Shown: positions 1 to 64,000 of the stretch, piece after piece
How positions within the stretch are numbered: the first letter of the stretch is position 1
How the letters are laid out: every line of letters starts with the position of its first letter
From: Hamadaea flava
GTDB taxonomy: Bacteria; Actinomycetota; Actinomycetes; Mycobacteriales; Micromonosporaceae
Direction of reading: 5' to 3'
DNA length: 64,000 nt
Assembly: GCF_024172085.1 (NCBI RefSeq)
Contig: NZ_JAMZDZ010000001.1
Span: forward strand, 4,030,001-4,094,000
Position numbers and translations under genes: made by a program
The notes under the pieces: generated by a model
What the model was told of the DNA's origin: nothing
Seen by the model: the letters and a program-made list of their open reading frames with translations, nothing else
Databases searched by the model: none

Positions 1-1
1 G

Positions 2-340
2 ACCGCCTGGCAGGCGTTGCGAGGGAGCGCCGTCCAGCTATACACCGGGCTGGAGAACCTCGACCCGCAGTGGGTCGCCCAGCTCCGGCTGATCCGGCGG
101 CATCCGGCGATCCTGGCCCAGCAGGTGGCCAACCACGGCCGGCTCGAACAGGGCCTCGCCGAGGAGCTGACGACCCGGCCGGGCGGGCTCGATTCGCTGG
201 CGGCGCGCGTACTGGCGGCCGCGTTCCTCGCCGCGCTCCGGGCGGCCATCACGGTCTGGCTCGACGAAGGCGGACGGCGACGAGGGCTGCCGGAGATGGT
301 CGACCGCGCCCTCGACGAGCTGGCGAAGCAGTACGCCTGA
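2..340 (+). CDS. TetR-family regulator, C-terminal part
   Basis: The reading frame is open from the first bases of the window, so the N-terminal helix-turn-helix lies outside. The visible 112 or so residues are alpha-helical, with repeated Ala/Leu/Arg and a motif of the type AARVLAAAFLAALRAAITVWLD, which (shortened here) resembles the last helices of TetR ligand-binding domains such as the MftR-like C-terminal domain. It ends one base before the ATG of the DNA glycosylase gene, so the two are probably co-transcribed. Target and ligand cannot be read from this fragment. Confidence is moderate because the DNA-binding domain is not seen. Confidence 0.65.
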   Translation, partial: TAWQALRGSAVQLYTGLENLDPQWVAQLRLIRRHPAILAQQVANHGRLEQGLAEELTTRPGGLDSLAARVLAAAFLAALRAAITVWLDEGGRRRGLPEMVDRALDELAKQYA

Positions 341-341
341 G

Positions 342-1124
342 ATGCCCGAGGGCGACACCGTCTGGAACACGGCCCGGTCGCTGGACCGGCTCGTCGGGCA
401 GACCTTGACCGGCTCGGACTTTCGCGTACCGCAGTTGGCGACGGCCGACCTGACCGGGCGCACCGTCCAGTCCTCGGCCAGTCGAGGCAAACATCTGCTC
501 CTGCGGCTCAGCGGCGGGGTGACCCTCCACTCCCATCTGCGGATGGACGGCTCCTGGCGCGTCTTCGCCGCCGGTGAGCGGTGGAGTGGCAAGCCCGCCC
601 ACCTGATCAGGGTCGTCCTGAAGACGGACGGCGCGGCGGCGGTCGGCTATCACCTGCACGAGCTGAAACTCGTACGCACCACCGGCGAGCAGGCACTGCT
701 GGAGCATCTTGGCCCCGACCTGCTCGGCGACGACTGGGATCCCGCCGAAGCCGTACGCCGTCTCGCAGCCGATCCGACCCGGGAGATCGCCGAAGCGCTG
801 CTCGACCAACGGAACCTGGCCGGTATCGGCAACCTCTACAAGGCGGAAATCCTTTTCCTGCAAGGGATCTGGCCCTGGACTCCGGTCGGTGAGGTGGCCG
901 GCCTGCCGAAGCTCGCCGATCTCGCCCACCGGCTGCTCACCGCCAACAAGGGCCGCTGGACGCAGAGCACCACCGGTTCACTACGCCGAGGCGAGACGAC
1001 GTACGTCTACGGCCGCCGGTCGATGCCCTGCCGACGCTGCGGCACCTTGATTCGCAAGCAGGACCAGGGCGAGCGAATCACCTATTGGTGTCCGACGTGT
1101 CAACCCGGGCCTGTGGGTAGATGA
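342..1124 (+). CDS. nei: Fpg/Nei-family DNA glycosylase (Nei2-like)
   Basis: Bifunctional base-excision repair enzyme that removes oxidised bases and cuts the abasic strand. The protein begins MPEGDTV: Pro2 is the Schiff-base nucleophile and Glu3 the acid of this family. A conserved Lys lies at about residue 50 (SRGKHLLLRL). The helix-two-turn-helix segment is near residues 145-180 (QRNLAGIGNLYKAEILF). The C-terminal zinc finger uses Cys230, Cys233, Cys250 and Cys253. MPEGDTV rather than MPELPEV points to the Nei branch, close to mycobacterial Nei2. At 260 residues the length is normal. It follows the TetR gene directly. Confidence 0.93.
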   Translation: MPEGDTVWNTARSLDRLVGQTLTGSDFRVPQLATADLTGRTVQSSASRGKHLLLRLSGGVTLHSHLRMDGSWRVFAAGERWSGKPAHLIRVVLKTDGAAAVGYHLHELKLVRTTGEQALLEHLGPDLLGDDWDPAEAVRRLAADPTREIAEALLDQRNLAGIGNLYKAEILFLQGIWPWTPVGEVAGLPKLADLAHRLLTANKGRWTQSTTGSLRRGETTYVYGRRSMPCRRCGTLIRKQDQGERITYWCPTCQPGPVGR

Positions 1125-1130
1125 TGGGTC

Positions 1131-1766
1131 ATGGACCAGTGGGTGGTATTGACCCAGATCGCCCTCGCTGCCGTACTCGGCGCGTCGATCGGGCTGGAGC
1201 GGGAGCTCAACGCGCAACCGGCCGGCCTGCGTACGCACATGCTGGTCAGCCTGGGCGCGGGCCTGTTCACCCTGTCCGGGGCCTACCTGCCGGGCGATGA
1301 CCCGACTCGCATCGCCGCCCAGGTCGTGACCGGCATCGGCTTCCTCGGCGGCGGCGCGATCCTCCGCGAGGGTGCCAACATCCGGGGTCTCACCACGGCC
1401 GCCTCCCTCTGGGTGACCGCCGCGATCGGCACCGCGGTCGGGCTGCGCTGGTGGTTCCCAGCCGTCGCCACGACCGTACTGGCCCTCCTCGTCCTCTCCC
1501 TGGTGAAGTACGTCGAACGGGAGGCGCTGCCCCGCCGGCGGCTGCTGGAGATCACCCTGACCCTGGAACCGGACGCTCGGCTCGACCGCGTCGAGCAGGA
1601 GGTCATGGAGGCGCTGCCCCGCTCCCGGATACTCAAGGTCTCGTACTCCCTCACCGGCCAGGCCCTGGTGCTGACGTCGCAACCGCAGAACGGCACCAGC
1701 CTCAGCGTCATCGGCGAACGGCTGCGCGGGCTGGCCGGCGTACACGGGGTCGAAATCAGCCGCTGA
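1131..1766 (+). CDS. MgtC/SapB-family membrane protein
   Basis: Inner-membrane protein of the MgtC family, associated in other bacteria with growth under low magnesium and with modulation of ATP synthase. The N-terminal two thirds holds hydrophobic segments with the family signature GxxIGxERE (GASIGLERELNAQPAGLRTH) and GIGFLGGGAI; the last 80 or so residues form a soluble, ACT-like tail. The 211-residue length fits. It starts 6 bp after the glycosylase stop. A TAGATG hexamer lies 7 nt before the ATG inside the preceding stop region, a weak candidate for its own leaderless promoter. No Mg2+ riboswitch is seen. Confidence 0.88.
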   Translation: MDQWVVLTQIALAAVLGASIGLERELNAQPAGLRTHMLVSLGAGLFTLSGAYLPGDDPTRIAAQVVTGIGFLGGGAILREGANIRGLTTAASLWVTAAIGTAVGLRWWFPAVATTVLALLVLSLVKYVEREALPRRRLLEITLTLEPDARLDRVEQEVMEALPRSRILKVSYSLTGQALVLTSQPQNGTSLSVIGERLRGLAGVHGVEISR

Positions 1767-1772
1767 GGCTCG

Positions 1773-1778
1773 CATAAT
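1773..1778 (+). promoter_or_regulatory. Candidate -10 box of a leaderless MFS transcript
   Basis: CATAAT (5 of 6 matches to TATAAT) ends 6 nt before the MFS ATG at 1785, leaving no room for a ribosome binding site. No clear -35 is seen. Confidence 0.4.
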
Positions 1779-1784
1779 GGCCGC

Positions 1785-2966
1785 ATGTCTGGAAGCGCTC
1801 CCACAGACGACCTCCGACGATCGAGGATCGCTACCTCAGCCCTCTTCCTGCTCTTCGGCACGGCGCTCGGCGCCTGGACCGCCCGCATCCCGGCGATCAA
1901 GAGCCACCTCGGGCTCACCGACGGCACGCTCAGCCTCGGCCTGCTCGCCTTCGCCCTGGGCGCGATCATCGGCATGCAGGTCGCCGGTCGGCTGGTCGAT
2001 CGGCTCGGCAGCTCGCGCGTACTGATCCCGGTCGCGTTCGCCGAGGGAGCCGCCCTGATCACCCCGGCCTTCGCCCCCAACCTGGCCGCGCTGATCGTCT
2101 GCCTGCTCGTCTTCGGCACCGTGCACGGCCTGCTCAACATCTCGATGAACGCCAACGCCGTCGAGATCCAGCGGGCCTGGGGCAAGCCCATCATCACGTC
2201 GTTCCACGCCGTCTACAGCGTCGGCGGCTTTCTCGGCGCCGCGTACGGCGGGCTCTTCGCTTGGGCCGACCTCAGCCCGCAGGTCACCTTCCTCAGCCTT
2301 GCCGCGCTGCTCACGGTCCTCGCCGCGGCCTGCTCCCGGTTCGTCCTACGCGCCGCGCCAGTTCCGTCCACGCCCGACACTCCACAACGGACAACGGGAG
2401 TGTTCCTGCTCGGTGTCCTCGCCTTCTGCTGCCTCGTCGGCGAAGGCGCCGCGGCCGACTGGAGCTCCGTCTACCTCCGCGACGGCCTGCGCAGCACCGC
2501 CGGATTCGCGGCGGCGGCCTACGCGGCGTTCGCGATAGCCATGACCGGCGGCCGTCTCGTCGGCGACCGCCTGGCCGCGCGGCTCGGTCAAACTCACCTG
2601 GTACGCGCAAGCGCAGCGCTCGCCGCCGTCGGCCTCGCCGCCGCCCTCGCGATCAGCCACCCCATCGCGGCCGTGGTCGGCTTCGGCTGCCTCGGCGCCG
2701 GGCTGGCCTGCATCGCCCCGCAGGTCTTCGCCGCCGCCGGTAACCGGAACCCGGCCCGAGCCGGGCAGGCCATCGCCCGCGTCGCCGCCATGGGGTACGC
2801 CGGATTCCTGGTCGGCCCGGTCGTCATCGGGGCGTTCGCCCAACTCACCAGCCTGCGCTGGGCGTTGAGCGTACCCGTGGTGTTGACGATCTTCGTGGCC
2901 TTGACCGCCGCGGCGCTTCAGCCCCAGTCGGGCAGATTGTGGCCGATCAGCTGGCACCGCGCGTAA
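1785..2966 (+). CDS. MFS transporter, YbjJ/FucP-like
   Basis: Twelve-helix major facilitator protein of 393 residues. The N-terminus reads SALFLLFGTALGAWTARIPA, typical of the YbjJ-type branch, and the loop between helices 2 and 3 carries GRLVDRLGSSR, the MFS GxxxDRxGxx(R/K) motif; a second half-motif GDRLAARLG follows helix 8. The substrate is unknown; relatives include sugar-phosphate and drug permeases. The start is the ATG behind a CATAAT hexamer. The 3' end overlaps the convergent methyltransferase gene by 49 bp, so the two cannot be terminated independently between their stops. Confidence 0.85.
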   Translation: MSGSAPTDDLRRSRIATSALFLLFGTALGAWTARIPAIKSHLGLTDGTLSLGLLAFALGAIIGMQVAGRLVDRLGSSRVLIPVAFAEGAALITPAFAPNLAALIVCLLVFGTVHGLLNISMNANAVEIQRAWGKPIITSFHAVYSVGGFLGAAYGGLFAWADLSPQVTFLSLAALLTVLAAACSRFVLRAAPVPSTPDTPQRTTGVFLLGVLAFCCLVGEGAAADWSSVYLRDGLRSTAGFAAAAYAAFAIAMTGGRLVGDRLAARLGQTHLVRASAALAAVGLAAALAISHPIAAVVGFGCLGAGLACIAPQVFAAAGNRNPARAGQAIARVAAMGYAGFLVGPVVIGAFAQLTSLRWALSVPVVLTIFVALTAAALQPQSGRLWPISWHRA

Positions 2967-3610
2967 AGGTGGGTCTGGTGCGGGGCCGGACTGCCCTCCG
3001 GCGGCGCCCAGTCCTCCGCGATCAGCTCCAGCACGGCGAAACCGTGCCGGGTGAGCAGATCGCGCAACTCCTCCCGCGGGTACGCGGTCAGCGGCACCTT
3101 CTCCCCGAGGAAATCCCGGAGCAGGTAGTCGGTGTCGCCCTCGACCATGCCCAAAGCGAAGAACGCGCCGTGCTTGAGTTCCCGCCGGACGTCCTCGAGA
3201 ACATCCTCGATCTCCGTACGCGGCAGCACGAGCAGGGAGAAGAACGCCACCGCGGCGTCGAACCGGTCCTCGACCGGATGCAGACCGCTGAGATCGTGCA
3301 GATCCCGCTCGACGAAGATCGCGTCGGGAACCTCGTGCCGGGCGATGTCCAGCATCACCGGCGACGCGTCGACGCCGACCACCTCACAGCCGCCGTCGAC
3401 AAGCTGCCGAGCCGTGGGTACGCCCGTCCCGCAGCCGACGTCGAGCACGATCGGCGGCCGATGCCGCGTCTCCCGCAACCGTTCCAGCAGCCAATCACCC
3501 GTCGCGTACTGGCCGGGCCGGTCAGAGAACGCCTCGCCGTAATGCGCGCCGATCGAGTCGAAGACCCGGGCGAGGTCGGGCCGAACCTCCTGCGCCACTT
3601 CTTGCGCCAC
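2918..3610 (-). CDS. Class I SAM-dependent methyltransferase
   Basis: Rossmann-fold methyltransferase of 230 residues. Motif I is DVGCGTG at about residues 57-63, followed by the acidic end of strand 2 (VVGVDAS) and motif IV region FDAAVAFFSLLVLPR. The acceptor is unknown. The chosen start is a GTG at 3610, because a GGGAGG Shine-Dalgarno sequence lies 7 nt before it. The same frame runs open far upstream through the tandem repeats, but that extension is composed of Ala/Gly/Arg repeats and is not credible as protein. It converges on and overlaps the MFS gene. Confidence 0.85.
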   Translation of the reverse strand: MAQEVAQEVRPDLARVFDSIGAHYGEAFSDRPGQYATGDWLLERLRETRHRPPIVLDVGCGTGVPTARQLVDGGCEVVGVDASPVMLDIARHEVPDAIFVERDLHDLSGLHPVEDRFDAAVAFFSLLVLPRTEIEDVLEDVRRELKHGAFFALGMVEGDTDYLLRDFLGEKVPLTAYPREELRDLLTRHGFAVLELIAEDWAPPEGSPAPHQTHLYARCQLIGHNLPDWG

Positions 3611-3668
3611 GCCCTCATCCTCCCAGCTCACACCCCTCCCCACCCCCTCTTTCCTCCTTCCACTCCCC

Positions 3669-3837
3669 CGCCGCTTTCCGCGCGCCCCCCCCCCCCCCCC
3701 CCCCCCGCCGCTTTCCGCGCGCCCCTTGCCGCTTTCCGCGCGCCCCCCGCCGCTTTCCGCGCGCCCCCCGCCGCTTTCCGCGCGCCCCCCGCCGCTTTCC
3801 GCGCGCCCCCCGCCGCTTTCCGCGCGATCATGAACTA
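3669..3837. repeat. 21-bp tandem array with 22-base poly-C tract
   Basis: CTTTCC recurs at 3674, 3711, 3732, 3753, 3774, 3795 and 3816. The period is 21 bp, except that the first unit is lengthened by a run of 22 C at 3685-3706. The unit contains CCGCTTTCCGCGCG, which is also the outer edge of the dispersed element starting at 3817, so the array seems to have grown from that edge. No gene is supported here. Confidence 0.9.
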
Positions 3838-3909
3838 ACGGTCGTGATCGACCGGCGTGTCGTGCCCCCAGCGCCCTGATCAACTCCCGAGCGGCATGAT
3901 CAATCGGCG
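3817..3909 (+). repeat. Dispersed intergenic element, copy 1
   Basis: Begins TTTCCGCGCGATCATGAAC, continues with GTCGTGATCGACCGGCGTGTCG, and ends in two CTGATCAACTC-like blocks. This is one of eight copies in the window. It forms an inverted pair with the copy at 5783-5872, the two bracketing the CDF gene. (The second block is quoted here as GTCGTGATCG then ACCGGCGTGTCG.). Confidence 0.85.
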
Positions 3910-3939
3910 TGCTCCGTTCCCGCGCCGGACGAACGTCGC

Positions 3940-3945
3940 TACGCT
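3940..3945 (+). promoter_or_regulatory. Candidate -10 box of a leaderless CDF transcript
   Basis: TACGCT (TAnnnT) ends 7 nt before the ATG at 3953. A weak -35, TTCCCG, lies at 3917-3922 with a 17-bp spacer. No Shine-Dalgarno is present before this ATG. Confidence 0.45.
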
Positions 3946-3952
3946 CACGCCC

Positions 3953-5362
3953 ATGAGCGGGTCGCACGAGCACGACCACAACTCCCCGTTGCGGGAGCAT
4001 GACCGCGCGCACGATGGCGACCACGACCACCCGGGGGAGCACGACCACAACTCCCCGTTGCGGGAGCATGACCACGCGCACGACGGCGACCATGAGCACG
4101 GCGAACACGGCCATGGGCAGGGGCACGGGCACGACCACGGGCACGACGACCACGAGTACGGCGAGCACGGGCACGGGCACGACGAGCACGGGCACGGGCA
4201 CGACGAGCACGAACACGGGCACGACGAGCACGAACACGGGCACGACGAGCACGGGCACGGGCACGACGAGCACGAACACGGGCACGACGAGCACGGGCAC
4301 GGGCACGGGCACGGCGAGCACGGACACGGGCACGGCGAACACGAACACGGGGGCGGCGGGCTGTGGCACCGGCTCACCCACTTCTTGACGCCGCACTCGC
4401 ACGACACGGCCGCCAAGGTCGACTCGGCGATGGAGACCTCTCGCGAGGGCCTTCGCGCTTCGTGGATTTCGTTGGGCGTACTGGGGGTGACGGCGATTCT
4501 TCAGGCGATCGTGGTCGTCCTGTCCGGCTCGGTCGCGCTCCTCGGCGACACGCTGCACAACGTGGCCGACGCGCTGACCGCCGTACCGCTCGGGATCGCG
4601 TTCGTCCTGGGCCGGCGACGTCCTACTCGCCGCTACACCTACGGCTACGGGCGCGCCGAAGACCTCGCCGGAATCGTGATCGTCGTGTTCATCGCGGCGT
4701 CCGCGGTCGTCGCCGGTTATGAAGCCGTACGCCGACTGCTCAACCCGGCCGAGGTCAGCCATCTTTGGGTGGTCGCCGTCGCGGCGCTCATCGGATTCGC
4801 CGGCAACGAACTCGTGGCCCGATACCGGATAAGTGTCGGACGCCGGATCGGCTCGGCTGCTCTCGTCGCCGACGGGCTTCATGCGCGTACCGATGGCTTC
4901 ACGTCTTTGGCGGTGTTGCTCGGAGCCGGCGGCGTGGCGATCGGCTGGTCATGGGCGGACCCGGTCGTGGGTTTGCTGATCACGGTAGCGATTCTGTTCG
5001 TGCTGAAGGACGCGGCGCGCGAGGTGTACCGGCGGCTGATGGACGCCGTGGACCCCGACCTCGTCGACAAGGTCTCCGCCGTGCTCGTCGAGACGCCCGG
5101 GGTGACCGGCGTCGGCGACGTCCACCTGCGGTGGATCGGCCACCAGCTGCGCGCCGAATGCGAGATCAGCGTCGACCCCTCGCTCACGATCGCGCGGGCG
5201 CACGCCATCGCGGTGGACGCCGAGCATCGGCTGATCCATGCCGTACCGCGATTGACCAGGGCTTTTGTGCACGCCGACCCGGATGGCGACGAGCACCAGC
5301 ACGACGAACTCGCCCATCACCGGGAAAACGGCCACGGACGCCGCACCGCGAAGACACACTGA
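3953..5362 (+). CDS. Histidine-rich CDF-family metal cation exporter
   Basis: Cation diffusion facilitator (CzcD/ZitB type), which exports Zn2+ or similar metals from the cytosol in exchange for protons. The first 145 or so residues are a repetitive His/Asp/Glu/Gly metal-binding region built from HGHDEHEHGHDEHG-like units. The membrane part carries the two metal-site motifs LHNVAD (His202, Asp206) and ADGLHARTD (Asp307, His310, Asp314), followed by a cytoplasmic domain and a short His-rich tail. I start at ATG 3953 (469 residues); an upstream in-frame ATG at 3857 would add residues encoded by the repeat element and is less likely. The His-rich segment is encoded by 24-bp-type tandem repeats and may vary in length between strains. 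Confidence 0.93.
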   Translation: MSGSHEHDHNSPLREHDRAHDGDHDHPGEHDHNSPLREHDHAHDGDHEHGEHGHGQGHGHDHGHDDHEYGEHGHGHDEHGHGHDEHEHGHDEHEHGHDEHGHGHDEHEHGHDEHGHGHGHGEHGHGHGEHEHGGGGLWHRLTHFLTPHSHDTAAKVDSAMETSREGLRASWISLGVLGVTAILQAIVVVLSGSVALLGDTLHNVADALTAVPLGIAFVLGRRRPTRRYTYGYGRAEDLAGIVIVVFIAASAVVAGYEAVRRLLNPAEVSHLWVVAVAALIGFAGNELVARYRISVGRRIGSAALVADGLHARTDGFTSLAVLLGAGGVAIGWSWADPVVGLLITVAILFVLKDAAREVYRRLMDAVDPDLVDKVSAVLVETPGVTGVGDVHLRWIGHQLRAECEISVDPSLTIARAHAIAVDAEHRLIHAVPRLTRAFVHADPDGDEHQHDELAHHRENGHGRRTAKTH

Positions 5363-5475
5363 TTCGCCCCTGCCACCACTTCACCCGGCGAACCCCGGCG
5401 GACGCGGCGGCCCGGCCCCGGCGGCCGGACCCCGCCGCTTGGACCCGCCGCTTGGACCCGGCGGCCCGGCCCGCG

Positions 5476-5760
5476 GACTCGGTCGACCCGGCCCGCAGAC
5501 TCGGTCGACCCGGCCCGCAGACTCGGTCGACCCGGCCCGCAGACTCGGTCGACCCCGCCCGCAGACTCGGTCGACCCGGCGCGCGAACCCGCCGTCCGGA
5601 CCCCCGCCGCTTGGACCCGCCGCCCGGCCTGCGGACCCGGTGGACCCGGCGCGGACCCGATGGACCGGCGCGGACCCCGTGGACCCGGCGCGGACCCCGT
5701 GGACCCGGCGCGGACCCCGTGGACCCGGTGGACCCGGCGCGGACCCCGTGGACCCGGCGT
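5476..5760. repeat. Two GC-rich tandem arrays (22 bp and 20 bp units)
   Basis: GACTCGGTCGAC recurs at 5476, 5498, 5520, 5542 and 5564, a 22-bp period. From about 5640 to 5760 a 20-bp unit GTGGACCCGGCGCGGACCCC is repeated about five times with one shortened copy. Open frames through this stretch are Pro/Gly/Arg repeats without gene features. The sequence before it (5363-5475) is similar low-complexity GC-rich DNA. Confidence 0.85.
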
Positions 5761-5782
5761 GCGCCGGCGGGCCCAGCGCGCG

Positions 5783-5872
5783 GAGTTGATCATGCACTTG
5801 GGGAGTTGATCAGGGGCGCCGGTACACGACACGCCGGTTGATCACGACCATAAGTTCATGATCGCGCGGAAA
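5783..5872 (-). repeat. Dispersed intergenic element, copy 2
   Basis: Inverted relative to copy 1: it opens with two GAGTTGATCA-type blocks, has CGACACGCCGGTTGATCACG, and ends with the conserved edge TTCATGATCGCGCGGAAA. GC-rich, repetitive, gene-free DNA (GGGCGAGCGGGCCGAGC units) fills 5873-5942 up to the polX stop. Confidence 0.85.
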
Positions 5873-5942
5873 GCCCCGCAGGGGCGAGCGGGCCGAGCGG
5901 GCCGAGCGCGGAGCGCGACGGCCCGGCGAGGGGCGAGCGAGG

Positions 5943-7664
5943 TCAGGAGCGTTTGGCCGCGACAAAGGCCCGAAGCCGCGAGAGCGGCCAAGCGTTGATG
6001 ACGTCGTCCACGGTGAGCCAGCCCCGTTGGGCGGTCCCGATGCCGAATCGGATGTTGCGCATGTGCCGGGTGGAGTGCGCGTCGGTGTCGATGGCGAACT
6101 TCACGCCACGCCGTTTGGCGCGCAGGATGAGGTCGTCGGAGAGGTCCATCCGGTCGGGGAAGCTGTTGACTTCCAACGCCGTGCCCGTGGCGGCGGCCGC
6201 TTCGAAGACGGCGTCCCAGTCGGCGTCGATGGGCGGGCGTTTGCCGATCATCCGCGCCCGGGGGTGCCCGATGATGTTCACGTACGCGTTTTCGCAGGCC
6301 CGGATCAGTCGCTGGGTCTGCTCCGGGCTGGACAGGGTGAAGTGCGAGTGCACGGACGCCACGGTGATGTCGAACCCCGCGAGGAAGTCGCCGTCCCAGT
6401 CCACTTGGCCGAGGGGGTCGATGTTCAGTTCGGTGCCGTGCAGCAGTGTCATCGAGCCGGCGTCCAGCGATCGCAGTTCAGCGCGCTGGGCGAGCATCTT
6501 CTCGGTGGTCATCCGCTGCATGACGAGGTTCGGGGCATGGTCGGTGACGGCGTAGTACTCCAGGCCGCGGTCGATCGCGGCGGCCACCATCTTGTCCAGC
6601 GGTGACACGCCGTCGGTCAGGTCGGTGTGCGTATGCAGGTCGCCGCGCAGGTCAGCCTCGGTGATCAGGGCCGGCAGCTCCCGGCGGAGCGCCGCTTCGA
6701 TCTCGCCCCGGTCTTCGCGCAGGGTGGGCGGGATCCATGGCAGGCCGAGCCGCTCGTAGACCTCCTCCTCGGTCTGGGAGACGAGGAGGTCGCCGGTCTC
6801 GGCGTCGAAGAGGCCGTATTCGGAGAGCTTGAGTTTGGCGTGGACGGCGATTTCGCGTACGCGGATGTTGTGCGCCTTGGAGCCGGTGAAGTATTGCAGC
6901 GCCGCACCCCAGGCGGCGGGCGGGACGACACGCAGGTCGACTTGGAGCCCTCGCCGGGTCCGGATGGACGTCTTGGTCGGGCCGCTGCCGATGACTTCGC
7001 TGGCGGCAGGCAGCGCCTTGAACGCCTCCATCAACGGTGCCGAGTCCTCGGCGGCGGCCAGGATGTCGACGTCGCCGATGCTGTCCCGGAACCGCCGCAG
7101 CGAGCCGGCGATGCTGATCGAGACACAGCCGGGCACCTGGGACAGCGCGCTGACGATCTCCTCGGCGACCGCGGTGGCGGTGTCGATGAGGACCCGGCCT
7201 TCGTTGCGGCGCAACAGTTCGATGCCGTGCAGGATGTTGTCGGCGGTCTTCGCTCCGAAGCCGGGCAGCCCGTCGAGCTTGCCCGCCTCGATCGCCGCCG
7301 CCAGTTCCTCGACCGTGGCGACGTCCAGTTCCTTCGTCAGCGTCACGGCCTTCTTCGGCCCGAGTCCTGGGATCTCCATCAGCTGCAGCGCGCCCGGCGG
7401 AATCCGCGTACGCAGTTCCTCGAGCGCACCGATGGCCCCGGTCTCCAGGTATTCCACGACCTTCGCCGTCATGGACTTGCCGACGTTGGGAATCTGCCCG
7501 ATCCCGGCTGCATCCAATGTGGAGATGTCCTCGTGGTACGCGGCGACGGCCCGAGCGGCCTTGTCATAAGCCCGGATCTTGAAGGAGTCGGCGCCACCGG
7601 TGACGGCCAGCAGATCGGCCAGCTCCTCCAGCAGCGCGGCGACGGTGTCGTTGGCCCGCGGCAT
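5943..7664 (-). CDS. polX: PolX-type DNA polymerase/3'-5' exonuclease with PHP domain
   Basis: Family X DNA polymerase of bacterial PolX type, 573 residues, acting in gap-filling DNA repair. The first 160 or so residues hold helix-hairpin-helix elements (IPGLGPKKAVTLTKEL, LPGFGAKTADNIL). The nucleotidyltransferase core shows GSLRRFRDSIGDVDIL with the metal-binding DVD pair. A C-terminal PHP phosphoesterase domain begins near residue 340 (GDLHTHTDLTDG), followed by TDHA, HGTELNI, HSHF and GHPRAR metal-site motifs and a final DTDAH. The full-length two-domain layout suggests an active exonuclease. The ATG follows a TAGACT hexamer by 6 nt. Confidence 0.95.
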   Translation of the reverse strand: MPRANDTVAALLEELADLLAVTGGADSFKIRAYDKAARAVAAYHEDISTLDAAGIGQIPNVGKSMTAKVVEYLETGAIGALEELRTRIPPGALQLMEIPGLGPKKAVTLTKELDVATVEELAAAIEAGKLDGLPGFGAKTADNILHGIELLRRNEGRVLIDTATAVAEEIVSALSQVPGCVSISIAGSLRRFRDSIGDVDILAAAEDSAPLMEAFKALPAASEVIGSGPTKTSIRTRRGLQVDLRVVPPAAWGAALQYFTGSKAHNIRVREIAVHAKLKLSEYGLFDAETGDLLVSQTEEEVYERLGLPWIPPTLREDRGEIEAALRRELPALITEADLRGDLHTHTDLTDGVSPLDKMVAAAIDRGLEYYAVTDHAPNLVMQRMTTEKMLAQRAELRSLDAGSMTLLHGTELNIDPLGQVDWDGDFLAGFDITVASVHSHFTLSSPEQTQRLIRACENAYVNIIGHPRARMIGKRPPIDADWDAVFEAAAATGTALEVNSFPDRMDLSDDLILRAKRRGVKFAIDTDAHSTRHMRNIRFGIGTAQRGWLTVDDVINAWPLSRLRAFVAAKRS

Positions 7665-7670
7665 GTGACC

Positions 7671-7676
7671 AGTCTA
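7671..7676 (-). promoter_or_regulatory. Candidate -10 box of a leaderless polX transcript
   Basis: On the minus strand TAGACT lies 6 nt before the polX ATG at 7664; no ribosome binding site is present. Confidence 0.4.
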
Positions 7677-7806
7677 GGCGGGGTCACCGACGAAAAGACC
7701 GCCGAGAACCGCTTGACGAACTTCCGTCCGGCCGGAGATATTGGCGGATATAAACATCCGATCAATGGCCCACCGCGCCGGGCAGCCCGACGAAAGGACC
7801 CCCGCC

Positions 7807-8946
7807 GTGGAACGCCGCACCCTCCTGAAAGCGACCGCCTTCGCCCCGCTGGCATCGACCAGCCGGCTCCAGCCGACCGGCCAGGGGACGGGGGAGAGCC
7901 AAGAAAGCGCAGTTCAGGCGCAGGGCCTGCCGTCGAGGCAGGCGATCCTCGACCAGGTACGCCTCGTCCAGACCTATTGGATCGGCACTCATCGAAACCC
8001 GGGTGACAACAAGTGGGCGAGAGCCACCTACTTCAGTGGGCACCAGGCTGCGTACCGGGCGACCGGTGAGAATCTGCGCTACGCCCAGAAGTGGTCTCAG
8101 CAGAACGCGTACGCCCTCAACGGCGGGACCACCACGCGCAATGCCGACAACCAGTGCGCCGGCCAGGCGTACTACGACCTGTTCGACATCGACCACGACG
8201 CGAGCCACTTGACGGCGATCAACGAGTCGATCCGGCTGATGGTGTTCGGGTCGAATCAGTCGAACAGCGACTGGTGGTGGTGCGACGCGCTGCACATGGC
8301 GATGCCAGTGTTCGCCCGCGTACGCACACACACCGGCGACCCGGCATACGGAGACAAGCTGTGGACGTTGTTCAGCTACACCAAGAACCTGCTGTGGGAC
8401 GCCGGTGACCACCTCTGGTACCGCGACGCGAACTACGTCTATCCGACGGGCGGCCAGTGCCTGTCCCCCAACGGGAAGAAGGTCTTCTGGTCGCGCGGCA
8501 ACGGTTGGGTGCTCGCCGGGCTGGCCAAGACGCACGCGCTCCTGCCGGTGTCGGATCCGCGCCGGGCCGACTACGCCGCCCTGTTCCAGCAGCACGCCGC
8601 CGGGCTGCTCCCGGTTCAAAGATCGGATGGCTTCTGGAACGTCAATCTCGCCGACCCGCTGCACCGGCCGGGGCCGGAGACTTCCGGAACCGCCTTCTTC
8701 ACCTTCGGGCTGGCGTACGGGATCCGGGCCGGGTTGCTCGATCCGACGATTTATCTGCCCGCCGCCACGAACGCGTGGAACGGGATGACCGCGGTCGCCG
8801 TACGCTCCGACGGCCTGCTCGGCTACGTCCAGGGCACCGGCGCGAACCCGGACTCGAGTCAACCGGTCACCTCGACCAGCACAGCCGACTTCGGCGTCGG
8901 CGCCTTCCTGCTGGCCGGAACGGAGTTGGCGAAGCTAACGAGTTAG
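7807..8946 (+). CDS. GH88/GH105-like unsaturated glucuronyl/rhamnogalacturonyl hydrolase, exported
   Basis: Glycosyl hydrolase of the (alpha/alpha)6-barrel GH88/GH105 type, which removes unsaturated uronic acids from oligosaccharides released by polysaccharide lyases. Visible family features include DWWWCDALHMAMPVFAR (residues near 160) with the catalytic-type Asp and FWSRGNGWVLAGLAK in the second half. The start is GTG 7807, 8 nt behind AAAGGA, giving 379 residues beginning VERRTLLKATAFAPLAS, a short twin-arginine-like signal (RRTLLK), so export by Tat is likely. No lyase or transporter gene is adjacent. Its 3' end overlaps the convergent MmcQ gene by 12 bp. Confidence 0.85.
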   Translation: MERRTLLKATAFAPLASTSRLQPTGQGTGESQESAVQAQGLPSRQAILDQVRLVQTYWIGTHRNPGDNKWARATYFSGHQAAYRATGENLRYAQKWSQQNAYALNGGTTTRNADNQCAGQAYYDLFDIDHDASHLTAINESIRLMVFGSNQSNSDWWWCDALHMAMPVFARVRTHTGDPAYGDKLWTLFSYTKNLLWDAGDHLWYRDANYVYPTGGQCLSPNGKKVFWSRGNGWVLAGLAKTHALLPVSDPRRADYAALFQQHAAGLLPVQRSDGFWNVNLADPLHRPGPETSGTAFFTFGLAYGIRAGLLDPTIYLPAATNAWNGMTAVAVRSDGLLGYVQGTGANPDSSQPVTSTSTADFGVGAFLLAGTELAKLTS

Positions 8947-9282
8947 CGGGACCAGGGCCGAGATCTTCTTCGGCACGCACATCCGCCACGCCTCGATGAT
9001 CAGCTCGGTCATCTCGTCCTCGTCGAGCGCGGCCAGCCGGGCGCGTACCCAGTTGAACCGCATGTCCGAGGGAATCGGCAGGAGAAACTTGTCCGGTTCT
9101 GCGGCCACCAGGGCTTCCCGCTCCTCCTTCGGGAAGCCGAAGCCGAGCAGGGTCTCGTCCGGCGTGATCGCGGCGTACACGATCTGGCCGACCCGGAACT
9201 TCACCTGGTCGCGGATCAGGTGCTCGCTGGTCCGCGGCAGCTCGCGGGCGACCGCGCGGATCTGGTCGACGGTGACCGGCAC
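8935..9282 (-). CDS. MmcQ/YjbR-family protein
   Basis: Small protein of 115 residues with the MmcQ/YjbR (CyaY-like double-wing) fold signature: KFRVGQIVYAAITPDETLLGFGFPKEEREALVAAEP (given here only as landmarks KFRVGQIVYA and GFGFPKEERE) and FNWVRARLAALDEDEMTELIIEAWR at the C-terminal end (landmarks WVRARLAALD and ELIIEAW). The family is often called DNA-binding, but its cellular role is not established. A GTG start lies 3 bp behind the stop of the NlpC/P60 gene, so it is the last gene of a minus-strand unit. Confidence 0.8.
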   Translation of the reverse strand: MPVTVDQIRAVARELPRTSEHLIRDQVKFRVGQIVYAAITPDETLLGFGFPKEEREALVAAEPDKFLLPIPSDMRFNWVRARLAALDEDEMTELIIEAWRMCVPKKISALVPLTR

Positions 9283-9285
9283 GGC

Positions 9286-10188
9286 TCAGCCCAGCAGCCG
9301 CCGCGCGGCGAACAGGTGACCGTGCCGGACCTCCGAGATCGGTCCGTCCAATGTGTCCCAGTCGGTCTGCGAGCAGTGCAGCATCGACGGCCAGCCGTCC
9401 ACGACGCCGGCACAGATACCCACGTGGTAGACGAAACCGGTGTCCGGCTTGCGGAAGAACATCAGGTCGCCGGCGGCGAGGTCGGCCAGCTCGACCGGCT
9501 CGCCGACCGCGTACTGGTCGGTCGCGTCGCGCGGGATCAGCTGCCCGAACCGCCGGTACAGCCCATAGGTCAACCCGGAACAGTCCAGACCGTGGGCGGT
9601 CACCCCGCCCGCGAGATACATCAGCCCGAGGAACTGCCGCCCTGTGCTCAACAACTGCTCCGCGCTGGGCAGGTCGCTTTCCGACGGGTACGCGCAAAGG
9701 TGCGCCCGGGGCAGGTAACCCGCACCGCCGCCGGGCAGATTCACCCGGGCCCAGTCCTCGTCGCCGCCCTGGACGGGCAGGATCGTCGCGAACGAGACGC
9801 CGTCGATCAGCGGCTCGCCGCCGGGCTCCGCGCGTACGCACGTCGTGGGAACGACGACGACGGCCTGTTCGCCGGTCTCCTCTGCTGGTGTGGCGAGCTG
9901 ACTCAGCGGCAGCCAGCCCGGGTAGCCGCGCGGATCCTTCCGGCACGACTGCGACGGGACGACGACCTGCGCCCACCCCTCCTTGACGTCGTCCACGAGG
10001 ACGGTGTCGCCGAGCAGGGCCTGGGTGTCGAGGCGGCCCCAGAGTTCGCGGCGCTCGTCGGGACCTTGCGCCGCCACCCAGGCGGCGACGTCGGCCGGCG
10101 CGGCCAGCGCGGGCGCGTCGAGTTCGCGGACGGCGTCTGGTGCCGTCCACAGTCCGGCGGCCGCGACGGCGACCTGCATCGTCTCCAC
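9286..10188 (-). CDS. NlpC/P60-family cysteine peptidase with SH3-like domains
   Basis: Probable gamma-D-glutamyl-diamino-acid endopeptidase acting on cell-wall peptides. The C-terminal third has the NlpC/P60 catalytic set: Cys in GLDCSGLTYGLY, His in FVYHVGICAG and a polar third residue in SMLHCSQ. The middle contains two SH3b-like segments (GWLPLSQL and AGYLPRAHL). No clear signal peptide is seen, so localisation is uncertain; relatives in actinomycetes process peptide stems or cytosolic muropeptides. I choose GTG 10188 because GGGGAGGA lies 5 nt upstream; an ATG at 10179 is the alternative. It follows the hydrolase gene by 14 bp. Confidence 0.85.
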   Translation of the reverse strand: METMQVAVAAAGLWTAPDAVRELDAPALAAPADVAAWVAAQGPDERRELWGRLDTQALLGDTVLVDDVKEGWAQVVVPSQSCRKDPRGYPGWLPLSQLATPAEETGEQAVVVVPTTCVRAEPGGEPLIDGVSFATILPVQGGDEDWARVNLPGGGAGYLPRAHLCAYPSESDLPSAEQLLSTGRQFLGLMYLAGGVTAHGLDCSGLTYGLYRRFGQLIPRDATDQYAVGEPVELADLAAGDLMFFRKPDTGFVYHVGICAGVVDGWPSMLHCSQTDWDTLDGPISEVRHGHLFAARRLLG

Positions 10189-10202
10189 TGTCGTCCTCCC
10201 CG

Positions 10203-10805
10203 TCAGCGAGCCCAGTCGTGTGAGCGTAGCCAGCCGACGACCGCCGCCGCCACGGCCGAAGGGTCCTTCCGCAGATCGTGCCGTTCGCCGGGGAGCACCA
10301 CGAGGTCGACCTCGGCCCGGGCGTCCGGTACACCGAACGGGTCCCGATCGCCGTTGACCACCAGTGTCGGCACCCCGGTGGCGAGTTCGTCGTCGCGGGT
10401 CTTCTCCGGCTTGCCGGGCGGATGCAGCGGGAAGGCGAGGGCGACCACGCCGGCCGCGCCGCTGTCCAAAGCGGTCCGGCAGGCGACCCGGGCTCCGCTG
10501 GACCGGCCGCCGACGAGCAGCGGAACCTTGATCCGAGCCGTACGCCGTAGGTGCGCCACCACGGCCAGCCAAGCCTCGTCGAGCTGCGGCGCCGGGGCGG
10601 GCGCCTTGCGTCCGGCGACCCGATAGGGCTGGGTGACGAGGGCGACCGCGACCCCGGCGGCGACCGCCGCCTCGGTCACGGCGGCGAGATCGGCCGAGCC
10701 GACGTCGCCGCCCGCACCGTGCCCCAGCAGGAGCCAGCTGCTGATCTTGCCTTTCGGCTTGACCGTCTCGGCGCGGGCCGGCCCGCGCGGCGTCTCGATC
10801 TCCAC
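10203..10805 (-). CDS. Alpha/beta hydrolase, dienelactone-hydrolase/Tex30-like
   Basis: Compact alpha/beta hydrolase of about 200 residues. An oxyanion loop HGAGGD follows strand 3 (SSWLLLGHGAGG), the nucleophile elbow is GGRSSGAR with Ser as nucleophile, Asp is in VNGDRDPFG, and the catalytic His is in PGERHDLRK. This matches the KANL3/Tex30-like family of small hydrolases of unknown substrate. The frame is open to 10871, but that extension crosses the palindrome at 10826-10884, so I place the start at GTG 10805. It heads an operon with the NlpC/P60 and MmcQ genes. Confidence 0.8.
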   Translation of the reverse strand: MEIETPRGPARAETVKPKGKISSWLLLGHGAGGDVGSADLAAVTEAAVAAGVAVALVTQPYRVAGRKAPAPAPQLDEAWLAVVAHLRRTARIKVPLLVGGRSSGARVACRTALDSGAAGVVALAFPLHPPGKPEKTRDDELATGVPTLVVNGDRDPFGVPDARAEVDLVVLPGERHDLRKDPSAVAAAVVGWLRSHDWAR

Positions 10806-10825
10806 CGCCCCTGTCCCCCTCAGCT

Positions 10826-10884
10826 GCAGATCACGGTTATGCCTGCCATTCTGAGTCAGGTTCAGCTGCATATCCGTGATCTGC
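10826..10884. terminator. Long-stem palindrome (family C, copy 1)
   Basis: Arms 10826-10842 and 10868-10884 (17 bp, one mismatch) read GCAGATCACGGTTATGC and its complement. It lies just behind the pspC stop and before the hydrolase start, so it probably ends the pspC transcript. There is no U-tract. Two related palindromes lie at 45075-45135 and 51381-51443. Confidence 0.7.
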
Positions 10885-10896
10885 GGGGAAAGAGCG

Positions 10897-11097
10897 TCAG
10901 CGCTCGTTCGGCATGATGATCCACAGCGCCAGGTAGATCAGCACCTGCGGGCCCGGCAGCAGGCACGACAGGACGAAGATGAGGCGCATCACGTTCGGCG
11001 AGATGCCGAACCGGCGGCCCAGCCCGGAGCAGACTCCGGCGATCCAGCGGTTGTCGCGCGGTCGGTAGAGGCGGCGAGGTGAGGTCGTCGTTGTCAT
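10897..11097 (-). CDS. PspC-domain membrane protein
   Basis: Small 66-residue PspC-domain protein. The domain signature is RLYRPRDNRWIAGVCSGLG (residues 9-27), followed by one membrane segment, LIFVLSCLLPGPQVLIYLALW (quoted landmarks LIFVLSCLL and LIYLALWIIMP). PspC proteins sense or respond to envelope stress; in actinomycetes they often stand alone, as here, without pspA. It begins with ATG 11097, 6 nt behind a TACCGT hexamer at 11104-11109 on the minus strand, and so is likely to be a leaderless monocistronic gene closed by the palindrome behind it. Confidence 0.88.
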   Translation of the reverse strand: MTTTTSPRRLYRPRDNRWIAGVCSGLGRRFGISPNVMRLIFVLSCLLPGPQVLIYLALWIIMPNER

Positions 11098-11103
11098 GCC
11101 TCA

Positions 11104-11109
11104 ACGGTA
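11104..11109 (-). promoter_or_regulatory. Candidate -10 box of a leaderless pspC transcript
   Basis: TACCGT on the minus strand ends 6 nt before the pspC ATG. Confidence 0.4.
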
Positions 11110-11194
11110 GGTACGCCGATCTCCTCAGCCCTCCGCCGTCGGACGGATCTTGTGATTCGAATCCCGTAGGGGCGTCCCGGAGCGTCCGGCGCGC

Positions 11195-11227
11195 TATATT
11201 TTCTTGCGTATGCATCTAAGACGGGAG
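11195..11227 (+). promoter_or_regulatory. Promoter and ribosome site before the flavin reductase gene
   Basis: An AT-rich patch with TATATT (11195-11200) as a good -10 candidate is followed by GGGAG near 11223-11227, 8 nt before ATG 11236. Here a normal leader with Shine-Dalgarno is present. I could not assign a -35. Confidence 0.4.
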
Positions 11228-11235
11228 TCCTGCCG

Positions 11236-11850
11236 ATGAGTGCGCGCCGCTTCCTCTTCCTCCTCGCCAGCACCCGGGAGAACGGAAACACCGAGGTCAT
11301 GGCGCGGCACGCGGCGGCGTACCTGCCGGTCGGCGTCGAGCAGCAATGGCTGCGGCTGATCGACCATCCGCTGCCCGACTTCACCGACGTACGCCATGAG
11401 GGCGCCGGGGTCTACCCCGAGCCGGAGGGTCACGCCCGGACGCTGATGGACGCGACGCTCGCCGCGACCGACGTCGTGATCGCCTCGCCGCTCTACTGGT
11501 ACAGCATCTCCACGCCGGCCAAGCGGTACATGGATCACTGGTCGGGCTGGATGCGCGTACCGGGCGTCGGCTTCAAGGACCGCATGCGGAGCAAGACGTT
11601 CTGGGGTGTGACGGCGGTCAGCCACGAGGACTTCAGCCGGGCCGAACCGCTGATCGGGACCCTGCGGCTGTCGGCCGAGTACTTCGGGGCGCGCTTCGGC
11701 GGCGTCCTGCTCGGCTACGGCAACCGCCCCGGCGACGCGCTTGACGACGCCCCGGGTCTGGAACGGGCCCGCACGTTCTTCGCCGGAGAGCCGGCGATCG
11801 CCACGACCCGGCTCGCCTCACCGAAGCGTACGCAGGTCATCCACGCGTAA
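11236..11850 (+). CDS. NAD(P)H-dependent FMN reductase-like flavoprotein
   Basis: Flavodoxin-fold oxidoreductase of 204 residues. The phosphate-binding loop for FMN is ASTRENGNTEVM near residues 11-22, and the ASPLYWYSISTPAKRYMDHW segment (residues 78-97) is the isoalloxazine-binding loop of the NADPH-dependent FMN reductase/WrbA-like group. Likely electron transfer from NAD(P)H to FMN, quinones or xenobiotics in the cytosol. It stops 3 bp from the convergent alpha/beta hydrolase gene, with no terminator between them. Confidence 0.85.
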   Translation: MSARRFLFLLASTRENGNTEVMARHAAAYLPVGVEQQWLRLIDHPLPDFTDVRHEGAGVYPEPEGHARTLMDATLAATDVVIASPLYWYSISTPAKRYMDHWSGWMRVPGVGFKDRMRSKTFWGVTAVSHEDFSRAEPLIGTLRLSAEYFGARFGGVLLGYGNRPGDALDDAPGLERARTFFAGEPAIATTRLASPKRTQVIHA

Positions 11851-11853
11851 GAC

Positions 11854-12720
11854 TCAGAGCCGGGTGAGCCAGGGCCGGATCTCGTCGGCGACCTGCTCGG
11901 GCACCTCGATCTGCGGGGTGTGCCCGGCGTTCAGCTCGACGTAGTGCCATTGTGGATGGGCGGCCGAGGTCGCCCGCGCCGACTCGATGGGCACCAGCCG
12001 GTCGTGTACGCCGTGGATGAGCAGCACCGGCTGGGTCAGCCCGGCCATCCGGCGGCGATGCTCGGACCGGCCGACACCCCGCAGGATCGACCGAGCAGCC
12101 TCCAAATAGGACTCCGCCCGGCGTGGCTGCGTCGCACGGCGCTCCTCCAACGCGATTCCGGCCGTGACGATCTCCGGCGGAATCCGGGACAGGTCGGAGA
12201 AGCACAGCGCCAGCACGTGGCCGACCCGATCCTTGACCGGCACCCGGGCCAGCCGACGGCGTAAGGACCATTCGCCGAGACCCGGGATAGCGTGGACGGC
12301 GAACTGCTTGCGTACCACAGGATCGACGCGCGCGCCTTCGGCCAGCGGCAGCGTCGGGTCGACCAGCGCGAGTGCGCGTACCTTGGCCGGGTCTCGGGCC
12401 GCGGCGAGGATGCTCACCATGCCGCCCATCGAGTTGCCGACGAGCACCACCGGCTCCCGGACGACCTCGTCGAGGAAGCGCACCAGCAGCTCCGCGTTGG
12501 CCCCCACACTCGTACGCCGTCCATGCGGTTCGGTCAGCCCGAAGCCGGCCAGGTCGAGGGCGTACCCGCGTACCTGGTCGCCGAGCAGCGGCGCGAGCCG
12601 GGTCCAGTTGAGGTGCGAGCCGCCGAGGCCGTGCACGTAGACGACGGCCGGCCCGTCGGCGGGACCGCCGAAGTCGACGTAGTGCACCGCGCCCGCGAGG
12701 TCGACCGTGTGGCTGTTCAT
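11854..12720 (-). CDS. Alpha/beta-fold hydrolase of the acyl-CoA cluster
   Basis: Classic alpha/beta hydrolase of 288 residues. Oxyanion-hole loop [11 protein letters not shown], nucleophile elbow GNSMGGM (Ser), acid Asp in HGVHDRLVP and catalytic His in NAGHTPQI are all present. It could act as an ester or thioester hydrolase; the substrate is unknown. Its ATG overlaps the stop of the upstream acyl-CoA dehydrogenase (ATGA), so it is the last gene of the catabolic operon. The frame is open further upstream, but the overlap and a typical N-terminus ([20 protein letters not shown] region) fix the start at 12720. Confidence 0.87.
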
Positions 12721-13943
12721 CGCGGTGCTCCGTGCTTGCGGAGTTCCCGCTTGGCCAGCGAAGCCTTGTGCACCTCGTCCGGGCCGTCGGCCAGGCGCAG
12801 CGTACGCGCGGCCGCCCACATCTGGGCCAGCGGGAAGTCCTGGCTGACGCCTCCGCCGCCGTGCACCTGGATCGCCTTGTCCAGCACCCATTCCGTCATC
12901 TGCGGCACCGCGATCTTGATCGCCTGGATCTCGGTGTGTGCGCCCTTGTTGCCGACGGTGTCCATCAGCCACGCGGTCTTGAGGACCAGCAGCCGGGCCT
13001 GCTCGATGCGTACGCGAGCCTCGGCGATCCACTCGCCGACCACGCCTTGGGCCGCCAGCGGCTTGCCGAAGGCGACCCGGTCGACGGCGCGGCGGCACAT
13101 CTCCTCCAGGGCCCGTTCGGCCATGCCGATCAGGCGCATGCAGTGATGAATCCGCCCCGGGCCCAGGCGCGCCTGCGCGATGGCGAATCCGTCGCCCTCA
13201 CCGGCGATCAAGTTCTCCGCTGGTACGCGTACCCCTTGGAACCGGATCTCGGCGTGACCACCGTGCCAGCCGTCGTCGTAGCCGAAGACTCGCATGCCCC
13301 GCTTGATCTCGACCCCGGGCGTGGCCCGGGGGACGAGGATCATGCTCTGCTGGCGATGCCGTTCGGCGGACGGGTCGGTCTTGCCCATCACGATGAAGAT
13401 CTCGCAGTTCGGGTTCATCGCGCCGGACGACCACCATTTGTGCCCGGTGATGACGTACTCGTCGCCGTCGCGCTCGATCCGCGTGGCGATGTTGGTCGCG
13501 TCGGAGGACGCGACCTCGGGCTCGGTCATGCAGAACGCCGAGCGGATCTCGCCGTCGAGCAGCGGCCGCAGCCAGCGTTCCTGCTGGACCGGCGTGCCGA
13601 ACATGCTGAGGACTTCCATGTTGCCGGTGTCGGGGGCGTTGCAGTTGCACGCCTCCGGGGCCAGGTGCGGGCTGCGCCCCATGATCTCGGCGAGCGGCGC
13701 GTATTGCAGGTTCGTCAGCCCCGCGCCGAACTTGTCGTCCGGCAGCCTGTGATTCCATGCCAGAGGCATTAGGTTCCACAGACCGCGCCGCCGGGCCTCG
13801 GCCTTCAGCGCCGCCATCACCGGCGGTGCCGACCAGCCGTCCTCTTCGGACACAGCGGCCTCGGCCGGATAGACGTACGCCGCCATGAAGTCGAGCAGTT
13901 CGGCGCGCAGCCGCTCGGTCGTCTCGTCGTAACCGAACTCCAT
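12717..13943 (-). CDS. ACAD10/11-type acyl-CoA dehydrogenase homologue
   Basis: FAD-dependent acyl-CoA dehydrogenase fold, 408 residues: the flavin segment [16 protein letters not shown] and HKWWSSGAM are clear. The position that holds the catalytic Glu in normal dehydrogenases (YEGT) reads LADGPDEVH here, with Asp386 in its place, the signature of the ACAD10/ACAD11 and LvaC group. Characterised members of that group act with an APH-fold kinase: 4-hydroxyacyl-CoA is phosphorylated and the dehydrogenase-fold enzyme then eliminates phosphate to give an enoyl-CoA. The kinase gene lies immediately upstream with a 1-bp gap, which supports this role by inference. Plain dehydrogenation is the alternative. 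Confidence 0.9.
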
Positions 13944-13944
13944 G

Positions 13945-14958
13945 TCAGGCCTCTCTCAGCTGCCGGAGCCCGGCGTCCACCAGCTGCGGAACCATCGCGC
14001 CCACCTGGTCGAACCCGGTGCCGACGGTCTGCCCGGCGAGGTGCCGGTAGTGGATGCCCTCCAGGATCACGGCGATCTTGAAGTACGCGAACGCGAGGTA
14101 CCAGCCGAGACCCTCGGCGAAGGGGCGGCGCTCGGCGTACCGCCGAGTGAGGTCCGCACTGGTCGGCAGGGCGCCCGCCGGAGCCGCCTCGCCGAAGAGG
14201 CCGGTCGGCCGCAGCCAGAGATCCCAGTACACAAGGGACAGCCCAAGGTCGGCGAGCGGATCGCCGAGGGTTGCCATCTCCCAGTCCAGCACGGCCACGA
14301 TCTGGTCCTGGCCGTTCACGATGACGTTGTCGAGCCGGAAGTCGCCGTGGACGATCCCCGCCCCGCTCTCGGCCGGAATCCCGGCGGTCAGCAGTTCGAA
14401 GAGCTCGTCGACGCCGGGCAGCTCCCGGCTGCGCGAGGCGTCCAGCTGCTGCTTCCAGCGGCGTACCTGGCGCTGGAGGTAGCCGTCGGGCCGGCCGAAG
14501 TCGCCGAGTCCGACCGCGGCGGGGTCGACGGTGTGCAGGTCGGCGAGCACGTCCACCAGCGAGAAGGCGAGCGCATGCGCCCGGTCCCGGCCGAGGGCGG
14601 CGGCCTGCGCGGCGGTCCGGTAGATCGTCCCGGGGACGTCCTGCATGACGTAGAACGGAGCCTCGTCCGCGGTCTCCGCCTCACAGAAGGCGATCGCCGC
14701 CGGCACCGGTACGCGAGTCGCACCGAGCGCGCTGATCACCCGGTACTCCCGGCTCATGTCGTGGGCGGTCCGCAGCACGTGGCCCAGCGGCGGCCGGCGG
14801 ACGACCCAGGTGGTGACGCCGTCGCCGACCCGATAGGTCAGGTTGGACTTGCCGCCCTGGATCAGCTCACCGCTCAACGGGCCGTGGACGAGGCCGGGGC
14901 GTACGCGGTCGAGGCACGCCTGGAGCCGATCGAGGTCCAGACCTGTGGGCTCGGTCAT
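13945..14958 (-). CDS. APH-fold phosphotransferase, ACAD10/11 kinase-domain or LvaA type
   Basis: Aminoglycoside-phosphotransferase-fold kinase, 337 residues. Visible kinase features are the Gly-rich loop [11 protein letters not shown] (34-44), VVRRPP at the ATP-lysine strand, the catalytic loop HGDFRLDN (204-211, Asp206) and the metal-binding LDWE (Asp225). Such proteins are often labelled aminoglycoside kinases or even FadE36, but relatives fused to or paired with ACAD10/11 phosphorylate the 4-hydroxy group of acyl-CoAs. The gene sits between the quinone oxidoreductase (4-bp overlap) and the ACAD10/11-like gene, which makes antibiotic resistance unlikely. Confidence 0.88.
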
Positions 14959-15935
14959 GGGGTGATCACCACCCGGCCCACGGTGTCGCCCGCGCCCAAC
15001 CGGGTCAAGCCGTCGACGGCGGCCGCCAGCGGCAGGACCTCGCTGACGAGCGGCCGGATCGCTCCCGTCGCCGCCAGGTCCAGCAACGCCCGGTGCGCCT
15101 GGCTGACCACGGCCGGGTCGAGCTGCCGATACAGCCCCCAGTGGACGCCGACGATCGAGTAGTTCTTGATCAGGGCGTGGTTCAGCGGCGGGGCGGGAAC
15201 AGTGCCGCCCGCGAAGCCGATCACCAGAATCCGGCCCTCGAACGCGACACAGCGCGCCGAGCCGGCGTACGCGTCGCCGCCGACCGGGTCGTAGACGACA
15301 TCCGCGCCCCGGCCGCCGGTCGCCTCCTTCACCACCGCGACGAAGTCCTGCTCACGGCGGTCGATCACGAGGTCGGCCCCGAGTTTCGTGGCGACCTCGG
15401 CCTTCGCGGGTCCGCCGACGACGGCGATGACCCGCGCCCCGGCCGCCTTGCCCAGTTGCACCGCGGCGCTGCCGACCCCACCGGCGGCGGCGTGCACGAG
15501 CAGCGTCTCTCCCGTTTGGAGCTGAGCACGCCGGTGCAGCGCCACGAACCCCGTCTGGTACGCGATGTGCAGCGCGGCGGCCTCGGCGTCGGTCAGCGAC
15601 TCCGGGGCGGGGAAGGCGTCGACGGCGTCGAGGATCGCCACCTCGGCCAGCCCACCAGTGGGCAGCGCCGGCGTACCGATGATCCGCTCGCCGACCTGCC
15701 GATCGACGCCCTCGCCGACGGCGATCACCTCGCCGCACAGTTCGACGCCCGGGGTGAACGGCAGCGGCGGGCGTACCTGGTAGTGGCCCCGACACAGCAG
15801 CACGTCCGGGAAGTTCAGGGCGCTCGCGCGTACGCGGACGGCCAGCTGGCCGGGACCGGGCTGCGGCTCCGGCACGTCGACGAGATCGAGGGCGTCGGCC
15901 GGCTCACCGAGCCGCGTTACCTGCCAGGCCCTCAC
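14955..15935 (-). CDS. NADPH:quinone oxidoreductase-like MDR enzyme
   Basis: Medium-chain dehydrogenase/reductase of the quinone oxidoreductase branch, 326 residues. An N-terminal GroES-like domain (ALNFPDVLLCRGHYQ, PFTPGVELCGEV) is followed by the nucleotide-binding motif AAAGGVGSAAVQLGKAAGA. Structural-zinc cysteines are absent, as in QOR. In this operon it may reduce an enoyl-CoA or keto intermediate instead of a quinone; the sequence does not decide. GTG 15935 overlaps the MaoC stop by 4 bp and the 3' end overlaps the kinase gene by 4 bp. The same frame is open back to about 17183, but that is a shadow of the SDR gene. Confidence 0.88.
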   Translation of the reverse strand: MRAWQVTRLGEPADALDLVDVPEPQPGPGQLAVRVRASALNFPDVLLCRGHYQVRPPLPFTPGVELCGEVIAVGEGVDRQVGERIIGTPALPTGGLAEVAILDAVDAFPAPESLTDAEAAALHIAYQTGFVALHRRAQLQTGETLLVHAAAGGVGSAAVQLGKAAGARVIAVVGGPAKAEVATKLGADLVIDRREQDFVAVVKEATGGRGADVVYDPVGGDAYAGSARCVAFEGRILVIGFAGGTVPAPPLNHALIKNYSIVGVHWGLYRQLDPAVVSQAHRALLDLAATGAIRPLVSEVLPLAAAVDGLTRLGAGDTVGRVVITP

Positions 15936-16375
15936 AGGTACACCCGCGTCACGGTCTCGGCGACGCAGACCGGCTTGTCGCCGCCCTCCCGTTCGACGGT
16001 GACGACGCTGACGAGCTGCGCCCCACCGGCCACGTCGGTCACCTCGACGAGCTTGACCTCCGCCCGTACCCGTGAGTTCACCGGCAGCGGAGCGGGGAAC
16101 CGCACCTTGTTCAAGCCGTAGTTGACCGCCATGCGTACGCCGTCGACCCGGACCAGCGGCCCGACCAGCACGGGCAGCAGCGACAAGGTGAGATAGCCGT
16201 GCGCGATGGTGGTGCCGAACGGACCGGCCGCCGCCCGCTCCGGGTCCACGTGGATCCACTGGCTGTCCCCGGTCGCCTCGGCGAACCGGTCGATGCGCTC
16301 CTGATCGACGGTCAGCCAGTCGCTGTGGCCCAGGACGGAGCCGGCCGCCTTCCGCAGATCGTCCAGAGTAGCCAT
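15932..16375 (-). CDS. MaoC-family (R)-enoyl-CoA hydratase
   Basis: Single hot-dog-domain MaoC protein of 147 residues. The hydratase-2 motif is seen as FAEATGDSQWIHVDPERA with the catalytic Asp and His pair (GD and IHVD), and FGTTIAHGYLTLSLLP follows. It is likely to hydrate trans-2-enoyl-CoA to (R)-3-hydroxyacyl-CoA in the cytosol. It is the first gene downstream of the palindrome at 16405-16467 and overlaps the next gene by 4 bp, so read-through from the SDR promoter or a separate start must supply its transcript. Confidence 0.9.
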   Translation of the reverse strand: MATLDDLRKAAGSVLGHSDWLTVDQERIDRFAEATGDSQWIHVDPERAAAGPFGTTIAHGYLTLSLLPVLVGPLVRVDGVRMAVNYGLNKVRFPAPLPVNSRVRAEVKLVEVTDVAGGAQLVSVVTVEREGGDKPVCVAETVTRVYL

Positions 16376-16404
16376 GCGTTCCTCCCGATGTGCCGTTTGC
16401 AGGG

Positions 16405-16467
16405 CGCTGGATCAGGGTTCCCGGTCGAATCTTGGGCCAAGATTCGACCCAGAACCCTGATCCAGCG
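16405..16467. terminator. Long-stem palindrome (family B, copy 1)
   Basis: Arms of 31 bp with two mismatches begin CGCTGGATCAGGGTTC and meet around a one-base loop. It lies between the SDR stop and the MaoC start. A partial extra arm (CTGATCCAGCGGGGAAAG) follows to about 16493. It probably terminates or attenuates transcription between SDR and MaoC. A copy with related arms lies at 40938-41001. Confidence 0.75.
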
Positions 16468-16504
16468 GGGAAAGCTGATCCAGCGGGGAAAGCGAGAACG
16501 TGGG

Positions 16505-17275
16505 TCAGGCAGTGAGGGTGGGGCGCACGAGGGCGCCGCCGTCGACCACGATCGTCTGTCCGGTCAGCCACGAGGACGCGTCCCCGGCGAGGAAGACCGC
16601 GGTCTTCGCGATGTCCTCGGGTTCGCCGATCCGGCCGAGCGGGATGTGCTTGTTGAGCGTCTCCTCGTGGTCTTCCCACAACGCCCGGGCCAGCTGCGTA
16701 CGCACGATGCCCGGCGCGATCGCGTTGACGCGGACGCGCGGGGCGAGTTCGGCGGAGAACTGGCGGGTGAGGTGGATGACCGCGGCCTTCGTCGCGTTGT
16801 AGTACCCGATGCCCAGTTCGGTCACCAGACCGCCGACCGAGGCGATGTTCACGATCGAACCGCCGTGCCGGGCCATCGACCCGTGCCAGACGGCTTGCGT
16901 CCACAGCACGATGGAGAGCTGGTTGACCTGCACGGTCTTCTCCGCGCGGGCCACGTCGATGTCGACCATCGGCCCGTAGTACGGGTTCGTCCCGGCGTTG
17001 TTGAGGAGCACGTCGACCTGACCGAACCGGTCCACCGCCGCCGCCACCGCGGCCTGCGCCTGGTCCGGGTCGCCGACGTGCGCGGCGAACGGCAGGAAGC
17101 CGACGGACGGGTACGCCGCCGACAGTTCGGCCGCCACCGCGTCCAGGGATTCCTGCCGGCGAGACACCAGCACGACATTGCATCCTTCGGCCGCCAGCGC
17201 CGCCGCGGTGGCTAGACCGATTCCTCGGGAAGCCCCGGTGACCAGGGCGGTACGCCCATCGAGCCCGATCTGCAT
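16505..17275 (-). CDS. SDR-family oxidoreductase
   Basis: Classical short-chain dehydrogenase, 256 residues. TGASRGIG (13-20) is the NAD(P) loop, NNAG follows strand 4, and the catalytic triad is Ser in NIASVGG with YYNATK (Tyr, Lys). Relatives oxidise 3-hydroxyacyl-CoAs or reduce keto groups; in the Pseudomonas levulinate pathway an SDR (LvaD) makes the 4-hydroxyacyl-CoA that the kinase then uses, and this enzyme could do the same. ATG 17275 follows a TATGGT hexamer by 6 nt, so the message is probably leaderless, and its promoter abuts the shared palindromic operator. Confidence 0.9.
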   Translation of the reverse strand: MQIGLDGRTALVTGASRGIGLATAAALAAEGCNVVLVSRRQESLDAVAAELSAAYPSVGFLPFAAHVGDPDQAQAAVAAAVDRFGQVDVLLNNAGTNPYYGPMVDIDVARAEKTVQVNQLSIVLWTQAVWHGSMARHGGSIVNIASVGGLVTELGIGYYNATKAAVIHLTRQFSAELAPRVRVNAIAPGIVRTQLARALWEDHEETLNKHIPLGRIGEPEDIAKTAVFLAGDASSWLTGQTIVVDGGALVRPTLTA

Positions 17276-17281
17276 GGGGTC

Positions 17282-17287
17282 ACCATA
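17282..17287 (-). promoter_or_regulatory. Candidate -10 box of the leaderless SDR transcript
   Basis: TATGGT on the minus strand ends 6 nt before the SDR ATG. The -35 region falls at the edge of the 17308-17325 palindrome. Confidence 0.45.
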
Positions 17288-17307
17288 GCGGCCGGAGCCG
17301 CCCTTGC

Positions 17308-17325
17308 ATACCGACCGGTCGGTAT
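17308..17325. promoter_or_regulatory. Perfect 18-bp operator palindrome, ATACCGACCGGTCGGTAT
   Basis: Perfectly symmetrical, with a form (ACCGACCGGTCGGT core) typical of TetR-family operators. It lies between the divergent SDR and acyl-CoA dehydrogenase promoters: its right edge touches TTGACA (17325-17330) of the rightward promoter. A single repressor could close both. No regulator gene is adjacent; the TetR genes of this window are at its left end and at 34.2 kb. Confidence 0.75.
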
Positions 17326-17354
17326 TGACAGCGCGAACCTCGAACCGGTGTGAT
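17325..17354 (+). promoter_or_regulatory. Promoter of the rightward acyl-CoA dehydrogenase gene
   Basis: TTGACA at 17325-17330, an 18-bp spacer, TGTGAT at 17349-17354, then 7 nt to ATG 17362. The consensus -35 and the short gap suggest a leaderless transcript. Confidence 0.5.
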
Positions 17355-17361
17355 GTCGGGC

Positions 17362-19167
17362 ATGAGCCACTACCGCAGCAACCTCCGCGACCTGCGATTC
17401 ATGCTGTTCGAGGTGCTCGACCAGCGATTGGGCCGGGGGCGCTTCGCCGACCTGGACCGCGACACGGTCGAGCAGATGCTGGCGGAGGTGGAGCGACTGG
17501 CCACCGGCCCGATCGCCGCCTCGTACGCCGAGGTCGACCGCGATCCCCCGGTCTACGACCCGGCGACCTGCTCGGTGACCATGCCGGCGGCGTTCAAGCA
17601 GTCGTTCCAGTCCTACATGGACGCCGAGTGGTGGCGGCTGGACATCCCGGTCGAGGCGGGCGGCGTCGCCGCGCCCCGGTCCCTGTGGTGGGCGCTCGTC
17701 GAGCTGATCCAGGGCGCACAGGCGCCGGTGTTCATGTTCGGCGGCGGCCCGCCGTTCGCCGGCCTGCTCCACCGCATCGGCACCCCGGAGCAGCAGCGGA
17801 TCGCCGAGATCATGATCGAGCGCCGGTGGGCCGCGACGATGGTCCTCACCGAGCCGGACGCCGGATCGGACGTCGGCGCCGGGCGTACGCGGGCGGTCCC
17901 GCAACCGGACGGCTCATGGCACATCGAGGGCGTCAAACGCTTCATCACCTCGGGCGAGCACGACCTGAGCGACAACATCGTGCACTTCGTGCTGGCCCGG
18001 CCGGTCGGCACGGAGGGCGCGGGCGGCCCGGGGACCAAGGGGCTGTCGATGTTCGTCGTCCCGAAGTTCCACTTCGACGCGGCCACCGGCGAGCTGGGCG
18101 AGCGCAACGGCGTCTACGCCACGAACGTCGAGAAGAAGATGGGGATCAAGGTCTCCACCACCTGTGAACTGCGATTCGGTGAGCAGCAGCCGGCCGTCGG
18201 CTGGCTGGTCGGCGAGGTGCACGACGGGATCGCGCAGATGTTCAAGGTGATCGAGTCGGCCCGGATGCAGGTCGGGGTCAAGGCGATCGCGACGCTCTCC
18301 ACCGGCTACCTCAACGCGTTGGCGTACGCGAAGGAGCGGGTGCAGGGCGCCGACCTGACGCGGATGCTCGACAAGACCGCGCCCCGGGTCACCATCGACC
18401 ATCACCCGGACGTGCGCCGCATGCTGATGCTGCAGAAGGCGTACGCCGAAGGACTCCGGGCGACCTACCTGTACGCGGCGGATTGGCTCGACCGCGACCA
18501 TCCCCAGGCCACGAACGTCAACGACCTGCTGCTCCCGATCGTCAAGGGGGTCGGCTCCGAGCGCAGTTACGAGATGCTCGCGTTGTCGCTGCAGACCCTC
18601 GGCGGCTCCGGCTTCCTCCAGGACTACCCGTTCGAGCAGTACCTGCGCGACACCAAGATCGACACGTTGTACGAGGGCACCACCGGCATCCAGGGGCAGG
18701 ACTTCTTCTTCCGCAAGATCGTCCGGGACCGCCGGGTCGCCCTCGACCTCCTGCTCGCGGAGATGACCGACGACCTGGCGGCCATCGAGTCCACCGAAGC
18801 GCTCAAGGCCGCCGCCGAGGCGCTCCGCGACGCGATCGAGCAGGTACGCGCGATGGTCGACACGATGCTGGGCTGGCAGGCGGCGGCCAAGGACGACGTG
18901 ACCGAGGTCTACAAGATCGGGCAGAACACCACCCGGCTGCTGATGACGGTCGGCGACCTGATCGTGGGCTGGCTGCTGGCCAAGCAGGCGGCGGTCGCCG
19001 CGACGGCGCTGCCGGACGCGGCGGGGGCCGACGCCGACTTCTACACCGGCAAGATCGCCGCCGCCGGGTTCTTCGCCGCGACGGTGTTTCCCGAGTTCAC
19101 CGCACGGCGGCGCGTACTGGAGCAGACCGGCAACGCCCTCATGGAGATCCCCACGACGGCCTTCTGA
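17362..19167 (+). CDS. Long acyl-CoA dehydrogenase, FadE5/DmdC-like
   Basis: FAD-dependent acyl-CoA dehydrogenase of about 601 residues, longer than the usual 380-400 because of an N-terminal extension and a C-terminal domain found in the FadE5, DmdC and AidB-like long forms. The flavin-site motif [15 protein letters not shown] and the catalytic YEGTTGIQ (Glu438 counted from ATG 17362) are intact, so normal alpha,beta-dehydrogenation is expected. GTG 17350 and ATG 17353 are possible earlier starts, but the promoter geometry favours 17362. It is divergent from the SDR gene and shares its operator, so it belongs to the same pathway. Confidence 0.93.
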
Positions 19168-19194
19168 CCAGGTGCTGAAATCGGTGCTTTGCTC

Positions 19195-19200
19195 TACCGT
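19195..19200 (+). promoter_or_regulatory. Candidate -10 box of a leaderless lipoprotein transcript
   Basis: TACCGT ends 7 nt before GTG 19208. No Shine-Dalgarno sequence precedes this start. Confidence 0.4.
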
Positions 19201-19207
19201 GTTGGGC

Positions 19208-19969
19208 GTGAAGCCTCGCCCAGCTTTCGCCCTGTCCTTGGCCGCGCCCTTGCTCGCCGCCACCCTTCTGACCGGCTGCACGGGCAACGCCGCCCAGCCG
19301 TCCTCGTCCGCCTCGGCGGCGGTCGGCGTGACTCCCAGCCTCGACACCGAAGCCGCCGCCGCGCTGGTGGCCGCCGGAGTGAAGTCCGGTTCGAGCAGCT
19401 CCAAGCTGCACGCCGACATCACGTACGCCGGAGCCCAAGGCGTCCAGCTGGACATCCAGTCCGACCCGGCCACCAAGAAGATGAAGATGACCGTGGTGAA
19501 CGGGACCTCGACGATCGAGGCTCGCGTCCTCGGCAGCGACTTCTATCTGACCGGCCTGCCGCAGCTCGGCAAGAAGTGGATGAAGGTCGACGGCACGCAG
19601 GTCGAAGGCTTCGGCGACATGTTCGCGATGAGCGAGCAGAACCTGGCGATGCTCGCCGGCGTCGTGGAGCTGAACGCCGGACCCAACGGCGTCTTCCAGG
19701 GGTGGATCGATCCGCAGAAGGCCATGGACAAGGCCGGCTCGACGCAGATCCGGGACGCGCTCGCCAAGGTGGTCAAGGCCGCCGGTGCGAACGCCCGCAT
19801 CCCGTTCACCTCGAAGATCGCCGACGGCTACCTCGTCGGGCTGACCACCGAGTACCCGGCCGAAGTGAACAACGCGGTCACCCACATGAAGGTCGTGATG
19901 ACGCTGAGCGACTTCGGCAAGCCGGTGGCGGTCGCCGCGCCGCCCGCCAAGGACCTCGTCCAGCAATAG
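19208..19969 (+). CDS. LppX/LprAFG-type lipoprotein
   Basis: Exported lipoprotein of 253 residues. A signal peptide with lipobox LLTGC (Cys near residue 22) is followed by a Ser/Ala-rich linker and a domain with the U-shaped beta-sheet pattern of LppX/LprG (KLHADITY, KMKMTVVNGTSTIEARVLG, IPFTSKIADGYLVGL). Characterised relatives carry lipids across the periplasm of mycobacteria. The adjacent convergent Mce lipid-import operon fits a lipid-handling role, but the sequence does not show the cargo. I choose GTG 19208 over an upstream in-frame GTG because it leaves a normal signal peptide. Confidence 0.78.
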   Translation: MKPRPAFALSLAAPLLAATLLTGCTGNAAQPSSSASAAVGVTPSLDTEAAAALVAAGVKSGSSSSKLHADITYAGAQGVQLDIQSDPATKKMKMTVVNGTSTIEARVLGSDFYLTGLPQLGKKWMKVDGTQVEGFGDMFAMSEQNLAMLAGVVELNAGPNGVFQGWIDPQKAMDKAGSTQIRDALAKVVKAAGANARIPFTSKIADGYLVGLTTEYPAEVNNAVTHMKVVMTLSDFGKPVAVAAPPAKDLVQQ

Positions 19970-19985
19970 ACGCATCTGCCGGTCG

Positions 19986-20043
19986 CCTTGATCAGCGGAA
20001 GCTTCGTGGGGCTATGACACCGCGAAACTTCCGCTGATCAAGG
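19986..20043. terminator. Long-stem palindrome (family D) between convergent genes
   Basis: Arms 19986-20006 and 20023-20043 (21 bp, one mismatch) begin CCTTGATCAGCGGAAG. It is placed exactly between the stops of the lipoprotein gene and the Mce operon, so it probably acts as a bidirectional terminator. Confidence 0.75.
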
Positions 20044-20056
20044 AAGTCCTGATCGA

Positions 20057-20542
20057 CTACAGGGCGGAGGCGGCCGAGACCTTCCATGAGTCGTCCACTT
20101 TCATCAGGGTGAGCACCACCCGGTTCTGGTCGACCTTCTCCCCCGAGATGTTGACGTTGCGCCGGTACTGGTTGACGAACAGCAGCACCTGCACCCGGTC
20201 CGGCGCGACGTCGATCACCCCTGACGCACTGACCTGCGCCGTCACCACCGCTTGCTCCTTGACGACCGAGTCCTTCAGGGCGGTGGTCGTCTTGGCGTAC
20301 TCGCTGGCGAAGGTGCCGGTGGCGAAGTTCTTGCCGTTGGCGACCGCGGCGTCGAATGTGCGGTAGTCGTAGGAGAAGATCGCCGCGGCGGCGGCCGGGG
20401 CGACCGCGAGCGCCTCCCGGGTCGCGTCCGCCCGCTGCCGGTTCTGCCAACTGTCCCACCAGGCGTACCCGGCGAGACCGGCCACCACCAGGATGGCCGT
20501 CGCCAGCACGATGACCTGCTTGCGCACGATGCGTCCCCTCAT
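20057..20542 (-). CDS. Mce-associated membrane protein 2
   Basis: Last gene of the Mce operon. The 161-residue protein has one N-terminal membrane helix (VIVLATAILVVAGLAGYAWW) and an extracytoplasmic domain with the NTF2-like pattern of Mce-associated (Mam/OmamA-type) proteins: FSYDYRTFDAAVANGKNFATG and VDQNRVVLTLMKVDDSWKV (landmarks YDYRTFDAAVA and LTLMKVDDSWKV). These proteins stabilise the Mce complex in mycobacteria. The ATG overlaps the previous stop by 4 bp; an upstream ATG at 20572 would break that pattern. Confidence 0.85.
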   Translation of the reverse strand: MRGRIVRKQVIVLATAILVVAGLAGYAWWDSWQNRQRADATREALAVAPAAAAAIFSYDYRTFDAAVANGKNFATGTFASEYAKTTTALKDSVVKEQAVVTAQVSASGVIDVAPDRVQVLLFVNQYRRNVNISGEKVDQNRVVLTLMKVDDSWKVSAASAL

Positions 20543-21288
20543 CCGACGAACTGGAGCTTGCTGACGAGCCATCTGCCGCTCGCGTCGTCCTTGGCCAGGT
20601 CGAGCTGCATCCGGTAGTGCGACACCCGGCCGTCCGGCGCCTTCACGTTGGACACCGTCGCGTCGATGGCCACCAGCACGATCGCCGAGTCGTCGTCACC
20701 GCTGACCAGCCCCGCGCGCAGCACCGTGCCGACCGACTGGACCTTGTTCGTCAGGACGGCCTCGCGTACGCCGGGCATGCCCCAGCCGAACTCGTCGCCG
20801 AACTCGCCGGTGGCCCCGGCCGCGATCCGGGCCAGGTCCGCGTCGACCGTGCCCGCGCTGATCGACACGAAATTCACCGCGAGCTGCCGCGCCGCGGTCA
20901 CCGCCTCGGTGTGCGCGGTCTCGAGCTGCCGCTGCTTCCACCAGCCGTGCCCGGCATAGGCGGTCGCGGCGAGCGCCACCGCCAGCACCATGATCAGCAC
21001 TCGGGCCAACGGCCATTTAGGTGATACGCCGGAAGCAGCGCTCTTCTTCGGTCGCCGAGCGGGCGTCTTCTTCTCGGTCGAGCGCTCGGGACCATCCTCG
21101 ATCGCGAGGTCGACCGCGGAGTCGACTGCGGGGTCGTCTGTGGGGTCGACCGCGGGGTCGACCGCGGGGTCGACCGGGGCAGCGGCCCGCGGCCGCGGCC
21201 GGGGCGGACGTTCCGCCGTCAGTTCGGTGGTTTCCACGTCGCGTTCCTTCCGTGGGACGTCGAGGTCGTCGGGGTCGTCGGTGGTCAC
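20539..21288 (-). CDS. Mce-associated membrane protein 1
   Basis: About 249 residues. The first 85 form an acidic and Pro/Asp-rich cytoplasmic tail with direct repeats VDPAVDPAVDPTDDPAVDS. A single membrane helix (VLIMVLAVALAATAYAGHGWW) precedes an NTF2-like outer domain similar to the neighbouring protein (VNFVSISAGTVDADLARI). GTG 21288 overlaps the mceF stop (GTGA). It is probably an accessory subunit that stabilises the Mce transporter. The DNA encoding the Asp/Pro repeats is itself repetitive (GGGGTCGACCGC units near 21130-21180). Confidence 0.83.
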   Translation of the reverse strand: MTTDDPDDLDVPRKERDVETTELTAERPPRPRPRAAAPVDPAVDPAVDPTDDPAVDSAVDLAIEDGPERSTEKKTPARRPKKSAASGVSPKWPLARVLIMVLAVALAATAYAGHGWWKQRQLETAHTEAVTAARQLAVNFVSISAGTVDADLARIAAGATGEFGDEFGWGMPGVREAVLTNKVQSVGTVLRAGLVSGDDDSAIVLVAIDATVSNVKAPDGRVSHYRMQLDLAKDDASGRWLVSKLQFVG

Positions 21289-22565
21289 GGCGCGAGCCCG
21301 GACAGGAGGAGCAGCTTCCAGGACTGCTCGCCGGCGGTGGCCGCCTGGCCGCCGGTGCCCCCGAAGAGCAACGGCAGACCGTCTGGGCCGATAACGAGCC
21401 CGGTGACCGGGTCGTAACCGGCAACGGGCGCGACCGCGGAAACTCCCGCAGCCGGGGACCCCGCCGTCCAGCCGCCCGACCCGAGCGGCGCGGGCGAGGG
21501 ATCGCCGCTGGTCCGCGGCGCGTTCGTGGAGCCGCGTACGCCGGATCCGCCCGCGACCTCGGTCCGGGTGCACCGGCGCTGCCCCGATTTCACGTAGTTG
21601 CACGACGGCGGATCGCTGACGTTGAGCACCAGTCCGAGGTGAGCCGTCTTGTCGCCGGGCGCCACCGTGAAGCCGCCCGTGACCACCATCGGGTAGACGA
21701 CCAGCAGCTGTTCGATGCCGCTCAACCGGCGTACGGCGATCCCGTTGACGGTGATCAGGTTGCCCAGCAGCGGCCCGATCGAGGGATCGAGGTCGCGCAA
21801 CAGCCCTTGCAGTTCGGTCGCGGCCGGCGGGCCGGTGGCCAGCAGCGTACGCAGATCCGCGTCGCTGTTCCGGACGGTCTGACTGAGCTGGGCGAGGGCG
21901 CCGGCGAACCGCTTGATCTCGGCGGCCGCCTCCGCCTGCGTCTTCAGCACGGTGGCGGAGTCGTCGATGAGCTGGGTGGTCTGCGGCAGATAGCGGACGG
22001 CGTCGGCCAGCAGAGCACTGTTCGCGTCGAGCAGCGTACGCAGCGCGGCCTCGTTCCCCTCGAACGCCGTGCCCAGTTCGTCGACGAGGATCGAGAGCTT
22101 GGCCGGGTCGACCGAGGTGACGACCGCGTCCAGGTTCGTCAGCAGCGTCTCGACCGGCAGCGGTACGCCCGTCCGGGCGATCGGGATGACGTCGCCGTCG
22201 CCGAGGTAGGGCCCGCTGTCGGTGTCCGGCCGCAGGTCGACGTACTGCTCGCCGACGGCCGAGCGGTGCGCCACGACGGCGTGGAGATCCCTGGGCACTC
22301 GGCTGTCGCCGGTCATCCGCATGCGTACGCGGACCACGCCGTCGTGCAGGTCGACGCCCTGCACCCGCCCGACGGGCACGCCCCGATAGGTGACCGAGGC
22401 GTTGGCGAAGATGCCGCCGCTGGTCGTGAAGTCCGCGAACACCGTGTACGCCCCGGTGAACCGTTCGCCGAGCCCGACGAACCGGACGGCGACGTACCCG
22501 ATGCCCAGCACGCTGACGAGGACGAAGGCGAGGAGCTGGAACCGGGCCAGCCTCGTGATCCTCAT
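21285..22565 (-). CDS. MceF-position substrate-binding protein
   Basis: Mce-family protein of 426 residues: N-terminal membrane anchor (LLAFVLVSVLGIGYVAVRFVG), then the MlaD/Mce beta-barrel domain (ASVTYRGVPVGRVQGVDL), then long alpha-helical segments expected to build the lipid-conducting tube. It ends with a low-complexity Gly/Ser/Pro region. It is the sixth Mce subunit in operon order. The start and stop both overlap neighbours by 4 bp. Confidence 0.92.
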   Translation of the reverse strand: MRITRLARFQLLAFVLVSVLGIGYVAVRFVGLGERFTGAYTVFADFTTSGGIFANASVTYRGVPVGRVQGVDLHDGVVRVRMRMTGDSRVPRDLHAVVAHRSAVGEQYVDLRPDTDSGPYLGDGDVIPIARTGVPLPVETLLTNLDAVVTSVDPAKLSILVDELGTAFEGNEAALRTLLDANSALLADAVRYLPQTTQLIDDSATVLKTQAEAAAEIKRFAGALAQLSQTVRNSDADLRTLLATGPPAATELQGLLRDLDPSIGPLLGNLITVNGIAVRRLSGIEQLLVVYPMVVTGGFTVAPGDKTAHLGLVLNVSDPPSCNYVKSGQRRCTRTEVAGGSGVRGSTNAPRTSGDPSPAPLGSGGWTAGSPAAGVSAVAPVAGYDPVTGLVIGPDGLPLLFGGTGGQAATAGEQSWKLLLLSGLAP

Positions 22566-23791
22566 GTCGACCTCCCGGAAAGAATCTCCTGGAGTCCGCC
22601 GGTGACTCCGGCGATCTCCCCCGTCTCGGGGTCGTACTCCCAGGTCACGGCGGGTGCCGAGAGCGGCAGTCCGGGGAGCAGCCCGCTCGGGAGCAAGCCG
22701 CTCGGCAGCAGGCCCGACGGCAGGATCGAGGGCAACGCGGTCGGCAGGATGGGCGGCAGGGACGGCAGGATCGGCGGCAGCGAGGGCAGGATCGGCGGTA
22801 GTCCCGGGACGGTCGGCGTACCGGGCGTCGTGCCCTTGGCGACCAGGTTGGCCAGGATCGACGCCGCGTCCAGGTCCAGGGTGAGGTGCAGTCGGACGTA
22901 GTCGCCCGAGATCGCCTTCTGCACGTTCGGCGGGAACGGGTAGGACAGCATCAGGTCCAGCCCCTTCGGCAACGCGTCGCCCGCGCGTACCAGTTGAGTG
23001 AGCGTGGGTTGCAGGGCCTTGAGCGAGGCGAGGGTGTCGGCCTTGCTCTGGTCGATCACCCGCTTGCCCACGGACCCGAGGTCGCGCAGGGCGACCAGCG
23101 CGGCCGTGAGCTGCGCGCGCTGCCCTGCCAGCACGGTGAGGCCGGGTTCGAGCGCGTCGACGGCGCGGCCGATGGTGTCGGTCTGCTCCGCGAGCTGCTT
23201 CGTGAGCCGGTCGAGCGCGTCCAGCGCGCGGACGATGTCGTCCTTCTGCGCGTCGAGCGCCGCGACGAACTTGTCCAGCTCGTGCAGCGTGCTCTTGGCG
23301 TCGGCCTCGTGGCCGCCCAGCGCCTTGCCGACCTCGGCGTTGATCGTCTTGAGCTGGGCCAGGCCGCCGCCGTTGAGCAGCAGGCCGAGCGCCGCCAGCA
23401 CCTCCTCGACCTCGGCACCCCGCTTGGTGCGCTCCAGCGGGATCACGTCGCCGTCACCCAGCTTCCCTTGTGGACTGTCGGTCGGCGCCGCCAGCGCGAC
23501 GAACTTCTCGCCGAGCAGGCTGGATTGGCGGATCGCGGCGACCGTGTTGTCCGGCAGCTGGACCGTGTCGGCCACTCGCATCCGGACCACGGCGGTCCAG
23601 CCGTGCAGCTCGACGCCGGTGACGCTGCCGACCGTGACGTCGTTGACCTTGACCGCCGCCTGCGGCACGAGATCGAGGACGTCGGTGAACTCCGCGCTGA
23701 CGGCGAACCCGCCCGACGACGGTTCGCCACCGGGCAATTGGCAACCGGAGACGCACAGCGCCAGCGCGATCGCGACCATCGCCCGCCTCAT
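22562..23791 (-). CDS. MceE-position lipoprotein
   Basis: Lipid-anchored Mce subunit of 409 residues. The signal peptide has lipobox CVSGC (Cys about residue 17), matching MceE/LprK, which is a lipoprotein in all Mce operons. An MlaD domain (AVKVNDVTVGSVTGVELHG) and helical tube segments follow. Near the C-terminus are repeated LPPILPS and LLPSG units, encoded by short tandem DNA repeats at about 22670-22800. The 4-bp overlaps with mceD and mceF persist. Confidence 0.92.
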   Translation of the reverse strand: MRRAMVAIALALCVSGCQLPGGEPSSGGFAVSAEFTDVLDLVPQAAVKVNDVTVGSVTGVELHGWTAVVRMRVADTVQLPDNTVAAIRQSSLLGEKFVALAAPTDSPQGKLGDGDVIPLERTKRGAEVEEVLAALGLLLNGGGLAQLKTINAEVGKALGGHEADAKSTLHELDKFVAALDAQKDDIVRALDALDRLTKQLAEQTDTIGRAVDALEPGLTVLAGQRAQLTAALVALRDLGSVGKRVIDQSKADTLASLKALQPTLTQLVRAGDALPKGLDLMLSYPFPPNVQKAISGDYVRLHLTLDLDAASILANLVAKGTTPGTPTVPGLPPILPSLPPILPSLPPILPTALPSILPSGLLPSGLLPSGLLPGLPLSAPAVTWEYDPETGEIAGVTGGLQEILSGRST

Positions 23792-24879
23792 TTCGCACCG
23801 CCCAGCAGCGACCGGAGCTGGTCGGTCAGCGGAAGCCTGCGCTCGGCCAGCGCCTTGGCCAGCGTCAGGCAGTCCACCGGCACCTGCGCGGCGGGAAGGC
23901 TGTCGACCAGGAGAGAGCACACGAAACTCGCGGGGTCATATGGCCCCATCGCGTTGTCCCGGGTGTCGGTGGTACCGGACCGAGGGTTGTAGGCAAGGTT
24001 GAGATTGGACAGGGCCAGCGGCGCGACATCGAGCACCTCCCGCAACGCCTGTTGCTGCCGCACGAGTACGCCGGTCAGATCGGCGAGCGCGGCGACGTTC
24101 GCCTTCAACTCCGCCCGGTTGGCCCGCACGAACGTGGTGATCTGCGCGAGCGCGGAGGCGAGGTCGCGGATGGCCGCCGCCAGTTCGTCCTTCTCGGCCG
24201 CCAGTTCCTCGCCGACCTGCGCCATCCGGGCGGTGAACTCGCGTACGCTCGCGTCGCTCTTCGCCAGGGTGTCGGTGAACTTCTGCAGGTTGACCACGGT
24301 GCCGAAGAGGTCTTGCCGACCGGTCGACAAGGTGTCGAGCGCCTGGCTCAGGCCGGACAGTGTCTCGTGCAGGTTCTGCCCGTTGCCGGCGAGGTTGGCC
24401 GCACCGACGTCGACGAGCCGCGACAACGCCCCGTCTTTGTTCGCGCCTTCCGGGCCGAGCGCGCGGTTCAGATCGTCCAGCGACCGGTAGATCTCGTCGA
24501 GTTCGATCGGCACGACCGTCCGCTCGACCGGCAGTTCCGCGCCGTCGGCCAGGGCCGGGCCACCCGCGTACGCCGGAGCCAGCTGGACGTAGCGGTCGGC
24601 GACGACGCTCGGCGGCACGACGAGCGCCTGAGCGTCGGCCGGCACCTTCACCTGGGGGTCGTAGGCGAGTTCGACGCGGACGGTCCGGCCTTCCGGGCGT
24701 ACCGAGGTGACCTCACCGACCTTGACGCCGAGGACACGCACATCCGAACCCTCGTGTACGCCCACCGCCGCGGCGAAGTGCGCGACCACCCGGTTCATCG
24801 GCTTGTCCCGCAGCATGACCGCGAGGGCCACGACCGCGACCGGCACGAGCGCTGCGGCGATCACCGTCCGCGCCTTCAC
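23788..24879 (-). CDS. MceD-position substrate-binding protein
   Basis: Mce subunit of 363 residues, with an N-terminal membrane helix (VIAAALVPVAVVALAVML), an MlaD domain (GSDVRVLGVKVGEVTSV) and a helical region rich in Leu/Asp. GTG 24879 overlaps the mceC stop (GTGA), so the long in-frame extension upstream is not used. Confidence 0.91.
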   Translation of the reverse strand: MKARTVIAAALVPVAVVALAVMLRDKPMNRVVAHFAAAVGVHEGSDVRVLGVKVGEVTSVRPEGRTVRVELAYDPQVKVPADAQALVVPPSVVADRYVQLAPAYAGGPALADGAELPVERTVVPIELDEIYRSLDDLNRALGPEGANKDGALSRLVDVGAANLAGNGQNLHETLSGLSQALDTLSTGRQDLFGTVVNLQKFTDTLAKSDASVREFTARMAQVGEELAAEKDELAAAIRDLASALAQITTFVRANRAELKANVAALADLTGVLVRQQQALREVLDVAPLALSNLNLAYNPRSGTTDTRDNAMGPYDPASFVCSLLVDSLPAAQVPVDCLTLAKALAERRLPLTDQLRSLLGGAK

Positions 24880-25880
24880 TTCGTCCCTCTGACTGAACTT
24901 CTGGCGGCTCGCCCAAGAGGCTCCCCGGCGGGCAGATAACCCTGGACCAGACCGGCCACATAGGAGTCGAACCATCGGCCGTTGCCGACGACGTTGGCGA
25001 ACGCGTTCACGAACGGAGCCAGGCTGGTCAGCGTGTTCTCCAGCTTGGTGCGGTTGCGTTGCAGCACCCCGACGAAGGTCCGCAGCTTCTGCAACGCCGG
25101 TTGCAGCGTCTTCTTGGTGTCGGTGATGAACCCGGAGATCTGATCCGCCAGCTCGGACGTGGCGACCAGCAGCGTGTGGATCGCGTCGCGGCGGGTGTGC
25201 ACCTCGGCGAGCAGCAGATCGGCGTCCGCGATCAGGCGCTGGAACTCCCCGTCCCGCTCGGCCAGGACGGCGGTCACGCCCCGCGCCCGGGCGAGCAGTT
25301 CGCGAAGCTGGTCGTCGCGGGACGCGACGGTCTGCGAGAGCCGCGACAGCCCGGTCAGCGACGCCTTCACGCTGGCCGGCGTATCCGCGAAGGTCTCCGA
25401 GAGCACGGTGAACGCCTGCGCCAGCTGCTGGGTGTCGATCTCGGTGAGCGTTCCGGCCAGCCCGGTGACCGCCTGCATCACGTCGAACGGCGAGGCCGTC
25501 CGATCCAACGGGATCTCGCCCTTCAGCTCACCGCCGCCCTGCGGGTCGAGGGCGAGGAACTTCTGGCCCAGCACCGTTTTGATCCGGATGGTGGCGCCGG
25601 TCTTCTCCCCAAGAACGACGCCACGCACCCGGAACCCCACCCGGACGAAGGCACCATTCCCATCCTGGGCGAGCTGAATCCCCGTTACCTTGCCGACTTT
25701 GACGCCGGCGACGCGTACCTCGTTGCCGGGTGCGAGACCGCTGGCGTCTCGGAAAGCCGCGCTGTAACTGGTGCCACCGCCGATGAGCGGCAGATCCTCG
25801 AGCTGGAACGCCGCCAGGATCAGTGCGAACAGGACGACGACGCCCACGCCGCCGACCACTGCCGGGTTGCGCGCCTTCAT
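24876..25880 (-). CDS. MceC-position substrate-binding protein
   Basis: Mce subunit of 334 residues: membrane helix (VVGGVGVVVLFALILAAFQL), MlaD domain (GNEVRVAGVKVGKVTGI) and a helical tail. The ATG at 25880 lies in an ATGA overlap with mceB; an earlier in-frame start at 25895 is less likely. Confidence 0.91.
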   Translation of the reverse strand: MKARNPAVVGGVGVVVLFALILAAFQLEDLPLIGGGTSYSAAFRDASGLAPGNEVRVAGVKVGKVTGIQLAQDGNGAFVRVGFRVRGVVLGEKTGATIRIKTVLGQKFLALDPQGGGELKGEIPLDRTASPFDVMQAVTGLAGTLTEIDTQQLAQAFTVLSETFADTPASVKASLTGLSRLSQTVASRDDQLRELLARARGVTAVLAERDGEFQRLIADADLLLAEVHTRRDAIHTLLVATSELADQISGFITDTKKTLQPALQKLRTFVGVLQRNRTKLENTLTSLAPFVNAFANVVGNGRWFDSYVAGLVQGYLPAGEPLGRAARSSVRGTK

Positions 25881-26902
25881 GGTGTGCTCCCGCATTTGGC
25901 CGCGGTGCCGCTGAACGTCGCCGGATTCAGCGTCGTGCTGCCCAGCGTCACCCGGCCGTCGAAGTCGCAGAGATAGAAGTTGAACCAGGACCCGTACGAG
26001 GCGGTCCGGGTCAACGCGTCCAATCGGGCCGGTGCCCGGGTCAACGTCGACTCGATCACCGACGAGTTCTCGACCAACGTTCCGGCCAGCGTGTTCAACG
26101 CGGAGATGTCCGCGGCCAGGCTCGGTCGCGCGTCGCGCAACAACGAGCTGGTCGCGTCGGCCAGGCCGCTGATGTTGGTCAACGCGCCGCCGATCGCCTT
26201 CCGGTCCGCGGCCAGCCCCGACACCAGCAGCTGGAGCTGCTTGATCGTCTCCGACAGCTTCGCGTCCCGCTGGTCCAGCGTGCCGAGAACGGCGTTCAGG
26301 TTCGTGATCACCCGGCCGATCGCCGCGTCGCGGTCCGCGAGGGTGTTGGTCACCGAGGCGGTACGCCGTAAGAGGTCGGACAGCGTACCGCCCTCGCCCT
26401 GCAGCACCTGGATGATCTCGAAGGCGAACTTGTTCACGTCGGCCGGGCTCAGCCCCGTGAAGAGGGGACGGAACCCGTTGAACACGACGGTCAGGTCCAG
26501 CGCCGGAGTCGTCTGCGCCACCGGGATCAGGCCGTCCGGCTTGAGCCGCTCGCCGCCGCCGGGTCCCTCGCTCAGCGCCAGATACCGCTGGCCGATCAAG
26601 TTCCGGTAGCGGACCTTGGCCAGGGCCGTCGTCGCCAGCGGAACGTCCTCGGCGGTGAAGCTCACCTCGGCCGTCGGCGCGCCGTCGGCGGACTGCCGGA
26701 GCCGGATGCCGGTGACCCGGCCGACCTTGACGCCCGCCACGCGTACGTCGTCGCCGACGAGCAGACCGGTCACGTCGGTGAAGCTCGCCCGGTACTCCGG
26801 CCCGCCGCCGAACGCGAACGCGCCCAGCGACCGCGCCAGCAGACCGGTGAGCAGCAGCGTCACGGCGGCGAAGGCGAGCAGCTTGAGCAGCGGCCGGGTC
26901 AC
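25877..26902 (-). CDS. MceB-position substrate-binding protein
   Basis: Mce subunit of 341 residues: membrane anchor (LLKLLAFAAVTLLLTGLLAR), MlaD domain (GDDVRVAGVKVGRVTGI) and a helical tail ending in a short Cys-containing segment (NFYLCDFDGRV, AAKCGSTP). GTG 26902 overlaps the mceA stop. It resembles the C and D subunits closely, in keeping with a hetero-hexameric ring. Confidence 0.91.
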   Translation of the reverse strand: MTRPLLKLLAFAAVTLLLTGLLARSLGAFAFGGGPEYRASFTDVTGLLVGDDVRVAGVKVGRVTGIRLRQSADGAPTAEVSFTAEDVPLATTALAKVRYRNLIGQRYLALSEGPGGGERLKPDGLIPVAQTTPALDLTVVFNGFRPLFTGLSPADVNKFAFEIIQVLQGEGGTLSDLLRRTASVTNTLADRDAAIGRVITNLNAVLGTLDQRDAKLSETIKQLQLLVSGLAADRKAIGGALTNISGLADATSSLLRDARPSLAADISALNTLAGTLVENSSVIESTLTRAPARLDALTRTASYGSWFNFYLCDFDGRVTLGSTTLNPATFSGTAAKCGSTP

Positions 26903-28188
26903 TGGCTCACCCCGAGATTCACCGTCTGTCCATTGAGGAGCGGTCCCCACAGCAGCAGTGAGAGGTCGCTGACCTGGTCGGGCTGCGTACCGGTGAGGGC
27001 GGCGACGATCGGCCGCAGCAGCGGCTGCCGCGCCGGTGCTCCCGCGCCGTAGTCGTAGCCGTCGGCGATGGGCGTACTCGGGGCGGGCACCTTCGGGTTG
27101 GGCAGACCATGGCACTGCGGCCCGTTGCGCGCGCCGTAGACCGGCTCGTCCCGACCCTTCACGTACTTGCCGTTGTCCCGGGTGACCTCCAGCGTGATGT
27201 GCATCCGGCTGCCCGCGAAGACCTCCTCCAACTGCGGCTGCAACGCCGTCAGCCCCTGGAAGAAGCACGGATACTCCGGGGCGTACGCCGCCAGCAGCTC
27301 CAGCACCGGGCGGCTGACCCGGCCCAGCTGGATGATCCGGTCGTCGTAGCGGTCGAGGAAGATCCGGGTGTTGTCGGCGAGGTCGGTGGCGTCCGCCAGG
27401 AACTCGGCGAGCTGCTCCTTCTGGTCGGCCACAGTGGTCGCCGTGACCGTGACGTTCCGCAGGATGGTCAGCAGATCGGGCAGGGCGGCGTTGTACCCGT
27501 CGACCGCTTGGGCGAGCCGGCGTACGTCGGTGGCGATGGTCGGCATCTGCTTGTTCAAGCCGGCCAGCACCTCGTCGGCGTTCGCCAGGTCCTGCCCGAG
27601 CCGCTGCCCGCGCCCGTCCAGCGCGTACGCCAGCGCGCCGAGCGTCGCCGCCAGCTTGTCCGGCTTGATCGCCTGCAACACCGGCAGTGCCCGGTCGAGC
27701 ACCTGCTCCAGTTCGACCGCGCTGGACGTGCGGTCTTGGGCGATGACGGCCCCGGCCCGGAGAGCGGGACCCCCTTCGCGGGCCGGGACCGTCATGCCGG
27801 AGGTCGGCGCGGGCCGACCTCCGGCCCCCTCCGACTGGCCGACCGAACGGCCGGTGCCGGCGGGGACCAACTCCACATAGCGCTCACCGAAGAGGGTCTT
27901 CGGGAGCAGCCGTGCGGAGACGTCGGCCGGAATCCTGGCGATCTGATCGGGATCGATCGCCAGTCGCAGTTCCGCCGACGAGCCGTTGGCGGTGATCTCG
28001 CGTACCTCGCCGACCTGGACGCCGAGCAGCTTGACCTCGGCTCCGGTCGCGAGCTGCATCCCGGTGTGGTCGGTACGCAGGGTCACCCAGTCCACCGGGG
28101 TGAACGCCTTGCGATAGGCCAGCACCGACAGCGTGAGCGAGCCGACGAGCAGGACGACGAAGCCGAGGCCGAGCAGGCGCAGCCGCAT
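26899..28188 (-). CDS. MceA-position substrate-binding protein
   Basis: First Mce subunit of the operon, 429 residues. A membrane helix (LLGLGFVVLLVGSLTLSVLA) is followed by an MlaD domain (GAEVKLLGVQVGEVREI), an insert rich in Gly/Arg/Pro, helical segments and a C-terminal domain with PQCHG and a YDYGAG stretch. I use ATG 28188, served by GGGGTGA 5 nt upstream; GTG 28197, which overlaps the yrbEB stop, is equally possible. The cargo cannot be read from the sequence. Confidence 0.91.
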   Translation of the reverse strand: MRLRLLGLGFVVLLVGSLTLSVLAYRKAFTPVDWVTLRTDHTGMQLATGAEVKLLGVQVGEVREITANGSSAELRLAIDPDQIARIPADVSARLLPKTLFGERYVELVPAGTGRSVGQSEGAGGRPAPTSGMTVPAREGGPALRAGAVIAQDRTSSAVELEQVLDRALPVLQAIKPDKLAATLGALAYALDGRGQRLGQDLANADEVLAGLNKQMPTIATDVRRLAQAVDGYNAALPDLLTILRNVTVTATTVADQKEQLAEFLADATDLADNTRIFLDRYDDRIIQLGRVSRPVLELLAAYAPEYPCFFQGLTALQPQLEEVFAGSRMHITLEVTRDNGKYVKGRDEPVYGARNGPQCHGLPNPKVPAPSTPIADGYDYGAGAPARQPLLRPIVAALTGTQPDQVSDLSLLLWGPLLNGQTVNLGVSQ

Positions 28189-28193
28189 GACGG

Positions 28194-28991
28194 TCACCCC
28201 GCGATCCGGACGGTCGTCGTCGCGCCCCACACCGCGAGCGAGAAGAAGAAGTCCACGACGTTGACGGCCACGATCGCCGTACGCACAGCGCGCCCCACGG
28301 CGACGCCGACGCCGGCCGGCCCGCCACTCGCGGTGTATCCGTAGTAGCAGTGGATCAGCACCACGATCACGCTGAAGACGAGCACCTTGCCGAACGACCA
28401 GAGCACGTCCTCAGGCGGCAGGAACAGCCCGAAGTAGTAGTCGTAGGTGCCCGGCGACTGTCCGAAGTAGCCAGTCGCGATGGTCCGCGTCGCGAAGTAG
28501 CTGGCCAGCAGGCCCAGCACGTACAAGGGGATGACGGCGATGAAGCCCGCGATCATCCGCGTCGTGACGAGGAACGGCACCGACGGCACCGCCATGACCT
28601 CGAGCGCGTCGACCTCCTCGGAGATCCGCATCGCGCCGAGCTGGGCGGTGAAGCCACAGCCCACGGTCGCCGAGAGGGCGAGCGCCGCGACCAGCGGAGA
28701 GATCTCCCGCGTGTTGAAGTACGCCGAGATGAACCCGGTGAACGCGCTGCTGCCGATCTGGTCGAGCGCCTGATATCCCTGCAGGCCGACCTCGGTGCCG
28801 GTGAAGAAGGTCAGGAACGCGATGACGCCGACGGTGCCGCCGACGACGGCGAGCCCGCCGGTACCGAAGCTGACCTCGGCGAGCAGCCGCAGCACCTCGC
28901 GCCGATAGCGCCGCAGCGTACGCGGAGTCCACGCGGCCGCCCGCAGGTAGAAGGCGAGTTGACCGCCCAGCATGTCCAGCCAGCCGAACAC
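28194..28991 (-). CDS. YrbEB, MlaE-family permease
   Basis: Integral membrane permease of 265 residues, MlaE/YrbE family; two YrbE proteins form the membrane core of the Mce transporter. Family segments seen are GTEVGLQGYQALDQIGSSAF and the coupling-helix region SEEVDALEVMAVPSVPFLV, which contacts the ATPase. It starts 4 bp after the yrbEA stop. Confidence 0.93.
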   Translation of the reverse strand: MFGWLDMLGGQLAFYLRAAAWTPRTLRRYRREVLRLLAEVSFGTGGLAVVGGTVGVIAFLTFFTGTEVGLQGYQALDQIGSSAFTGFISAYFNTREISPLVAALALSATVGCGFTAQLGAMRISEEVDALEVMAVPSVPFLVTTRMIAGFIAVIPLYVLGLLASYFATRTIATGYFGQSPGTYDYYFGLFLPPEDVLWSFGKVLVFSVIVVLIHCYYGYTASGGPAGVGVAVGRAVRTAIVAVNVVDFFFSLAVWGATTTVRIAG

Positions 28992-28995
28992 CGGA

Positions 28996-29745
28996 TCACG
29001 CCCCCTTCTGCGGGACGACCTGGAAGTAGATCGCCGTCATGACGAAGTTCAGGGCGAACAGGAGCATGAAGCTGATCACGACGGATTTGTTCACCGCGTC
29101 GCCGACCCCCTTCGGGCCGCCCTTGGCCTCCATCCCCAGGTAGCTCGCGACCAGCGCCGACACCGCCCCGAAGACGAGCGCCTTGAGCTCGCCGGAGACG
29201 AGGTCGGGCAGCTGGCCCAGGGCTTGGAAGCTCGCGAGGTACGCCCCCGGCGTACCGCCTTGCAGGACGACGTTGAAGAAGTAGCCGCCGGCCACCCCGA
29301 CCACGCTGACCACCCCGTTGAGCAGGACGGCGACGAGCGCGCCGGCCAGCACCCGCGGGACGACCAGCCGCTGCACGGGGTCGATCCCGAGGACCCGCAT
29401 GGCGTCCAGCTCCTCGCGGATCTTCCGCGCGCCCAGATCGGCGCAGATCGCCGAGCCGCCCGCCCCGGCGATCACCAGCGCGGTCACGATCGGCCCGGCC
29501 TCCCGGACGACGGCCAGCACCGACGCCGCTCCCGTGAACGACTGCGCGCCCAGTTGGCGTACCAGTGAGCCCAACTGGAGCGCGATCACCGCACCGAACG
29601 GAATGGCCACGAGCGCCGCGGGGGCGATCGACACGGAGCTGAGGAACCACGCCTGCTGGACGAACTCGCGGATCTGGAGCGGGCGGCGGAAGCAGCCGCG
29701 CAGCGCGCGCCCGCAGAAGATCAGGAACTCCCCGATGGTTCTCAT
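28996..29745 (-). CDS. YrbEA, MlaE-family permease
   Basis: First YrbE permease, 249 residues. It carries the coupling-helix segment EELDAMRVLGIDPVQRLVVP and the AKGGPKGVGDAVNKSVV loop near the C-terminus. ATG 29745 lies in an ATGA overlap with the ATPase gene and has GGAGG 4 nt upstream, which rules out the earlier in-frame start at 29799. Confidence 0.93.
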   Translation of the reverse strand: MRTIGEFLIFCGRALRGCFRRPLQIREFVQQAWFLSSVSIAPAALVAIPFGAVIALQLGSLVRQLGAQSFTGAASVLAVVREAGPIVTALVIAGAGGSAICADLGARKIREELDAMRVLGIDPVQRLVVPRVLAGALVAVLLNGVVSVVGVAGGYFFNVVLQGGTPGAYLASFQALGQLPDLVSGELKALVFGAVSALVASYLGMEAKGGPKGVGDAVNKSVVISFMLLFALNFVMTAIYFQVVPQKGA

Positions 29746-30683
29746 CGAACCTCCACAAAGGAGCCAAGTGGCGGCACCACGCTGTGTGCGTGGCACCATT
29801 CGCCGGGTGGGCGTTCGGCTCGCCGGGGTCCGCCGTCGGAGGGGCGCAGCTGCAACGGGATGGGCGGCAGCGGAGGCAGCTGCGCCCCGGCGGCGGCCTC
29901 AGCGGCCAGCTCGTCGGCGTCCTTCTCCTCGGCCATGCCGATCGGACCGACGCGCTGGGCGTTGAGGAACTGGCGGACCACGGGCTCGTGGCTCGACAAC
30001 AACATCTCGCGCGGGCCGAACATCGCCAGATGCCCGTGGTAGATCAGGCCGATGTTGTCCGGCACGGTCCGCGCGGTGTTGATGTCGTGGGTGACGATCA
30101 GGAACGTCGCGTCGATCTGCTGATTCAGATCGATGATCAATTGATTCAGGTACGCCGTCCGCACCGGGTCGAGGCCCGAGTCGGGTTCGTCGAACAGCAC
30201 GATCTGGGGGTCGAGGACCAGCGCGCGGGCGAGACCGGCCCGTTTGCGCATCCCGCCCGAGATCTCGCCGGGCAGCTTCTTCTCGGCCCCGGTCAGGCCC
30301 ATGAGGTCGAGTTTCTCGGTGACGATGTCCCGGATGCGGCCCTCGCTGAGCTTCGTGTGCTCGCGCAGCGGGAACGCGACGTTGTCGTAGATGTTCATCG
30401 ACCCGAACAGCGCGCCGTCCTGGAACAGCACGCCGAACAGCTTGCGTACCTCGTAGAGGTCGCGCTCAGGCAGCTGCGGCAGGTCCTGGTCGCCGATCCA
30501 GATCGAGCCGCGATCCGGGCGCAGCAGGCCCACCAAGGTCTTGAGGAAGACCGACTTGCCGGTGCCGGACGGTCCCAGCAGGACGGAGATCTCGCCGGCG
30601 GGCAGCGTCAACGTGACGTCCGACCACACCGGCGTACGCCCGAAGGACTTCGTCAGCCCCTCGACTCGGACCTCAACGCCCAC
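29742..30683 (-). CDS. Mkl/MlaF-type ABC ATPase of the Mce transporter
   Basis: ATP-binding subunit that powers the Mce lipid importer, 313 residues. Walker A is GPSGTGKS (37-44), the signature is SGGMRKRAGLARAL, Walker B is IVLFDEPDSGLDP and the switch His is in IVTHD. A C-terminal extension of about 60 residues is typical of Mkl/MceG. I choose GTG 30683 because GGGGAGGA lies just upstream; an in-frame GTG at 30704 precedes that ribosome site. It leads the operon, unlike mycobacteria, in which mceG is unlinked. Bases 30684-30862 hold the promoter region and a short GC-rich repeat patch; no clear -35/-10 pair is seen. Confidence 0.93.
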   Translation of the reverse strand: MGVEVRVEGLTKSFGRTPVWSDVTLTLPAGEISVLLGPSGTGKSVFLKTLVGLLRPDRGSIWIGDQDLPQLPERDLYEVRKLFGVLFQDGALFGSMNIYDNVAFPLREHTKLSEGRIRDIVTEKLDLMGLTGAEKKLPGEISGGMRKRAGLARALVLDPQIVLFDEPDSGLDPVRTAYLNQLIIDLNQQIDATFLIVTHDINTARTVPDNIGLIYHGHLAMFGPREMLLSSHEPVVRQFLNAQRVGPIGMAEEKDADELAAEAAAGAQLPPLPPIPLQLRPSDGGPRRAERPPGEWCHAHSVVPPLGSFVEVR

Positions 30684-30862
30684 CCGTTCCTCCCCGGCTG
30701 CCACCAGTTGGTGAAGGGTTATCGCCGGGGAGGGCCGCGGTGTTACAGCCCCCTGCTCACCGGGTCTCGACGGCGTGGCGAGGCTGCGAACTCCATGATC
30801 AACGCTGCGGGGGGGTCAGCGGGCGGCGGGGGGTCAGGCGGGGGCGGGCGAGGGGCGCGCGG

Positions 30863-31435
30863 TCAGCGGGCCTGCAGGGCGTCGAGCGCGACGGCCATCG
30901 CGATGACAGCGCGGCGGTCCAGCTCCGGGTCGTTGATGGTGATGAGGTACTTGTCGCGCAGCGAGAACTTGCGGTTCACCGAGAACGCGACCTGCCCGTT
31001 GCGGACGAAGTCGAAGTGGTACGGCAGCCAGCTCGCGACGAACCGGCGGAGCAGCGCGATCGGGAGGCTGCGCTCCGTGCCGGTGATCGTGCCGAGACCC
31101 GGCTGCTCGAAGTGGTACGTCGACTGCAGGAGCGACTTGGCGAAGTCCTTGCGGAAGGTGCCGATCGGCGTACCCGCGCTGTCCGTGATGTCGTAGGTCG
31201 CCCCGAGGTCGATGACCTGGCGCGCCTTGAATCCGGCGACCACCGCCTGCTTCGTGCTGTCGGTGTAGAGCGTGACCTGCTCCTTCAGCGCCATCCGCTT
31301 CTGCTGGGCGAAGGCGATGAGGGTGCCCGGGTTGCCACTTGCATCCGAATCGTGGATTTCGTACTGGTTCACCATCAGGGTGATGCGCTGCTTCATGTGC
31401 AGGGTCTGTTGGCGCTGCAAAGTTGCGGTGTCCAC
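30863..31435 (-). CDS. LURP-one-related family protein
   Basis: Protein of 190 residues with the tubby/LURP-one beta-barrel pattern: GTLIAFAQQKRMALKEQVTLY, VIDLGATYDITDSAGTPIGTFRK and HFDFVRNGQVAFSVNRKF (quoted as short landmarks AFAQQKRM, YDITDSAG and NGQVAFSV). The family has membrane-lipid-linked members (scramblase-like fold) but no fixed bacterial function. GTG start at 31435 with GAGAGG upstream. It is divergent from the sigma factor gene; the 94-bp gap carries the sigma promoter. Confidence 0.78.
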   Translation of the reverse strand: MDTATLQRQQTLHMKQRITLMVNQYEIHDSDASGNPGTLIAFAQQKRMALKEQVTLYTDSTKQAVVAGFKARQVIDLGATYDITDSAGTPIGTFRKDFAKSLLQSTYHFEQPGLGTITGTERSLPIALLRRFVASWLPYHFDFVRNGQVAFSVNRKFSLRDKYLITINDPELDRRAVIAMAVALDALQAR

Positions 31436-31494
31436 GGGGGCCTCTCACGTCATGAGGGATGAGTGGCGGTCAGCGTACGGCAGTCCGCACCACT

Positions 31495-31522
31495 TTTACC
31501 TCCTTGGAACGTTGGTTATCCT
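31495..31522 (+). promoter_or_regulatory. Candidate promoter of the sigma factor gene
   Basis: TTTACC at 31495-31500, a 16-bp spacer and TATCCT at 31517-31522, followed by 7 nt to GTG 31530. This again implies a leaderless transcript and supports the GTG start. Confidence 0.45.
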
Positions 31523-31529
31523 GCGGACC

Positions 31530-32105
31530 GTGGGGTGGTCGGAATCGGAGCTGGTCGAACGGGCCGTACGCGGCGAGCCCGCGGCGACCGAAGCCCTGCT
31601 CACCGACGTGCGGCCGGGGGTGGTCCGCTACTGCCGCGCCCGGCTCGGCCAGATCGGCGGGGCGTACACCACCGCCGACGACATCTCCCAGGAGGTCTGC
31701 GTGGCGATTCTGCGGGCGCTGCCGCGCTATCGCCAGCAGGGCGCGCCGTTCTCCGCCTTCGTCTACGGCATCGCCGCGCGGAAGGTCGCCGACGCCCAGC
31801 GCAGCGCGATCCGGCGGCTGACCGTCTCGGTCGACTCGGTGCCGGAGCGCCCCGACAGCACCCCCGGCCCCGAACAGCAGGCCGTCTCGGCCGACCAGGC
31901 TCGGCGGCTGGCGCTGCTGCTGAACCAGCTCAACGACACCCAACGGGAGATCATCGTGCTCCGGGTCGCGGTCGGACTCAGCGCGGACGAGGTCGGCTCG
32001 GTGCTGTCCATGTCCGCGGTCGCCGTCCGGGTCGCCCAGTCCCGCGCCCTGGCCAAACTGCGTACGCTGGCCGGCGACGTCTTCAATGAGGTGCCGGCGG
32101 CATGA
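31530..32105 (+). CDS. sigD: SigD/ShbA-like RNA polymerase sigma factor
   Basis: ECF-size sigma-70 protein of 191 residues. Region 2 is seen in TTADDISQEVCVAILRALPRY, with FSAFVYGIAARKVADAQR as the -10 recognition part, and region 4 in LLNQLNDTQREIIVLRVAVG followed by SADEVGSVLSMSAVAVRVAQ, the -35 helix-turn-helix. It resembles mycobacterial SigD and streptomycete ShbA, which control housekeeping-level or stationary-phase genes including hrdB-type sigma genes. The next gene, overlapping by 4 bp, encodes its RsdA-type anti-sigma factor. Confidence 0.88.
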   Translation: MGWSESELVERAVRGEPAATEALLTDVRPGVVRYCRARLGQIGGAYTTADDISQEVCVAILRALPRYRQQGAPFSAFVYGIAARKVADAQRSAIRRLTVSVDSVPERPDSTPGPEQQAVSADQARRLALLLNQLNDTQREIIVLRVAVGLSADEVGSVLSMSAVAVRVAQSRALAKLRTLAGDVFNEVPAA

Positions 32106-32881
32106 AGATCCGGAACCAGGGGCACTTCCCCGACGCCGACCCGGGTGGTACGCCGATCGACGCCGACCAGCTCGCCCGCGACGACGCCCTGCTGGACCTG
32201 CTGGGTGCGGGGTCGCCCGCGCCGGCCGACGACTCGCTCGCGGTCATGCTCTCCTCCTGGCAGTCGTCCGTCGCCGCCGATGAGCCGGAGCCGGTAGCCG
32301 TGGCCGCCCACGGACCAGCCACCACAACGCAGCCACCCCGGTCGGCTCGGCGGCCGTTCTCGGCTCGACTGATCGCCGCGATCGCCGGAGCGGTCGTCGT
32401 CCTCGGCGGCGGGCTCACCGCCGGCGCCGCCACCGCGGGACCAGGCAGTCCACTGTGGCCCATCACGAAGATCGTGTACGCCGACCGAGCCGCGGTTCAG
32501 CAGGCCACCGCATACCTCGACGAAGCCGCGACAGCGTACGCCGACCGCCGGTTCGCCGACGCGCGCAGCCTGACCGACAAGGCCGCGGCACTGCTGCCGA
32601 AGGTGACCGACGCCGCCGACCGGCAACGCCTGGCGGCCAGGATCGAGCAGCTGCGAGCAGCACTCGCCGCCGTCGTCATCCCGGATCCGGGCGCCTCGCC
32701 GACCGCACCTTCGGGGGTCGCGCACAGCGCCACCCCCCGGCCCTCCGGCGTGGGCCCGTCGACGACCCCGGCTCCTTCGTCGCCGTCCCCGTCGCCGTCG
32801 CCCAGCCAGGGCGGGCTGCTCCCGCTTCCGCCGCTGCCCTCGCTCCTCCCCTCCCTCCCCTCCCTCCCCATCCTCGGCTGA
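32102..32881 (+). CDS. rsdA: RsdA-like transmembrane anti-sigma factor
   Basis: Protein of 259 residues. The N-terminal 60 form an acidic cytoplasmic segment (PIDADQLARDDALLDLLGAG) matching the sigma-binding region of anti-SigD factor RsdA. One membrane helix (LIAAIAGAVVVLGGGLTAGA) follows near residue 85. The outer part has an Ala-rich helical hairpin and a Pro/Ser-rich low-complexity tail. In mycobacteria RsdA is removed by ClpXP-type proteolysis. The start overlaps the sigD stop (ATGA). Confidence 0.85.
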   Translation: MKIRNQGHFPDADPGGTPIDADQLARDDALLDLLGAGSPAPADDSLAVMLSSWQSSVAADEPEPVAVAAHGPATTTQPPRSARRPFSARLIAAIAGAVVVLGGGLTAGAATAGPGSPLWPITKIVYADRAAVQQATAYLDEAATAYADRRFADARSLTDKAAALLPKVTDAADRQRLAARIEQLRAALAAVVIPDPGASPTAPSGVAHSATPRPSGVGPSTTPAPSSPSPSPSPSQGGLLPLPPLPSLLPSLPSLPILG

Positions 32882-32899
32882 ATCCCCCCCGTTAGCTGC

Positions 32900-33095
32900 T
32901 TTCCGCGCGATCATGAACTAACGGTCGTGATCGACCGGTGTGTCGTGTGCGCCAGATCCTGATCAACTCCGTAGAGCCCTGATCGACTTCTGGGCCGGAC
33001 GCCCGAGATTGATCACGGTCTTGGGGGATTGATCAGGGCGCTACGGACACGACACGCCGGTCGATCACGCACATAGGTTCATGATCGCGCGGAAA
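32900..33095. repeat. Inverted pair of dispersed elements, copies 3 and 4
   Basis: The left half starts TTTCCGCGCGATCATGAAC and the right half ends TTCATGATCGCGCGGAAA, forming an imperfect palindrome of 196 bp with GTGTCGTG facing ACACGACAC and several TGATCA blocks in the middle. It fills most of the 324-bp gap between the convergent rsdA and crcB genes, so it could act as a bidirectional terminator. The gap holds no other gene. Confidence 0.85.
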
Positions 33096-33168
33096 GCGAC
33101 CGCGGAAAGCGACCGCGGAAAGCGACCGCGGAAAGCGACCGCGGAAAGCGACCGCGGAAAGCGACGGC
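33091..33168. repeat. 13-bp tandem array
   Basis: GGAAAGCGACCGC is repeated six times (33091, 33104, 33117, 33130, 33143, 33156). The unit begins with the GCGGAAA edge of the adjoining element. Confidence 0.88.
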
Positions 33169-33205
33169 GGGGGGCGACGGCGGGGGGCGGAGGCGCGCGC
33201 GAGGG

Positions 33206-33550
33206 TCAGGAGAAGAGGGCTAGGCCGGCCCAGCCGGCGAGGAGTCCGGCGATGATGCTCAGGATCACGTTGAGCAGCGCGTACAGGGAGGATCCGGTGC
33301 GCGCCAGCCGAACGGTCTCGTACCCGAAGGTGGAGTATGTGGTGAGCGCACCACAGAACCCCGTCCCCAGCAACGCGAAGTACTGCGTCGACAGGCCGGC
33401 GAACGATCCGAGCAGGAACGAGCCGATTACGTTGACGGCGAAGGTGCCCCAGGGGAAGACGGAGTCGTGCCGGGCCTGGACGAAACGGTCGAGGAGGTAG
33501 CGCGAGGGAGCGCCGAAGGCCGCGCCGAGCGCCACGAGGAGAACCGTCAT
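33206..33550 (-). CDS. crcB: CrcB/Fluc-family fluoride channel subunit 1
   Basis: Four-helix membrane protein of 114 residues. Fluc signatures are [17 protein letters not shown] (with the pore Asn) and [15 protein letters not shown] (Thr/Ser/Phe track). Exports fluoride from the cytosol. It is paired with a second crcB in the same operon; such pairs usually form antiparallel heterodimers. It overlaps the DUF190 gene by 4 bp and is the last gene of the unit. Confidence 0.93.
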
Positions 33551-33861
33551 GCCGGGCGTACGACCTCGACCGGGTCGAGCATGGCCAGCCCGATCGGCAG
33601 GTCATCCAGAGTGGACACGAAGGCTCGGACGGCGTCCTCGGTGTCCACGATGACGACCGAGCATGGCAGGTTCTCGGCGAGCGAGAGCAGCCGCGCCGTG
33701 TGGATACGCGAGGACGCCCCGAATCCCTCCAGCCCCCGGAACACGCTCGCGCCGGCCAGCCCGGCCTGATGGGCCCGGTGCACGATCTCGGTGTAGAGCG
33801 GCCGATGGTGCCACTGGTCGTCCTCGCCGACCAGGACGGTCAACCGCAGCAGCGTCGTCAT
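33547..33861 (-). CDS. DUF190-domain protein
   Basis: Small soluble protein of 104 residues of the DUF190 family (PII-like ferredoxin fold): [40 protein letters not shown] and [14 protein letters not shown] (landmarks [12 protein letters not shown] and [11 protein letters not shown]). It is commonly found beside crcB and may sense fluoride or a nucleotide, but its function is not established. It overlaps both crcB genes by 4 bp, which argues for a stoichiometric role in the same process. Confidence 0.88.
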
Positions 33862-34235
33862 GCCCTCAGCCTCCCATTGGCGACGCGGTCCGCGGCCACC
33901 CCACCGAGATATGCGGCCAGCAGGGCGGATATCACGGTCGCCCCGAGATAACCCACGGCCGTCGGGAGCTGCTCTGCGCGTACGAGTCGATGAATCTCGA
34001 GGATGTAGGTGGAGAACGTGGTGAAGCCACCGAGGATGCCCGTGCCTAGGAACGGCCGCACGAGACCCGCGGTGAGCGGGGCGATGAAGCCGAGCAGCAG
34101 GCAGCCGACGACGTTGATGGCGAACGTCGTCCAGGGGAAGGCGTGCGGCGCGATCGGGAACGCGAGGCCGAGCCCGAACCGCGCCAGCGCGCCGAGCATC
34201 CCACCCAGCGCGATGACCCCGACGGTCTTGATCAT
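33858..34235 (-). CDS. crcB: CrcB/Fluc-family fluoride channel subunit 2
   Basis: Second Fluc protein, 125 residues: [18 protein letters not shown] and [15 protein letters not shown] are the pore motifs. ATG 34235 overlaps the tetR stop. The frame is open further upstream, but only as a shadow of tetR. With the first subunit it probably forms a dual-topology heterodimer. No fluoride riboswitch is visible, since the gene is buried inside the operon. Confidence 0.93.
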
Positions 34236-34966
34236 CGGGCGGCGACCGCGAGCAGGCCGGAGAGCATGACGTCGAGCTTGAACTCGAAGCGCTCGTTGCC
34301 GCTGCCGGTGACCATGTTGGCGGCCAGTGAGCGCAGGGTCGGGAAGCGGTCCGCGGGCAGCGACAGCAGGTAGTCGCGATATTGCCCGACCCGCTCGGCC
34401 ATCGACTGCTCGGTGATCCCGGCCTGCCGGAAGAAACTCTGCTCCAGGGCGATCGCGGGGATGAAGTCGCCCAGCAGATCCCCGGCCCACGCGACCACCT
34501 GGTCCGGCAGGCCGGCCAGCCGCAGCAGGGTGAGCAGGTACTCCATCATCCGCAGCGCGTTCGCCCCGCTCGGCAGGCCCGACATCGCGATCTGCGCCAC
34601 CCCCGGATGCGCGGCCATCACCCGCACCGAGTTCCGCACGAATTCCTTGACCTGCTCCAGCGGCCGGGTGGGATCGGGCTCAGCGAGTGGAATGTCCGCT
34701 ATCACGCGGTCCAACAGCAGGTGGTGGAGTTCCTCCTTGTTCTCCACATGGACATAAAGCGACGCGGCTCCCGTGTGCAACTCCTGCCCGACGCGACGCA
34801 TGGTCACCGCGTCCAGGCCTTCCTTATCGAGTACGCGCAACGCAGCGTCCACGATCGCATCGCGGCTGAGCTGCCGACGAACCGGTTTCGCGGCCTTCGC
34901 CGCCCGTTTCCACGGGGGTGCCGGGATGTCGTCGGCCTCTGCTCGGGTCACGCCGCCTGATGTCAT
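34232..34966 (-). CDS. TetR-family repressor heading the crcB operon
   Basis: Repressor of 244 residues. The DNA-binding domain covers roughly residues 30-80 ([18 protein letters not shown], then [12 protein letters not shown] and [15 protein letters not shown]), matching TetR proteins with a TetR_C-type ligand domain ([16 protein letters not shown]). I choose ATG 34966: TACAGT lies 7 nt upstream, whereas GTG 34987 would start inside the operator. The operator array between this gene and the MFS pump suggests that it represses both, as drug-efflux regulators do. Its linkage to fluoride genes is unusual. Confidence 0.87.
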
Positions 34967-34973
34967 GCCGAAC

Positions 34974-34979
34974 ACTGTA
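34974..34979 (-). promoter_or_regulatory. Candidate -10 box of the leaderless tetR transcript
   Basis: TACAGT on the minus strand, 7 nt before ATG 34966. The first GAACNNNGTTC site falls in its spacer. Confidence 0.45.
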
Positions 34980-34980
34980 C

Positions 34981-35010
34981 TTGACACGAACGCCGTTCGT
35001 CACGTAGAAC
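34981..35010 (+). promoter_or_regulatory. Promoter of the MFS pump gene
   Basis: TTGACA at 34981-34986, an 18-bp spacer, TAGAAC at 35005-35010, then 7 nt to ATG 35018. The consensus -35 and lack of a Shine-Dalgarno point to a strong leaderless promoter, with operators inside the spacer and over the start. Confidence 0.6.
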
Positions 35011-35057
35011 TCTGTTCATGACTACCGAACAGCGTTCCGCAGAAACGAACACCGTTC
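34988..35057. promoter_or_regulatory. Array of four GAACNNNGTTC operators
   Basis: GAACGCCGTTC (34988-34998), GAACTCTGTTC (35007-35017), GAACAGCGTTC (35027-35037) and GAACACCGTTC (35047-35057). Centres lie at 34993, 35012, 35032 and 35052, 19-20 bp apart, close to two helical turns. The first lies in the spacer of both promoters, the second directly before the MFS ATG, and the last two inside its first codons. Confidence 0.8.
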
Positions 35058-36487
35058 CTTCCGTGACCTCTGGTCCTTCTGTGGGCTCCGGCGCCGCGCC
35101 GCCTTATCGCTGGCGCTGGCTGGTGCTCTGGCTGGTGCTCGGCGCGGAGGTCGTCGACCTGCTCGACGCCACCGTCGTCAACGTCGCCGCCCCGAGCATC
35201 CACCGGGTGCTCGGCGGATCGAACAGCATGATCCAGTGGATCGGCGCGGGCTACACCCTCGCCTTCGCGGTCATGCTGGTCACCGGCGGCCGGCTCGGCG
35301 ACATCTTCGGCCGCAAGCGGATGTTCCTGATCGGCGCGGTCGGCTTCGGGCTCGCCTCCATCCTCTGCGCCACCGCTCAAGATCCCGCGATGCTCATCAC
35401 GGCTCGCGTACTGCAGGGCGGCCTGGGCGCGATGATGATCCCGCAGGGCTTCGGCATCCTGAAGGCCGTGTTCCCACCCGAGGAGATCGGCAAGGCGTTC
35501 GGCGCGTTCGGCCCGGTCATGGGCCTGTCGGCAGTCGGCGGCCCGATCCTGGCCGGCGCACTCATCGACGCCGACTGGTTCGGCACCGGCTGGCGGATGA
35601 TCTTCCTGATCAACGTCCCGATCGTGCTCTTCGCCGTGCTCGGCTCGCTGCGGTTCATGCCCTCGGTCAGCCCTGCCTCACCCCGTCCCCGGCTGGACCT
35701 GGGCGGCATGGTGCTGCTCTCCCTCGCCTCCGCGCTGCTGATCTACCCGCTCATCCAGGGACGCGAGCAGGGCTGGCCGGCCTGGATCTTCGGCCTGCTG
35801 GCCGGATCGATCGTGCTCTTCGGCCTCTTCGTGGCGTACGAGCGGCGGCGGACGGACTCCCCGCTCATCGAGGCCGGGCTCTTCGCCCGCCGGGCGTTCA
35901 CCGGTGGACTCGCCGTGTTCCTGGGCTTCTTCGGCGCGCTGACCGGCTTCATGCTGGCGTACGGCTTGTTCACGCAGCTCGGCCTGGGCTTCGGCCCACT
36001 GAAGGCGGGCCTGTCCAGCGCGCCCATGGCACTCGGCATCGCCGGCGGCGCCATCGCCGGCCACGGACTGGTCGCCAAACTGGGCCGCCGGCTCATCCAC
36101 ATCGGACTGGGCGTCATGCTGGCCGCGTTCGGCGCGTTCACCCTCACAGTTTGGGCCGGTGGCGACACCGTCTCGATCTGGGCGCTGCTCCCGTCGACCT
36201 TCGTCGCCGGCATCGGCATGGGACTCGGCCTCGGCCCCATCTTCGGCACCGTGCTCAACGGCGTCGACGACCACCAGGTCGGGTCGGCCTCCGGCGTACT
36301 GAACGCCGTCCAGCAGTTCGCGGGCGCGCTCGGCATCGCCGTCCTCGGCACCGTCTTCTTCAACCGGGTGCACGACGGATTCGCCGGCGCCATGACGACG
36401 ACCACCACGATCTCCCTCGGGCTGCTCGTGGTCGCCTTCGGCCTGGTGTTCCTGCTCCCCCGGACCGCCCGGCCCGAAGAGGAGTGA
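35018..36487 (+). CDS. DHA2-family (EmrB/QacA) MFS efflux pump
   Basis: Fourteen-helix drug:H+ antiporter of 489 residues. The helix-1 motif LLDATVVNVAAPSIHRVL, the loop GGRLGDIFGRKRMFLIG (motif A) and GPVMGLSAVGGPILAGALID (motif C) are intact. Likely exports toxic organic compounds. Its first codons (MTTEQRSAETNTVPS) hold two operator copies, so operator and protein sequence are constrained together. The gene ends before a hairpin terminator shared with the convergent lipoprotein gene. Confidence 0.93.
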   Translation: MTTEQRSAETNTVPSVTSGPSVGSGAAPPYRWRWLVLWLVLGAEVVDLLDATVVNVAAPSIHRVLGGSNSMIQWIGAGYTLAFAVMLVTGGRLGDIFGRKRMFLIGAVGFGLASILCATAQDPAMLITARVLQGGLGAMMIPQGFGILKAVFPPEEIGKAFGAFGPVMGLSAVGGPILAGALIDADWFGTGWRMIFLINVPIVLFAVLGSLRFMPSVSPASPRPRLDLGGMVLLSLASALLIYPLIQGREQGWPAWIFGLLAGSIVLFGLFVAYERRRTDSPLIEAGLFARRAFTGGLAVFLGFFGALTGFMLAYGLFTQLGLGFGPLKAGLSSAPMALGIAGGAIAGHGLVAKLGRRLIHIGLGVMLAAFGAFTLTVWAGGDTVSIWALLPSTFVAGIGMGLGLGPIFGTVLNGVDDHQVGSASGVLNAVQQFAGALGIAVLGTVFFNRVHDGFAGAMTTTTTISLGLLVVAFGLVFLLPRTARPEEE

Positions 36488-36494
36488 GATTGTG

Positions 36495-36535
36495 GAGACC
36501 GGCCGGACGTGTACCCCCAGCGACCGGCCGGTCTC
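36495..36535. terminator. Hairpin terminator between convergent genes
   Basis: Perfect 12-bp arms GAGACCGGCCGG (36495-36506) and CCGGCCGGTCTC (36524-36535), loop 17 nt, followed by GTTCT on the plus strand. It serves the MFS gene and probably also the lipoprotein gene. Confidence 0.75.
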
Positions 36536-36538
36536 GTT

Positions 36539-36985
36539 CTAGCCCCCGTTCGGCACGGTTATGTTGCGCTGCAACACATCGAGGAGAGCCGCCGTCTTCG
36601 GCCACTTGTCCTCGAAGCACCCGAAATACGTCGACGTACGCCCACCGGCGACGACGGTCACGACCGGCGCGTCAGCGCACATCATGTCCTTCGTCGGCTG
36701 CACCATCTCCTCGGCGAACTCGTCACTCGTGACCAAGTCGTACGCCGCGGACAACTGATCCGCCGGAAGCGTCCCGCTGAACCGCCGCCCAGCCGTGTTC
36801 GTGAAACTCCACGAGCCGTCCGGCTTCACTTCCAACCGGTCGTCGACATGCGGCGCGCCGCCCACCCGGGACACCTGGATGGTGGCGTCCCGGCTGACCG
36901 GCTCAGCGCTCGAACACCCCGTGAGCAGCAGCATCGCCGCCAACGCCCCCGCTGTGGCGACCCCCAGGACTCGTCTCATGCGCAC
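36539..36985 (-). CDS. Small lipoprotein of unknown function
   Basis: Exported lipoprotein of 148 residues with signal peptide and lipobox LLLTGC (Cys about residue 24). The mature part has two further Cys (DMMCADAP, YFGCFEDKW) that could form a disulphide, and resembles no family I can name with certainty. ATG 36985 or ATG 36979 may start it. It stands alone, next to a dispersed element pair. Confidence 0.75.
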   Translation of the reverse strand: MRMRRVLGVATAGALAAMLLLTGCSSAEPVSRDATIQVSRVGGAPHVDDRLEVKPDGSWSFTNTAGRRFSGTLPADQLSAAYDLVTSDEFAEEMVQPTKDMMCADAPVVTVVAGGRTSTYFGCFEDKWPKTAALLDVLQRNITVPNGG

Positions 36986-37056
36986 TCCGACGCTCCCACC
37001 CCCTCCCCGGTTCCCACCCCTCCCCGCCTTTTCCCGCCCCCTCCACCCCCCGGCTC

Positions 37057-37273
37057 TTTCCGCGCGATCATGAACTAACAGTCGTGATCAACCGGCGTGT
37101 CGAGTCCGCCCGACCCTGATCAACTCCCTAGCTCCCTGATCAACCTCAGACCTCGCCGCCGTTCCCGGCCAGCGAGTCGATCATGAACCTGTCGGAACGA
37201 TCAGGGCCGAACTAGATCGGCGACCTGCGAAAACGTAGTCGATCACGCCCGTTAGTTCATGATCGCGCGGAAA
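37057..37273. repeat. Inverted pair of dispersed elements, copies 5 and 6
   Basis: Left edge TTTCCGCGCGATCATGAAC at 37057; right edge TTCATGATCGCGCGGAAA ending at 37273. The middle carries CCTGATCAACTCCC-type blocks and a degenerate internal GATCATGAAC. The pair fills most of the 408-bp gap between the lipoprotein start and the ABC permease stop, with C-rich DNA at 36986-37056 and a tandem array behind it. No gene is seen. Confidence 0.83.
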
Positions 37274-37283
37274 GGGGCCGGGG

Positions 37284-37366
37284 GGCGGGGAGCGAGCCGG
37301 GGGGCGGGGAGCGAGCCGGGGGGCGGGGAGCGAGCCGGGGGGCGGGGAGCGAGCCGGGGGGCGGAG
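37284..37366. repeat. 19-bp tandem array
   Basis: AGCGAGCC recurs at 37291, 37310, 37329 and 37348 within a 19-bp GGGGCGGGGAGCGAGCC-type unit; it follows the GCGGAAA edge of copy 6. Confidence 0.85.
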
Positions 37367-37393
37367 CGCGGGGTGGGGGGTGGGGGTGGGGGG

Positions 37394-38212
37394 TTATTTG
37401 AGGGAGCCGGTGGTGAGGCCGGCGATCAGGTGGCGTTGGAGGACTACGGCCAGCAACACCGGCGGCAGCGCGGCGAGTACGCCGCCGGCGGCGATCAGCC
37501 CGAAGTCGACCGCGTTGCGGCCGGTGAACTCGGCGATCGCGACCGGGATGGTTTTCGCGTCCGATGTGGAGGTGAAGATGAGGGCGTACAGGAATTCGTC
37601 CCAGCACAGCAGGAAGACGAACAGTGTCGTGGCCACGACGCCGGGGCGGGCGAGCGGCAGGATGACGCGGACGAGCGCGCCGAGACGCGTACAGCCGTCG
37701 ACCCGGGCCGCCTCTTCCAGTTCGACCGGCAGGGAGCCGAAGAACGTGCTCATGGTCCACAACGCGAACGGGGTCGCGAGCGAGCAGTAGACGATGATCA
37801 GGCCCAGCTTCGTGTCGAGCAGCCCGAACCGGGCCATCAGCAGGTACAGCGGGATGATCAGCACGATCGGCGGCAACATGTAGGTCACGAGGAACGACAG
37901 CAAGGTGGTACGCCGTAACGGAAACGTCAGCCGCGCCAAGGCGTACCCGCCGAGAGTGCCGACGGAGACGGAGATGACGACGGTGCCCGCGCCGACGATG
38001 AGGCTGTTGAGCATCGCGGACCGGAACTGGGCCGCGACACCCTCGTGGCCGGTGAAGATCTCCCGGTAGCGGGACAGCGTGACGTGCTCGGGCCACCAGT
38101 GCAGCGGGCGTTCCAGCAGATCGGTCTGGCCCGCGATCGAGGAGACGATCAGCCACAGGAACGGTGCCAGGATCAGCGTGGACGCGGTCAGCGCGCCCAG
38201 GGTACGCCTCAT
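37394..38212 (-). CDS. Carbohydrate ABC transporter permease (MalG type)
   Basis: Inner-membrane permease of 272 residues, six predicted helices, with the EAA loop EAARVDGCTRLGALVRVILP that docks the ATPase. MalG-like partner of the following permease, overlapping it by 4 bp. No ATPase gene is present; as in many actinomycetes a shared MsmK/MsiK-type ATPase encoded elsewhere probably drives it. The sugar is unknown, since no glycosidase is adjacent. Confidence 0.93.
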   Translation of the reverse strand: MRRTLGALTASTLILAPFLWLIVSSIAGQTDLLERPLHWWPEHVTLSRYREIFTGHEGVAAQFRSAMLNSLIVGAGTVVISVSVGTLGGYALARLTFPLRRTTLLSFLVTYMLPPIVLIIPLYLLMARFGLLDTKLGLIIVYCSLATPFALWTMSTFFGSLPVELEEAARVDGCTRLGALVRVILPLARPGVVATTLFVFLLCWDEFLYALIFTSTSDAKTIPVAIAEFTGRNAVDFGLIAAGGVLAALPPVLLAVVLQRHLIAGLTTGSLK

Positions 38213-39093
38213 GACGCCCTCATCTCCTGTTGCCGCAGCAGTCGCAGATAGATCAGGGCGAGCATCAGGACGGCGACCACCGTGAGGTAGGCGAGCGCGG
38301 CGCCGGAGCTGAACCGCTGCGCCGAGAATGCCTGCAGGTAGGTCAGGAACGTGATGGTCTGGGTGCCGCTGGCCGGGCCGCCGCCCGTCATGACGTAGAC
38401 GATGTCGAAGACCTTGAACGCCTCGATCACCCGCAGCACGAGTACGGCGGCCAGCGTCGGGCGGAGCAACGGCAGGGTGATCCGCCAGAAGACCCGGAAG
38501 GAGCCGGCGCCGTCGATGCGCGCCGCCTCACCGAGTTCGGCCGGGATCGCGGACAACCCTGCGAGCAGGAAGAAGGCCACCAGCGAGGTGTTCTTCCAGA
38601 CGTCGGCGACCACGACCATGTTGAGCGCGAGGAACGGATCGGAGCCGAGCCACGACCGGTAGTCGCCCATGAGGTGCAGTTGGGTGAGCAGCGCGTTGAG
38701 CGCGCCATACTCCGCGTTGAGGATCCAGCGCCACATCGCGCCGTTGACGATGGTCGGCAGTGCCCAGGGCAGGATCACGATCGCCCGGAACAGCCAGCGG
38801 AACCGCATCGGCGCGGCGAGGAGGTGGGCCAGGCCGAGGCCCAGCACCACCTCCAGAGTGGTCGACGCGACGGTGAAGTACAGCGTGTGCTGCGCCGCCG
38901 CCCAGAACCGCGGGTTGCCCAGGATGTCGGTATAGTTCCGCAGCCCGACGAACGGGTACGCCCCCGGGAACGGGCTGTCGACGTCGAGGAATGAGATGAC
39001 CAGCGCCCGGCCGGCGGGCCAGAGCACCACCCCGAAGACGACCAGCGCCGCCGGCAGCAGCAACACCGCCGCGAGGGGAGCCTGCCGCCTCAC
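38209..39093 (-). CDS. Carbohydrate ABC transporter permease (MalF type)
   Basis: Permease of 294 residues with EAARIDGAGSFRVFWRITLP as EAA loop and FVGLRNYTDIL near the N-terminus, a hallmark of MalF/UgpA-type subunits. GTG 39093 overlaps the binding-protein stop (GTGA). The in-frame extension back to about 39999 is a shadow of the binding-protein gene. Confidence 0.93.
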   Translation of the reverse strand: MRRQAPLAAVLLLPAALVVFGVVLWPAGRALVISFLDVDSPFPGAYPFVGLRNYTDILGNPRFWAAAQHTLYFTVASTTLEVVLGLGLAHLLAAPMRFRWLFRAIVILPWALPTIVNGAMWRWILNAEYGALNALLTQLHLMGDYRSWLGSDPFLALNMVVVADVWKNTSLVAFFLLAGLSAIPAELGEAARIDGAGSFRVFWRITLPLLRPTLAAVLVLRVIEAFKVFDIVYVMTGGGPASGTQTITFLTYLQAFSAQRFSSGAALAYLTVVAVLMLALIYLRLLRQQEMRAS

Positions 39094-40379
39094 AGCAGCG
39101 ACTTGGCTTGCGCCGCCGCGTCGGACAGGGCCTTCTCCGGCGCTTTCTTCCCGAGCAGGGCCTGCTGGAGTTCGGCTTGGAGGATCTGGCTGATCTCGTT
39201 GTAGCGGGGCACCTCCGGTCGGGAGATGAGGCTGGCCAGCTCTTTCTTCGCGGCGGCCACCATCTTCGGGGACACCGAGACCACGGCCGGATCGTCGTAG
39301 GACTTGCCCCAACAGGGCAGGCTGCTCTTGGCGTACTTGTTCTGGACTTCGGCACTGGTCAGATAGCTGATGTAGGTCCAGGCCGCCTTCTGGTTCTTGC
39401 TGCCGCCGCTCACGCAGAGCGCCATCGAACCGTTGACGCCCGGGCTGCCGCCGCCACCCGACGGGGTCGGCAGCACCTCGACCTTCCCGGCGACCTTCGA
39501 CTGAGCCGGATCGTTCGCGGCGTTGAACATGTACGTCCAGTTCAGCGCCATCGCGGCCGAGCCCTCGGAGAAGATCTTGCGGACGTCCTCCTCGAGGGAC
39601 TCCATCGAGTTCGGGTTGGTAAGCCCGTCGTCGATGGTCTTCTTCATCCACTTGAGCGCTTCGAGGCCGCCGCCGCTGTCGAAGGCGATCGACTTGAAGT
39701 CGTCGGCGAGGAACTTGCCGCCGAACGCCCCGAGGAGCTGGGTGTAGTCGCAGATCAGCGCCTCGGCCTGCTTCCAGCTCCAGACGAGCGGATGCTTGAC
39801 CAGGTTCGCCGCCTTGATCTTGGCGGCGGCCGCCAGTACGCCGTCCCAGGTGGACAGGGTAGCGACGTCGACGCCGGCCTTCCCGAGGATCTCGGTGTTG
39901 TAGAAGAGGTACTTGGAGTCCAGGATCCACGGCACGCCGTAGTACTTGCCCTGGTACTCCGCGGTCTTCAGGGCGCCGCCGAGCATGTCGGTCTTCCACG
40001 CCGCCGGGAACTGGCTCGTCACGTCGGTGACGATCTTCTTGCTGCCGAACTCGGCCGGCCAGATGACGTCGATGAGCACGACGTCGTAGGTGCCCGCCGG
40101 GGCGGCCGCCACGATCTTGTCGTGCAGCGCCTCGTACGCCACGAAGGTGGGCTCGACCGTGATCTTCGGATACTTCGCCTGGAAGTCGGCGGTCATCGCG
40201 CGGATGTCCGCCTCGGAGTACCCGGCTTGCTGCATGAACAGGGCGGTGATCTTGCCTTCGCCGGTGCCCTCGCCGCCGGTGTCGGAGGAGTTCGACCCGC
40301 CGACGTCGCAGGCGGCCGTGAGGGGCAGGAGCGCGGCGGCGGCGAGGAGCGTACGCCGTGGGTAGTGCATTTCGGGCAT
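39090..40379 (-). CDS. Extracellular sugar-binding lipoprotein
   Basis: Solute-binding protein of 429 residues for an ABC sugar importer, lipid-anchored: RRTLLAAAALLPLTAAC gives the lipobox (Cys about residue 24), with a twin-arginine-like pair before it. The mature protein matches family 1 binding proteins (YDVVLIDVIWPAEFG, KYYGVPWILDSKYLFYN; landmarks shortened from longer matches). AGGGGGAA precedes ATG 40379. It leads the three-gene operon. Confidence 0.92.
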   Translation of the reverse strand: MPEMHYPRRTLLAAAALLPLTAACDVGGSNSSDTGGEGTGEGKITALFMQQAGYSEADIRAMTADFQAKYPKITVEPTFVAYEALHDKIVAAAPAGTYDVVLIDVIWPAEFGSKKIVTDVTSQFPAAWKTDMLGGALKTAEYQGKYYGVPWILDSKYLFYNTEILGKAGVDVATLSTWDGVLAAAAKIKAANLVKHPLVWSWKQAEALICDYTQLLGAFGGKFLADDFKSIAFDSGGGLEALKWMKKTIDDGLTNPNSMESLEEDVRKIFSEGSAAMALNWTYMFNAANDPAQSKVAGKVEVLPTPSGGGGSPGVNGSMALCVSGGSKNQKAAWTYISYLTSAEVQNKYAKSSLPCWGKSYDDPAVVSVSPKMVAAAKKELASLISRPEVPRYNEISQILQAELQQALLGKKAPEKALSDAAAQAKSLL

Positions 40380-40390
40380 GGTTCCCCCTC

Positions 40391-40437
40391 GTCTAGCAGT
40401 TAGTTAGACAAGTTGCTTAACAGATGAAGTACCAGTC
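40391..40437. promoter_or_regulatory. AT-rich candidate operator upstream of the sugar ABC operon
   Basis: An AT-rich island in otherwise GC-rich DNA contains GTCTA and TAGAC half-sites around nine bases (40391-40409) and overlapping GTTAG and CTTAAC words. It lies just before the binding-protein ribosome site, a position fitting a LacI or ROK repressor. I cannot assign a family. Confidence 0.4.
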
Positions 40438-40528
40438 ACGCGTACGCTCGTCAATACCTCAGGGAACCGAAGGGGACCGATGAAGCCGAGTTGTAACGGA
40501 ATCTCCTCCGTGGACCGTTCCTATCCGG

Positions 40529-40534
40529 CAATAT
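40529..40534 (+). promoter_or_regulatory. Candidate -10 box before the holin-like gene
   Basis: CAATAT ends 7 nt before ATG 40542. There is no Shine-Dalgarno. The match to consensus is weak. Confidence 0.3.
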
Positions 40535-40541
40535 CGGACAT

Positions 40542-40922
40542 ATGGGATTCTTGATCCGGGTGCTCGTCACCGCCGGCGCCCTCTGGGTCGCCGCGGCGAT
40601 CGTCGACGGCATCGACGTCACAGCCACCACCACCTGGGGCAAGATCGGCACCTACCTGCTGGTGGCGCTGATCTTCGGCTTCGTCAACGCGATCATCAAG
40701 CCGATCGTGAAGCTGGTCGGCTGCGTCTTCTACATCCTGACGCTCGGCCTCATCTCGTTCGTCGTCAACGCCCTGCTCTTCCTGCTGGTCGGCTGGCTCG
40801 CCGGGGTCCTGAACATCCCGTTCGAGGTCAACGGCTTCTGGGCCGGCTTCTGGGGCGCGATCATCGTCGGCGTGGTCAGCTGGGTCGTGAACCTCGCCTT
40901 CGGCTCGAACAAGAACGACTGA
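40542..40922 (+). CDS. Phage-holin-4-like (DUF360) small membrane protein
   Basis: Protein of 126 residues with four hydrophobic segments: LIRVLVTAGALWVAAAIVDG, LLVALIFGFVNAIIKPIVKL, LTLGLISFVVNALLFLLVGW and GAIIVGVVSWVVNLAF. This is the pattern of the phage holin family 4, superfamily 2 proteins found in most bacteria. Despite the name there is no phage context, and its role is unknown. It stands alone and is closed by a perfect 26-bp-arm palindrome. Confidence 0.85.
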   Translation: MGFLIRVLVTAGALWVAAAIVDGIDVTATTTWGKIGTYLLVALIFGFVNAIIKPIVKLVGCVFYILTLGLISFVVNALLFLLVGWLAGVLNIPFEVNGFWAGFWGAIIVGVVSWVVNLAFGSNKND

Positions 40923-40937
40923 CGACTCGCTTCTCTT

Positions 40938-41001
40938 GCGCTGGATCAGGGTTCCAGGTCGAACACGCCCCAAGATTCGACCTGGAACCCTGATCCAGCG
41001 C
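40938..41001. terminator. Long-stem palindrome (family B, copy 2)
   Basis: Perfect 26-bp arms 40938-40963 and 40976-41001, beginning GCGCTGGATCAGGGTTCC, with a 12-nt loop. It lies 15 bp behind the holin-like gene. No U-tract follows. Confidence 0.8.
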
Positions 41002-41079
41002 ATAACGCGTAAACAGCGGGAGCGCGGAGCAGCGGGAGCGCGGAGCAGCGGGCCGGGGTCCAGGGGGTAACGCGAGGGT

Positions 41080-41085
41080 TAGGCT
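41080..41085 (+). promoter_or_regulatory. Candidate -10 box of the leaderless fdhF-like transcript
   Basis: TAGGCT (TAnnnT) ends 6 nt before ATG 41092; no ribosome site is present. Confidence 0.4.
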
Positions 41086-41091
41086 GCGAGC

Positions 41092-43356
41092 ATGGCGAAG
41101 AAGCCCCCGATCTCGGACCCGGACGAGCGGCATCCTCGGGTCGGCGCGCCGATGTCAGCGGCCGCCGGGGTCGGCGGCGTCACGCATGGGCTGACCGCCG
41201 GGCTGGCGGAGATGGGCGTACGCCGGACGGCGTTGACGCTGCTCAAGGTGAACCAGACGGACGGCTTCGACTGCCCCGGGTGTGCCTGGCCCGAGCCGAG
41301 GAAGCGGGCGCACGCCGAGTTCTGCGAGAACGGCGCGAAGGCGGTCGCCGAGGAGGCCACGCTCCGCCGCGTCACGCCGGAGTTCTTCGCCGAGCACTCG
41401 ATCGCCGACCTGGCCGGCCGGACCGACTATTGGCTCGGTCAGCAGGGCCGGCTCACGACTCCCATGGTCCGCCGCCCCGGCGGCACCCACTATGAGCCGA
41501 TCTCGTGGGCGGACGCGTTCGCCCTGACCGCGAGCAAGCTCCGCGAGCGGTCGCCGGACGAGGCGCTGTTCTACACCTCGGGCCGGACGTCGAACGAGGC
41601 CGCTTTCCTCTATCAGCTCTTCGCGCGGGCGTACGGGACGAACAATCTGCCCGACTGCTCGAACATGTGCCACGAGTCGTCCGGCACCGCGCTCACCACC
41701 ACGATCGGCATCGGCAAGGGCTCGGTCACCCTCGACGACATCCACGCGGCCAAGCTCCTGGTCATCGTGGGCCAGAACCCGGGCACCAACCATCCGCGCA
41801 TGCTCACGGCCCTGGAGAAGGCCAAGAAGTCCGGGGCCAAGATCATCGCGGTCAACCCGCTTCCCGAGGCGGGCCTGCTCCGCTTCAAGAATCCCCAACG
41901 TGTACGCGGACTGCTCGGTTCGGGTACGCCGTTGGCCGACCGTTTCCTGCAGATCCGGCTCGGCGGCGATCTCGCGTTGTTCCAGGCGATCGGCTCGCTC
42001 CTGCTGAAGGAGGCGGCGATCGACCAGCCCTTCGTCGACGCGTACACGGCGGGGTTCGAGGCGTACGAGCAGGCTCGGCGGCACGTCGACTGGCGGGCGA
42101 CGGAACAGGCCACCGGCCTGGCCCGGGCCGAGATCGAGGCGGCCGCCCGGGACTTCGCCGAGTCCGACGCGACGATCGTCTGCTGGGCGATGGGGCTGAC
42201 GCAGGGGCGGGACGCGGTCGCCACGATTCGCGAGATCGTCAACGTGCAGTTGGTGCGCGGCATGATCGGGCGGCCGGGTGCCGGCCTCTGCCCGGTACGC
42301 GGTCACTCGAACGTGCAAGGCGACCGGACGATGGGGATCTGGCACGAGCCCCCGGCCTGGGTGCCGGCGCTGGGCGACGCGTTGGGTCTGGCCATGCCGG
42401 CCGAGCGTGGGTTCGACACCGTCGAGGCGATCAGGGCGATGCGCGACGGCGCGGCCAAGGTGTTCTTCGCGCTCGGCGGCAACTTCGCCGCGGCCAGCCC
42501 GGACACCGCCGTCACGGAGGCCGCGTTGGCCTCGTGCGAGCTGACCGTGCACGTGTCGACCAAGCTCAACCGGTCGCACACCGTTCCCGGGACGACGTCG
42601 CTGATCCTGCCGTGCCTCGGGCGTACCGAGCGGGACGAGCAGGCCGGTGGCGATCAGTTCGTCACCGTCGAGGACTCCATGTCCTGCGTGCACTCGTCCC
42701 AGGGCCGGCTCGAACCGGCCGGACCCGAGTTGCGGTCGGAGGTCGCGATCATCTGCGATCTGGCGGCCGAGGTCTTGGGTGACGCACTGCCCTGGCCGGA
42801 GTGGAAGGCCGACTACCGGCAGATCCGGACGCTCATCGAACGGCACATCCCCGGCTTCGACGACTTCGAGGCCCGGGTCGCTGAGCCGGGCGGGTTCACC
42901 CTGCCGCATCCGCCGCGCGACGAGCGCCGGTTCGCCACGGCGTCCGGCAAGGCTCAGTTCACCGTCTCCGAGCTGACCTCGATCGACGTCCCCGAGGGGC
43001 GGCTGCTGCTGCAGAGCGTACGCAGCCATGATCAGTACAACACCACGATCTACGGGCTCGACGACCGTTATCGCGGGATCAAGCAGGGTCGCCGGGTCGT
43101 CTTCGTGCACCCCGAAGATCTCGCCGCGCTCGGGATCGCCGATGCCTCCTATGTGGACATCGTTTCCGAGTGGCCGGACGGGGAGCGGCTGGCTCCGCAG
43201 TTCCGCGTGGTGGCGTACCCGACGGCTCGGGGCTGCGCCGCGACCTACTTCCCGGAGGCGAACGTCCTCGTGCCGCTCGACGCGACGGCCAAGGAGTCGA
43301 ACACGCCGACCTCCAAGCAGATCGTCGTTCGCCTCCAACCGTGTGAGCAGCCATGA
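41092..43356 (+). CDS. FdhF/YdeP-family molybdopterin oxidoreductase
   Basis: Formate-dehydrogenase-alpha-like molybdoenzyme of the YdeP branch, 754 residues. It shows the branch motifs DGFDCPGCAWPEP near residue 60, CSNMCHESSGTAL (about 200), GQNPGTNHPRML, and a C-terminal MGD-binding domain (SVRSHDQYNTTIYGLDDRYRGIK). The classical N-terminal [4Fe-4S] CxxCxxxC motif of FdhH is absent. YdeP in E. coli is linked to acid resistance, but its reaction is unsettled; formate oxidation is possible, not shown. The next gene, overlapping by 4 bp, supplies the sulfuration factor FdhD. Confidence 0.92.
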   Translation: MAKKPPISDPDERHPRVGAPMSAAAGVGGVTHGLTAGLAEMGVRRTALTLLKVNQTDGFDCPGCAWPEPRKRAHAEFCENGAKAVAEEATLRRVTPEFFAEHSIADLAGRTDYWLGQQGRLTTPMVRRPGGTHYEPISWADAFALTASKLRERSPDEALFYTSGRTSNEAAFLYQLFARAYGTNNLPDCSNMCHESSGTALTTTIGIGKGSVTLDDIHAAKLLVIVGQNPGTNHPRMLTALEKAKKSGAKIIAVNPLPEAGLLRFKNPQRVRGLLGSGTPLADRFLQIRLGGDLALFQAIGSLLLKEAAIDQPFVDAYTAGFEAYEQARRHVDWRATEQATGLARAEIEAAARDFAESDATIVCWAMGLTQGRDAVATIREIVNVQLVRGMIGRPGAGLCPVRGHSNVQGDRTMGIWHEPPAWVPALGDALGLAMPAERGFDTVEAIRAMRDGAAKVFFALGGNFAAASPDTAVTEAALASCELTVHVSTKLNRSHTVPGTTSLILPCLGRTERDEQAGGDQFVTVEDSMSCVHSSQGRLEPAGPELRSEVAIICDLAAEVLGDALPWPEWKADYRQIRTLIERHIPGFDDFEARVAEPGGFTLPHPPRDERRFATASGKAQFTVSELTSIDVPEGRLLLQSVRSHDQYNTTIYGLDDRYRGIKQGRRVVFVHPEDLAALGIADASYVDIVSEWPDGERLAPQFRVVAYPTARGCAATYFPEANVLVPLDATAKESNTPTSKQIVVRLQPCEQP

Positions 43357-44180
43357 AGCGCCGTCCGATCACGCACATCACGGTCGGCGGTACGCCCGTG
43401 ACCCGGCTCGACAGCCTGGCTGGGGAGGAGCCGCTGGAGATCCGGGTCGGCCCGGCCGGACAGCCGCGCAAACCGCTCGCCGTGACGATGCGTACGCCGG
43501 GTGACGAGCTGGATCTCGCGCTCGGGTTCCTGTTCACCGAGGGCGTCATCCGCACGGCCGAAGACGTCGTCACCGCCCAGCTCTGCGCGGGCGCCGAGAC
43601 GCCGAACACCTACAACGTCGTCGACGTCGTGCTCGCCCCGGAGGTCCCGCTCCCGGACGTCGGCGCCGAACGGAACTTCTACACCACCTCCTCCTGCGGC
43701 GTATGCGGAAAGGCGAGCATCGACGCCATCCGCACCCGGTCGGCGTACGACCTGACCGGGGACGCCGTCACGGTCAGTCCAGCCACGCTGGCCGCTTTGC
43801 CGGAACGGCTCGCGCTAGCTCAACGCGGCTTCACGCGTACCGGTGGATCTCATGCCGCGGCCTTGTTCACCGCGGACGGCGAGTTGATCGCGGCGCGCGA
43901 GGACGTGGGCCGGCACAACGCGGTCGACAAGCTGATCGGGCGCGAGCTGCGCGAGGGCCGGGTGCCGGTGGCCGGGCGCGTGCTGCTGCTGTCCGGGCGG
44001 GCCGGCTTCGAGCTGGTGCAGAAGGCCTGGATGGCGGGGGTGAGCGTGGTGGCGGCAGTGGGCGCACCGAGCACGCTCGCCGCGGACCTGGCGGCGGAGG
44101 CCGGGATGACGCTCGTCGGATTCCTCCGGCCGCCATCGATGAACGTCTACACCGGCGGACATCGGATCACGGCGGCCTGA
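43353..44180 (+). CDS. fdhD: FdhD sulfurtransferase for formate-dehydrogenase-type enzymes
   Basis: FdhD passes sulfur from a cysteine desulfurase to the molybdenum cofactor of formate dehydrogenases. The protein has 275 residues and the active-site loop SSCGVCGKASI with both Cys, plus RTGGSHAAALFT and EDVGRHNAVDKLIG, which are strongly conserved. It is translationally coupled to the FdhF/YdeP-like gene (ATGA), so it probably activates that enzyme. Confidence 0.96.
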   Translation: MKRRPITHITVGGTPVTRLDSLAGEEPLEIRVGPAGQPRKPLAVTMRTPGDELDLALGFLFTEGVIRTAEDVVTAQLCAGAETPNTYNVVDVVLAPEVPLPDVGAERNFYTTSSCGVCGKASIDAIRTRSAYDLTGDAVTVSPATLAALPERLALAQRGFTRTGGSHAAALFTADGELIAAREDVGRHNAVDKLIGRELREGRVPVAGRVLLLSGRAGFELVQKAWMAGVSVVAAVGAPSTLAADLAAEAGMTLVGFLRPPSMNVYTGGHRITAA

Positions 44181-44181
44181 C

Positions 44182-45066
44182 GTGCGCCGCGTTCTTGCCC
44201 TTCTCGTCCTGCTGCTGGCCGGATGCTCGGCGGTGACGCCGGTGGAGGCGCCGGTGGCCGTGTCACCGGCAGCACCGACGGCCATCGCACCGTCGCCGGC
44301 CGCCGCCGGGCACGCGCCCGCGAAGTCGTTCGCCGTCGCGACCCGCACCCTCCGATTCCAGCGTGGCGACCGGAAACTGCCGACGACGGTGTACTACCCG
44401 AAGTCGTCCGGGCACTTCCCGGTGGTGGTATTCGGGCACGGCCTGACCGGCAGCCCCACCGGGTACGCCGAACTGCTGCGACGCTGGGCGGCAGCCGGAT
44501 TCGTGATCGCCGCTCCGGCGTTCCCGCATACGTCGGCGGGCGCGGCGAAGGTCGACGTGATGGATGTGCTGAACCAGCCGGCCGACGTCTCAGCCGTGCT
44601 GGACGGGCTGACCGCGCTGCCCGGCTCGGATCCACTACGGAAGATCCTCGACCTGAAGGCGGTCGCGGCGGCCGGGCACTCGGCGGGCGGGATCACCACG
44701 GTCGGCGTGTTCAGCGCCCAGCCCCGTGACCCCCGGTTCACCGCTGGGATCGTGCTCGCCGGGAACTCGCTCGGCGTCGGCCAGACCTTCACCGGTACGC
44801 CCGCGCCGATCCTGTTCGTGCACGCCGACAAGGACCCGGTCGTTCCGGCGTACACGGATCGCGCGGTGTTCGACGCGCTCCCGTGGCCCCGGGCGTTCCT
44901 CCGGCTGAGCGGGGACGGGCACAGTTCGCCGTACGTGTCGCGGCGGGATTCGCAGTTCGGCGTGGTCGCCTCGACCACTGTGGACTTCCTGCGGTGGGCG
45001 CTGTATCGGGACTCCTCCGCTCGCGCTCGGCTGCTTCGCGTACGCGGTCTCGACGCTCACCTCTGA
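44182..45066 (+). CDS. Alpha/beta hydrolase lipoprotein
   Basis: Exported hydrolase of 294 residues. Signal peptide and lipobox LLLAGC (Cys about residue 14), a Pro/Ala linker, then an alpha/beta hydrolase of the chlorophyllase/PAF-acetylhydrolase-like group: FGHGLTGSP (oxyanion), AAGHSAGGIT (Ser nucleophile), HADKDPVVP (Asp) and GDGHSSPYV (His). It begins with GTG 1 bp after the fdhD stop and so is probably co-transcribed, though functionally unrelated. A palindrome follows. Confidence 0.85.
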   Translation: MRRVLALLVLLLAGCSAVTPVEAPVAVSPAAPTAIAPSPAAAGHAPAKSFAVATRTLRFQRGDRKLPTTVYYPKSSGHFPVVVFGHGLTGSPTGYAELLRRWAAAGFVIAAPAFPHTSAGAAKVDVMDVLNQPADVSAVLDGLTALPGSDPLRKILDLKAVAAAGHSAGGITTVGVFSAQPRDPRFTAGIVLAGNSLGVGQTFTGTPAPILFVHADKDPVVPAYTDRAVFDALPWPRAFLRLSGDGHSSPYVSRRDSQFGVVASTTVDFLRWALYRDSSARARLLRVRGLDAHL

Positions 45067-45074
45067 TTTTTGGG

Positions 45075-45135
45075 TGCAGATCACGGTTGTGCATGCCTCC
45101 AGCGGCGTTTGAAGCATGCGTAACCGTGATCCGCA
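45075..45135. terminator. Long-stem palindrome (family C, copy 2)
   Basis: Arms 45075-45096 and 45114-45135 (22 bp, three mismatches), beginning TGCAGATCACGGTT. It lies directly behind the hydrolase stop and before the next promoter. Confidence 0.72.
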
Positions 45136-45165
45136 GGGATCGGTAGAGATTGCTACTCGTCGGTA

Positions 45166-45202
45166 TTGTGATCCGGACCACTCCTAAGTTACCGTCCGGT
45201 AA
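45166..45202 (+). promoter_or_regulatory. Promoter with TTACCGTCCGGTAA palindrome over the start codon
   Basis: TTGTGA (45166-45171), 18-bp spacer, TACCGT (45190-45195), 6 nt to ATG 45202. The palindrome TTACCG-TC-CGGTAA at 45189-45202 covers the -10 box and the A of the start codon, so a bound protein would block both polymerase and ribosome. Confidence 0.5.
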
Positions 45203-46782
45203 TGCGGACGCAATCCCCCCTTCGCGCAGCCGTTGTAGCCCTCACGCTCCTCGTCACCACCGGAGTCACCGCCGTCGCCGCCCCCGCGTACGCCGGCACC
45301 ACCTCGATGACCTTTGTGGACATCACCGCCTCGGACGGCGTCGTCCTGAAGGCGAACGTCATCGAGTCCACGACTGCCGGCAAGCACCCTGCCGTCGTCT
45401 TCCCGTCCAGCTGGGGTCTGAACGACCTGGAGTACCTCGCCCAGGCCAAGGCCATGGCGTCGGCCGGGTACACGGTCCTGTCCTACACGCCCCGAGGATG
45501 GTGGAGTTCGGGCGGTCAGATCGACACCGCCGGCCCGAGGGACATCCGGGACGTGTCCACAGTCATCGACTGGCTGCTGGCGCACACCAGCGCCGACCCC
45601 GCGCACATCGGGATGGGCGGGGTCTCCTACGGCGCGGGCATCAGCCTGATCGCGTCGGGCAACGACGCCCGAATCCGCGCGGTGGCCGCCCTGTCCGGCT
45701 GGTCCGACCTGGCCGCCAGCCTGTACGGCGACCAGACCCGGCGGCAGCAGGCCCCGGCGCTGCTCCAGGGCACGGCCCTGCTGCTCGGCCGGACCAGCCC
45801 GGAGTTCGACACGGTCATCGGCGACTTCTGGAACTACCGGAACGTGCCCGGTGTCCTGGCGTTCGCCGGGGTCCGGTCGGCGAAGACCTACCTCGCCGGG
45901 ATCAACGCGAACCAGCCCGCGATCCTGATGGCGAACGCGTTCGGCGACAGCGTCTTCCCACCGAACCAGCTCGTCGACTTCTACGGATCGCTCGGTACGC
46001 CGAAGCGCCTGGAATTCTCCCCCGGCGACCACGCCATCCCGGAGCTGACCGGGATCGCCGGTCTGGACAACGCGGTCTGGACCTCGGCCCGGCGCTGGTT
46101 CGACCACTACCTCGCGGGCGCCGCGAACGGCGTCGACACCGAGGCGCCGATCGTCCTGCGGCCCAACGGCGGCGGCGCGGCCGAGTCGTACGCGACGTGG
46201 TCGGCGGTGTCGACCAGCACGACCCGCTACGGGCTCGGCGAGGTGCACTGGTGGGACGGCACCGGTGACCTCGGCGGCACACCGTCGACCGGCTGGTCGC
46301 GGTTCACCTGGACCGACCTCGGCACGACCGCCGACGGCGGCGTGGTGCTGATCAGCAACGGGCTCACCGCGCTGACCGGGCAACCGCCGACCGCCTGGCT
46401 CCCCGGTGTGGACCGTACGCACGCCGGAGTCTGGATCTCCCCCAGCCTCGGCTCCACCCTGAAGATCCGGGGCATCCCCACGGTCCACCTCCGGGTCACT
46501 CCGTCGGCGACGAACGGGACCTTGATCGCGTACGTGTATGACGTCGACGGTCTGGGGACCGGATCGCTGCTCACGCACGCCCCGATCAGCTGGCGAGGTG
46601 CGAGTGCCGGCTCGCCGCTGACGCTGGACCTCCGGCTGCCGGGCACCGCCTGGAACGTTCCGGCGGGGCACAAGCTCGCCCTGGTCGTCGACGGTCACGA
46701 CCCGCTCTACCTGGACGACAACGGGGCTCTCGCCAACGTCACCTTCAGCGGCTCCGCCTGGCTCGACCTCCCCCGCCGCTGA
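45202..46782 (+). CDS. Secreted CocE/NonD-type hydrolase (X-Pro-dipeptidyl-peptidase-like)
   Basis: Exported serine hydrolase of 526 residues. A Sec signal peptide ends near APAYAG (residue 33). The alpha/beta-hydrolase domain shows PRGWWSSGG, nucleophile elbow GGVSYGAG (Ser), Asp in ANAFGDSVFP and His in SPGDHAIPE, followed by a C-terminal jelly-roll (PepX_C-like) domain from about residue 360. Relatives include cocaine esterase and X-prolyl dipeptidyl peptidases. The substrate is unknown. Monocistronic, with its own palindrome-controlled leaderless promoter. Confidence 0.88.
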   Translation: MRTQSPLRAAVVALTLLVTTGVTAVAAPAYAGTTSMTFVDITASDGVVLKANVIESTTAGKHPAVVFPSSWGLNDLEYLAQAKAMASAGYTVLSYTPRGWWSSGGQIDTAGPRDIRDVSTVIDWLLAHTSADPAHIGMGGVSYGAGISLIASGNDARIRAVAALSGWSDLAASLYGDQTRRQQAPALLQGTALLLGRTSPEFDTVIGDFWNYRNVPGVLAFAGVRSAKTYLAGINANQPAILMANAFGDSVFPPNQLVDFYGSLGTPKRLEFSPGDHAIPELTGIAGLDNAVWTSARRWFDHYLAGAANGVDTEAPIVLRPNGGGAAESYATWSAVSTSTTRYGLGEVHWWDGTGDLGGTPSTGWSRFTWTDLGTTADGGVVLISNGLTALTGQPPTAWLPGVDRTHAGVWISPSLGSTLKIRGIPTVHLRVTPSATNGTLIAYVYDVDGLGTGSLLTHAPISWRGASAGSPLTLDLRLPGTAWNVPAGHKLALVVDGHDPLYLDDNGALANVTFSGSAWLDLPRR

Positions 46783-46790
46783 CCCATCGC

Positions 46791-46872
46791 CCGCCCCGCC
46801 CTGCTTTCCCGAGGACGGGGCGGCCCGCTTTCCCGAGGGCGGGCGGCCCGCTCTCCCGAGGGCGGGGCGGCA
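46791..46872. terminator. Hairpin and 23-bp tandem copies behind the hydrolase gene
   Basis: CCGCCCCG (46791-46798) pairs with CGGGGCGG (46816-46823). The right arm belongs to a unit of about 23 bp (CTTTCCCGAGGGCGGGCGGCC-like, quoted here as CTTTCCCGAGGGCGGG) repeated three times to 46872. Confidence 0.6.
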
Positions 46873-46873
46873 T

Positions 46874-46961
46874 CTTGATCAGGGTCGCGCGGAGTCGATC
46901 AGGGTCGAGCGGACACGCCACGCCGGTCGATCACGACCATAGGTTCATGATCGCGCGGAAA
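46874..46961 (-). repeat. Dispersed intergenic element, copy 7
   Basis: Contains TTGATCAGGGTCG blocks, CACGCCGGTCGATCACG and the conserved edge TTCATGATCGCGCGGAAA ending at 46961. It stands alone between the stop of the hydrolase gene and the stop of the small Cys protein gene. Confidence 0.82.
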
Positions 46962-46994
46962 GGGCGGTGGGCGCGGGGCGGGGGCAGGGTGGGG

Positions 46995-47207
46995 TTAGGG
47001 GAGGTGGCGGCTCCAGTAGAGGACCAGCCACGCGGCGTGCTCGGCGTCGTCGCACGGGTACACATGACCGCATGCCGCGCAGATGCCACCACCGATCTGC
47101 ATCTGGTGGGTCAGCCACAGGTCGCGGCCCTGCTCCACCTGTTCGGCGGCGAACTGCGTCAGCTCGCTTTCGGTCTCAATCGCTGCTCGAGTAGCTTCGA
47201 TGCTCAT
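46995..47207 (-). CDS. Small Cys-containing protein of unknown function
   Basis: A protein of 70 residues: an N-terminal amphipathic helix (EATRAAIETESELTQFAAEQ) and a C-terminal part with CAACGHVYPC, a possible metal- or redox-binding Cys cluster (CxxCxxxxxC) followed by DDAEHAAWLVLYWSR. GGGGAG lies 6 nt before ATG 47207, which supports translation. I do not recognise the family; many actinomycetes have similar short Cys proteins. Confidence 0.65.
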   Translation of the reverse strand: MSIEATRAAIETESELTQFAAEQVEQGRDLWLTHQMQIGGGICAACGHVYPCDDAEHAAWLVLYWSRHLP

Positions 47208-47266
47208 ATCGCGCTCCCCGGCGTCGGTTGCTCCGGTTGATACCGCAAATAGTGGACGCTCAAACC

Positions 47267-48766
47267 TCAGTGTTCCGCGTCCGCGCGGAAGCCGCGTGGG
47301 ATCAACGCAAGCGCCGCGACGGTGGCGATCGCGATCAGCGCCGCCGAGATCGCGCTGGTCACCGCCATCGCGTGCAGGTACGCCGACTGCGCCACGTCGA
47401 GGATGTACGTGCTGACCTGGGCACCCTGCGTACGGGCGACGTGCACGGCGCCGCCGATGGACTCCGCGACCGCCGTCCGGCCGGGCTCACTCAACGGCAG
47501 TTCGTGCACGCCGGCGGCGTACACGACGGTGGCGATCGTGCCGAGCAGGGCGACGCCGAAGCCCATTCCCAGCTCGTAGCAGGTCTCCTCGACGGCTGCG
47601 GCGCTGCCCGCCCGTTCCGGGGGCGCGGCCGAGATCATGACGGCCGTCGTCGTGGTGATCGCGAGCCCGTCGCCCAGTCCGAAGGCGACCAGCGCCGACG
47701 CTGCCACCGCGTAGGTCAGCGGCAGGACCGCGAGCGCGACGAACGCCAGGACGAGCGCGCCGAGCCCGAGCCCGAGCATGGCGTGTACGCCGACCCGGCG
47801 GACGAGCCAGGGCGCGCTGAGCGCACCGACCAGGGTGGCGATCGCCCCCGGCAGCATGCGTACGCCGGCCTCGACCGGGCTGTATCCGTGCACATACTGG
47901 AGCCACAAGGAGAGCAGGAAGTACGCCGCCCCGACGGCCATCATCGCCATGAGCGTCGCGATGGCCCCGGCGAGGAACGGGCGATTGGCGAACAGTCGCA
48001 CGTCGAGCAGCGGATCGGTCTGCTTCAGCTGCCGCCGGGCGAACCACGCGAGCAGGCCAAGCCCGACCAGCAGCGCGACCGGGGCCGACGAGGCCAGCCC
48101 GTCGGCGGCCAGGTGCTTGATCCCCCAGACGAGGCTGATCATGCCGAACACCGACTGGGCCGCCCCGAACCAGTCCAGCCGCGTACGCCCCGGCGACCGG
48201 GACTCCGGCAGCAGCAGGATTCCGGCCACGACGGTGACGAGGACGATGGGGACGTTCACCCAGAAGGCGGCCGACCAGCCGTAATGCTCGACGAGGAGGC
48301 CGCCGAGGACCGGGCCGATCGCCGCGCCCGCCCCGGCGACCGAGGCCCAGATCCCGATCGCCGTGCCGCGTTCCCGGGGATCGGTGAAGACGTTCCGGAT
48401 GAGCGACAGCGTGGACGGCATGACCATCGCGCCGCCGACGGCCAGCAGTACGCGTCCCGCGATCAGCCGGCCGGGGCTGTCGGCGGTGGCGGAGACGATC
48501 GAGGCCACGCCGAACAGGACGAAGCCGATCAGGAAGAACGTCTTGCGGCCCCAGCGGTCGCCCGCCGCGCCCGCCGTGATGAGCAGGCCGCCGAGCACGA
48601 GTCCGTAGATGTCGATGATCCAGAGCTGCTCGTACGCGTCAGGGTCGAGATCGTCGATCAACGAGGGCAGGGCGACGTTGAGGATGGTGGCGTCCATCGC
48701 GACCAGGAGCAGGCTGGCGCACAGGACGGCCAGGACGGCCCACCGGTTCGCCGGTCGCGACCTCAT
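47267..48766 (-). CDS. DHA2-family (EmrB/QacA) MFS efflux pump
   Basis: Fourteen-helix antiporter of 499 residues: LLLVAMDATILNVALPSLIDDL at helix 1, AAGDRWGRKTFFLIG as motif A and GAGAAIGPVLGGLLVEHYGW as motif C (quoted shortened, GPVLGGLLVEHYGW). QacA-like, likely exporting cationic drugs or a metabolite. The ATG at 48766 overlaps the stop of the upstream membrane-protein gene, so the two are expressed together. Confidence 0.92.
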   Translation of the reverse strand: MRSRPANRWAVLAVLCASLLLVAMDATILNVALPSLIDDLDPDAYEQLWIIDIYGLVLGGLLITAGAAGDRWGRKTFFLIGFVLFGVASIVSATADSPGRLIAGRVLLAVGGAMVMPSTLSLIRNVFTDPRERGTAIGIWASVAGAGAAIGPVLGGLLVEHYGWSAAFWVNVPIVLVTVVAGILLLPESRSPGRTRLDWFGAAQSVFGMISLVWGIKHLAADGLASSAPVALLVGLGLLAWFARRQLKQTDPLLDVRLFANRPFLAGAIATLMAMMAVGAAYFLLSLWLQYVHGYSPVEAGVRMLPGAIATLVGALSAPWLVRRVGVHAMLGLGLGALVLAFVALAVLPLTYAVAASALVAFGLGDGLAITTTTAVMISAAPPERAGSAAAVEETCYELGMGFGVALLGTIATVVYAAGVHELPLSEPGRTAVAESIGGAVHVARTQGAQVSTYILDVAQSAYLHAMAVTSAISAALIAIATVAALALIPRGFRADAEH

Positions 48767-50553
48767 GACGCGATCCGCCAGACGAGGACGTCGCCGGCCC
48801 GTTCACCCGGGCGGCCGACCAGGCGCTGGATCGTCGCCGCGAGCACGGCCCCGTTGGGTGTGCCGTCGGGCAGGAAGATCGCCCCGACCTTCCAGTAGTC
48901 GAGGTCGTTCGCCGCTCCCGACACGTCGAGCGAGTGGATTCGGGGCACCCGGCCGGTCTTGGCCGCCGTCATGATGCGGATCGACGTCGTGGTGTGCGGC
49001 GTGCTGAAGATCGCCTCCCGGTCGGCCGAACGCGGGTCGGGGCCGAGGAAATAGCCCCGGGCCAGGGTGAAGTCCAGTCCGGCCGTGGCCGCCCAGCGCA
49101 TCGCGATCACGTCGCCCCGGGAGGTCGCGTCGGCGTACATGAGACTTGTTCCCGGTGGGGCGTACGCCCGCCAGGTTCCGTCGGCGAGGAATCGTGGCAT
49201 CGGCGTCGCCGGGCTGACCGCGACGGGCCGGGGGGCCAGCGGGACCAGCGAGAAGAGCACGGCCGCGGCAGCGGCCGCGCGGACCGGCCACCACCGTCGG
49301 CGGCCACCCCGGCGCAGCAGCCGATCCAGGCTCACCGCGATGATCACCCCCAACGCCGGGATCACCGCCAGCCCCATCCGGGCCGGCACGACCGAGTCGA
49401 ACAACGGCACCTTGATCAGTTCGTGCCAAGGCCCCGGCGGGCCGATCCGGTGACCGTCCAGCTTCGGGTACGCGCCGAAGGACAGCACGGCGAACCACAC
49501 CGCGGTCGCCGCCGCGACGCGTACGGCCAGGACGCGTACCTGCCAGACGGCGAGCAGACCGAGCATGATCAGCAGTGGCCAGCCGAAGAACGAGTTGGCC
49601 TCGACGGGGTTGATCGCGAGCTTCGCCACCCCCGGGTGCTGTCCGTACGCCGTCACCGGCGGGAACGACACATAGGAGAGCACGTCGAGGCCGAACGTTC
49701 GGCCGACGATCGGCGGTACGCCGCGATAGCTCTGCGGCCCGGCGAACTGCACATACAACGGGTACGCGAGCAGCGCGAAGGCGACCGCCCCGGCGACGGC
49801 GAGCCCGGCGAGGTACCGCCGGCCGGGCTGGAAGATCCGCCGGGGCGTCCCGGCCAGCGTCACCAGCACCGTGATCGCCACCGCCTGCGCCAGCAGGAAG
49901 AGCACCTCTTCGTTGACGAAGAACTGGTACGCCACCAGCAGACCCAGGATCAGCCCACGGCGTACCGGCTGGAGATGAAGGCGCACGACGCACCAGAAGA
50001 TGACCGGGACGAGGGCCTGGGCGACGAGATTGGGGTGGCCCTGGGCCTGGGCTGCCAGGCCCGGCGCGTAGCCGCAGAAGGCCGCGGCGGCCAGCGCGGC
50101 CCAGCGGTTGGCGACCACGTGCCGGGAGAGCACGTAGTACCAGGCGATCGGGGTGGTGATCAGCGCGAGCGTCAGGATCAGGGTGAACGTGAGCCCGGGT
50201 CCGCCGAGGAGGGTGACCGGCGCGAGGGGCACCGCGAAGCCGAGGATCGACGTGTTCGCCATCAGGTTGACCCCGGCCGGCGTGTTCATCTCACTCGCGA
50301 AGAACACGCTCTGGCCGTGCGTCAAGGCGTGCGCGGCGTGCGCGAGCACCCATTCGAAGAATGCCTGGTCGTCCCGATTGACCGTCACCGTGGCAGCGGC
50401 GGGATCGCGCCAGAGCCCAGCGGTGAGCCAGCTGCCCGCCGCGGCGAAAAGCGCTATCGCGACCAGGTCGACAGGCTCGGACCAAGGACGGCGACGTGGC
50501 GGCGACGGCGCTTCGACCTGGGGATCGGCATGAGCCGTAGCCGTGATTACCAT
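48763..50553 (-). CDS. Large multi-pass membrane protein, GT-C-like
   Basis: Membrane protein of 596 residues with about ten to twelve hydrophobic segments and a 130-residue outer C-terminal domain. An early extracytoplasmic loop DDQAFFEWVLAHAAHALTHG carries acidic residues, reminiscent of GT-C glycosyltransferases of the DUF2079/DUF6311 kind, and EMNTPAGVNLMANTS follows. I infer a polyprenyl-sugar-dependent transferase, not proven. ATG 50553 follows GGGGGAA; an earlier in-frame ATG at 50601 is less likely. It is coupled to the MFS gene and divergent from a methyltransferase. Confidence 0.75.
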   Translation of the reverse strand: MVITATAHADPQVEAPSPPRRRPWSEPVDLVAIALFAAAGSWLTAGLWRDPAAATVTVNRDDQAFFEWVLAHAAHALTHGQSVFFASEMNTPAGVNLMANTSILGFAVPLAPVTLLGGPGLTFTLILTLALITTPIAWYYVLSRHVVANRWAALAAAAFCGYAPGLAAQAQGHPNLVAQALVPVIFWCVVRLHLQPVRRGLILGLLVAYQFFVNEEVLFLLAQAVAITVLVTLAGTPRRIFQPGRRYLAGLAVAGAVAFALLAYPLYVQFAGPQSYRGVPPIVGRTFGLDVLSYVSFPPVTAYGQHPGVAKLAINPVEANSFFGWPLLIMLGLLAVWQVRVLAVRVAAATAVWFAVLSFGAYPKLDGHRIGPPGPWHELIKVPLFDSVVPARMGLAVIPALGVIIAVSLDRLLRRGGRRRWWPVRAAAAAAVLFSLVPLAPRPVAVSPATPMPRFLADGTWRAYAPPGTSLMYADATSRGDVIAMRWAATAGLDFTLARGYFLGPDPRSADREAIFSTPHTTTSIRIMTAAKTGRVPRIHSLDVSGAANDLDYWKVGAIFLPDGTPNGAVLAATIQRLVGRPGERAGDVLVWRIAS

Positions 50554-50655
50554 GCTTCCCCCGAATTCCCGATTTAGCCGCATTGTGTCGCGGAATTGCA
50601 CTAGTCCGATATGTCAGAATACGCCGGACGGAACGGTCTACATCGGGGGGTACGA

Positions 50656-51372
50656 ATGACCGCAGTCCTGGAAGGCGACCACGCGACGCAGACGGAAGTC
50701 CTCGAAGGGCTGGCCACCGCGGTGAACCACCGCCAGTGGTTCGTCGAGCTGGCCCTGCCCTACCTCGGCGAGGACCCGATCGAGATCGGCAGTGGACTCG
50801 GCGACTACGCCGAAGCCTGGGCCGCGCACGTTCCCCGGTTCACCGCCGCCGAAGCCAGCCACGAGCGCCTGATCGCGCTCAAGGAGCGGTTCGGCGGCGA
50901 ATCCACCGTCGACGTCGTCGAGATGTTCCTGCCCTCGGCCGACGCGTACGCCGAACACTCGGCCGCCGTCTCGTACAACGTGCTGGAGCACATCGAGGAT
51001 CACGTGGGCGCACTCCGGACGATGGGCCGGCTGGTACGGCCGGGCGGCGCGGTGATCATCATCGTTCCGGCGTTCGAGTTCGCGATGAGCCCGGTCGACA
51101 TCGCCACCGGGCACGTCCGCCGCTACACCAAGGCCACCATGGCCGCCGCGATGACCGAGGCCGGACTGCACGTCGAGCGACTCCAGTACGCCAACGCGCT
51201 CGGCCTGATCGGCTACTACGTCACCACCAGCCTGCTCCGGATGGCGCCCAAGGAAGGCAGGCTGGTCAGCTTCTACGACAGGCTCGTGCTGCCCCTGACG
51301 AAGGCCGCCGAACAGCGCGTACGCCCGCCCTTCGGGCAGTCGGTGTTCGCCGTCGCGCGTACGCCCCGCTGA
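50656..51372 (+). CDS. Class I SAM-dependent methyltransferase
   Basis: Protein of 238 residues. Motif I is IEIGSGLGDYAEAW (about residues 35-48), followed by FTAAEASHERL (acidic end of strand 2) and SYNVLEHIEDHVGALR (motif IV), with GGAVIIIVPAFEFAMSP after it; this resembles methyltransferases attached to glycolipid or polyketide pathways (methyltransferase-11/23 type). ATG 50656 has GGGGGG 5 nt upstream. Divergent from the GT-C-like gene, so the two may act on the same surface molecule. A palindrome closes it. Confidence 0.85.
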   Translation: MTAVLEGDHATQTEVLEGLATAVNHRQWFVELALPYLGEDPIEIGSGLGDYAEAWAAHVPRFTAAEASHERLIALKERFGGESTVDVVEMFLPSADAYAEHSAAVSYNVLEHIEDHVGALRTMGRLVRPGGAVIIIVPAFEFAMSPVDIATGHVRRYTKATMAAAMTEAGLHVERLQYANALGLIGYYVTTSLLRMAPKEGRLVSFYDRLVLPLTKAAEQRVRPPFGQSVFAVARTPR

Positions 51373-51380
51373 CCCGGTGG

Positions 51381-51443
51381 GTGCAGATCAGGTTTATGCA
51401 GGCTGCCGAGGGCCTCGGAAGCCTCCATAAACCTGATCTGCAC
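51381..51443. terminator. Long-stem palindrome (family C, copy 3) between convergent genes
   Basis: Arms 51381-51403 and 51421-51443 (23 bp, one mismatch), beginning GTGCAGATCAGGTTTATG; the loop itself contains a small CCGAGG/CCTCGG hairpin. It is placed between the stops of the methyltransferase and the LysM gene. Confidence 0.75.
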
Positions 51444-51447
51444 GGAA

Positions 51448-53487
51448 CTAGGAGCGGGAGCGGTGACGAGCGCCCGCGATCGGCATCCCGGCGTACTCGG
51501 GATTGCCGGTGTTCGAGGCGAGCGCCCCGAGCTGAGCCCCGGACAGCCGGCACGCCGTCGTGTCGGTGAACGCCAGCCACGGCATGTCGAGCGCACCGCC
51601 CGCGTCGACCTTCACCGACCAGCGGGTGGTGGTCGGATGGGTCGCCACGACCGATACGCCGACCCGCCCGTACTCGGCCAGTTGCGCGTCCAGCTCCTCG
51701 ATCGCGGTGGTGTGCTGACCCCAAGGGTCGGCGACGAACAGGATGTGGGTCGTCCACAGTGAACCGCTGGTGCTGTTGATCCGGGCCGACATCGTGTCGG
51801 CGATGCCGCTCTCGCGCAACACCGACCGGTTGACGACGGCTCGCCGGGCTACCCGGGACAGCGCGTCCTCGACCGACGGGATCGACCGCACCCGGGATTC
51901 GTTGAGCGCGCCGAGCGACCGGGTGTCGCCGCTGTTGAATCCGGTGACGAGCACGGCCGCCGTGTCCGCCCACGCCGCCGTCGCGGCCTCGGCCGCGAGG
52001 TGGCGCAGCAGGTCGTCGCAGTTCTCGGGATCGCCGACCAAGGTCAGCAACCCCGTACGCTCGCTGTCGACCAGCAGCTCCCCGCCTTCGGGCCAGGTGC
52101 CCAGGGTCAGCAGTCCGGGCAAGGGCGCCGGGGCGTCGTCGGGGGCCTCCAACTCGGCGCCACTCGGGAGCGCCCAGGTGTCGGCCGAGCGGGCGGCGTA
52201 CGGCTCGGGCGGGTCGCCGCACGGTGCTGCGAGCACCACGCCCAGCTCACCGGCGTACTGCCAGGCGGCGAAGATGTCCGGCATGGCCCAGGCCGGCCGC
52301 GATCGCAGCCCGAAGGCGAGCCGCCGGAGGCTGGCGTCCAACCGGTCGGCCGTCGCCGCCGGCCGGCGCAGCTTCGGCTCGTAAATCACGCCGGGGAGGC
52401 TCTCGGCCGAGCCGCCAGGAGTCCGGTCAGTCTGCGCCACGATCGGGGGTGCCTGCGCCGGGATCGTCACCGCCGCCGACTCGACCGGCCACTCGACGCC
52501 GACCGGTTCCACGCGCGTGCGTACGCGGTGCTTGCTGACCTGATAGCGATGGATGCGCACGAGCCGGCGTCGCCACAGCACCGCGTGTCCGGCCAGCACA
52601 CCGGCTGCGGCCAGCCCGGCCAGCACGGCCAGCAGCGGACTCACTCCGCCGTCCTCGGCTCGGGCCTTCTGCGTACCACTTGGTGTGCTGGGAGCCGGGG
52701 TGACGGCCGGTGACTCCGCTGCGGAGACCGAGGTCGGCGGGGGCGTGGCGGCCGGTGGTTTCGGCGGCGCGGGCTGGACCAGGCGGCCGGTCGCGTGCCG
52801 CATGGGCCCACGGTCGTGCGCGTCGACCGGGAGCGTGAGCTTCCACCCTGGACGGATCAGGTTCGGGTTGCGGACGAGCTTGGGGTTCAACGCCGCGATC
52901 TGGTGGTAGCGGTCGAAGTCGCCGGTGAAGCGCTGGGCGATCTTGCCCAGGTAGTCGCCGCGCTTGACGGTGTAGACCGGCCGTTGGATGACGACCGCCT
53001 GCTGCCGCGCCACCGTCTGCTGCACCACCGTCTGCTGCACCACCGTCTGTTGCATTGCCGGCTGGGCGACGGTCGCGATCGGCGGCGCGGGGGCTTGCGG
53101 CAGCGTCATCACGACCGCGGGTGGCGCGACGGGCGCGGCCGAGGCCAGCGCTCCCCCGGTGAAGACCGCCAGGATCGCGCCCACCAACGCGGCCGCGACG
53201 CGTTGCTGCATCCGCAGGCCGCGCACGCGGATCGCCCGGCCGCGCAGCCGCGCCGGGATCTCCAGCAGCACGCCCGCGGCGAAGCTCACCCAGGCCAGCC
53301 AGCCCACGATTGTCAAGATCCGCGGAACCAGCGAGCCGTCGTCCGGCGCGGCCAACGCGTTGCCGATCTCCGCCCAGGAGGGTACGCGATCAGGCAGCGA
53401 CCCGACCCGGAGAAGCAGCAGCGGTGCCCCCACTACCAAGGCCAGCAGCCCCAGCAGGGCGGCGACGGCGGTGACCAGCCGGCGCAT
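51448..53487 (-). CDS. LysM-domain membrane protein of the Tad locus
   Basis: Protein of 679 residues closing the Tad gene row. Two N-terminal membrane segments, a QQTVV-repeat linker (about 147-160), one LysM domain (about 171-220: YTVKRGDYLGKIAQRF to LIRPGWKLTLP), a Pro/Thr-rich stretch, a third membrane helix (LLAVLAGLAAAGVLAGHAVLW) and a C-terminal domain of about 300 residues with an AfsR-neighbour-like look but no DNA-binding or BTAD region. LysM binds peptidoglycan, so it may anchor or open the wall for the pilus. ATG 53487 has GGAGGAG upstream. Confidence 0.85.
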   Translation of the reverse strand: MRRLVTAVAALLGLLALVVGAPLLLLRVGSLPDRVPSWAEIGNALAAPDDGSLVPRILTIVGWLAWVSFAAGVLLEIPARLRGRAIRVRGLRMQQRVAAALVGAILAVFTGGALASAAPVAPPAVVMTLPQAPAPPIATVAQPAMQQTVVQQTVVQQTVARQQAVVIQRPVYTVKRGDYLGKIAQRFTGDFDRYHQIAALNPKLVRNPNLIRPGWKLTLPVDAHDRGPMRHATGRLVQPAPPKPPAATPPPTSVSAAESPAVTPAPSTPSGTQKARAEDGGVSPLLAVLAGLAAAGVLAGHAVLWRRRLVRIHRYQVSKHRVRTRVEPVGVEWPVESAAVTIPAQAPPIVAQTDRTPGGSAESLPGVIYEPKLRRPAATADRLDASLRRLAFGLRSRPAWAMPDIFAAWQYAGELGVVLAAPCGDPPEPYAARSADTWALPSGAELEAPDDAPAPLPGLLTLGTWPEGGELLVDSERTGLLTLVGDPENCDDLLRHLAAEAATAAWADTAAVLVTGFNSGDTRSLGALNESRVRSIPSVEDALSRVARRAVVNRSVLRESGIADTMSARINSTSGSLWTTHILFVADPWGQHTTAIEELDAQLAEYGRVGVSVVATHPTTTRWSVKVDAGGALDMPWLAFTDTTACRLSGAQLGALASNTGNPEYAGMPIAGARHRSRS

Positions 53488-53509
53488 GGCTCCTCCTCTC
53501 CCCGAAGAC

Positions 53510-53911
53510 TCAGCCGACCAGCAGAACGGCGGTGGCCGCCCCGGTCGCGTACCAGGTCCGGCCGCCCAGGAAGGGGAAGCCGGACGGATTGTCGTAGCCG
53601 ACGGTCGCGGTGACCTCGACGCTCTGCCCGTCACCGGCGACGGTCACGGTGCCGGACGCGCCCGCGTCCCGCAGGTACGCCTCCGCGACGAGCCGCGCCC
53701 GGGCCGGATCGATCCGTTTCTCGTCGCCCTCGACGGCGGGCGGCAGTTCGATGGCCTGCCCGGCGGCGCGGGCGGCCTCGGCGGCGATGTTGTCCGCCCG
53801 CTGGTACGCCCGCACCCGCCCGCCGCCGACGACGATCAGCAGGAGAATGGTGACCCAGCCCAGCGCCATGATCGAGAAGAACACCGAGACGCTGCCCCGA
53901 CTCCGATTCAT
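53510..53911 (-). CDS. TadE/TadG-like pseudopilin (Rv3654c type)
   Basis: Small secreted protein of 133 residues. A processing-type N-terminus RSRGSVSVFFSIMALGWV, in which Gly precedes a hydrophobic helix, resembles the Rv3654c-like helicase/secretion-neighbourhood TadE-like proteins. The +5 Glu of class III prepilins is replaced by Phe. Likely a minor component of the Flp machine. It overlaps the previous gene by 4 bp. Confidence 0.8.
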   Translation of the reverse strand: MNRSRGSVSVFFSIMALGWVTILLLIVVGGGRVRAYQRADNIAAEAARAAGQAIELPPAVEGDEKRIDPARARLVAEAYLRDAGASGTVTVAGDGQSVEVTATVGYDNPSGFPFLGGRTWYATGAATAVLLVG

Positions 53912-54342
53912 GAGCGGGTCCGGTAGGTGTCGAGGGGACTCACGAAACTCGAGCTGAGCCGGATCACCCCGGGCAGGTCCAGAATCGCGACGTCGCGGAG
54001 CTCGGCGTCGCAGGTGACCGTCACCCGCACGGAAGCGGGCTGCCCCACCGGTACGCCGAACCCGCTCACGTCGACGTCCACGACGACCGGCGTACGGCAG
54101 GTGATGCCCTGCGCGTCGAACGAATCCCGCGCGGCGGTCTGCGCCCGGACGGTCGCGTCGCGGGCGTTGCGGGCCAGGCTGGCCGTCCGGGCCGCGTCGA
54201 AGGCCGCCGCGTCCGCGGCCTGCTTCGCGATGGCGTACCGGCCGGCGATGAGCGCGCTGGCGAAGAAGGCGAGCACCGCCGGGGTGAGGATCGCCAGCTC
54301 CACCGCGATCGCCCCAGCCGCCCGATCCCCGCGCCGGATCAT
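53908..54342 (-). CDS. TadE-like minor pilin
   Basis: Protein of 144 residues with prepilin-like N-terminus RAAGAIAVELAILTPAVLAFF: cleavage after Gly would place Glu at +5 of the mature helix, the class III hallmark. The outer part has two Cys (GITCRTP, VTVTCDAEL) that may pair. ATG 54342 overlaps the preceding stop by 4 bp; the frame beyond is not used. Confidence 0.85.
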   Translation of the reverse strand: MIRRGDRAAGAIAVELAILTPAVLAFFASALIAGRYAIAKQAADAAAFDAARTASLARNARDATVRAQTAARDSFDAQGITCRTPVVVDVDVSGFGVPVGQPASVRVTVTCDAELRDVAILDLPGVIRLSSSFVSPLDTYRTRS

Positions 54343-54725
54343 GGGATCCACCGCTCGATGGGGCCGGACGCCGACTGGCGTACGTGGAAGGTCATCCACG
54401 GCAGCACCGACTGCGCCTCCCCGGTGACGACGACCTCGACGCGGTCGCCGGTGATCCGGGTGGTCACGGTCGTGTCGGTCAGGGCCGGCCCGATCTGGTC
54501 GAGAAACCGCTGGGCCTCGGCGTCACCGGTCGCCGGGGACGCGCCGTAGAGCCGGGTCGCGTTGGCGCCCTGGGTCGCCGCTCCGAGCGCGACCGAGTGG
54601 GCGTACCAGACGAGCGAGGTCTGCACGATCATGAAGGTCAAGGTGAGGATGGGACCGGTGAGGATGGCGAACTCCACCGGCCCCTCCCCGCGGAGTGGAC
54701 GGCGCCAGAACCGGCTGCCGATCAC
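54339..54725 (-). CDS. TadE-like minor pilin
   Basis: Protein of 128 residues. RGEGPVEFAILTGPILTLTF shows Gly followed at +5 by Glu and at +6 by Phe, an orthodox prepilin peptidase site. The first half strongly resembles the N-terminus of the neighbouring pilin (both contain RGEGPV), which suggests gene duplication. GTG 54725 overlaps the pilin stop (GTGA). Confidence 0.85.
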   Translation of the reverse strand: MIGSRFWRRPLRGEGPVEFAILTGPILTLTFMIVQTSLVWYAHSVALGAATQGANATRLYGASPATGDAEAQRFLDQIGPALTDTTVTTRITGDRVEVVVTGEAQSVLPWMTFHVRQSASGPIERWIP

Positions 54726-54904
54726 GGCGTCGTCGGGACCTTGTCGAGCCAGCCCTGCGCGATCCCGCGAACACCCCAGTAGACGAGGACCGCGACCGCG
54801 CCGATCAGGGCCACCAGGATGACGTAGGGGACGGGTCCTTCGCCCCGGTCCCGCTTCGCCGGATGCATCAGCTCGCCGAGGCGGGCGTACAGCTTGTATC
54901 GCAT
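54722..54904 (-). CDS. Flp-type major pilin candidate
   Basis: Protein of 60 residues, the size of Flp prepilins: a charged leader (MRYKLYARLGELMHPAKRDR), then RGEGPVPYVILVALIGAVAV and a short tail. Gly-Glu-Gly-Pro-Val-Pro-Tyr aligns with the G|xxxxEY site of Flp, but the +5 Glu is Pro here while +6 Tyr is kept. It sits between tadC and tadE as expected of the pilin gene. Either an atypical major pilin or a pseudopilin; the true Flp could lie elsewhere. Confidence 0.75.
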   Translation of the reverse strand: MRYKLYARLGELMHPAKRDRGEGPVPYVILVALIGAVAVLVYWGVRGIAQGWLDKVPTTP

Positions 54905-54923
54905 CGCTTTTCCTCTCCGTGCC

Positions 54924-55808
54924 TCAGGTGGTGGCGAACAGGTTGGCCATGATGGGGAACAGGGCCAACGCCAGCAGGACCATGACCAGCATCGTGGCCG
55001 GGATGTCCAATTTGGAGGAGCGTTTCTTCGCCTCCTCCAGGGCGCGTACGCGGGCCTGGTCGCGCAACGACTCGGCCTGGGCCCGCAAGGTGCGATAGAC
55101 CTGCGCGCCGTCCGATCCGGCGCTGCGCATGATGTCGGCGTACGCCGAGAGTTCGTCCACCCCGATGGCCAGGGCCAGCGCCCGCAGTTCGTCCCAGGGC
55201 GGTGTCATCTGGAGTTGCGCGGTGAGCAGCGCCGACCGGAGCCGGGCGTACGGCCAGCCCTGGCAGATCTTGGCCGCCCGTTCCATCGCCTCGACCGCGC
55301 CGTGGCCCGCCCGGACCTGGTGCGCGGCCAGCGTGACGTAGGTGCACAGGGCCCGGACGAATTCCGACCGCGCCGACGCCGCCGCAACCCGCATCGACCG
55401 ATGCGCGAGCCAGCCCGCCCCGGTGGCCAGCGCCAGCGAGATGAGCAGCGGAACCGCGGGCGAGAACGGCGCTCGCAGGATCACCGCGCCGACCGCGATC
55501 AGGCCGGGCAGCAGCATGGCGGCGAAGCCCACCGAGACGACGGTGGTCGCGTGCGCCTGCGGCGTCCGGTTGAGGATCTCCAGATCCTGCTTGGGCAGGT
55601 CGACCCAACTCCACCACTCCCGGTCGGCCGGGGCATGCGACGGCGCGGCGAGGCCCGGCAAGCCGGGCGCGGCCGGCGTGTGCAGCCGGCGCAGCGCCGG
55701 GCCGAGCGCCGGTTCCGGCGTACGCCACGCGGTGAGCGCCAGGAAGACGCCGAAGCCGACGAGCCCACCGGCGAGCGCGGCGGCGACCACCCAGAGATCG
55801 ACGATCAC
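54924..55808 (-). CDS. tadC: TadC, type II/IV secretion F-domain membrane protein
   Basis: Inner-membrane platform protein of 294 residues. The T2SS-F domain spans about residues 135-290, with the RMRVAAASARSEFVRALCTYVTLAAHQVRAG region (landmark FVRALCTYVTL) and ELSAYADIMRSAGSDGAQVYRTL (landmark GSDGAQVYRTLR) preceding the last two helices. Pairs with TadB to couple the ATPase to pilus assembly. It overlaps tadB by 4 bp. Confidence 0.92.
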   Translation of the reverse strand: MIVDLWVVAAALAGGLVGFGVFLALTAWRTPEPALGPALRRLHTPAAPGLPGLAAPSHAPADREWWSWVDLPKQDLEILNRTPQAHATTVVSVGFAAMLLPGLIAVGAVILRAPFSPAVPLLISLALATGAGWLAHRSMRVAAASARSEFVRALCTYVTLAAHQVRAGHGAVEAMERAAKICQGWPYARLRSALLTAQLQMTPPWDELRALALAIGVDELSAYADIMRSAGSDGAQVYRTLRAQAESLRDQARVRALEEAKKRSSKLDIPATMLVMVLLALALFPIMANLFATT

Positions 55809-56704
55809 GCCGCACCTCCCTCGATCGGCGGCCCGCTCAGCAGCCGGGGACGGCGCTCGGGCAACGACAGCGACCGGATCCAGAGCATCAGCGCGATGTA
55901 GATTCCGGCGAGCACGGCCAGCAGAAGCTGACCGAGGACCGTCCCGTACGCCAGCGCCGCGCCCGCGTTGAACGCGCCGAACAGCGCCACGATCCCGGTC
56001 GCGACGGTGAGGAACTTGACGGTGAACCGGGCCCGCGCCCGTTCGCTGTCGACCGTGGAGCGAGTGGTGATCTCCTCCTGGATCGCGTGCGCGATGTCGA
56101 CCAGCGCGTTGTGGAGGCCGTCACCGGCGTCGGCGAGCTGCAGGATCAGCGGGGCCACCACTTCGTCGCAGCTGTAATCGTCGAGTTCGTCGGCGAACGC
56201 CCGCAACGCCGCCACCGGATCGACCCCGGCCTGCAGGCGTACGGCGAGATTGCGTACCTCGGGTCCGATGAGGGGCACCGTCGTCGTGCGGGCGGACGCC
56301 ACGATCGCGGCCTGCAAACCGAGTCCGTTGTGGACGTAGTCGCCGACCCGGCGGGTCCACGCCTCCAGCGCGCCGAGGCGGGCGATCGCCCGTTTCTCCG
56401 CACCGGCCGCCGAGAGCAGCCAGGGCAGCCCCGGTACGGCGAGCAGCGCGATCGCCGCGCCGACCGGCCAGCCGGTGAGGAACCAGGTCGCCGCGCCGGC
56501 CCCGACCCCGCCGAGCACGAGCGCGGCCCGGAGCCGGGCGTGCGCCGGGTCGTCGATCCGGTCGCCGGTGACCATCCGGCGTAGCCACAACGCCGTCGGC
56601 GACGGCGGCCCGGCCGGCTTCCGCGTCCCCACACCGAAGGCCACTGCCAGCGCCATACCGCCGCCGAGCAGGAGGAGGGCGAAGATCGCCAGCAGCTCGA
56701 TCAT
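55805..56704 (-). CDS. tadB: TadB, type II/IV secretion F-domain membrane protein
   Basis: Second platform protein, 299 residues, with a T2SS-F domain (LEAWTRRVGDYVHNGLGLQA at its start, ARFTVKFLTVATGIVALFGA before the last helices) and four membrane segments. It overlaps the ATPase gene by 4 bp upstream and tadC downstream, the normal tadABC order. Confidence 0.92.
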   Translation of the reverse strand: MIELLAIFALLLLGGGMALAVAFGVGTRKPAGPPSPTALWLRRMVTGDRIDDPAHARLRAALVLGGVGAGAATWFLTGWPVGAAIALLAVPGLPWLLSAAGAEKRAIARLGALEAWTRRVGDYVHNGLGLQAAIVASARTTTVPLIGPEVRNLAVRLQAGVDPVAALRAFADELDDYSCDEVVAPLILQLADAGDGLHNALVDIAHAIQEEITTRSTVDSERARARFTVKFLTVATGIVALFGAFNAGAALAYGTVLGQLLLAVLAGIYIALMLWIRSLSLPERRPRLLSGPPIEGGAA

Positions 56705-58158
56705 CGGCGTACCCGCCGAGTGTGCAGCTCACGCGACCACGCGCCCCGGTTGTGCGGCCCGGCCTCGATGTACGCCGTCAGCTCCCGCAGGTCGTACCCG
56801 ACGTCGAGCAGGTCCTCCCGGATGCGTTCGGGCAGATGCCGGGGCACCGCCCGGCCGTCCGGGCCGGGTCCGAAGACGGTCGTGGTGACCACCTGACCGT
56901 CCCGCATGCCGCCGACCTCGACGACGTGGGAGACGAACCGGTGCTCGGCCCCGCCGATCGCCCGCTCGTCGACCACTGCGGTGTAGACGATCAGGTCGAT
57001 GCCCTGGGCCGCCATCCGCAGCGCCTGCTCGGCTCCGATGTCGGTGCCGTAGGAGCAGGCGAGCTGGACGATCGAGTCCATCACCTCGCGGGCCTGCCGG
57101 GCGTGGATGGTGCACATCGCTCCCCGGCTGACCGTCATCGCCCGCAGCATCGGAACGATCTCCCGGCCTCGGGTCTCCCCGACGATCACCCGGCGTACGC
57201 CGAGCCGTTGGGTGATCGGCATCATGTCGTGCAGGTTCTTCTCGCCGCGGCGACGGCCGCCGGTGTCGTACTCCCCGTGGCCCTGCAACGCCTCCAGGCT
57301 GATCACCCAGTTGGACCCGGCCGGCTCGTGCAGGCCCAGCTCGCGCGACTCCTCCAGGGTGATGTACGGCTCGCCCGCCGGAATCGTGCGGGCCAGCGCC
57401 CGCAGCAGCGTCGTCTTCCCCGACCCGGCCAGCCCGGCGATCATGATGTTCGCCCCGGACTCCAGCGCCTTGGTCAGGAACCGGTAGAGCAGCAGGTCGA
57501 TCATGCCCCAGTGGTCCCGGAGCTGCTCCAGCGAGGCGTCGAAGAGGCTGTGCTTGCGGAGGTAGACGATCGGGCGGGGCGAGACCTTGTAGAGCACCGT
57601 CATCCGGGAGCCGTCCGGCAGCTGCATGTCCAGCTCCGGATTGGACTCCGAGAGCTGCCGCTCGGTCGCCGCGACCCGCATCGCCAGCACCTGCAGCATG
57701 CTGATCAGCTCGTCGTCGGTGTCCGCGACCGGTTCGCCGCGGCTGCGCGTACCGTCCGCGTGGTGCAGCAGGACCTGGTCGCAGCCCAGGATGTGCACGT
57801 TGGTGATGGTCGGGTCGTCGAGCAGCCGTTGCAGCCGACCGGCTCCGAACATCCCGGCGACCAGTGCCTCCAGCAGCGCCCGCTCCTCCTGCGGACTCAC
57901 CGGGCGGCCGGCGTGTGCCATCCCGGCGGCGTAGTCCCGGATCACCTCCCGGCCCAGGCGCTCGGCCATCTCCCGCCGGTACGCCGCGGTCACATTGGCG
58001 GAATCGGTCAGCAGCTGACTCAACTTGTCGGTGACCCGGGAATGCAGTTGGCGTACCACCGTGTAGTCGAGCTCGACCCCCTTCGCGGCGAACGGCGCGG
58101 CCGACACCGGCACCACCGCGGAGGTCGCGTGCCCGTTCAACCGCGCGGGCTGCGTCAT
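56701..58158 (-). CDS. tadA: TadA/CpaF secretion ATPase
   Basis: Hexameric traffic ATPase that drives Flp pilus assembly, 485 residues. Walker A GLAGSGKTT lies near residue 245, the Asp box ITLEESRELGLHE follows, Walker B is in RVIVGETRGREIVPML and the His box in AMCTIHARQAREVMDSI. An N-terminal N0/N1-like part (AGMFGAGRLQRLLDDPTITNV, given as landmark RLLDDPTITNVHI) is intact. The start overlaps the cpaE-like stop by 4 bp. Confidence 0.95.
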   Translation of the reverse strand: MTQPARLNGHATSAVVPVSAAPFAAKGVELDYTVVRQLHSRVTDKLSQLLTDSANVTAAYRREMAERLGREVIRDYAAGMAHAGRPVSPQEERALLEALVAGMFGAGRLQRLLDDPTITNVHILGCDQVLLHHADGTRSRGEPVADTDDELISMLQVLAMRVAATERQLSESNPELDMQLPDGSRMTVLYKVSPRPIVYLRKHSLFDASLEQLRDHWGMIDLLLYRFLTKALESGANIMIAGLAGSGKTTLLRALARTIPAGEPYITLEESRELGLHEPAGSNWVISLEALQGHGEYDTGGRRRGEKNLHDMMPITQRLGVRRVIVGETRGREIVPMLRAMTVSRGAMCTIHARQAREVMDSIVQLACSYGTDIGAEQALRMAAQGIDLIVYTAVVDERAIGGAEHRFVSHVVEVGGMRDGQVVTTTVFGPGPDGRAVPRHLPERIREDLLDVGYDLRELTAYIEAGPHNRGAWSRELHTRRVRR

Positions 58159-58988
58159 GCGATCACCCCGCTCGGGAGGGCCGGGAGCTGGAGGCGCGCG
58201 GCGCGGTCGGAGACGATCAGCGCCTGCGTGGCCTGGACCGCGCGCGCCGCCGTACGCATCAGCGCGCCCCGGCGGCGACCACGGCCTTTGCCGCCGAGCG
58301 CCGCCGCGGTCCGGGTGTCCCAGGCGACCTCGGCCGCGACGGGGGCCATGAGGTGCCGGCTGAGTTCCCGCGCGGAGATGCCGCCGCCGATGGGCAGGAG
58401 GGCCAGGGTGCCGTCAGCCACTGGCAGTTCCCGGCGCAGCTGCGCGAGCGCGGGCACCGCCGGGGAGATCGTCGCGAGCGACGTCGGCCGTACGCCCAGC
58501 AGAACCGCGTCGGCCTGCCGCAGCAACGGCCAGGGCGGGAAGCCGCTGGCCAATCGTCCGCAGTCGGCGATGACGGTCCACCCGGCCCGGCTGAGCGCGG
58601 CGAGGAACTCGCCGATCGCGGCCCACGCCGGGGCGAGCGAGGCACCCTGAGCGGGGTCGGTCAGGCCAGGCAGCGCGAGCCGTTCGCCTTTGTGATTGTC
58701 GAGATCGATGAGCAGGCCCGGCAGTTCCTGAACGGCCGACCCGCGCAGCGCCGCGCTCGCGAGCGGCAGGACGCCCCGGTCGGTCGGCAGGTCGTAGCGG
58801 CTGAGGTAACCGGCGAGGAGCGAACCACCGGCGGGGTCGCATTCGGCCAGCAGCACCGGACCACGCGGCCCCTCCGCGTTCGTGCCGCCGGTCGCGGCCG
58901 CGGCCGAGGGCACGGACAGCGTGGCGGCGAGGGCGAAGGTGGACACCCCCGGCGAGCCCTTGGCCGAGACGATCGCGAGGAAGCTCAT
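58155..58988 (-). CDS. CpaE/TadZ-like ParA-fold protein
   Basis: MinD/ParA-type protein of 277 residues at the TadZ position, which directs the pilus machine to its cell site. The deviant Walker A reads SAKGSPGVSTFALA, Walker A' and B are in LLAECDPAGGSLLAG and VIADCGRLASG. A receiver domain, present in true CpaE, is missing, as in other actinobacterial Tad loci. ATP binding is likely. It follows the SAF gene by 9 bp. Confidence 0.85.
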   Translation of the reverse strand: MSFLAIVSAKGSPGVSTFALAATLSVPSAAAATGGTNAEGPRGPVLLAECDPAGGSLLAGYLSRYDLPTDRGVLPLASAALRGSAVQELPGLLIDLDNHKGERLALPGLTDPAQGASLAPAWAAIGEFLAALSRAGWTVIADCGRLASGFPPWPLLRQADAVLLGVRPTSLATISPAVPALAQLRRELPVADGTLALLPIGGGISARELSRHLMAPVAAEVAWDTRTAAALGGKGRGRRRGALMRTAARAVQATQALIVSDRAARLQLPALPSGVIA

Positions 58989-58997
58989 CGGAACCCC

Positions 58998-59660
58998 CTA
59001 GGCCCCGGTCAGGGCGAGCGCGATCCGGTCGTCGGCGGCCATGGCCGCGACGGTCGGCGCGTCCGCGGTGGCGACCTCGACGTTGACCAGCGTCTCCCCT
59101 TCGGTGTGGCCGGGTTTGACGTCGGTCACCCGGGCGGCGATGGTCCGTGGCGGCACCAGTTCAGGAGTGTTCTGCGCCGACAGCGCCGTCTTGTCGGGGA
59201 TCACGACGAGCACGGCCGACGCACCGATGCGTACGCGGGTCGCCGGCATCCGGTCCTCCTTGAGCAGCAGCCCGACCAGCTGCTTGCCCGGTCCGGGGAT
59301 CGCGTCGTCGGTGAGCTGGTCCAGGGTGAGCAGCGTCCCGGGGACCAGGGCCATCACCGCGTGCTTGCCGACCACGTCCCTGGCCTGCCCGGCCGGGATC
59401 GGACGCAACCCGAGCGCCGAGTTGACTCGGACGATGACCAGGTCGGGGGCGGTGATCTCGGCGCCCGCTCCGACCGGGCGGGCCACCGCCAGGTAGTCAT
59501 GGGTGGCGCCGATGCGCTGCACGACGTAGCCGGCGGTCAGCGCGCCCGCGATGATCAGGAGCAGGGCGAGCGCGCCCTGGAGGAGGGACCGGCGGCGGGG
59601 GGCCAGCCGGGGCACGGCCAGCGGCGGCGCGGGCGGCTTACCGGTCGCAACGGTACTCAT
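58998..59660 (-). CDS. CpaB/RcpC-like SAF-domain protein
   Basis: Pilus assembly protein of 220 residues: an N-terminal membrane helix (LLQGALALLLIIAGALTAGYV), then a SAF domain (VARPVGAGAEITAPDLVIVRV, landmark GAGAEITAPDL; later GKHAVMALVPGTLLTLDQL) typical of CpaB/RcpC, which in Gram-negatives modulates pilus exit. It overlaps the upstream gene by 4 bp. Confidence 0.87.
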   Translation of the reverse strand: MSTVATGKPPAPPLAVPRLAPRRRSLLQGALALLLIIAGALTAGYVVQRIGATHDYLAVARPVGAGAEITAPDLVIVRVNSALGLRPIPAGQARDVVGKHAVMALVPGTLLTLDQLTDDAIPGPGKQLVGLLLKEDRMPATRVRIGASAVLVVIPDKTALSAQNTPELVPPRTIAARVTDVKPGHTEGETLVNVEVATADAPTVAAMAADDRIALALTGA

Positions 59661-60607
59661 CGGGTGACCACCTGCATTTCGTCGATCCGGATGTACGTCG
59701 TCGAGGACCGGGTCACCTCCAGCTCACCGGTCTCGCCGGTGGTGGCGACCCAGGTCACGTGCCAGGTCGTGGTTCCTTCCACGCGGTACTGGCCGGGATG
59801 GCCGGGGATGCGCTTGTCGCGGGACGGTTCGGTGTACCGGTAGCCGCAGGTCGGCGAGGAGCCCCCGCCGGACGCCGCGGTGTAGGGGGTGCCGTGGTCG
59901 GGGCAGACCTTTGTGGACCCGTCACCCATGTCCCAGCTGATCCGCCGCGATTCAGCCCTCGCGGTCACCGACAGACCCGGCACCGAGGCGGTCGCCGACT
60001 GCGTACCCCAGGTCTCCGGGGTGATCCGGGTCCACATCCAGACGGGCAGCCCGACCAGCCCGCTGCCGCCCGGCCGGGGGGCCAGCCCGATGGCCGGGCC
60101 GGAGATCGGCAACGCGTTGATCGCGCGCAGGGCTATCTCCAGCACCGACGGCAGCCCGCCATAGCCGGCCGGCGGATCGCTGAGGAACTCGACGCCCGAA
60201 TTGACATAGCCGGCGGCCCCGCCGTCGTAGCACCACTTCTGGTAGAGCGACCCGTCGCTCGGGTCGTGCCCGCCCCACGCGGGATCGCTAGGCGGCAGGG
60301 TCAGGCGGTCGTAGTAACAGCCGTCCGTCGGGTTGTACCAGCCCAAGCTGTCGCGGTAGCACGGGATCTCGCCCTGCTGCGGATCGAGGCAGACGTCCCG
60401 GCCGCCACCGCCTCCACCACCTCCGCCGCCGCCTCCCCCACCGCCGCCACCTCCGGTGACGACGATGTAGCACGGCCCGTTGTCCGGCGGGCAGTAGATG
60501 TAATCGGCCTGCGCGGGACTCGCTCCCGCCACCACGGTCACGGCCGCGAGCACGACCAAGATCAAGGGGTACGCCCAAAGGCGTGGCCGGTTCGCGTACG
60601 TCAGCAT
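59657..60607 (-). CDS. Secreted protein with an 18-Gly run, Tad-locus member
   Basis: Exported protein of 316 residues: signal peptide ending near SPAQADY, two Cys pairs (YCPPDNGPCY, later DVCLDPQ and IPCYRDS), a run of 18 Gly at about residues 52-69, and a C-terminal domain with WDMGDGSTKVCPDHGTPY that resembles PKD-like folds found in actinobacterial Tad loci. The Gly codons are mixed (GGA, GGT, GGC, GGG), so the run is kept as protein and is not a simple slip. No family name is certain. It could be a surface adhesin or pilus-tip component. ATG 60607 overlaps the lipoprotein stop by 7 bp. Confidence 0.8.
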   Translation of the reverse strand: MLTYANRPRLWAYPLILVVLAAVTVVAGASPAQADYIYCPPDNGPCYIVVTGGGGGGGGGGGGGGGGGGRDVCLDPQQGEIPCYRDSLGWYNPTDGCYYDRLTLPPSDPAWGGHDPSDGSLYQKWCYDGGAAGYVNSGVEFLSDPPAGYGGLPSVLEIALRAINALPISGPAIGLAPRPGGSGLVGLPVWMWTRITPETWGTQSATASVPGLSVTARAESRRISWDMGDGSTKVCPDHGTPYTAASGGGSSPTCGYRYTEPSRDKRIPGHPGQYRVEGTTTWHVTWVATTGETGELEVTRSSTTYIRIDEMQVVTR

Positions 60608-61182
60608 GACGCCGCCCGGTCCGCCCGCGACTCCACCCAGCGCCACTTGGCGTCGGGGTAGAGCCCGGCCCGCATCGTCACCGGGTATCGCTGGTTCTGC
60701 CCGGACTTCACCACGGACTTTCCGGTCTTGCGGCTGACGGTGTCGGTTCCCGAGTCGTCCACGCAGACCTCCACGACGATCGAGGTGGGGCTGACGCTCA
60801 CCACACGGCGCAACGTCACCCGCGGCGAGCCCTTCCGGAGGAAGCCCTGCTCCCGCATGATGTCCAGATCGCGTTCCAACGCCGACATGTAGGTGCCGGC
60901 GGCGTACGGGTAGAGCGGCCGCTTCGTCTTGTCGGTGTTCCACTCGTAGGTCCCCGACTGCGCCGCCTTCAGATAGATTGCGTTGAGCTGCTGGTACGCC
61001 GACCATGCCTGGTCGACGGCCTGCTGATCGGTGGGCGAGAGGCTTGCCTGCGTCACCGGTCTGCTCGGCGGATCGGCGGGCGGTGGGACCTCCACGGTCC
61101 GGGCTGCGCAGCCGGATGCCAACAACAGCAACAGAATCGACCCTGTCGCCAGTGTCTGTCCTTTACGGAACCCGGATGGCAT
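60601..61182 (-). CDS. Lipoprotein leading the Tad operon
   Basis: Exported lipoprotein of 193 residues with lipobox LLASGC (Cys about residue 25). The mature domain (LNAIYLKAAQSGTYEWN, YMSALERDLDIMREQG, VEVCVDDSGTDTV) shows an NTF2-like pattern seen in actinobacterial surface lipoproteins. GGGGGGA precedes ATG 61182. First gene of the minus-strand Tad unit, divergent from the prepilin peptidase. It may be an assembly or pilotin-like factor; function unknown. Confidence 0.8.
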   Translation of the reverse strand: MPSGFRKGQTLATGSILLLLLASGCAARTVEVPPPADPPSRPVTQASLSPTDQQAVDQAWSAYQQLNAIYLKAAQSGTYEWNTDKTKRPLYPYAAGTYMSALERDLDIMREQGFLRKGSPRVTLRRVVSVSPTSIVVEVCVDDSGTDTVSRKTGKSVVKSGQNQRYPVTMRAGLYPDAKWRWVESRADRAASC

Positions 61183-61287
61183 GCATCCCCCCTTGTCATC
61201 GGCCGTTCCCTACCCCCCGTGACCAACCGATTGCGCTCTCGCGGGCGATCGTACGATGATCGACGCCTATGTAACAAGGGGTGATCA

Positions 61288-61770
61288 ATGTCCATACGTA
61301 CAGTGCTGGATGACAGATCTATCTATTCCCACGTCGCCGCCCTTTTGGCAGCCCTCTGGTGGATCACCCATGCGGTGCTGCTGTCGATCACCGACGTACG
61401 CACCCACTGCCTGCCGCTCCGCCTCATCGCCACGATGTCGGCCGGCACCCTGCTCCTGCTCGCCGGAGCCGCCCCCGTACGCCTTCTCCCCGCCGTCCTG
61501 TGCGGATCACTCCTGGCGGGCGTGCTCTTCCTGCTGGCCCTGCCCCGGCACGGCGTCGGCCTCGGCGACGCCGCCCTCGCCTTCCCCATCGGCGTCGTCC
61601 TCGGCTGGACCGGCTGGACCACCGTGCCCGTCTGGGCCCTGGCCGCCGGCCTGCTGATGTCGCTGACCGCACTCACCCTGCTGGCCCTGCGCCGGGTCGA
61701 ATGGCGCTCGACACTGCCGCTCGGCCCCTTCCTCCTCGCCGCCGTCCTCCCCGCCCTCCTCCTCCCCTAG
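61288..61770 (+). CDS. A24 prepilin peptidase (TadV/CpaA type)
   Basis: Small integral-membrane aspartic peptidase of 160 residues that cleaves Flp prepilins. The two catalytic Asp are in SITDVRTHCLP (about residue 36) and GVGLGDAALAFP (about residue 93, GxGD). Several membrane segments. It lacks the N-terminal methylation domain of PilD, as TadV does. AGGGG precedes ATG 61288. Divergent from the Tad operon; the 105-bp gap holds both promoters. Confidence 0.9.
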   Translation: MSIRTVLDDRSIYSHVAALLAALWWITHAVLLSITDVRTHCLPLRLIATMSAGTLLLLAGAAPVRLLPAVLCGSLLAGVLFLLALPRHGVGLGDAALAFPIGVVLGWTGWTTVPVWALAAGLLMSLTALTLLALRRVEWRSTLPLGPFLLAAVLPALLLP

Positions 61771-61842
61771 CCCCCGCGCTCGCCCCCCTCGCCCCGCTCA
61801 CCCCGCTCGCCCCCCTCGCCCCGCTCGCCCCGCTCGCCGCAC
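61771..61842. repeat. 9-bp-type C-rich tandem array
   Basis: GCTCGCCCC-like units are repeated about seven times directly before the edge of element copy 8. No gene. Confidence 0.75.
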
Positions 61843-61930
61843 TTTCCGCGCGATCATGAACTATCGGTCGTGATCAACCGGCGTGTCGTGTCCCCGGGAT
61901 CCTGATCAACTCCCCGACTCCCTGATCAAC
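61843..61930 (+). repeat. Dispersed intergenic element, copy 8
   Basis: Starts TTTCCGCGCGATCATGAAC, then GGTCGTGATCAACCGGCGTG and two CTGATCAACTC blocks, ending at 61930. The rest of the gene-free stretch to 62566 is non-coding: unstructured DNA to about 62070, then the minisatellite below. Confidence 0.85.
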
Positions 61931-62074
61931 TCGCTAGCACGACGGCACCCGATGCGGAGAGCAAGGCGATGCGTGCGGCGGCGCGCGGAACACGGCGATG
62001 GGCGCGGCGGCGCATGGCAGGCGGCACGGGTGCAGGCAACCAGCGGCACCGCACGGCAGCGGCACGACACGACA

Positions 62075-62510
62075 CGGTGGGCCGCGCGTCGCAGCGGCAC
62101 GGCACACGGCACGACACGACACGGTGGGCCGCGCGTCGCAGCGGCACGGCACACGGCACGACACGACACGGTGCGCCGCGCGTCGCAGCGGCACGGCACA
62201 CGGCACGACACGACACGGTGGGCCGCGCGTCGCAGCGGCACGGCACACGGCACGACACGACAAGGTGCGCCGCGCGTCGCAGCGGCACGGCACACGACAC
62301 GACAGGTGCGCCGCGCGTCGCAGTGGCACGACACGACACGGTGCGCCGCGCGTCGCAGCGGCACGGCACGGCACGGCACGACACGGTGTGCCGCGCGTCG
62401 CAGCGGCACGACACGACACGACACGGTGGTCCGCGCGTCGCAGCGGCACGACACGGCACGACACGGTGGGCCGCGCGTCGCAGCGGCACGGCACGACAGC
62501 ACGGCGGACG
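62075..62510. repeat. 47-bp minisatellite, about ten units
   Basis: The core CCGCGCGTCGCAGCGGCAC is repeated about ten times. The first five periods (GGTG at 62076, 62123, 62170, 62217, 62264) are exactly 47 bp; later ones are 41, 35, 45, 40 and 40 bp because copies of the 5-bp ACACG or GGCAC subunits were lost. Several frames stay open through it (His/Arg/Thr or Cys/Arg/Ala repeats), an effect of the repeat and not genes. Confidence 0.92.
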
Positions 62511-62566
62511 GCGGACGGCGGACGGCGCGGCGGTACAGATGGCGTGACGCGGGTGGAACAGGTGGG

Positions 62567-62938
62567 CTAGGGGTAGGGCAGGGAGCGGGGGCCGACGACG
62601 GTCGCGCCGACGGCTTCCACGCGTTGGCGGAGCCCCCGATCGGCGGTCACCACCACGACACCGCCGTCCCGGTCGCGCTCGGCGGCGGCGAGCGCTGCGA
62701 TCGTGTCGTCGCCTGATCCGGGCGAGTGCTCTATGCGTACCCCTGGGATTGGAGAAATGCCGCGGGCCTTGCCCTCGACCACGAGAATGATGTCGAGCGG
62801 GCCTTCGTGGCCCGCGAATCCGGTGGTCGCCAGCGGGGCGAGGGCGTCCCGGAGCCGGCGCGCCGCCCCCGCGCGATCACGCCACCAGCCGTCCGGAACC
62901 GACCCGACGACATTGGCGGCGTCGACGATCAACAACAT
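62567..62938 (-). CDS. NYN-domain (PIN-like) putative ribonuclease
   Basis: Protein of 123 residues, a minimal NYN/PIN fold: IVDAANVVGSVPDGWW (first Asp and Asn), IEHSPGSGDDTIAAL (middle acidic pair) and VVVVTADRGLRQRVEAVG (last Asp). The acidic set is complete, so it may cut RNA or act on tRNA. GGGGGAAA precedes ATG 62938. It stands alone beside the minisatellite. Confidence 0.85.
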   Translation of the reverse strand: MLLIVDAANVVGSVPDGWWRDRAGAARRLRDALAPLATTGFAGHEGPLDIILVVEGKARGISPIPGVRIEHSPGSGDDTIAALAAAERDRDGGVVVVTADRGLRQRVEAVGATVVGPRSLPYP

Positions 62939-62975
62939 GCGATGAGTTTCCCCCGACGCGGCCGTCTAACCGGGC

Positions 62976-63548
62976 ATGACCCCTCGGACACTTCTTTCGC
63001 TCGGCGCGCTGGCCGGCCCGATCTATGTCATCGCTGGGTTGGCGCAGGCCGTCACCCGCGACGGCTTCGACCTCACGAAGCACGCCTGGAGCCTGCTCAG
63101 CAACGGCGACCTCGGCTGGATCCAGATCGCCAACTTCCTCATCGCGGGCGTGCTCACCGTGCTCGGCGCGATCGGCCTCCGCAGCGTCCTCATCGGAATC
63201 TACGGGGCCAGCCTGATGGGCGCCGGAATATTCCGCGCCGACCCCGCAGAGGGCTTCCCGGCCGGTACGGCGACCGGCGTCATGAGCTGGCACGGCACGC
63301 TGCACTTCGTCGTCGGCGGGATCGGTTTTCTGTGCCTGATCGCGGCGTGCGTCGTCCTCGGACGGCGGTACCTGGCGGCCGGTCGGCGGGGATTCGCGTG
63401 GTTCTCGTGGATCACCGGCGTCGTGTTCCTCGCCGGGTTCGCGGGCATCGCCAGCGGCTCGCACGGGCCGACCACGATCGGCTTCGTGATCGCAGTCGTC
63501 CTCGCCTGGACCTGGTTGACCTCGGTGTTCTGGACGTCCCGCTCCTGA
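62976..63548 (+). CDS. DUF998 membrane protein
   Basis: Six-helix membrane protein of 190 residues of the DUF998 family: LGALAGPIYVIAGLAQAVTR at the start, HAWSLLSNGDLGWIQIANFLIAG (landmark GDLGWIQIANF), then FRADPAEGFPAGT and SWHGTLHFVVGG. Function unknown. A GC-rich hairpin follows. Divergent from the NYN gene with a 37-bp gap. Confidence 0.85.
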   Translation: MTPRTLLSLGALAGPIYVIAGLAQAVTRDGFDLTKHAWSLLSNGDLGWIQIANFLIAGVLTVLGAIGLRSVLIGIYGASLMGAGIFRADPAEGFPAGTATGVMSWHGTLHFVVGGIGFLCLIAACVVLGRRYLAAGRRGFAWFSWITGVVFLAGFAGIASGSHGPTTIGFVIAVVLAWTWLTSVFWTSRS

Positions 63549-63550
63549 GA

Positions 63551-63571
63551 CGCCGCCTTCCCCCGGCGGCG
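63551..63571. terminator. Short GC-rich hairpin
   Basis: CGCCGCC (63551-63557) pairs with GGCGGCG (63565-63571), loop 7 nt, just behind the DUF998 stop and facing the convergent MFS gene. Confidence 0.5.
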
Positions 63572-63573
63572 CT

Positions 63574-63624
63574 CGTCAGGCGGGCTTCTTCGTCAGGCGG
63601 GCTTCTTCGTCAGGCGGGCTTCTT
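63574..63624. repeat. 17-bp tandem triplication covering a gene end
   Basis: CGTCAGGCGGGCTTCTT-type units at 63574, 63591 and 63608. The third copy holds the stop codon and last codons of the MFS gene (AAGKKPA-type end, read KKPA then stop); the other two are silent copies behind it. Confidence 0.85.
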
Positions 63625-64000
63625 GGTGAGCGCGACGATCCCGCCGGCTCCGGTGACGACGAGCGAGACCAGCGCCATCGGCACCGCCATGAAGTACACC
63701 CAGCGCCAGCTGACCGCGGTCGTCATGAACCAGCCGAAGACCAGCCCGAACAGCAGGCCGACGAAGGCGACCGCGGCTACGGCGATCAGCATCGCCGTAC
63801 GCCGTGCGCCCGCCTGACCGGCCAGCGCGAGCGCGGTGCCGAGCACCGCACCGCTGCCGAAGCCGATGAACAGTGACGCCGCCATGACCATGACCGCGTT
63901 CGCGGCGAGCGCCAGGACGAGTACGCCGAGCAGCATCAGTCCGATCGCCGGGGCGGCGACGGCGTTGGGCGCCCGCCGGCCGAGCAGCAGCGCGGGCACG
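63610..64000 (-). CDS. MFS-type transporter, C-terminal part
   Basis: The frame is open to the window edge, so only the last 130 or so residues are visible; the start lies outside. Four hydrophobic segments are seen (GLMLLGVLVLALAANAVMVM, AASLFIGFGSGAVLGTALAL, MLIAVAAVAFVGLLFGLVFG, RWVYFMAVPMALVSLVVTGA), with GSGAVLGTALA resembling the late helices of DHA-type MFS proteins. It ends with KKPA inside a tandem triplication. Substrate unknown. Confidence 0.65.
   Translation of the reverse strand, partial: VPALLLGRRAPNAVAAPAIGLMLLGVLVLALAANAVMVMAASLFIGFGSGAVLGTALALAGQAGARRTAMLIAVAAVAFVGLLFGLVFGWFMTTAVSWRWVYFMAVPMALVSLVVTGAGGIVALTKKPA

Follow-up and report, generated by a model that had tools for sequence, protein, structure and literature searches.

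Units of the E. coli BIMEs are set in inverted arrangement. In passages of PMC1525189, BIMEs are described as extragenic, often located between convergent genes and built from REP units of several types, and REP sequences as binding gyrase, IHF and DNA polymerase I. GTAG/CGTC-tagged REPs, according to the accessible part of PMC3733652, are high-copy extragenic palindromes whose units face opposite ways and lie between ORFs that are unidirectional or convergent; the same part makes no mention of Micromonospora, Salinispora, actinobacteria or GATC. For SeqA, an excerpt of PMC5145175 gives a requirement for GATC sites two to three helix turns apart. Our literature searches found no description in Micromonosporaceae of elements such as the one reported here.

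The Hamadaea element resembles the E. coli BIME in being extragenic, frequently between convergent genes and composed of inverted units. It differs in that its 88-bp unit is not a simple stem-loop, in its four fixed TGATC blocks with their whole-turn spacing, in its C-rich tail, in the lack of a RAYT in the genus, in that its binding protein is putative and in that most copies are single. With the GTAG/CGTC REPs it shares a high copy number, an extragenic position, units in opposite orientation and similar ORF contexts, but it comes with no Y1 transposase, carries neither tag at the ends of the eight window copies and has GATC inside its arms. Like SeqA-bound GATC clusters, it sets GATC sites on a single helix face at distances of two or three whole turns; its conserved bases, however, reach beyond GATC, and of the four Hamadaea genomes none holds SeqA and one a D12 methylase.

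Copies in the window and across genomes

The initial annotation of the window, the whole 64-kb stretch of DNA analysed, claimed eight copies, and the 19-bp edge TTTCCGCGCGATCATGAAC stands without a mismatch in each of them, at 3817, 32900, 37057 and 61843 on the plus strand and at 5872, 33095, 37273 and 46961 on the minus strand. Across 100 shuffles of the window, edge matches at up to three mismatches averaged 0.04, and eight were never reached. The claimed length of about 90 bp suits seven copies (88 bp) and not the copy ending at 37273, which is 98 bp long with a different middle; of the inner blocks it reported, TCGTGATCRACCGG is exact in six of the eight copies and CTGATCAACTC in five. 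Type A is the 88-bp form, with GATC at offsets 9, 29, 61 and 81, and type B exceeds it by exactly 10 bp and has a middle unrelated to that of type A. The element is polar, with a repetitive C-rich tail, and on reading the eight copies we saw no terminal inverted repeat beyond the GATC cores in single window copies.

All eight copies look intergenic, as had been stated. The first (type A, 3817..3904, plus strand), which has an ortholog in a relative's locus (L041), is joined at its edge to a C-rich tandem array with a 21-bp unit carrying TTTCCGCGCG (3660..3816, plus strand). A called gene start at 3896 falls inside this copy; the ATG at 3953 gives a cation-efflux protein, and the first copy and a type A copy between convergent genes (5785..5872, minus strand) do flank this gene (3953-5362, PF01545), the CDF gene said to be bracketed. 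The two palindromes of about 200 bp are likewise present, at 196 bp (32900-33095) and 217 bp (37057-37273), each with edges outermost and tails together. The 196-bp pair has type A copies as its left (32900..32987, plus strand) and right arms (33008..33095, minus strand), with a 13-bp tandem array (GCGGAAAGCGACC; 33096..33160, minus strand) extending the element edge; the same pair occurs in genome G080, and other GATC palindromes in G039 and G061. The 217-bp pair sets a type A left arm (37057..37144, plus strand) against a type B copy (37176..37273, minus strand) with GATC offsets 9, 29, 71 and 91 and one further GATC at 55, and this type B arm is kept in G080. Of the remaining type A copies, one lies between convergent genes (46874..46961, minus strand; ortholog in G039) and one 72 bp past a stop codon (61843..61930, plus strand; ortholog in locus L124).

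Confinement of the motif to this stretch, which the initial annotation had named as grounds for doubt, does not hold: a genome scan at up to two mismatches found 114 edges in the 8.86-Mb genome, and the reversed-pattern control found none. A random 240-kb sample of the same genome contained three elements, all intergenic, or about 110 per genome, an estimate that agrees with the 114 edges and lies below the count of profile hits. In the profile search the element was abundant in three of four Hamadaea genomes (at least 150 hits in its own genome), and weaker relatives, often a GATC hairpin, appeared in 24 of 107 other Micromonosporaceae genomes and in 12 of 43 other genera; per-genome counts in this family-wide search are lower bounds (at least 38 where reached). 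A first impression of a genus-restricted element, from a pattern allowing one mismatch whose sole outside match was in G292, was given up when the profile found relatives elsewhere. The best explanation is that three Hamadaea genomes carry a high-copy subfamily of an extragenic GATC element, with relatives scattered across Micromonosporaceae. Among 100 listed of the 114 places, 52 are on the leading and 48 on the lagging strand, and a strand-biased replication signal such as KOPS was rejected; the same 100 lie nearer dnaA than a uniform distribution (quartiles 39/32/17/12).

Gene-end slots and orthologous sites

With genes called by a home-made codon model, 139 element copies fell into 50 convergent, 55 tandem and 14 divergent gaps, with 20 unresolved at contig or locus ends, and comparison gaps of at least 150 bp in the same loci comprised 45 convergent, 125 tandem and 69 divergent. 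Called genes are overlapped by more than 5 bp in 21 of the 139 copies, probably in part through over-extended starts. As in a BIME, the element is extragenic and at gene ends, divergent promoter regions are avoided, and units are inverted among close neighbours. In a syntenic block, the element or a simple GATC palindrome occupies 12 of 18 convergent but 1 of 24 divergent gaps; for the element alone the figures are 5 of 18 convergent, 5 of 47 tandem and 1 of 24 divergent.

The occupied positions are themselves conserved. Between two species, gene-end slots are conserved in 13 of 17 cases versus 1 of 21 (divergent gaps left out), a count that depends on hairpin thresholds; one slot, at 45.1 kb and scored as empty in the window's genome, holds a hairpin just below them. 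A different GATC palindrome, as judged from the first letters of the sequence, sits in seven of the 13 shared slots. Among six testable element slots in the syntenic block, G039 holds the element in three, another GATC palindrome in two and nothing in one; with the element kept in only three of six, turnover is not rare. These data show that the element lies mainly at gene ends, in slots that a related species also tends to fill with a GATC palindrome. The swapping of unrelated GATC palindromes in conserved gene-end slots would be evidence for function of a new kind.

At individual sites, 42 independent orthologous pairs were obtained among 166 distinct elements, 12 of 57 pairs having been dropped for identity below 60/88. 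The search reached only edge-bearing loci of relatives and therefore gives no share of conserved sites; the edge was the search key, and its conservation is not counted as evidence. In 32 of the 42 pairs, chosen for a conserved type A middle in the same register, TGATC identity was 156/160 in block 2, 160/160 in block 3 and 151/160 in block 4. Blocks 2 and 4 together were identical at 307/320 positions versus 483/736 in the linkers (p about 5e-31). Among 33 same-type pairs, both partners had blocks 2 and 4 in register at 58 of 66 positions, or 91 of 99 with block 3 added, whose place defined the type. Over 2277 bp in each case, gap openings numbered 29 inside the element, 189 upstream of it and 130 downstream. 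These alignments show that at individual sites the TGATC blocks hardly change in sequence or spacing although the linkers drift, and the pattern is that of blocks under purifying selection at orthologous sites. Linker identity is 0.66 between orthologs against 0.48 between random copies, and copies therefore descend in place. Although such repeats often pass for parasitic DNA, many copies of this one can be traced individually between species, which makes the function of extragenic palindromes directly testable.

Helical spacing and competing readings

Close neighbours are almost all tail-to-tail (33 plus-minus, two plus-plus and no minus-plus among neighbours less than 600 bp apart, with overlapping loci counted repeatedly), and most copies are nevertheless single. 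The inner GATC gap was measurable in 14 of 18 tail-to-tail pairs, at 16, 25, 25, 26 (six pairs), 27, 36, 37, 47 and 172 bp. All 14 lie within 1 bp of 26 + 10.5k, which has little meaning for 172; several measured pairs are orthologs, and the phasing rests on four independent gap classes plus type B. In the orthologous pairs L206 and L058, the inner gap differs by 21 bp. GATC outside the element, in intergenic DNA, has no 10.5-bp periodicity. Spacing at whole helix turns, together with block selection, suggests a DNA-binding system at gene ends. In simple palindromes, GATC is often 49 bp apart (11 of 24 listed unrelated hairpins), not a whole number of turns, and this counts against the phasing model.

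Our preferred reading, plausible but held tentatively, is that a putative TGATC-binding protein recognises this REP/BIME-like extragenic element in its duplex form. Such a sequence-specific protein would contact TGATCR cores on one helix face, separated by two, three and two turns in each copy and keeping the same phase over a tail-to-tail pair. The nucleoprotein patch so formed might work as a gene-end insulator or as a supercoil- or chromosome-organising site, in the manner of the E. coli BIME. The element may be interchangeable with simpler GATC hairpins, and its copies would have spread in the past, many now descending vertically. Of the possibilities raised by the initial annotation, a nucleoid-protein site is the one best supported by the spacing data, with the protein putative. 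The low RNA structure of single copies is an observation in favour of the duplex reading; the inner stems of the family relatives, with their several pair types, better fit a folded nucleic acid. It is tempting to speculate further that Micromonosporaceae use a GATC-reading chromosome-organising system, in which a putative protein with no kinship to SeqA or IHF recognises the phased TGATC cores of gene ends; the slots would stay fixed in evolution while unrelated GATC palindromes serve as exchangeable parts, one family replacing another in place. This broader proposal we consider doubtful.

A structured RNA or 3'-end signal is possible, but we think it rather unlikely. Transcribed at gene ends, the blocks would form hairpins that act in termination or in mRNA protection, as would the simple GATC hairpins found in place of the element in other species. 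The gene-end location fits this, as do slots that alternate between the element and real hairpins, and the relatives in the family form strong hairpins whose inner stem shows several pair types (48 of 52 relatives picked from listed matches, one duplicate and three without a GATC pair omitted). On the strand analysed, however, A-C mismatches in these stems (41) outnumber G-U (16), so that an RNA would need the other strand. For the element itself, RNAalifold predicts two small stems in which most changes are between G-C and G-U or between A-U and G-U, but the predicted stems are present in 44 and 34 of 100 copies. The suggestion of a long-hairpin terminator is weak for single copies, which fold hardly above shuffles (mean z -1.3 on one strand and -1.0 on the other, for 45 of 130 copies; a simple GATC hairpin in the window scores -8.2) and lack the stable hairpin of an intrinsic terminator; tail-to-tail pairs could form long imperfect hairpins. 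In addition, orientation relative to neighbouring genes in tandem contexts is weakly biased (34 sense, 21 antisense), an ordinary hairpin follows the element in L205, and an RNA would gain nothing obvious from whole-turn spacing. The flank upstream is as C-rich for one gene direction as for the other, and a Rho-loading tract set by the gene was rejected on the same ground, with a C fraction of 0.51-0.54 in every gene context. Rfam gave no match in the window at gathering scores and none at E up to 0.5 in six other loci, and a known RNA family was rejected.

Improbable in our view is a non-autonomous mobile element of MITE or REP type, having no cellular function, whose transposase is lost or unrecognised. 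Copies are dispersed, the element is polar with its repetitive C-rich tail, relatives are scattered through the family, and the occupants of shared slots often differ. The empty orthologous sites that the initial annotation had proposed looking for exist at two places (L195 vs L038, L205 vs L054), but neither has a clear target duplication. A MITE-like origin is weakened by the 42 orthologous pairs and by the conservation, at orthologous sites, of blocks and not of whole copies. The matching RAYT that had been proposed was not found: the Y1 transposase domain PF01797, the family that the search covered, is absent from all four Hamadaea genomes (G080 being 87% complete), with the control positive in five of 14. 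A RAYT-borne REP was rejected on this result, and the classical REP mechanism is not at hand. RAYT-REPs are stem-loops of 20-40 bp with a GTAG or CGTC tag at the foot; the 88-bp unit folds weakly, and by reading, neither tag is at the ends of the eight window copies. What survives of the REP-like suggestion is location and arrangement: extragenic, mostly at gene ends, with some inverted pairs. Phages and plasmids gave no match to one 101-bp copy, nor viral contigs to the exact edge, and a phage or plasmid repeat is rejected as far as these two queries show.

A GATC methylation switch, built from phased GATC pairs, a Dam-like methylase and a SeqA-like reader, is very improbable: the distances within a copy (20 and 32 bp) and across the commonest pair gap (30 bp) approximate the SeqA requirement, and the window's genome has a D12-class adenine methylase, but SeqA (PF03925) is found in none of the four Hamadaea genomes and the D12 class (PF02086) in one, being absent from the two other element-rich genomes, and the SeqA/Dam system was rejected.

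Simple GATC hairpins and family relatives

The window also holds simple GATC hairpins, a related class and not the element itself. Two belong to the GCAGATCACGG family (10826..10884 and 45075..45135, GATC-GATC 49 bp in both), the slot of the second being taken by the other family in G039 and G080. Two belong to the GGATCAGGG family (16405..16467, 49 bp; 40937..41002, 48 bp), the latter also with the other family in its G039 slot, and two lie between convergent genes (19986..20043, 46 bp; 51381..51443, 49 bp). All seven intergenic inverted repeats found in a scan of the window contain GATC, but this first impression shrank in a wider sample of three genomes, where GATC occurs in 7/13, 4/9 and 6/9 repeats versus 2.1, 1.1 and 1.8 expected.

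The Micromonosporaceae GATC hairpin described here has the form GTTGATCATGAA..TT...CGGCGTGTCG...AACTTCATGATCAAC. It is homologous to the element over blocks 1-3 and resembles it in a C-rich left flank, with GATC-GATC 50-52 bp. Compared with this hairpin, the Hamadaea element retains little of the arm pairing, and it carries blocks 2 and 4 as well as the TTTCCGCG edge. A locus in the window's own genome, L291, is intermediate between the two.

Architecture and distribution of the element

The initial annotation described eight copies of a dispersed intergenic repeat in the window, and all eight are real, each opening with an exact copy of the conserved 19-bp edge. The 88-bp consensus unit (type A) consists of TTTCCGCGCGATCATGAAC, a 7-bp linker, CGTGATCRACCGGYGTGTCGYGTCC, a linker, CCCTGATCRAC, a linker, and TGATCRAC, with the GATC of its four blocks at offsets 9, 29, 61, and 81. 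Among 149 edge-bearing sequences, a set that includes 10 chance matches from outside Hamadaea, 127 have GATC at offset 29, 119 at 61, and 114 at 81, and alignment columns past position 87 are nearly uninformative. A second form (type B), to which the window copy ending at 37273 belongs, has a middle unrelated to that of type A (CGTTTTCGCAGGTCGCC...) and is longer by exactly 10 bp, with GATC at 71 and 91.

A genome scan located 114 edges at ≤2 mismatches in the single 8,864,410-bp contig of Hamadaea flava, against 0 for a reversed-pattern control. At ≤1 mismatch, four of 300 family genomes (H. flava included) contained a match: H. flava with 100, two further Hamadaea genomes with 95 and 85, and one more family genome (G292) at one place; G061, the fourth Hamadaea genome, had 0. 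A profile search returned at least 150, at least 150, and 135 copies from three of the Hamadaea genomes and a single borderline match from G061; overall, the profile matched 28 of 111 genomes, comprising the 4 Hamadaea and 24 weaker cases in 12 other genera. An edge scan of the named collection gave at least 120 stretches, and among the 80 listed, 73 were contigs of Hamadaea metagenome-assembled genomes (MAGs) and the remaining 7 were single matches in unrelated records. The exact edge was absent from viral contigs, and one 101-bp copy of the element had no match in plasmids and phages. For the 100 listed of the 114 places in H. flava, density rises toward dnaA (39, 32, 17, and 12 in successive quartiles of the distance from origin to terminus), with no strand bias.

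No paper on these elements was found in the literature on REP/RAYT in actinobacteria, Hamadaea genomes, convergent genes and bidirectional terminators, or Micromonosporaceae inverted repeats with terminators, among the matches listed for Micromonospora/Salinispora palindromic intergenic repeats, or by four of the element's sequence words.

Gene-end slots and conservation at orthologous sites

The blocks and their spacing are under constraint, the element lies mainly at gene ends, and gene-end slots filled by it or by simple GATC palindromes tend to be conserved. Of 139 distinct copies, 50 have convergent neighbours, 34 are tandem sense, 21 tandem antisense, and 14 divergent, with the other 20 at the ends of contigs or loci; gaps ≥150 bp in those loci number 45 for convergent, 125 for tandem, and 69 for divergent genes. 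In a 174-kb syntenic comparison, the element or a simple GATC palindrome occupies 12/18 convergent, 11/47 tandem, and 1/24 divergent H. flava gaps (convergent versus divergent, p = 2e-5), the element alone being present in 5, 5, and 1. Among convergent or tandem gaps testable in the family genome G039, 13/17 of those occupied in H. flava were also occupied in G039, versus 1/21 of those empty (p = 5e-6). By inspection, 7 of the 13 shared slots differ in the kind of occupant; the 37.1-kb slot, for example, holds the element in H. flava and another hairpin in G039, and hairpins of exchanged families occupy the slots at 40.9 and 45.1 kb, the latter outside the 13. For the element's own six testable slots, G039 carries the element in 3, another GATC palindrome in 2, and neither in 1.

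The six simple GATC palindromes of the window (10826-10884, 16405-16467, 19986-20043, 40937-41002, 45075-45135, and 51381-51443) belong to at least two or three sequence families, and despite these differing sequences the GATC-GATC distance is exactly 49 bp in four. G061, which lacks the element but for that one borderline match, has GATC palindromes of its own (loci L190, L239, and L240); in two of them the distance is 62 bp, that from block 1 to block 3 of type B.

Many H. flava copies have a same-place partner in two Hamadaea MAGs, with flanks ~88% identical. TGATC identity, measured in 32 of 42 independent orthologous pairs, was 156/160, 160/160, and 151/160 for blocks 2, 3, and 4, versus 483/736 for the linkers. 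Linkers are nevertheless more alike between orthologs than between random copies (0.66 versus 0.48), so copies are not simply overwritten by others. In 33 same-type pairs, the register of blocks 2 and 4 is kept in both partners at 58/66 positions, or 91/99 when block 3, which had defined type, is included; gap openings per 2277 bp number 29 within the element and 130 and 189 outside it. The two species differ in type (A versus B) in six of the 42 pairs, with 3 others unclear. The element is absent from a relative at two places: locus L195 has a pair and L038 none, and L205 has a single copy and L054 none. At the second site, a TGA inside the element appears to be the stop codon of the upstream gene.

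Helical spacing and a putative DNA-binding protein

Nearly all neighbouring copies separated by <600 bp lie tail-to-tail (33 '+-', 2 '++', and 0 '-+', counting overlapping loci more than once). The distinct tail-to-tail pairs number 18, orthologs among them, and the 14 with a measurable inner GATC gap gave 16, 25, 25, 26 (six times), 27, 36, 37, 47, and 172 bp. Every gap fits 26 plus a multiple of 10.5 to within 1 bp, which means little for 172, and two species differ at the orthologous site L206/L058, with gaps of 47 and 26. Block distances within the element are 20, 32, and 20, the type-B step is 10, and pair steps are 10-11 and 21. These spacings are most simply read as contacts along one face of duplex DNA; the evidence for helical phase is good, but not decisive, because there are few independent length classes.

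Perhaps, instead, the element acts as folded RNA. RNAalifold does find two small stems, in the first of which variation is possible on one side only, the edge having been fixed by the search. Single copies (45 of 130) fold barely beyond shuffled sequence, with a mean z of -1.3 for one strand and -1.0 for the other, and a simple hairpin of the window reaches -8.2; a role as RNA is still conceivable.

Returning to duplex DNA, we postulate that a putative sequence-specific protein reads the TGATCR cores. The element would then act like the BIMEs of Escherichia coli, perhaps insulating or organising convergent gene ends. A precedent for GATC sites requiring two to three whole turns is SeqA, as reported (PMC5145175). 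Unlike that system, however, Hamadaea genomes lack SeqA (0/4), and only 1/4 has a D12 methylase, the D12-class adenine methyltransferase (PF02086) at L253:829-1875 in H. flava (~C1:3.979 Mb). This gene adjoins one for a 379-aa protein without Pfam match.

Related hairpins and flanking repeats

The first 66 bp of the element align to a hairpin present in 35/131 family genomes and 12/44 genera, including Hamadaea. In 48 of 52 hand-picked relatives, the GATC-GATC distance is 50 in 2, 51 in 35, and 52 in 11; the outer arms (GATCATGAA..TT / AA.TTCATGATC) are conserved, the centre CGGYGTGTCG is mostly so, and the inner stem shows several pair types per position (367 Watson-Crick, 41 A-C, 16 G-U, and 104 other cells). 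H. flava locus L291 is an intermediate, with the right arm of the hairpin and block 2 already present.

C makes up 51-54% and A 7-9% of the 60 nt preceding the edge regardless of gene direction, and this C-rich tract is therefore part of the element. Exact periodic runs ≥14 occur in 53/162 upstream flanks, versus 16/165 downstream flanks and 2/56 random intergenic stretches. Upstream tandem repeats sometimes copy the edge: TTTCCGCG recurs in 37/166 upstream flanks, and in reverse orientation in 0/166.

In the window, a 47-bp tandem array of several near-identical units (CGGCACGACACGACACGGTG..., 62013-62552) adjoins the element at 61843, and 20-22-bp tandem repeats (GGACCCGGCGC..., 5440-5780) take up much of the gap from the cation-efflux gene to the element at 5785. 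The N-terminal part of that gene is itself a 21-bp tandem repeat (3968-4403), which appears to encode a His/Asp/Glu/Gly-rich, possibly metal-binding, stretch. A PolX-like DNA polymerase gene (5943-7664; Pol beta thumb and PHP domain) is the immediate neighbour of an element.
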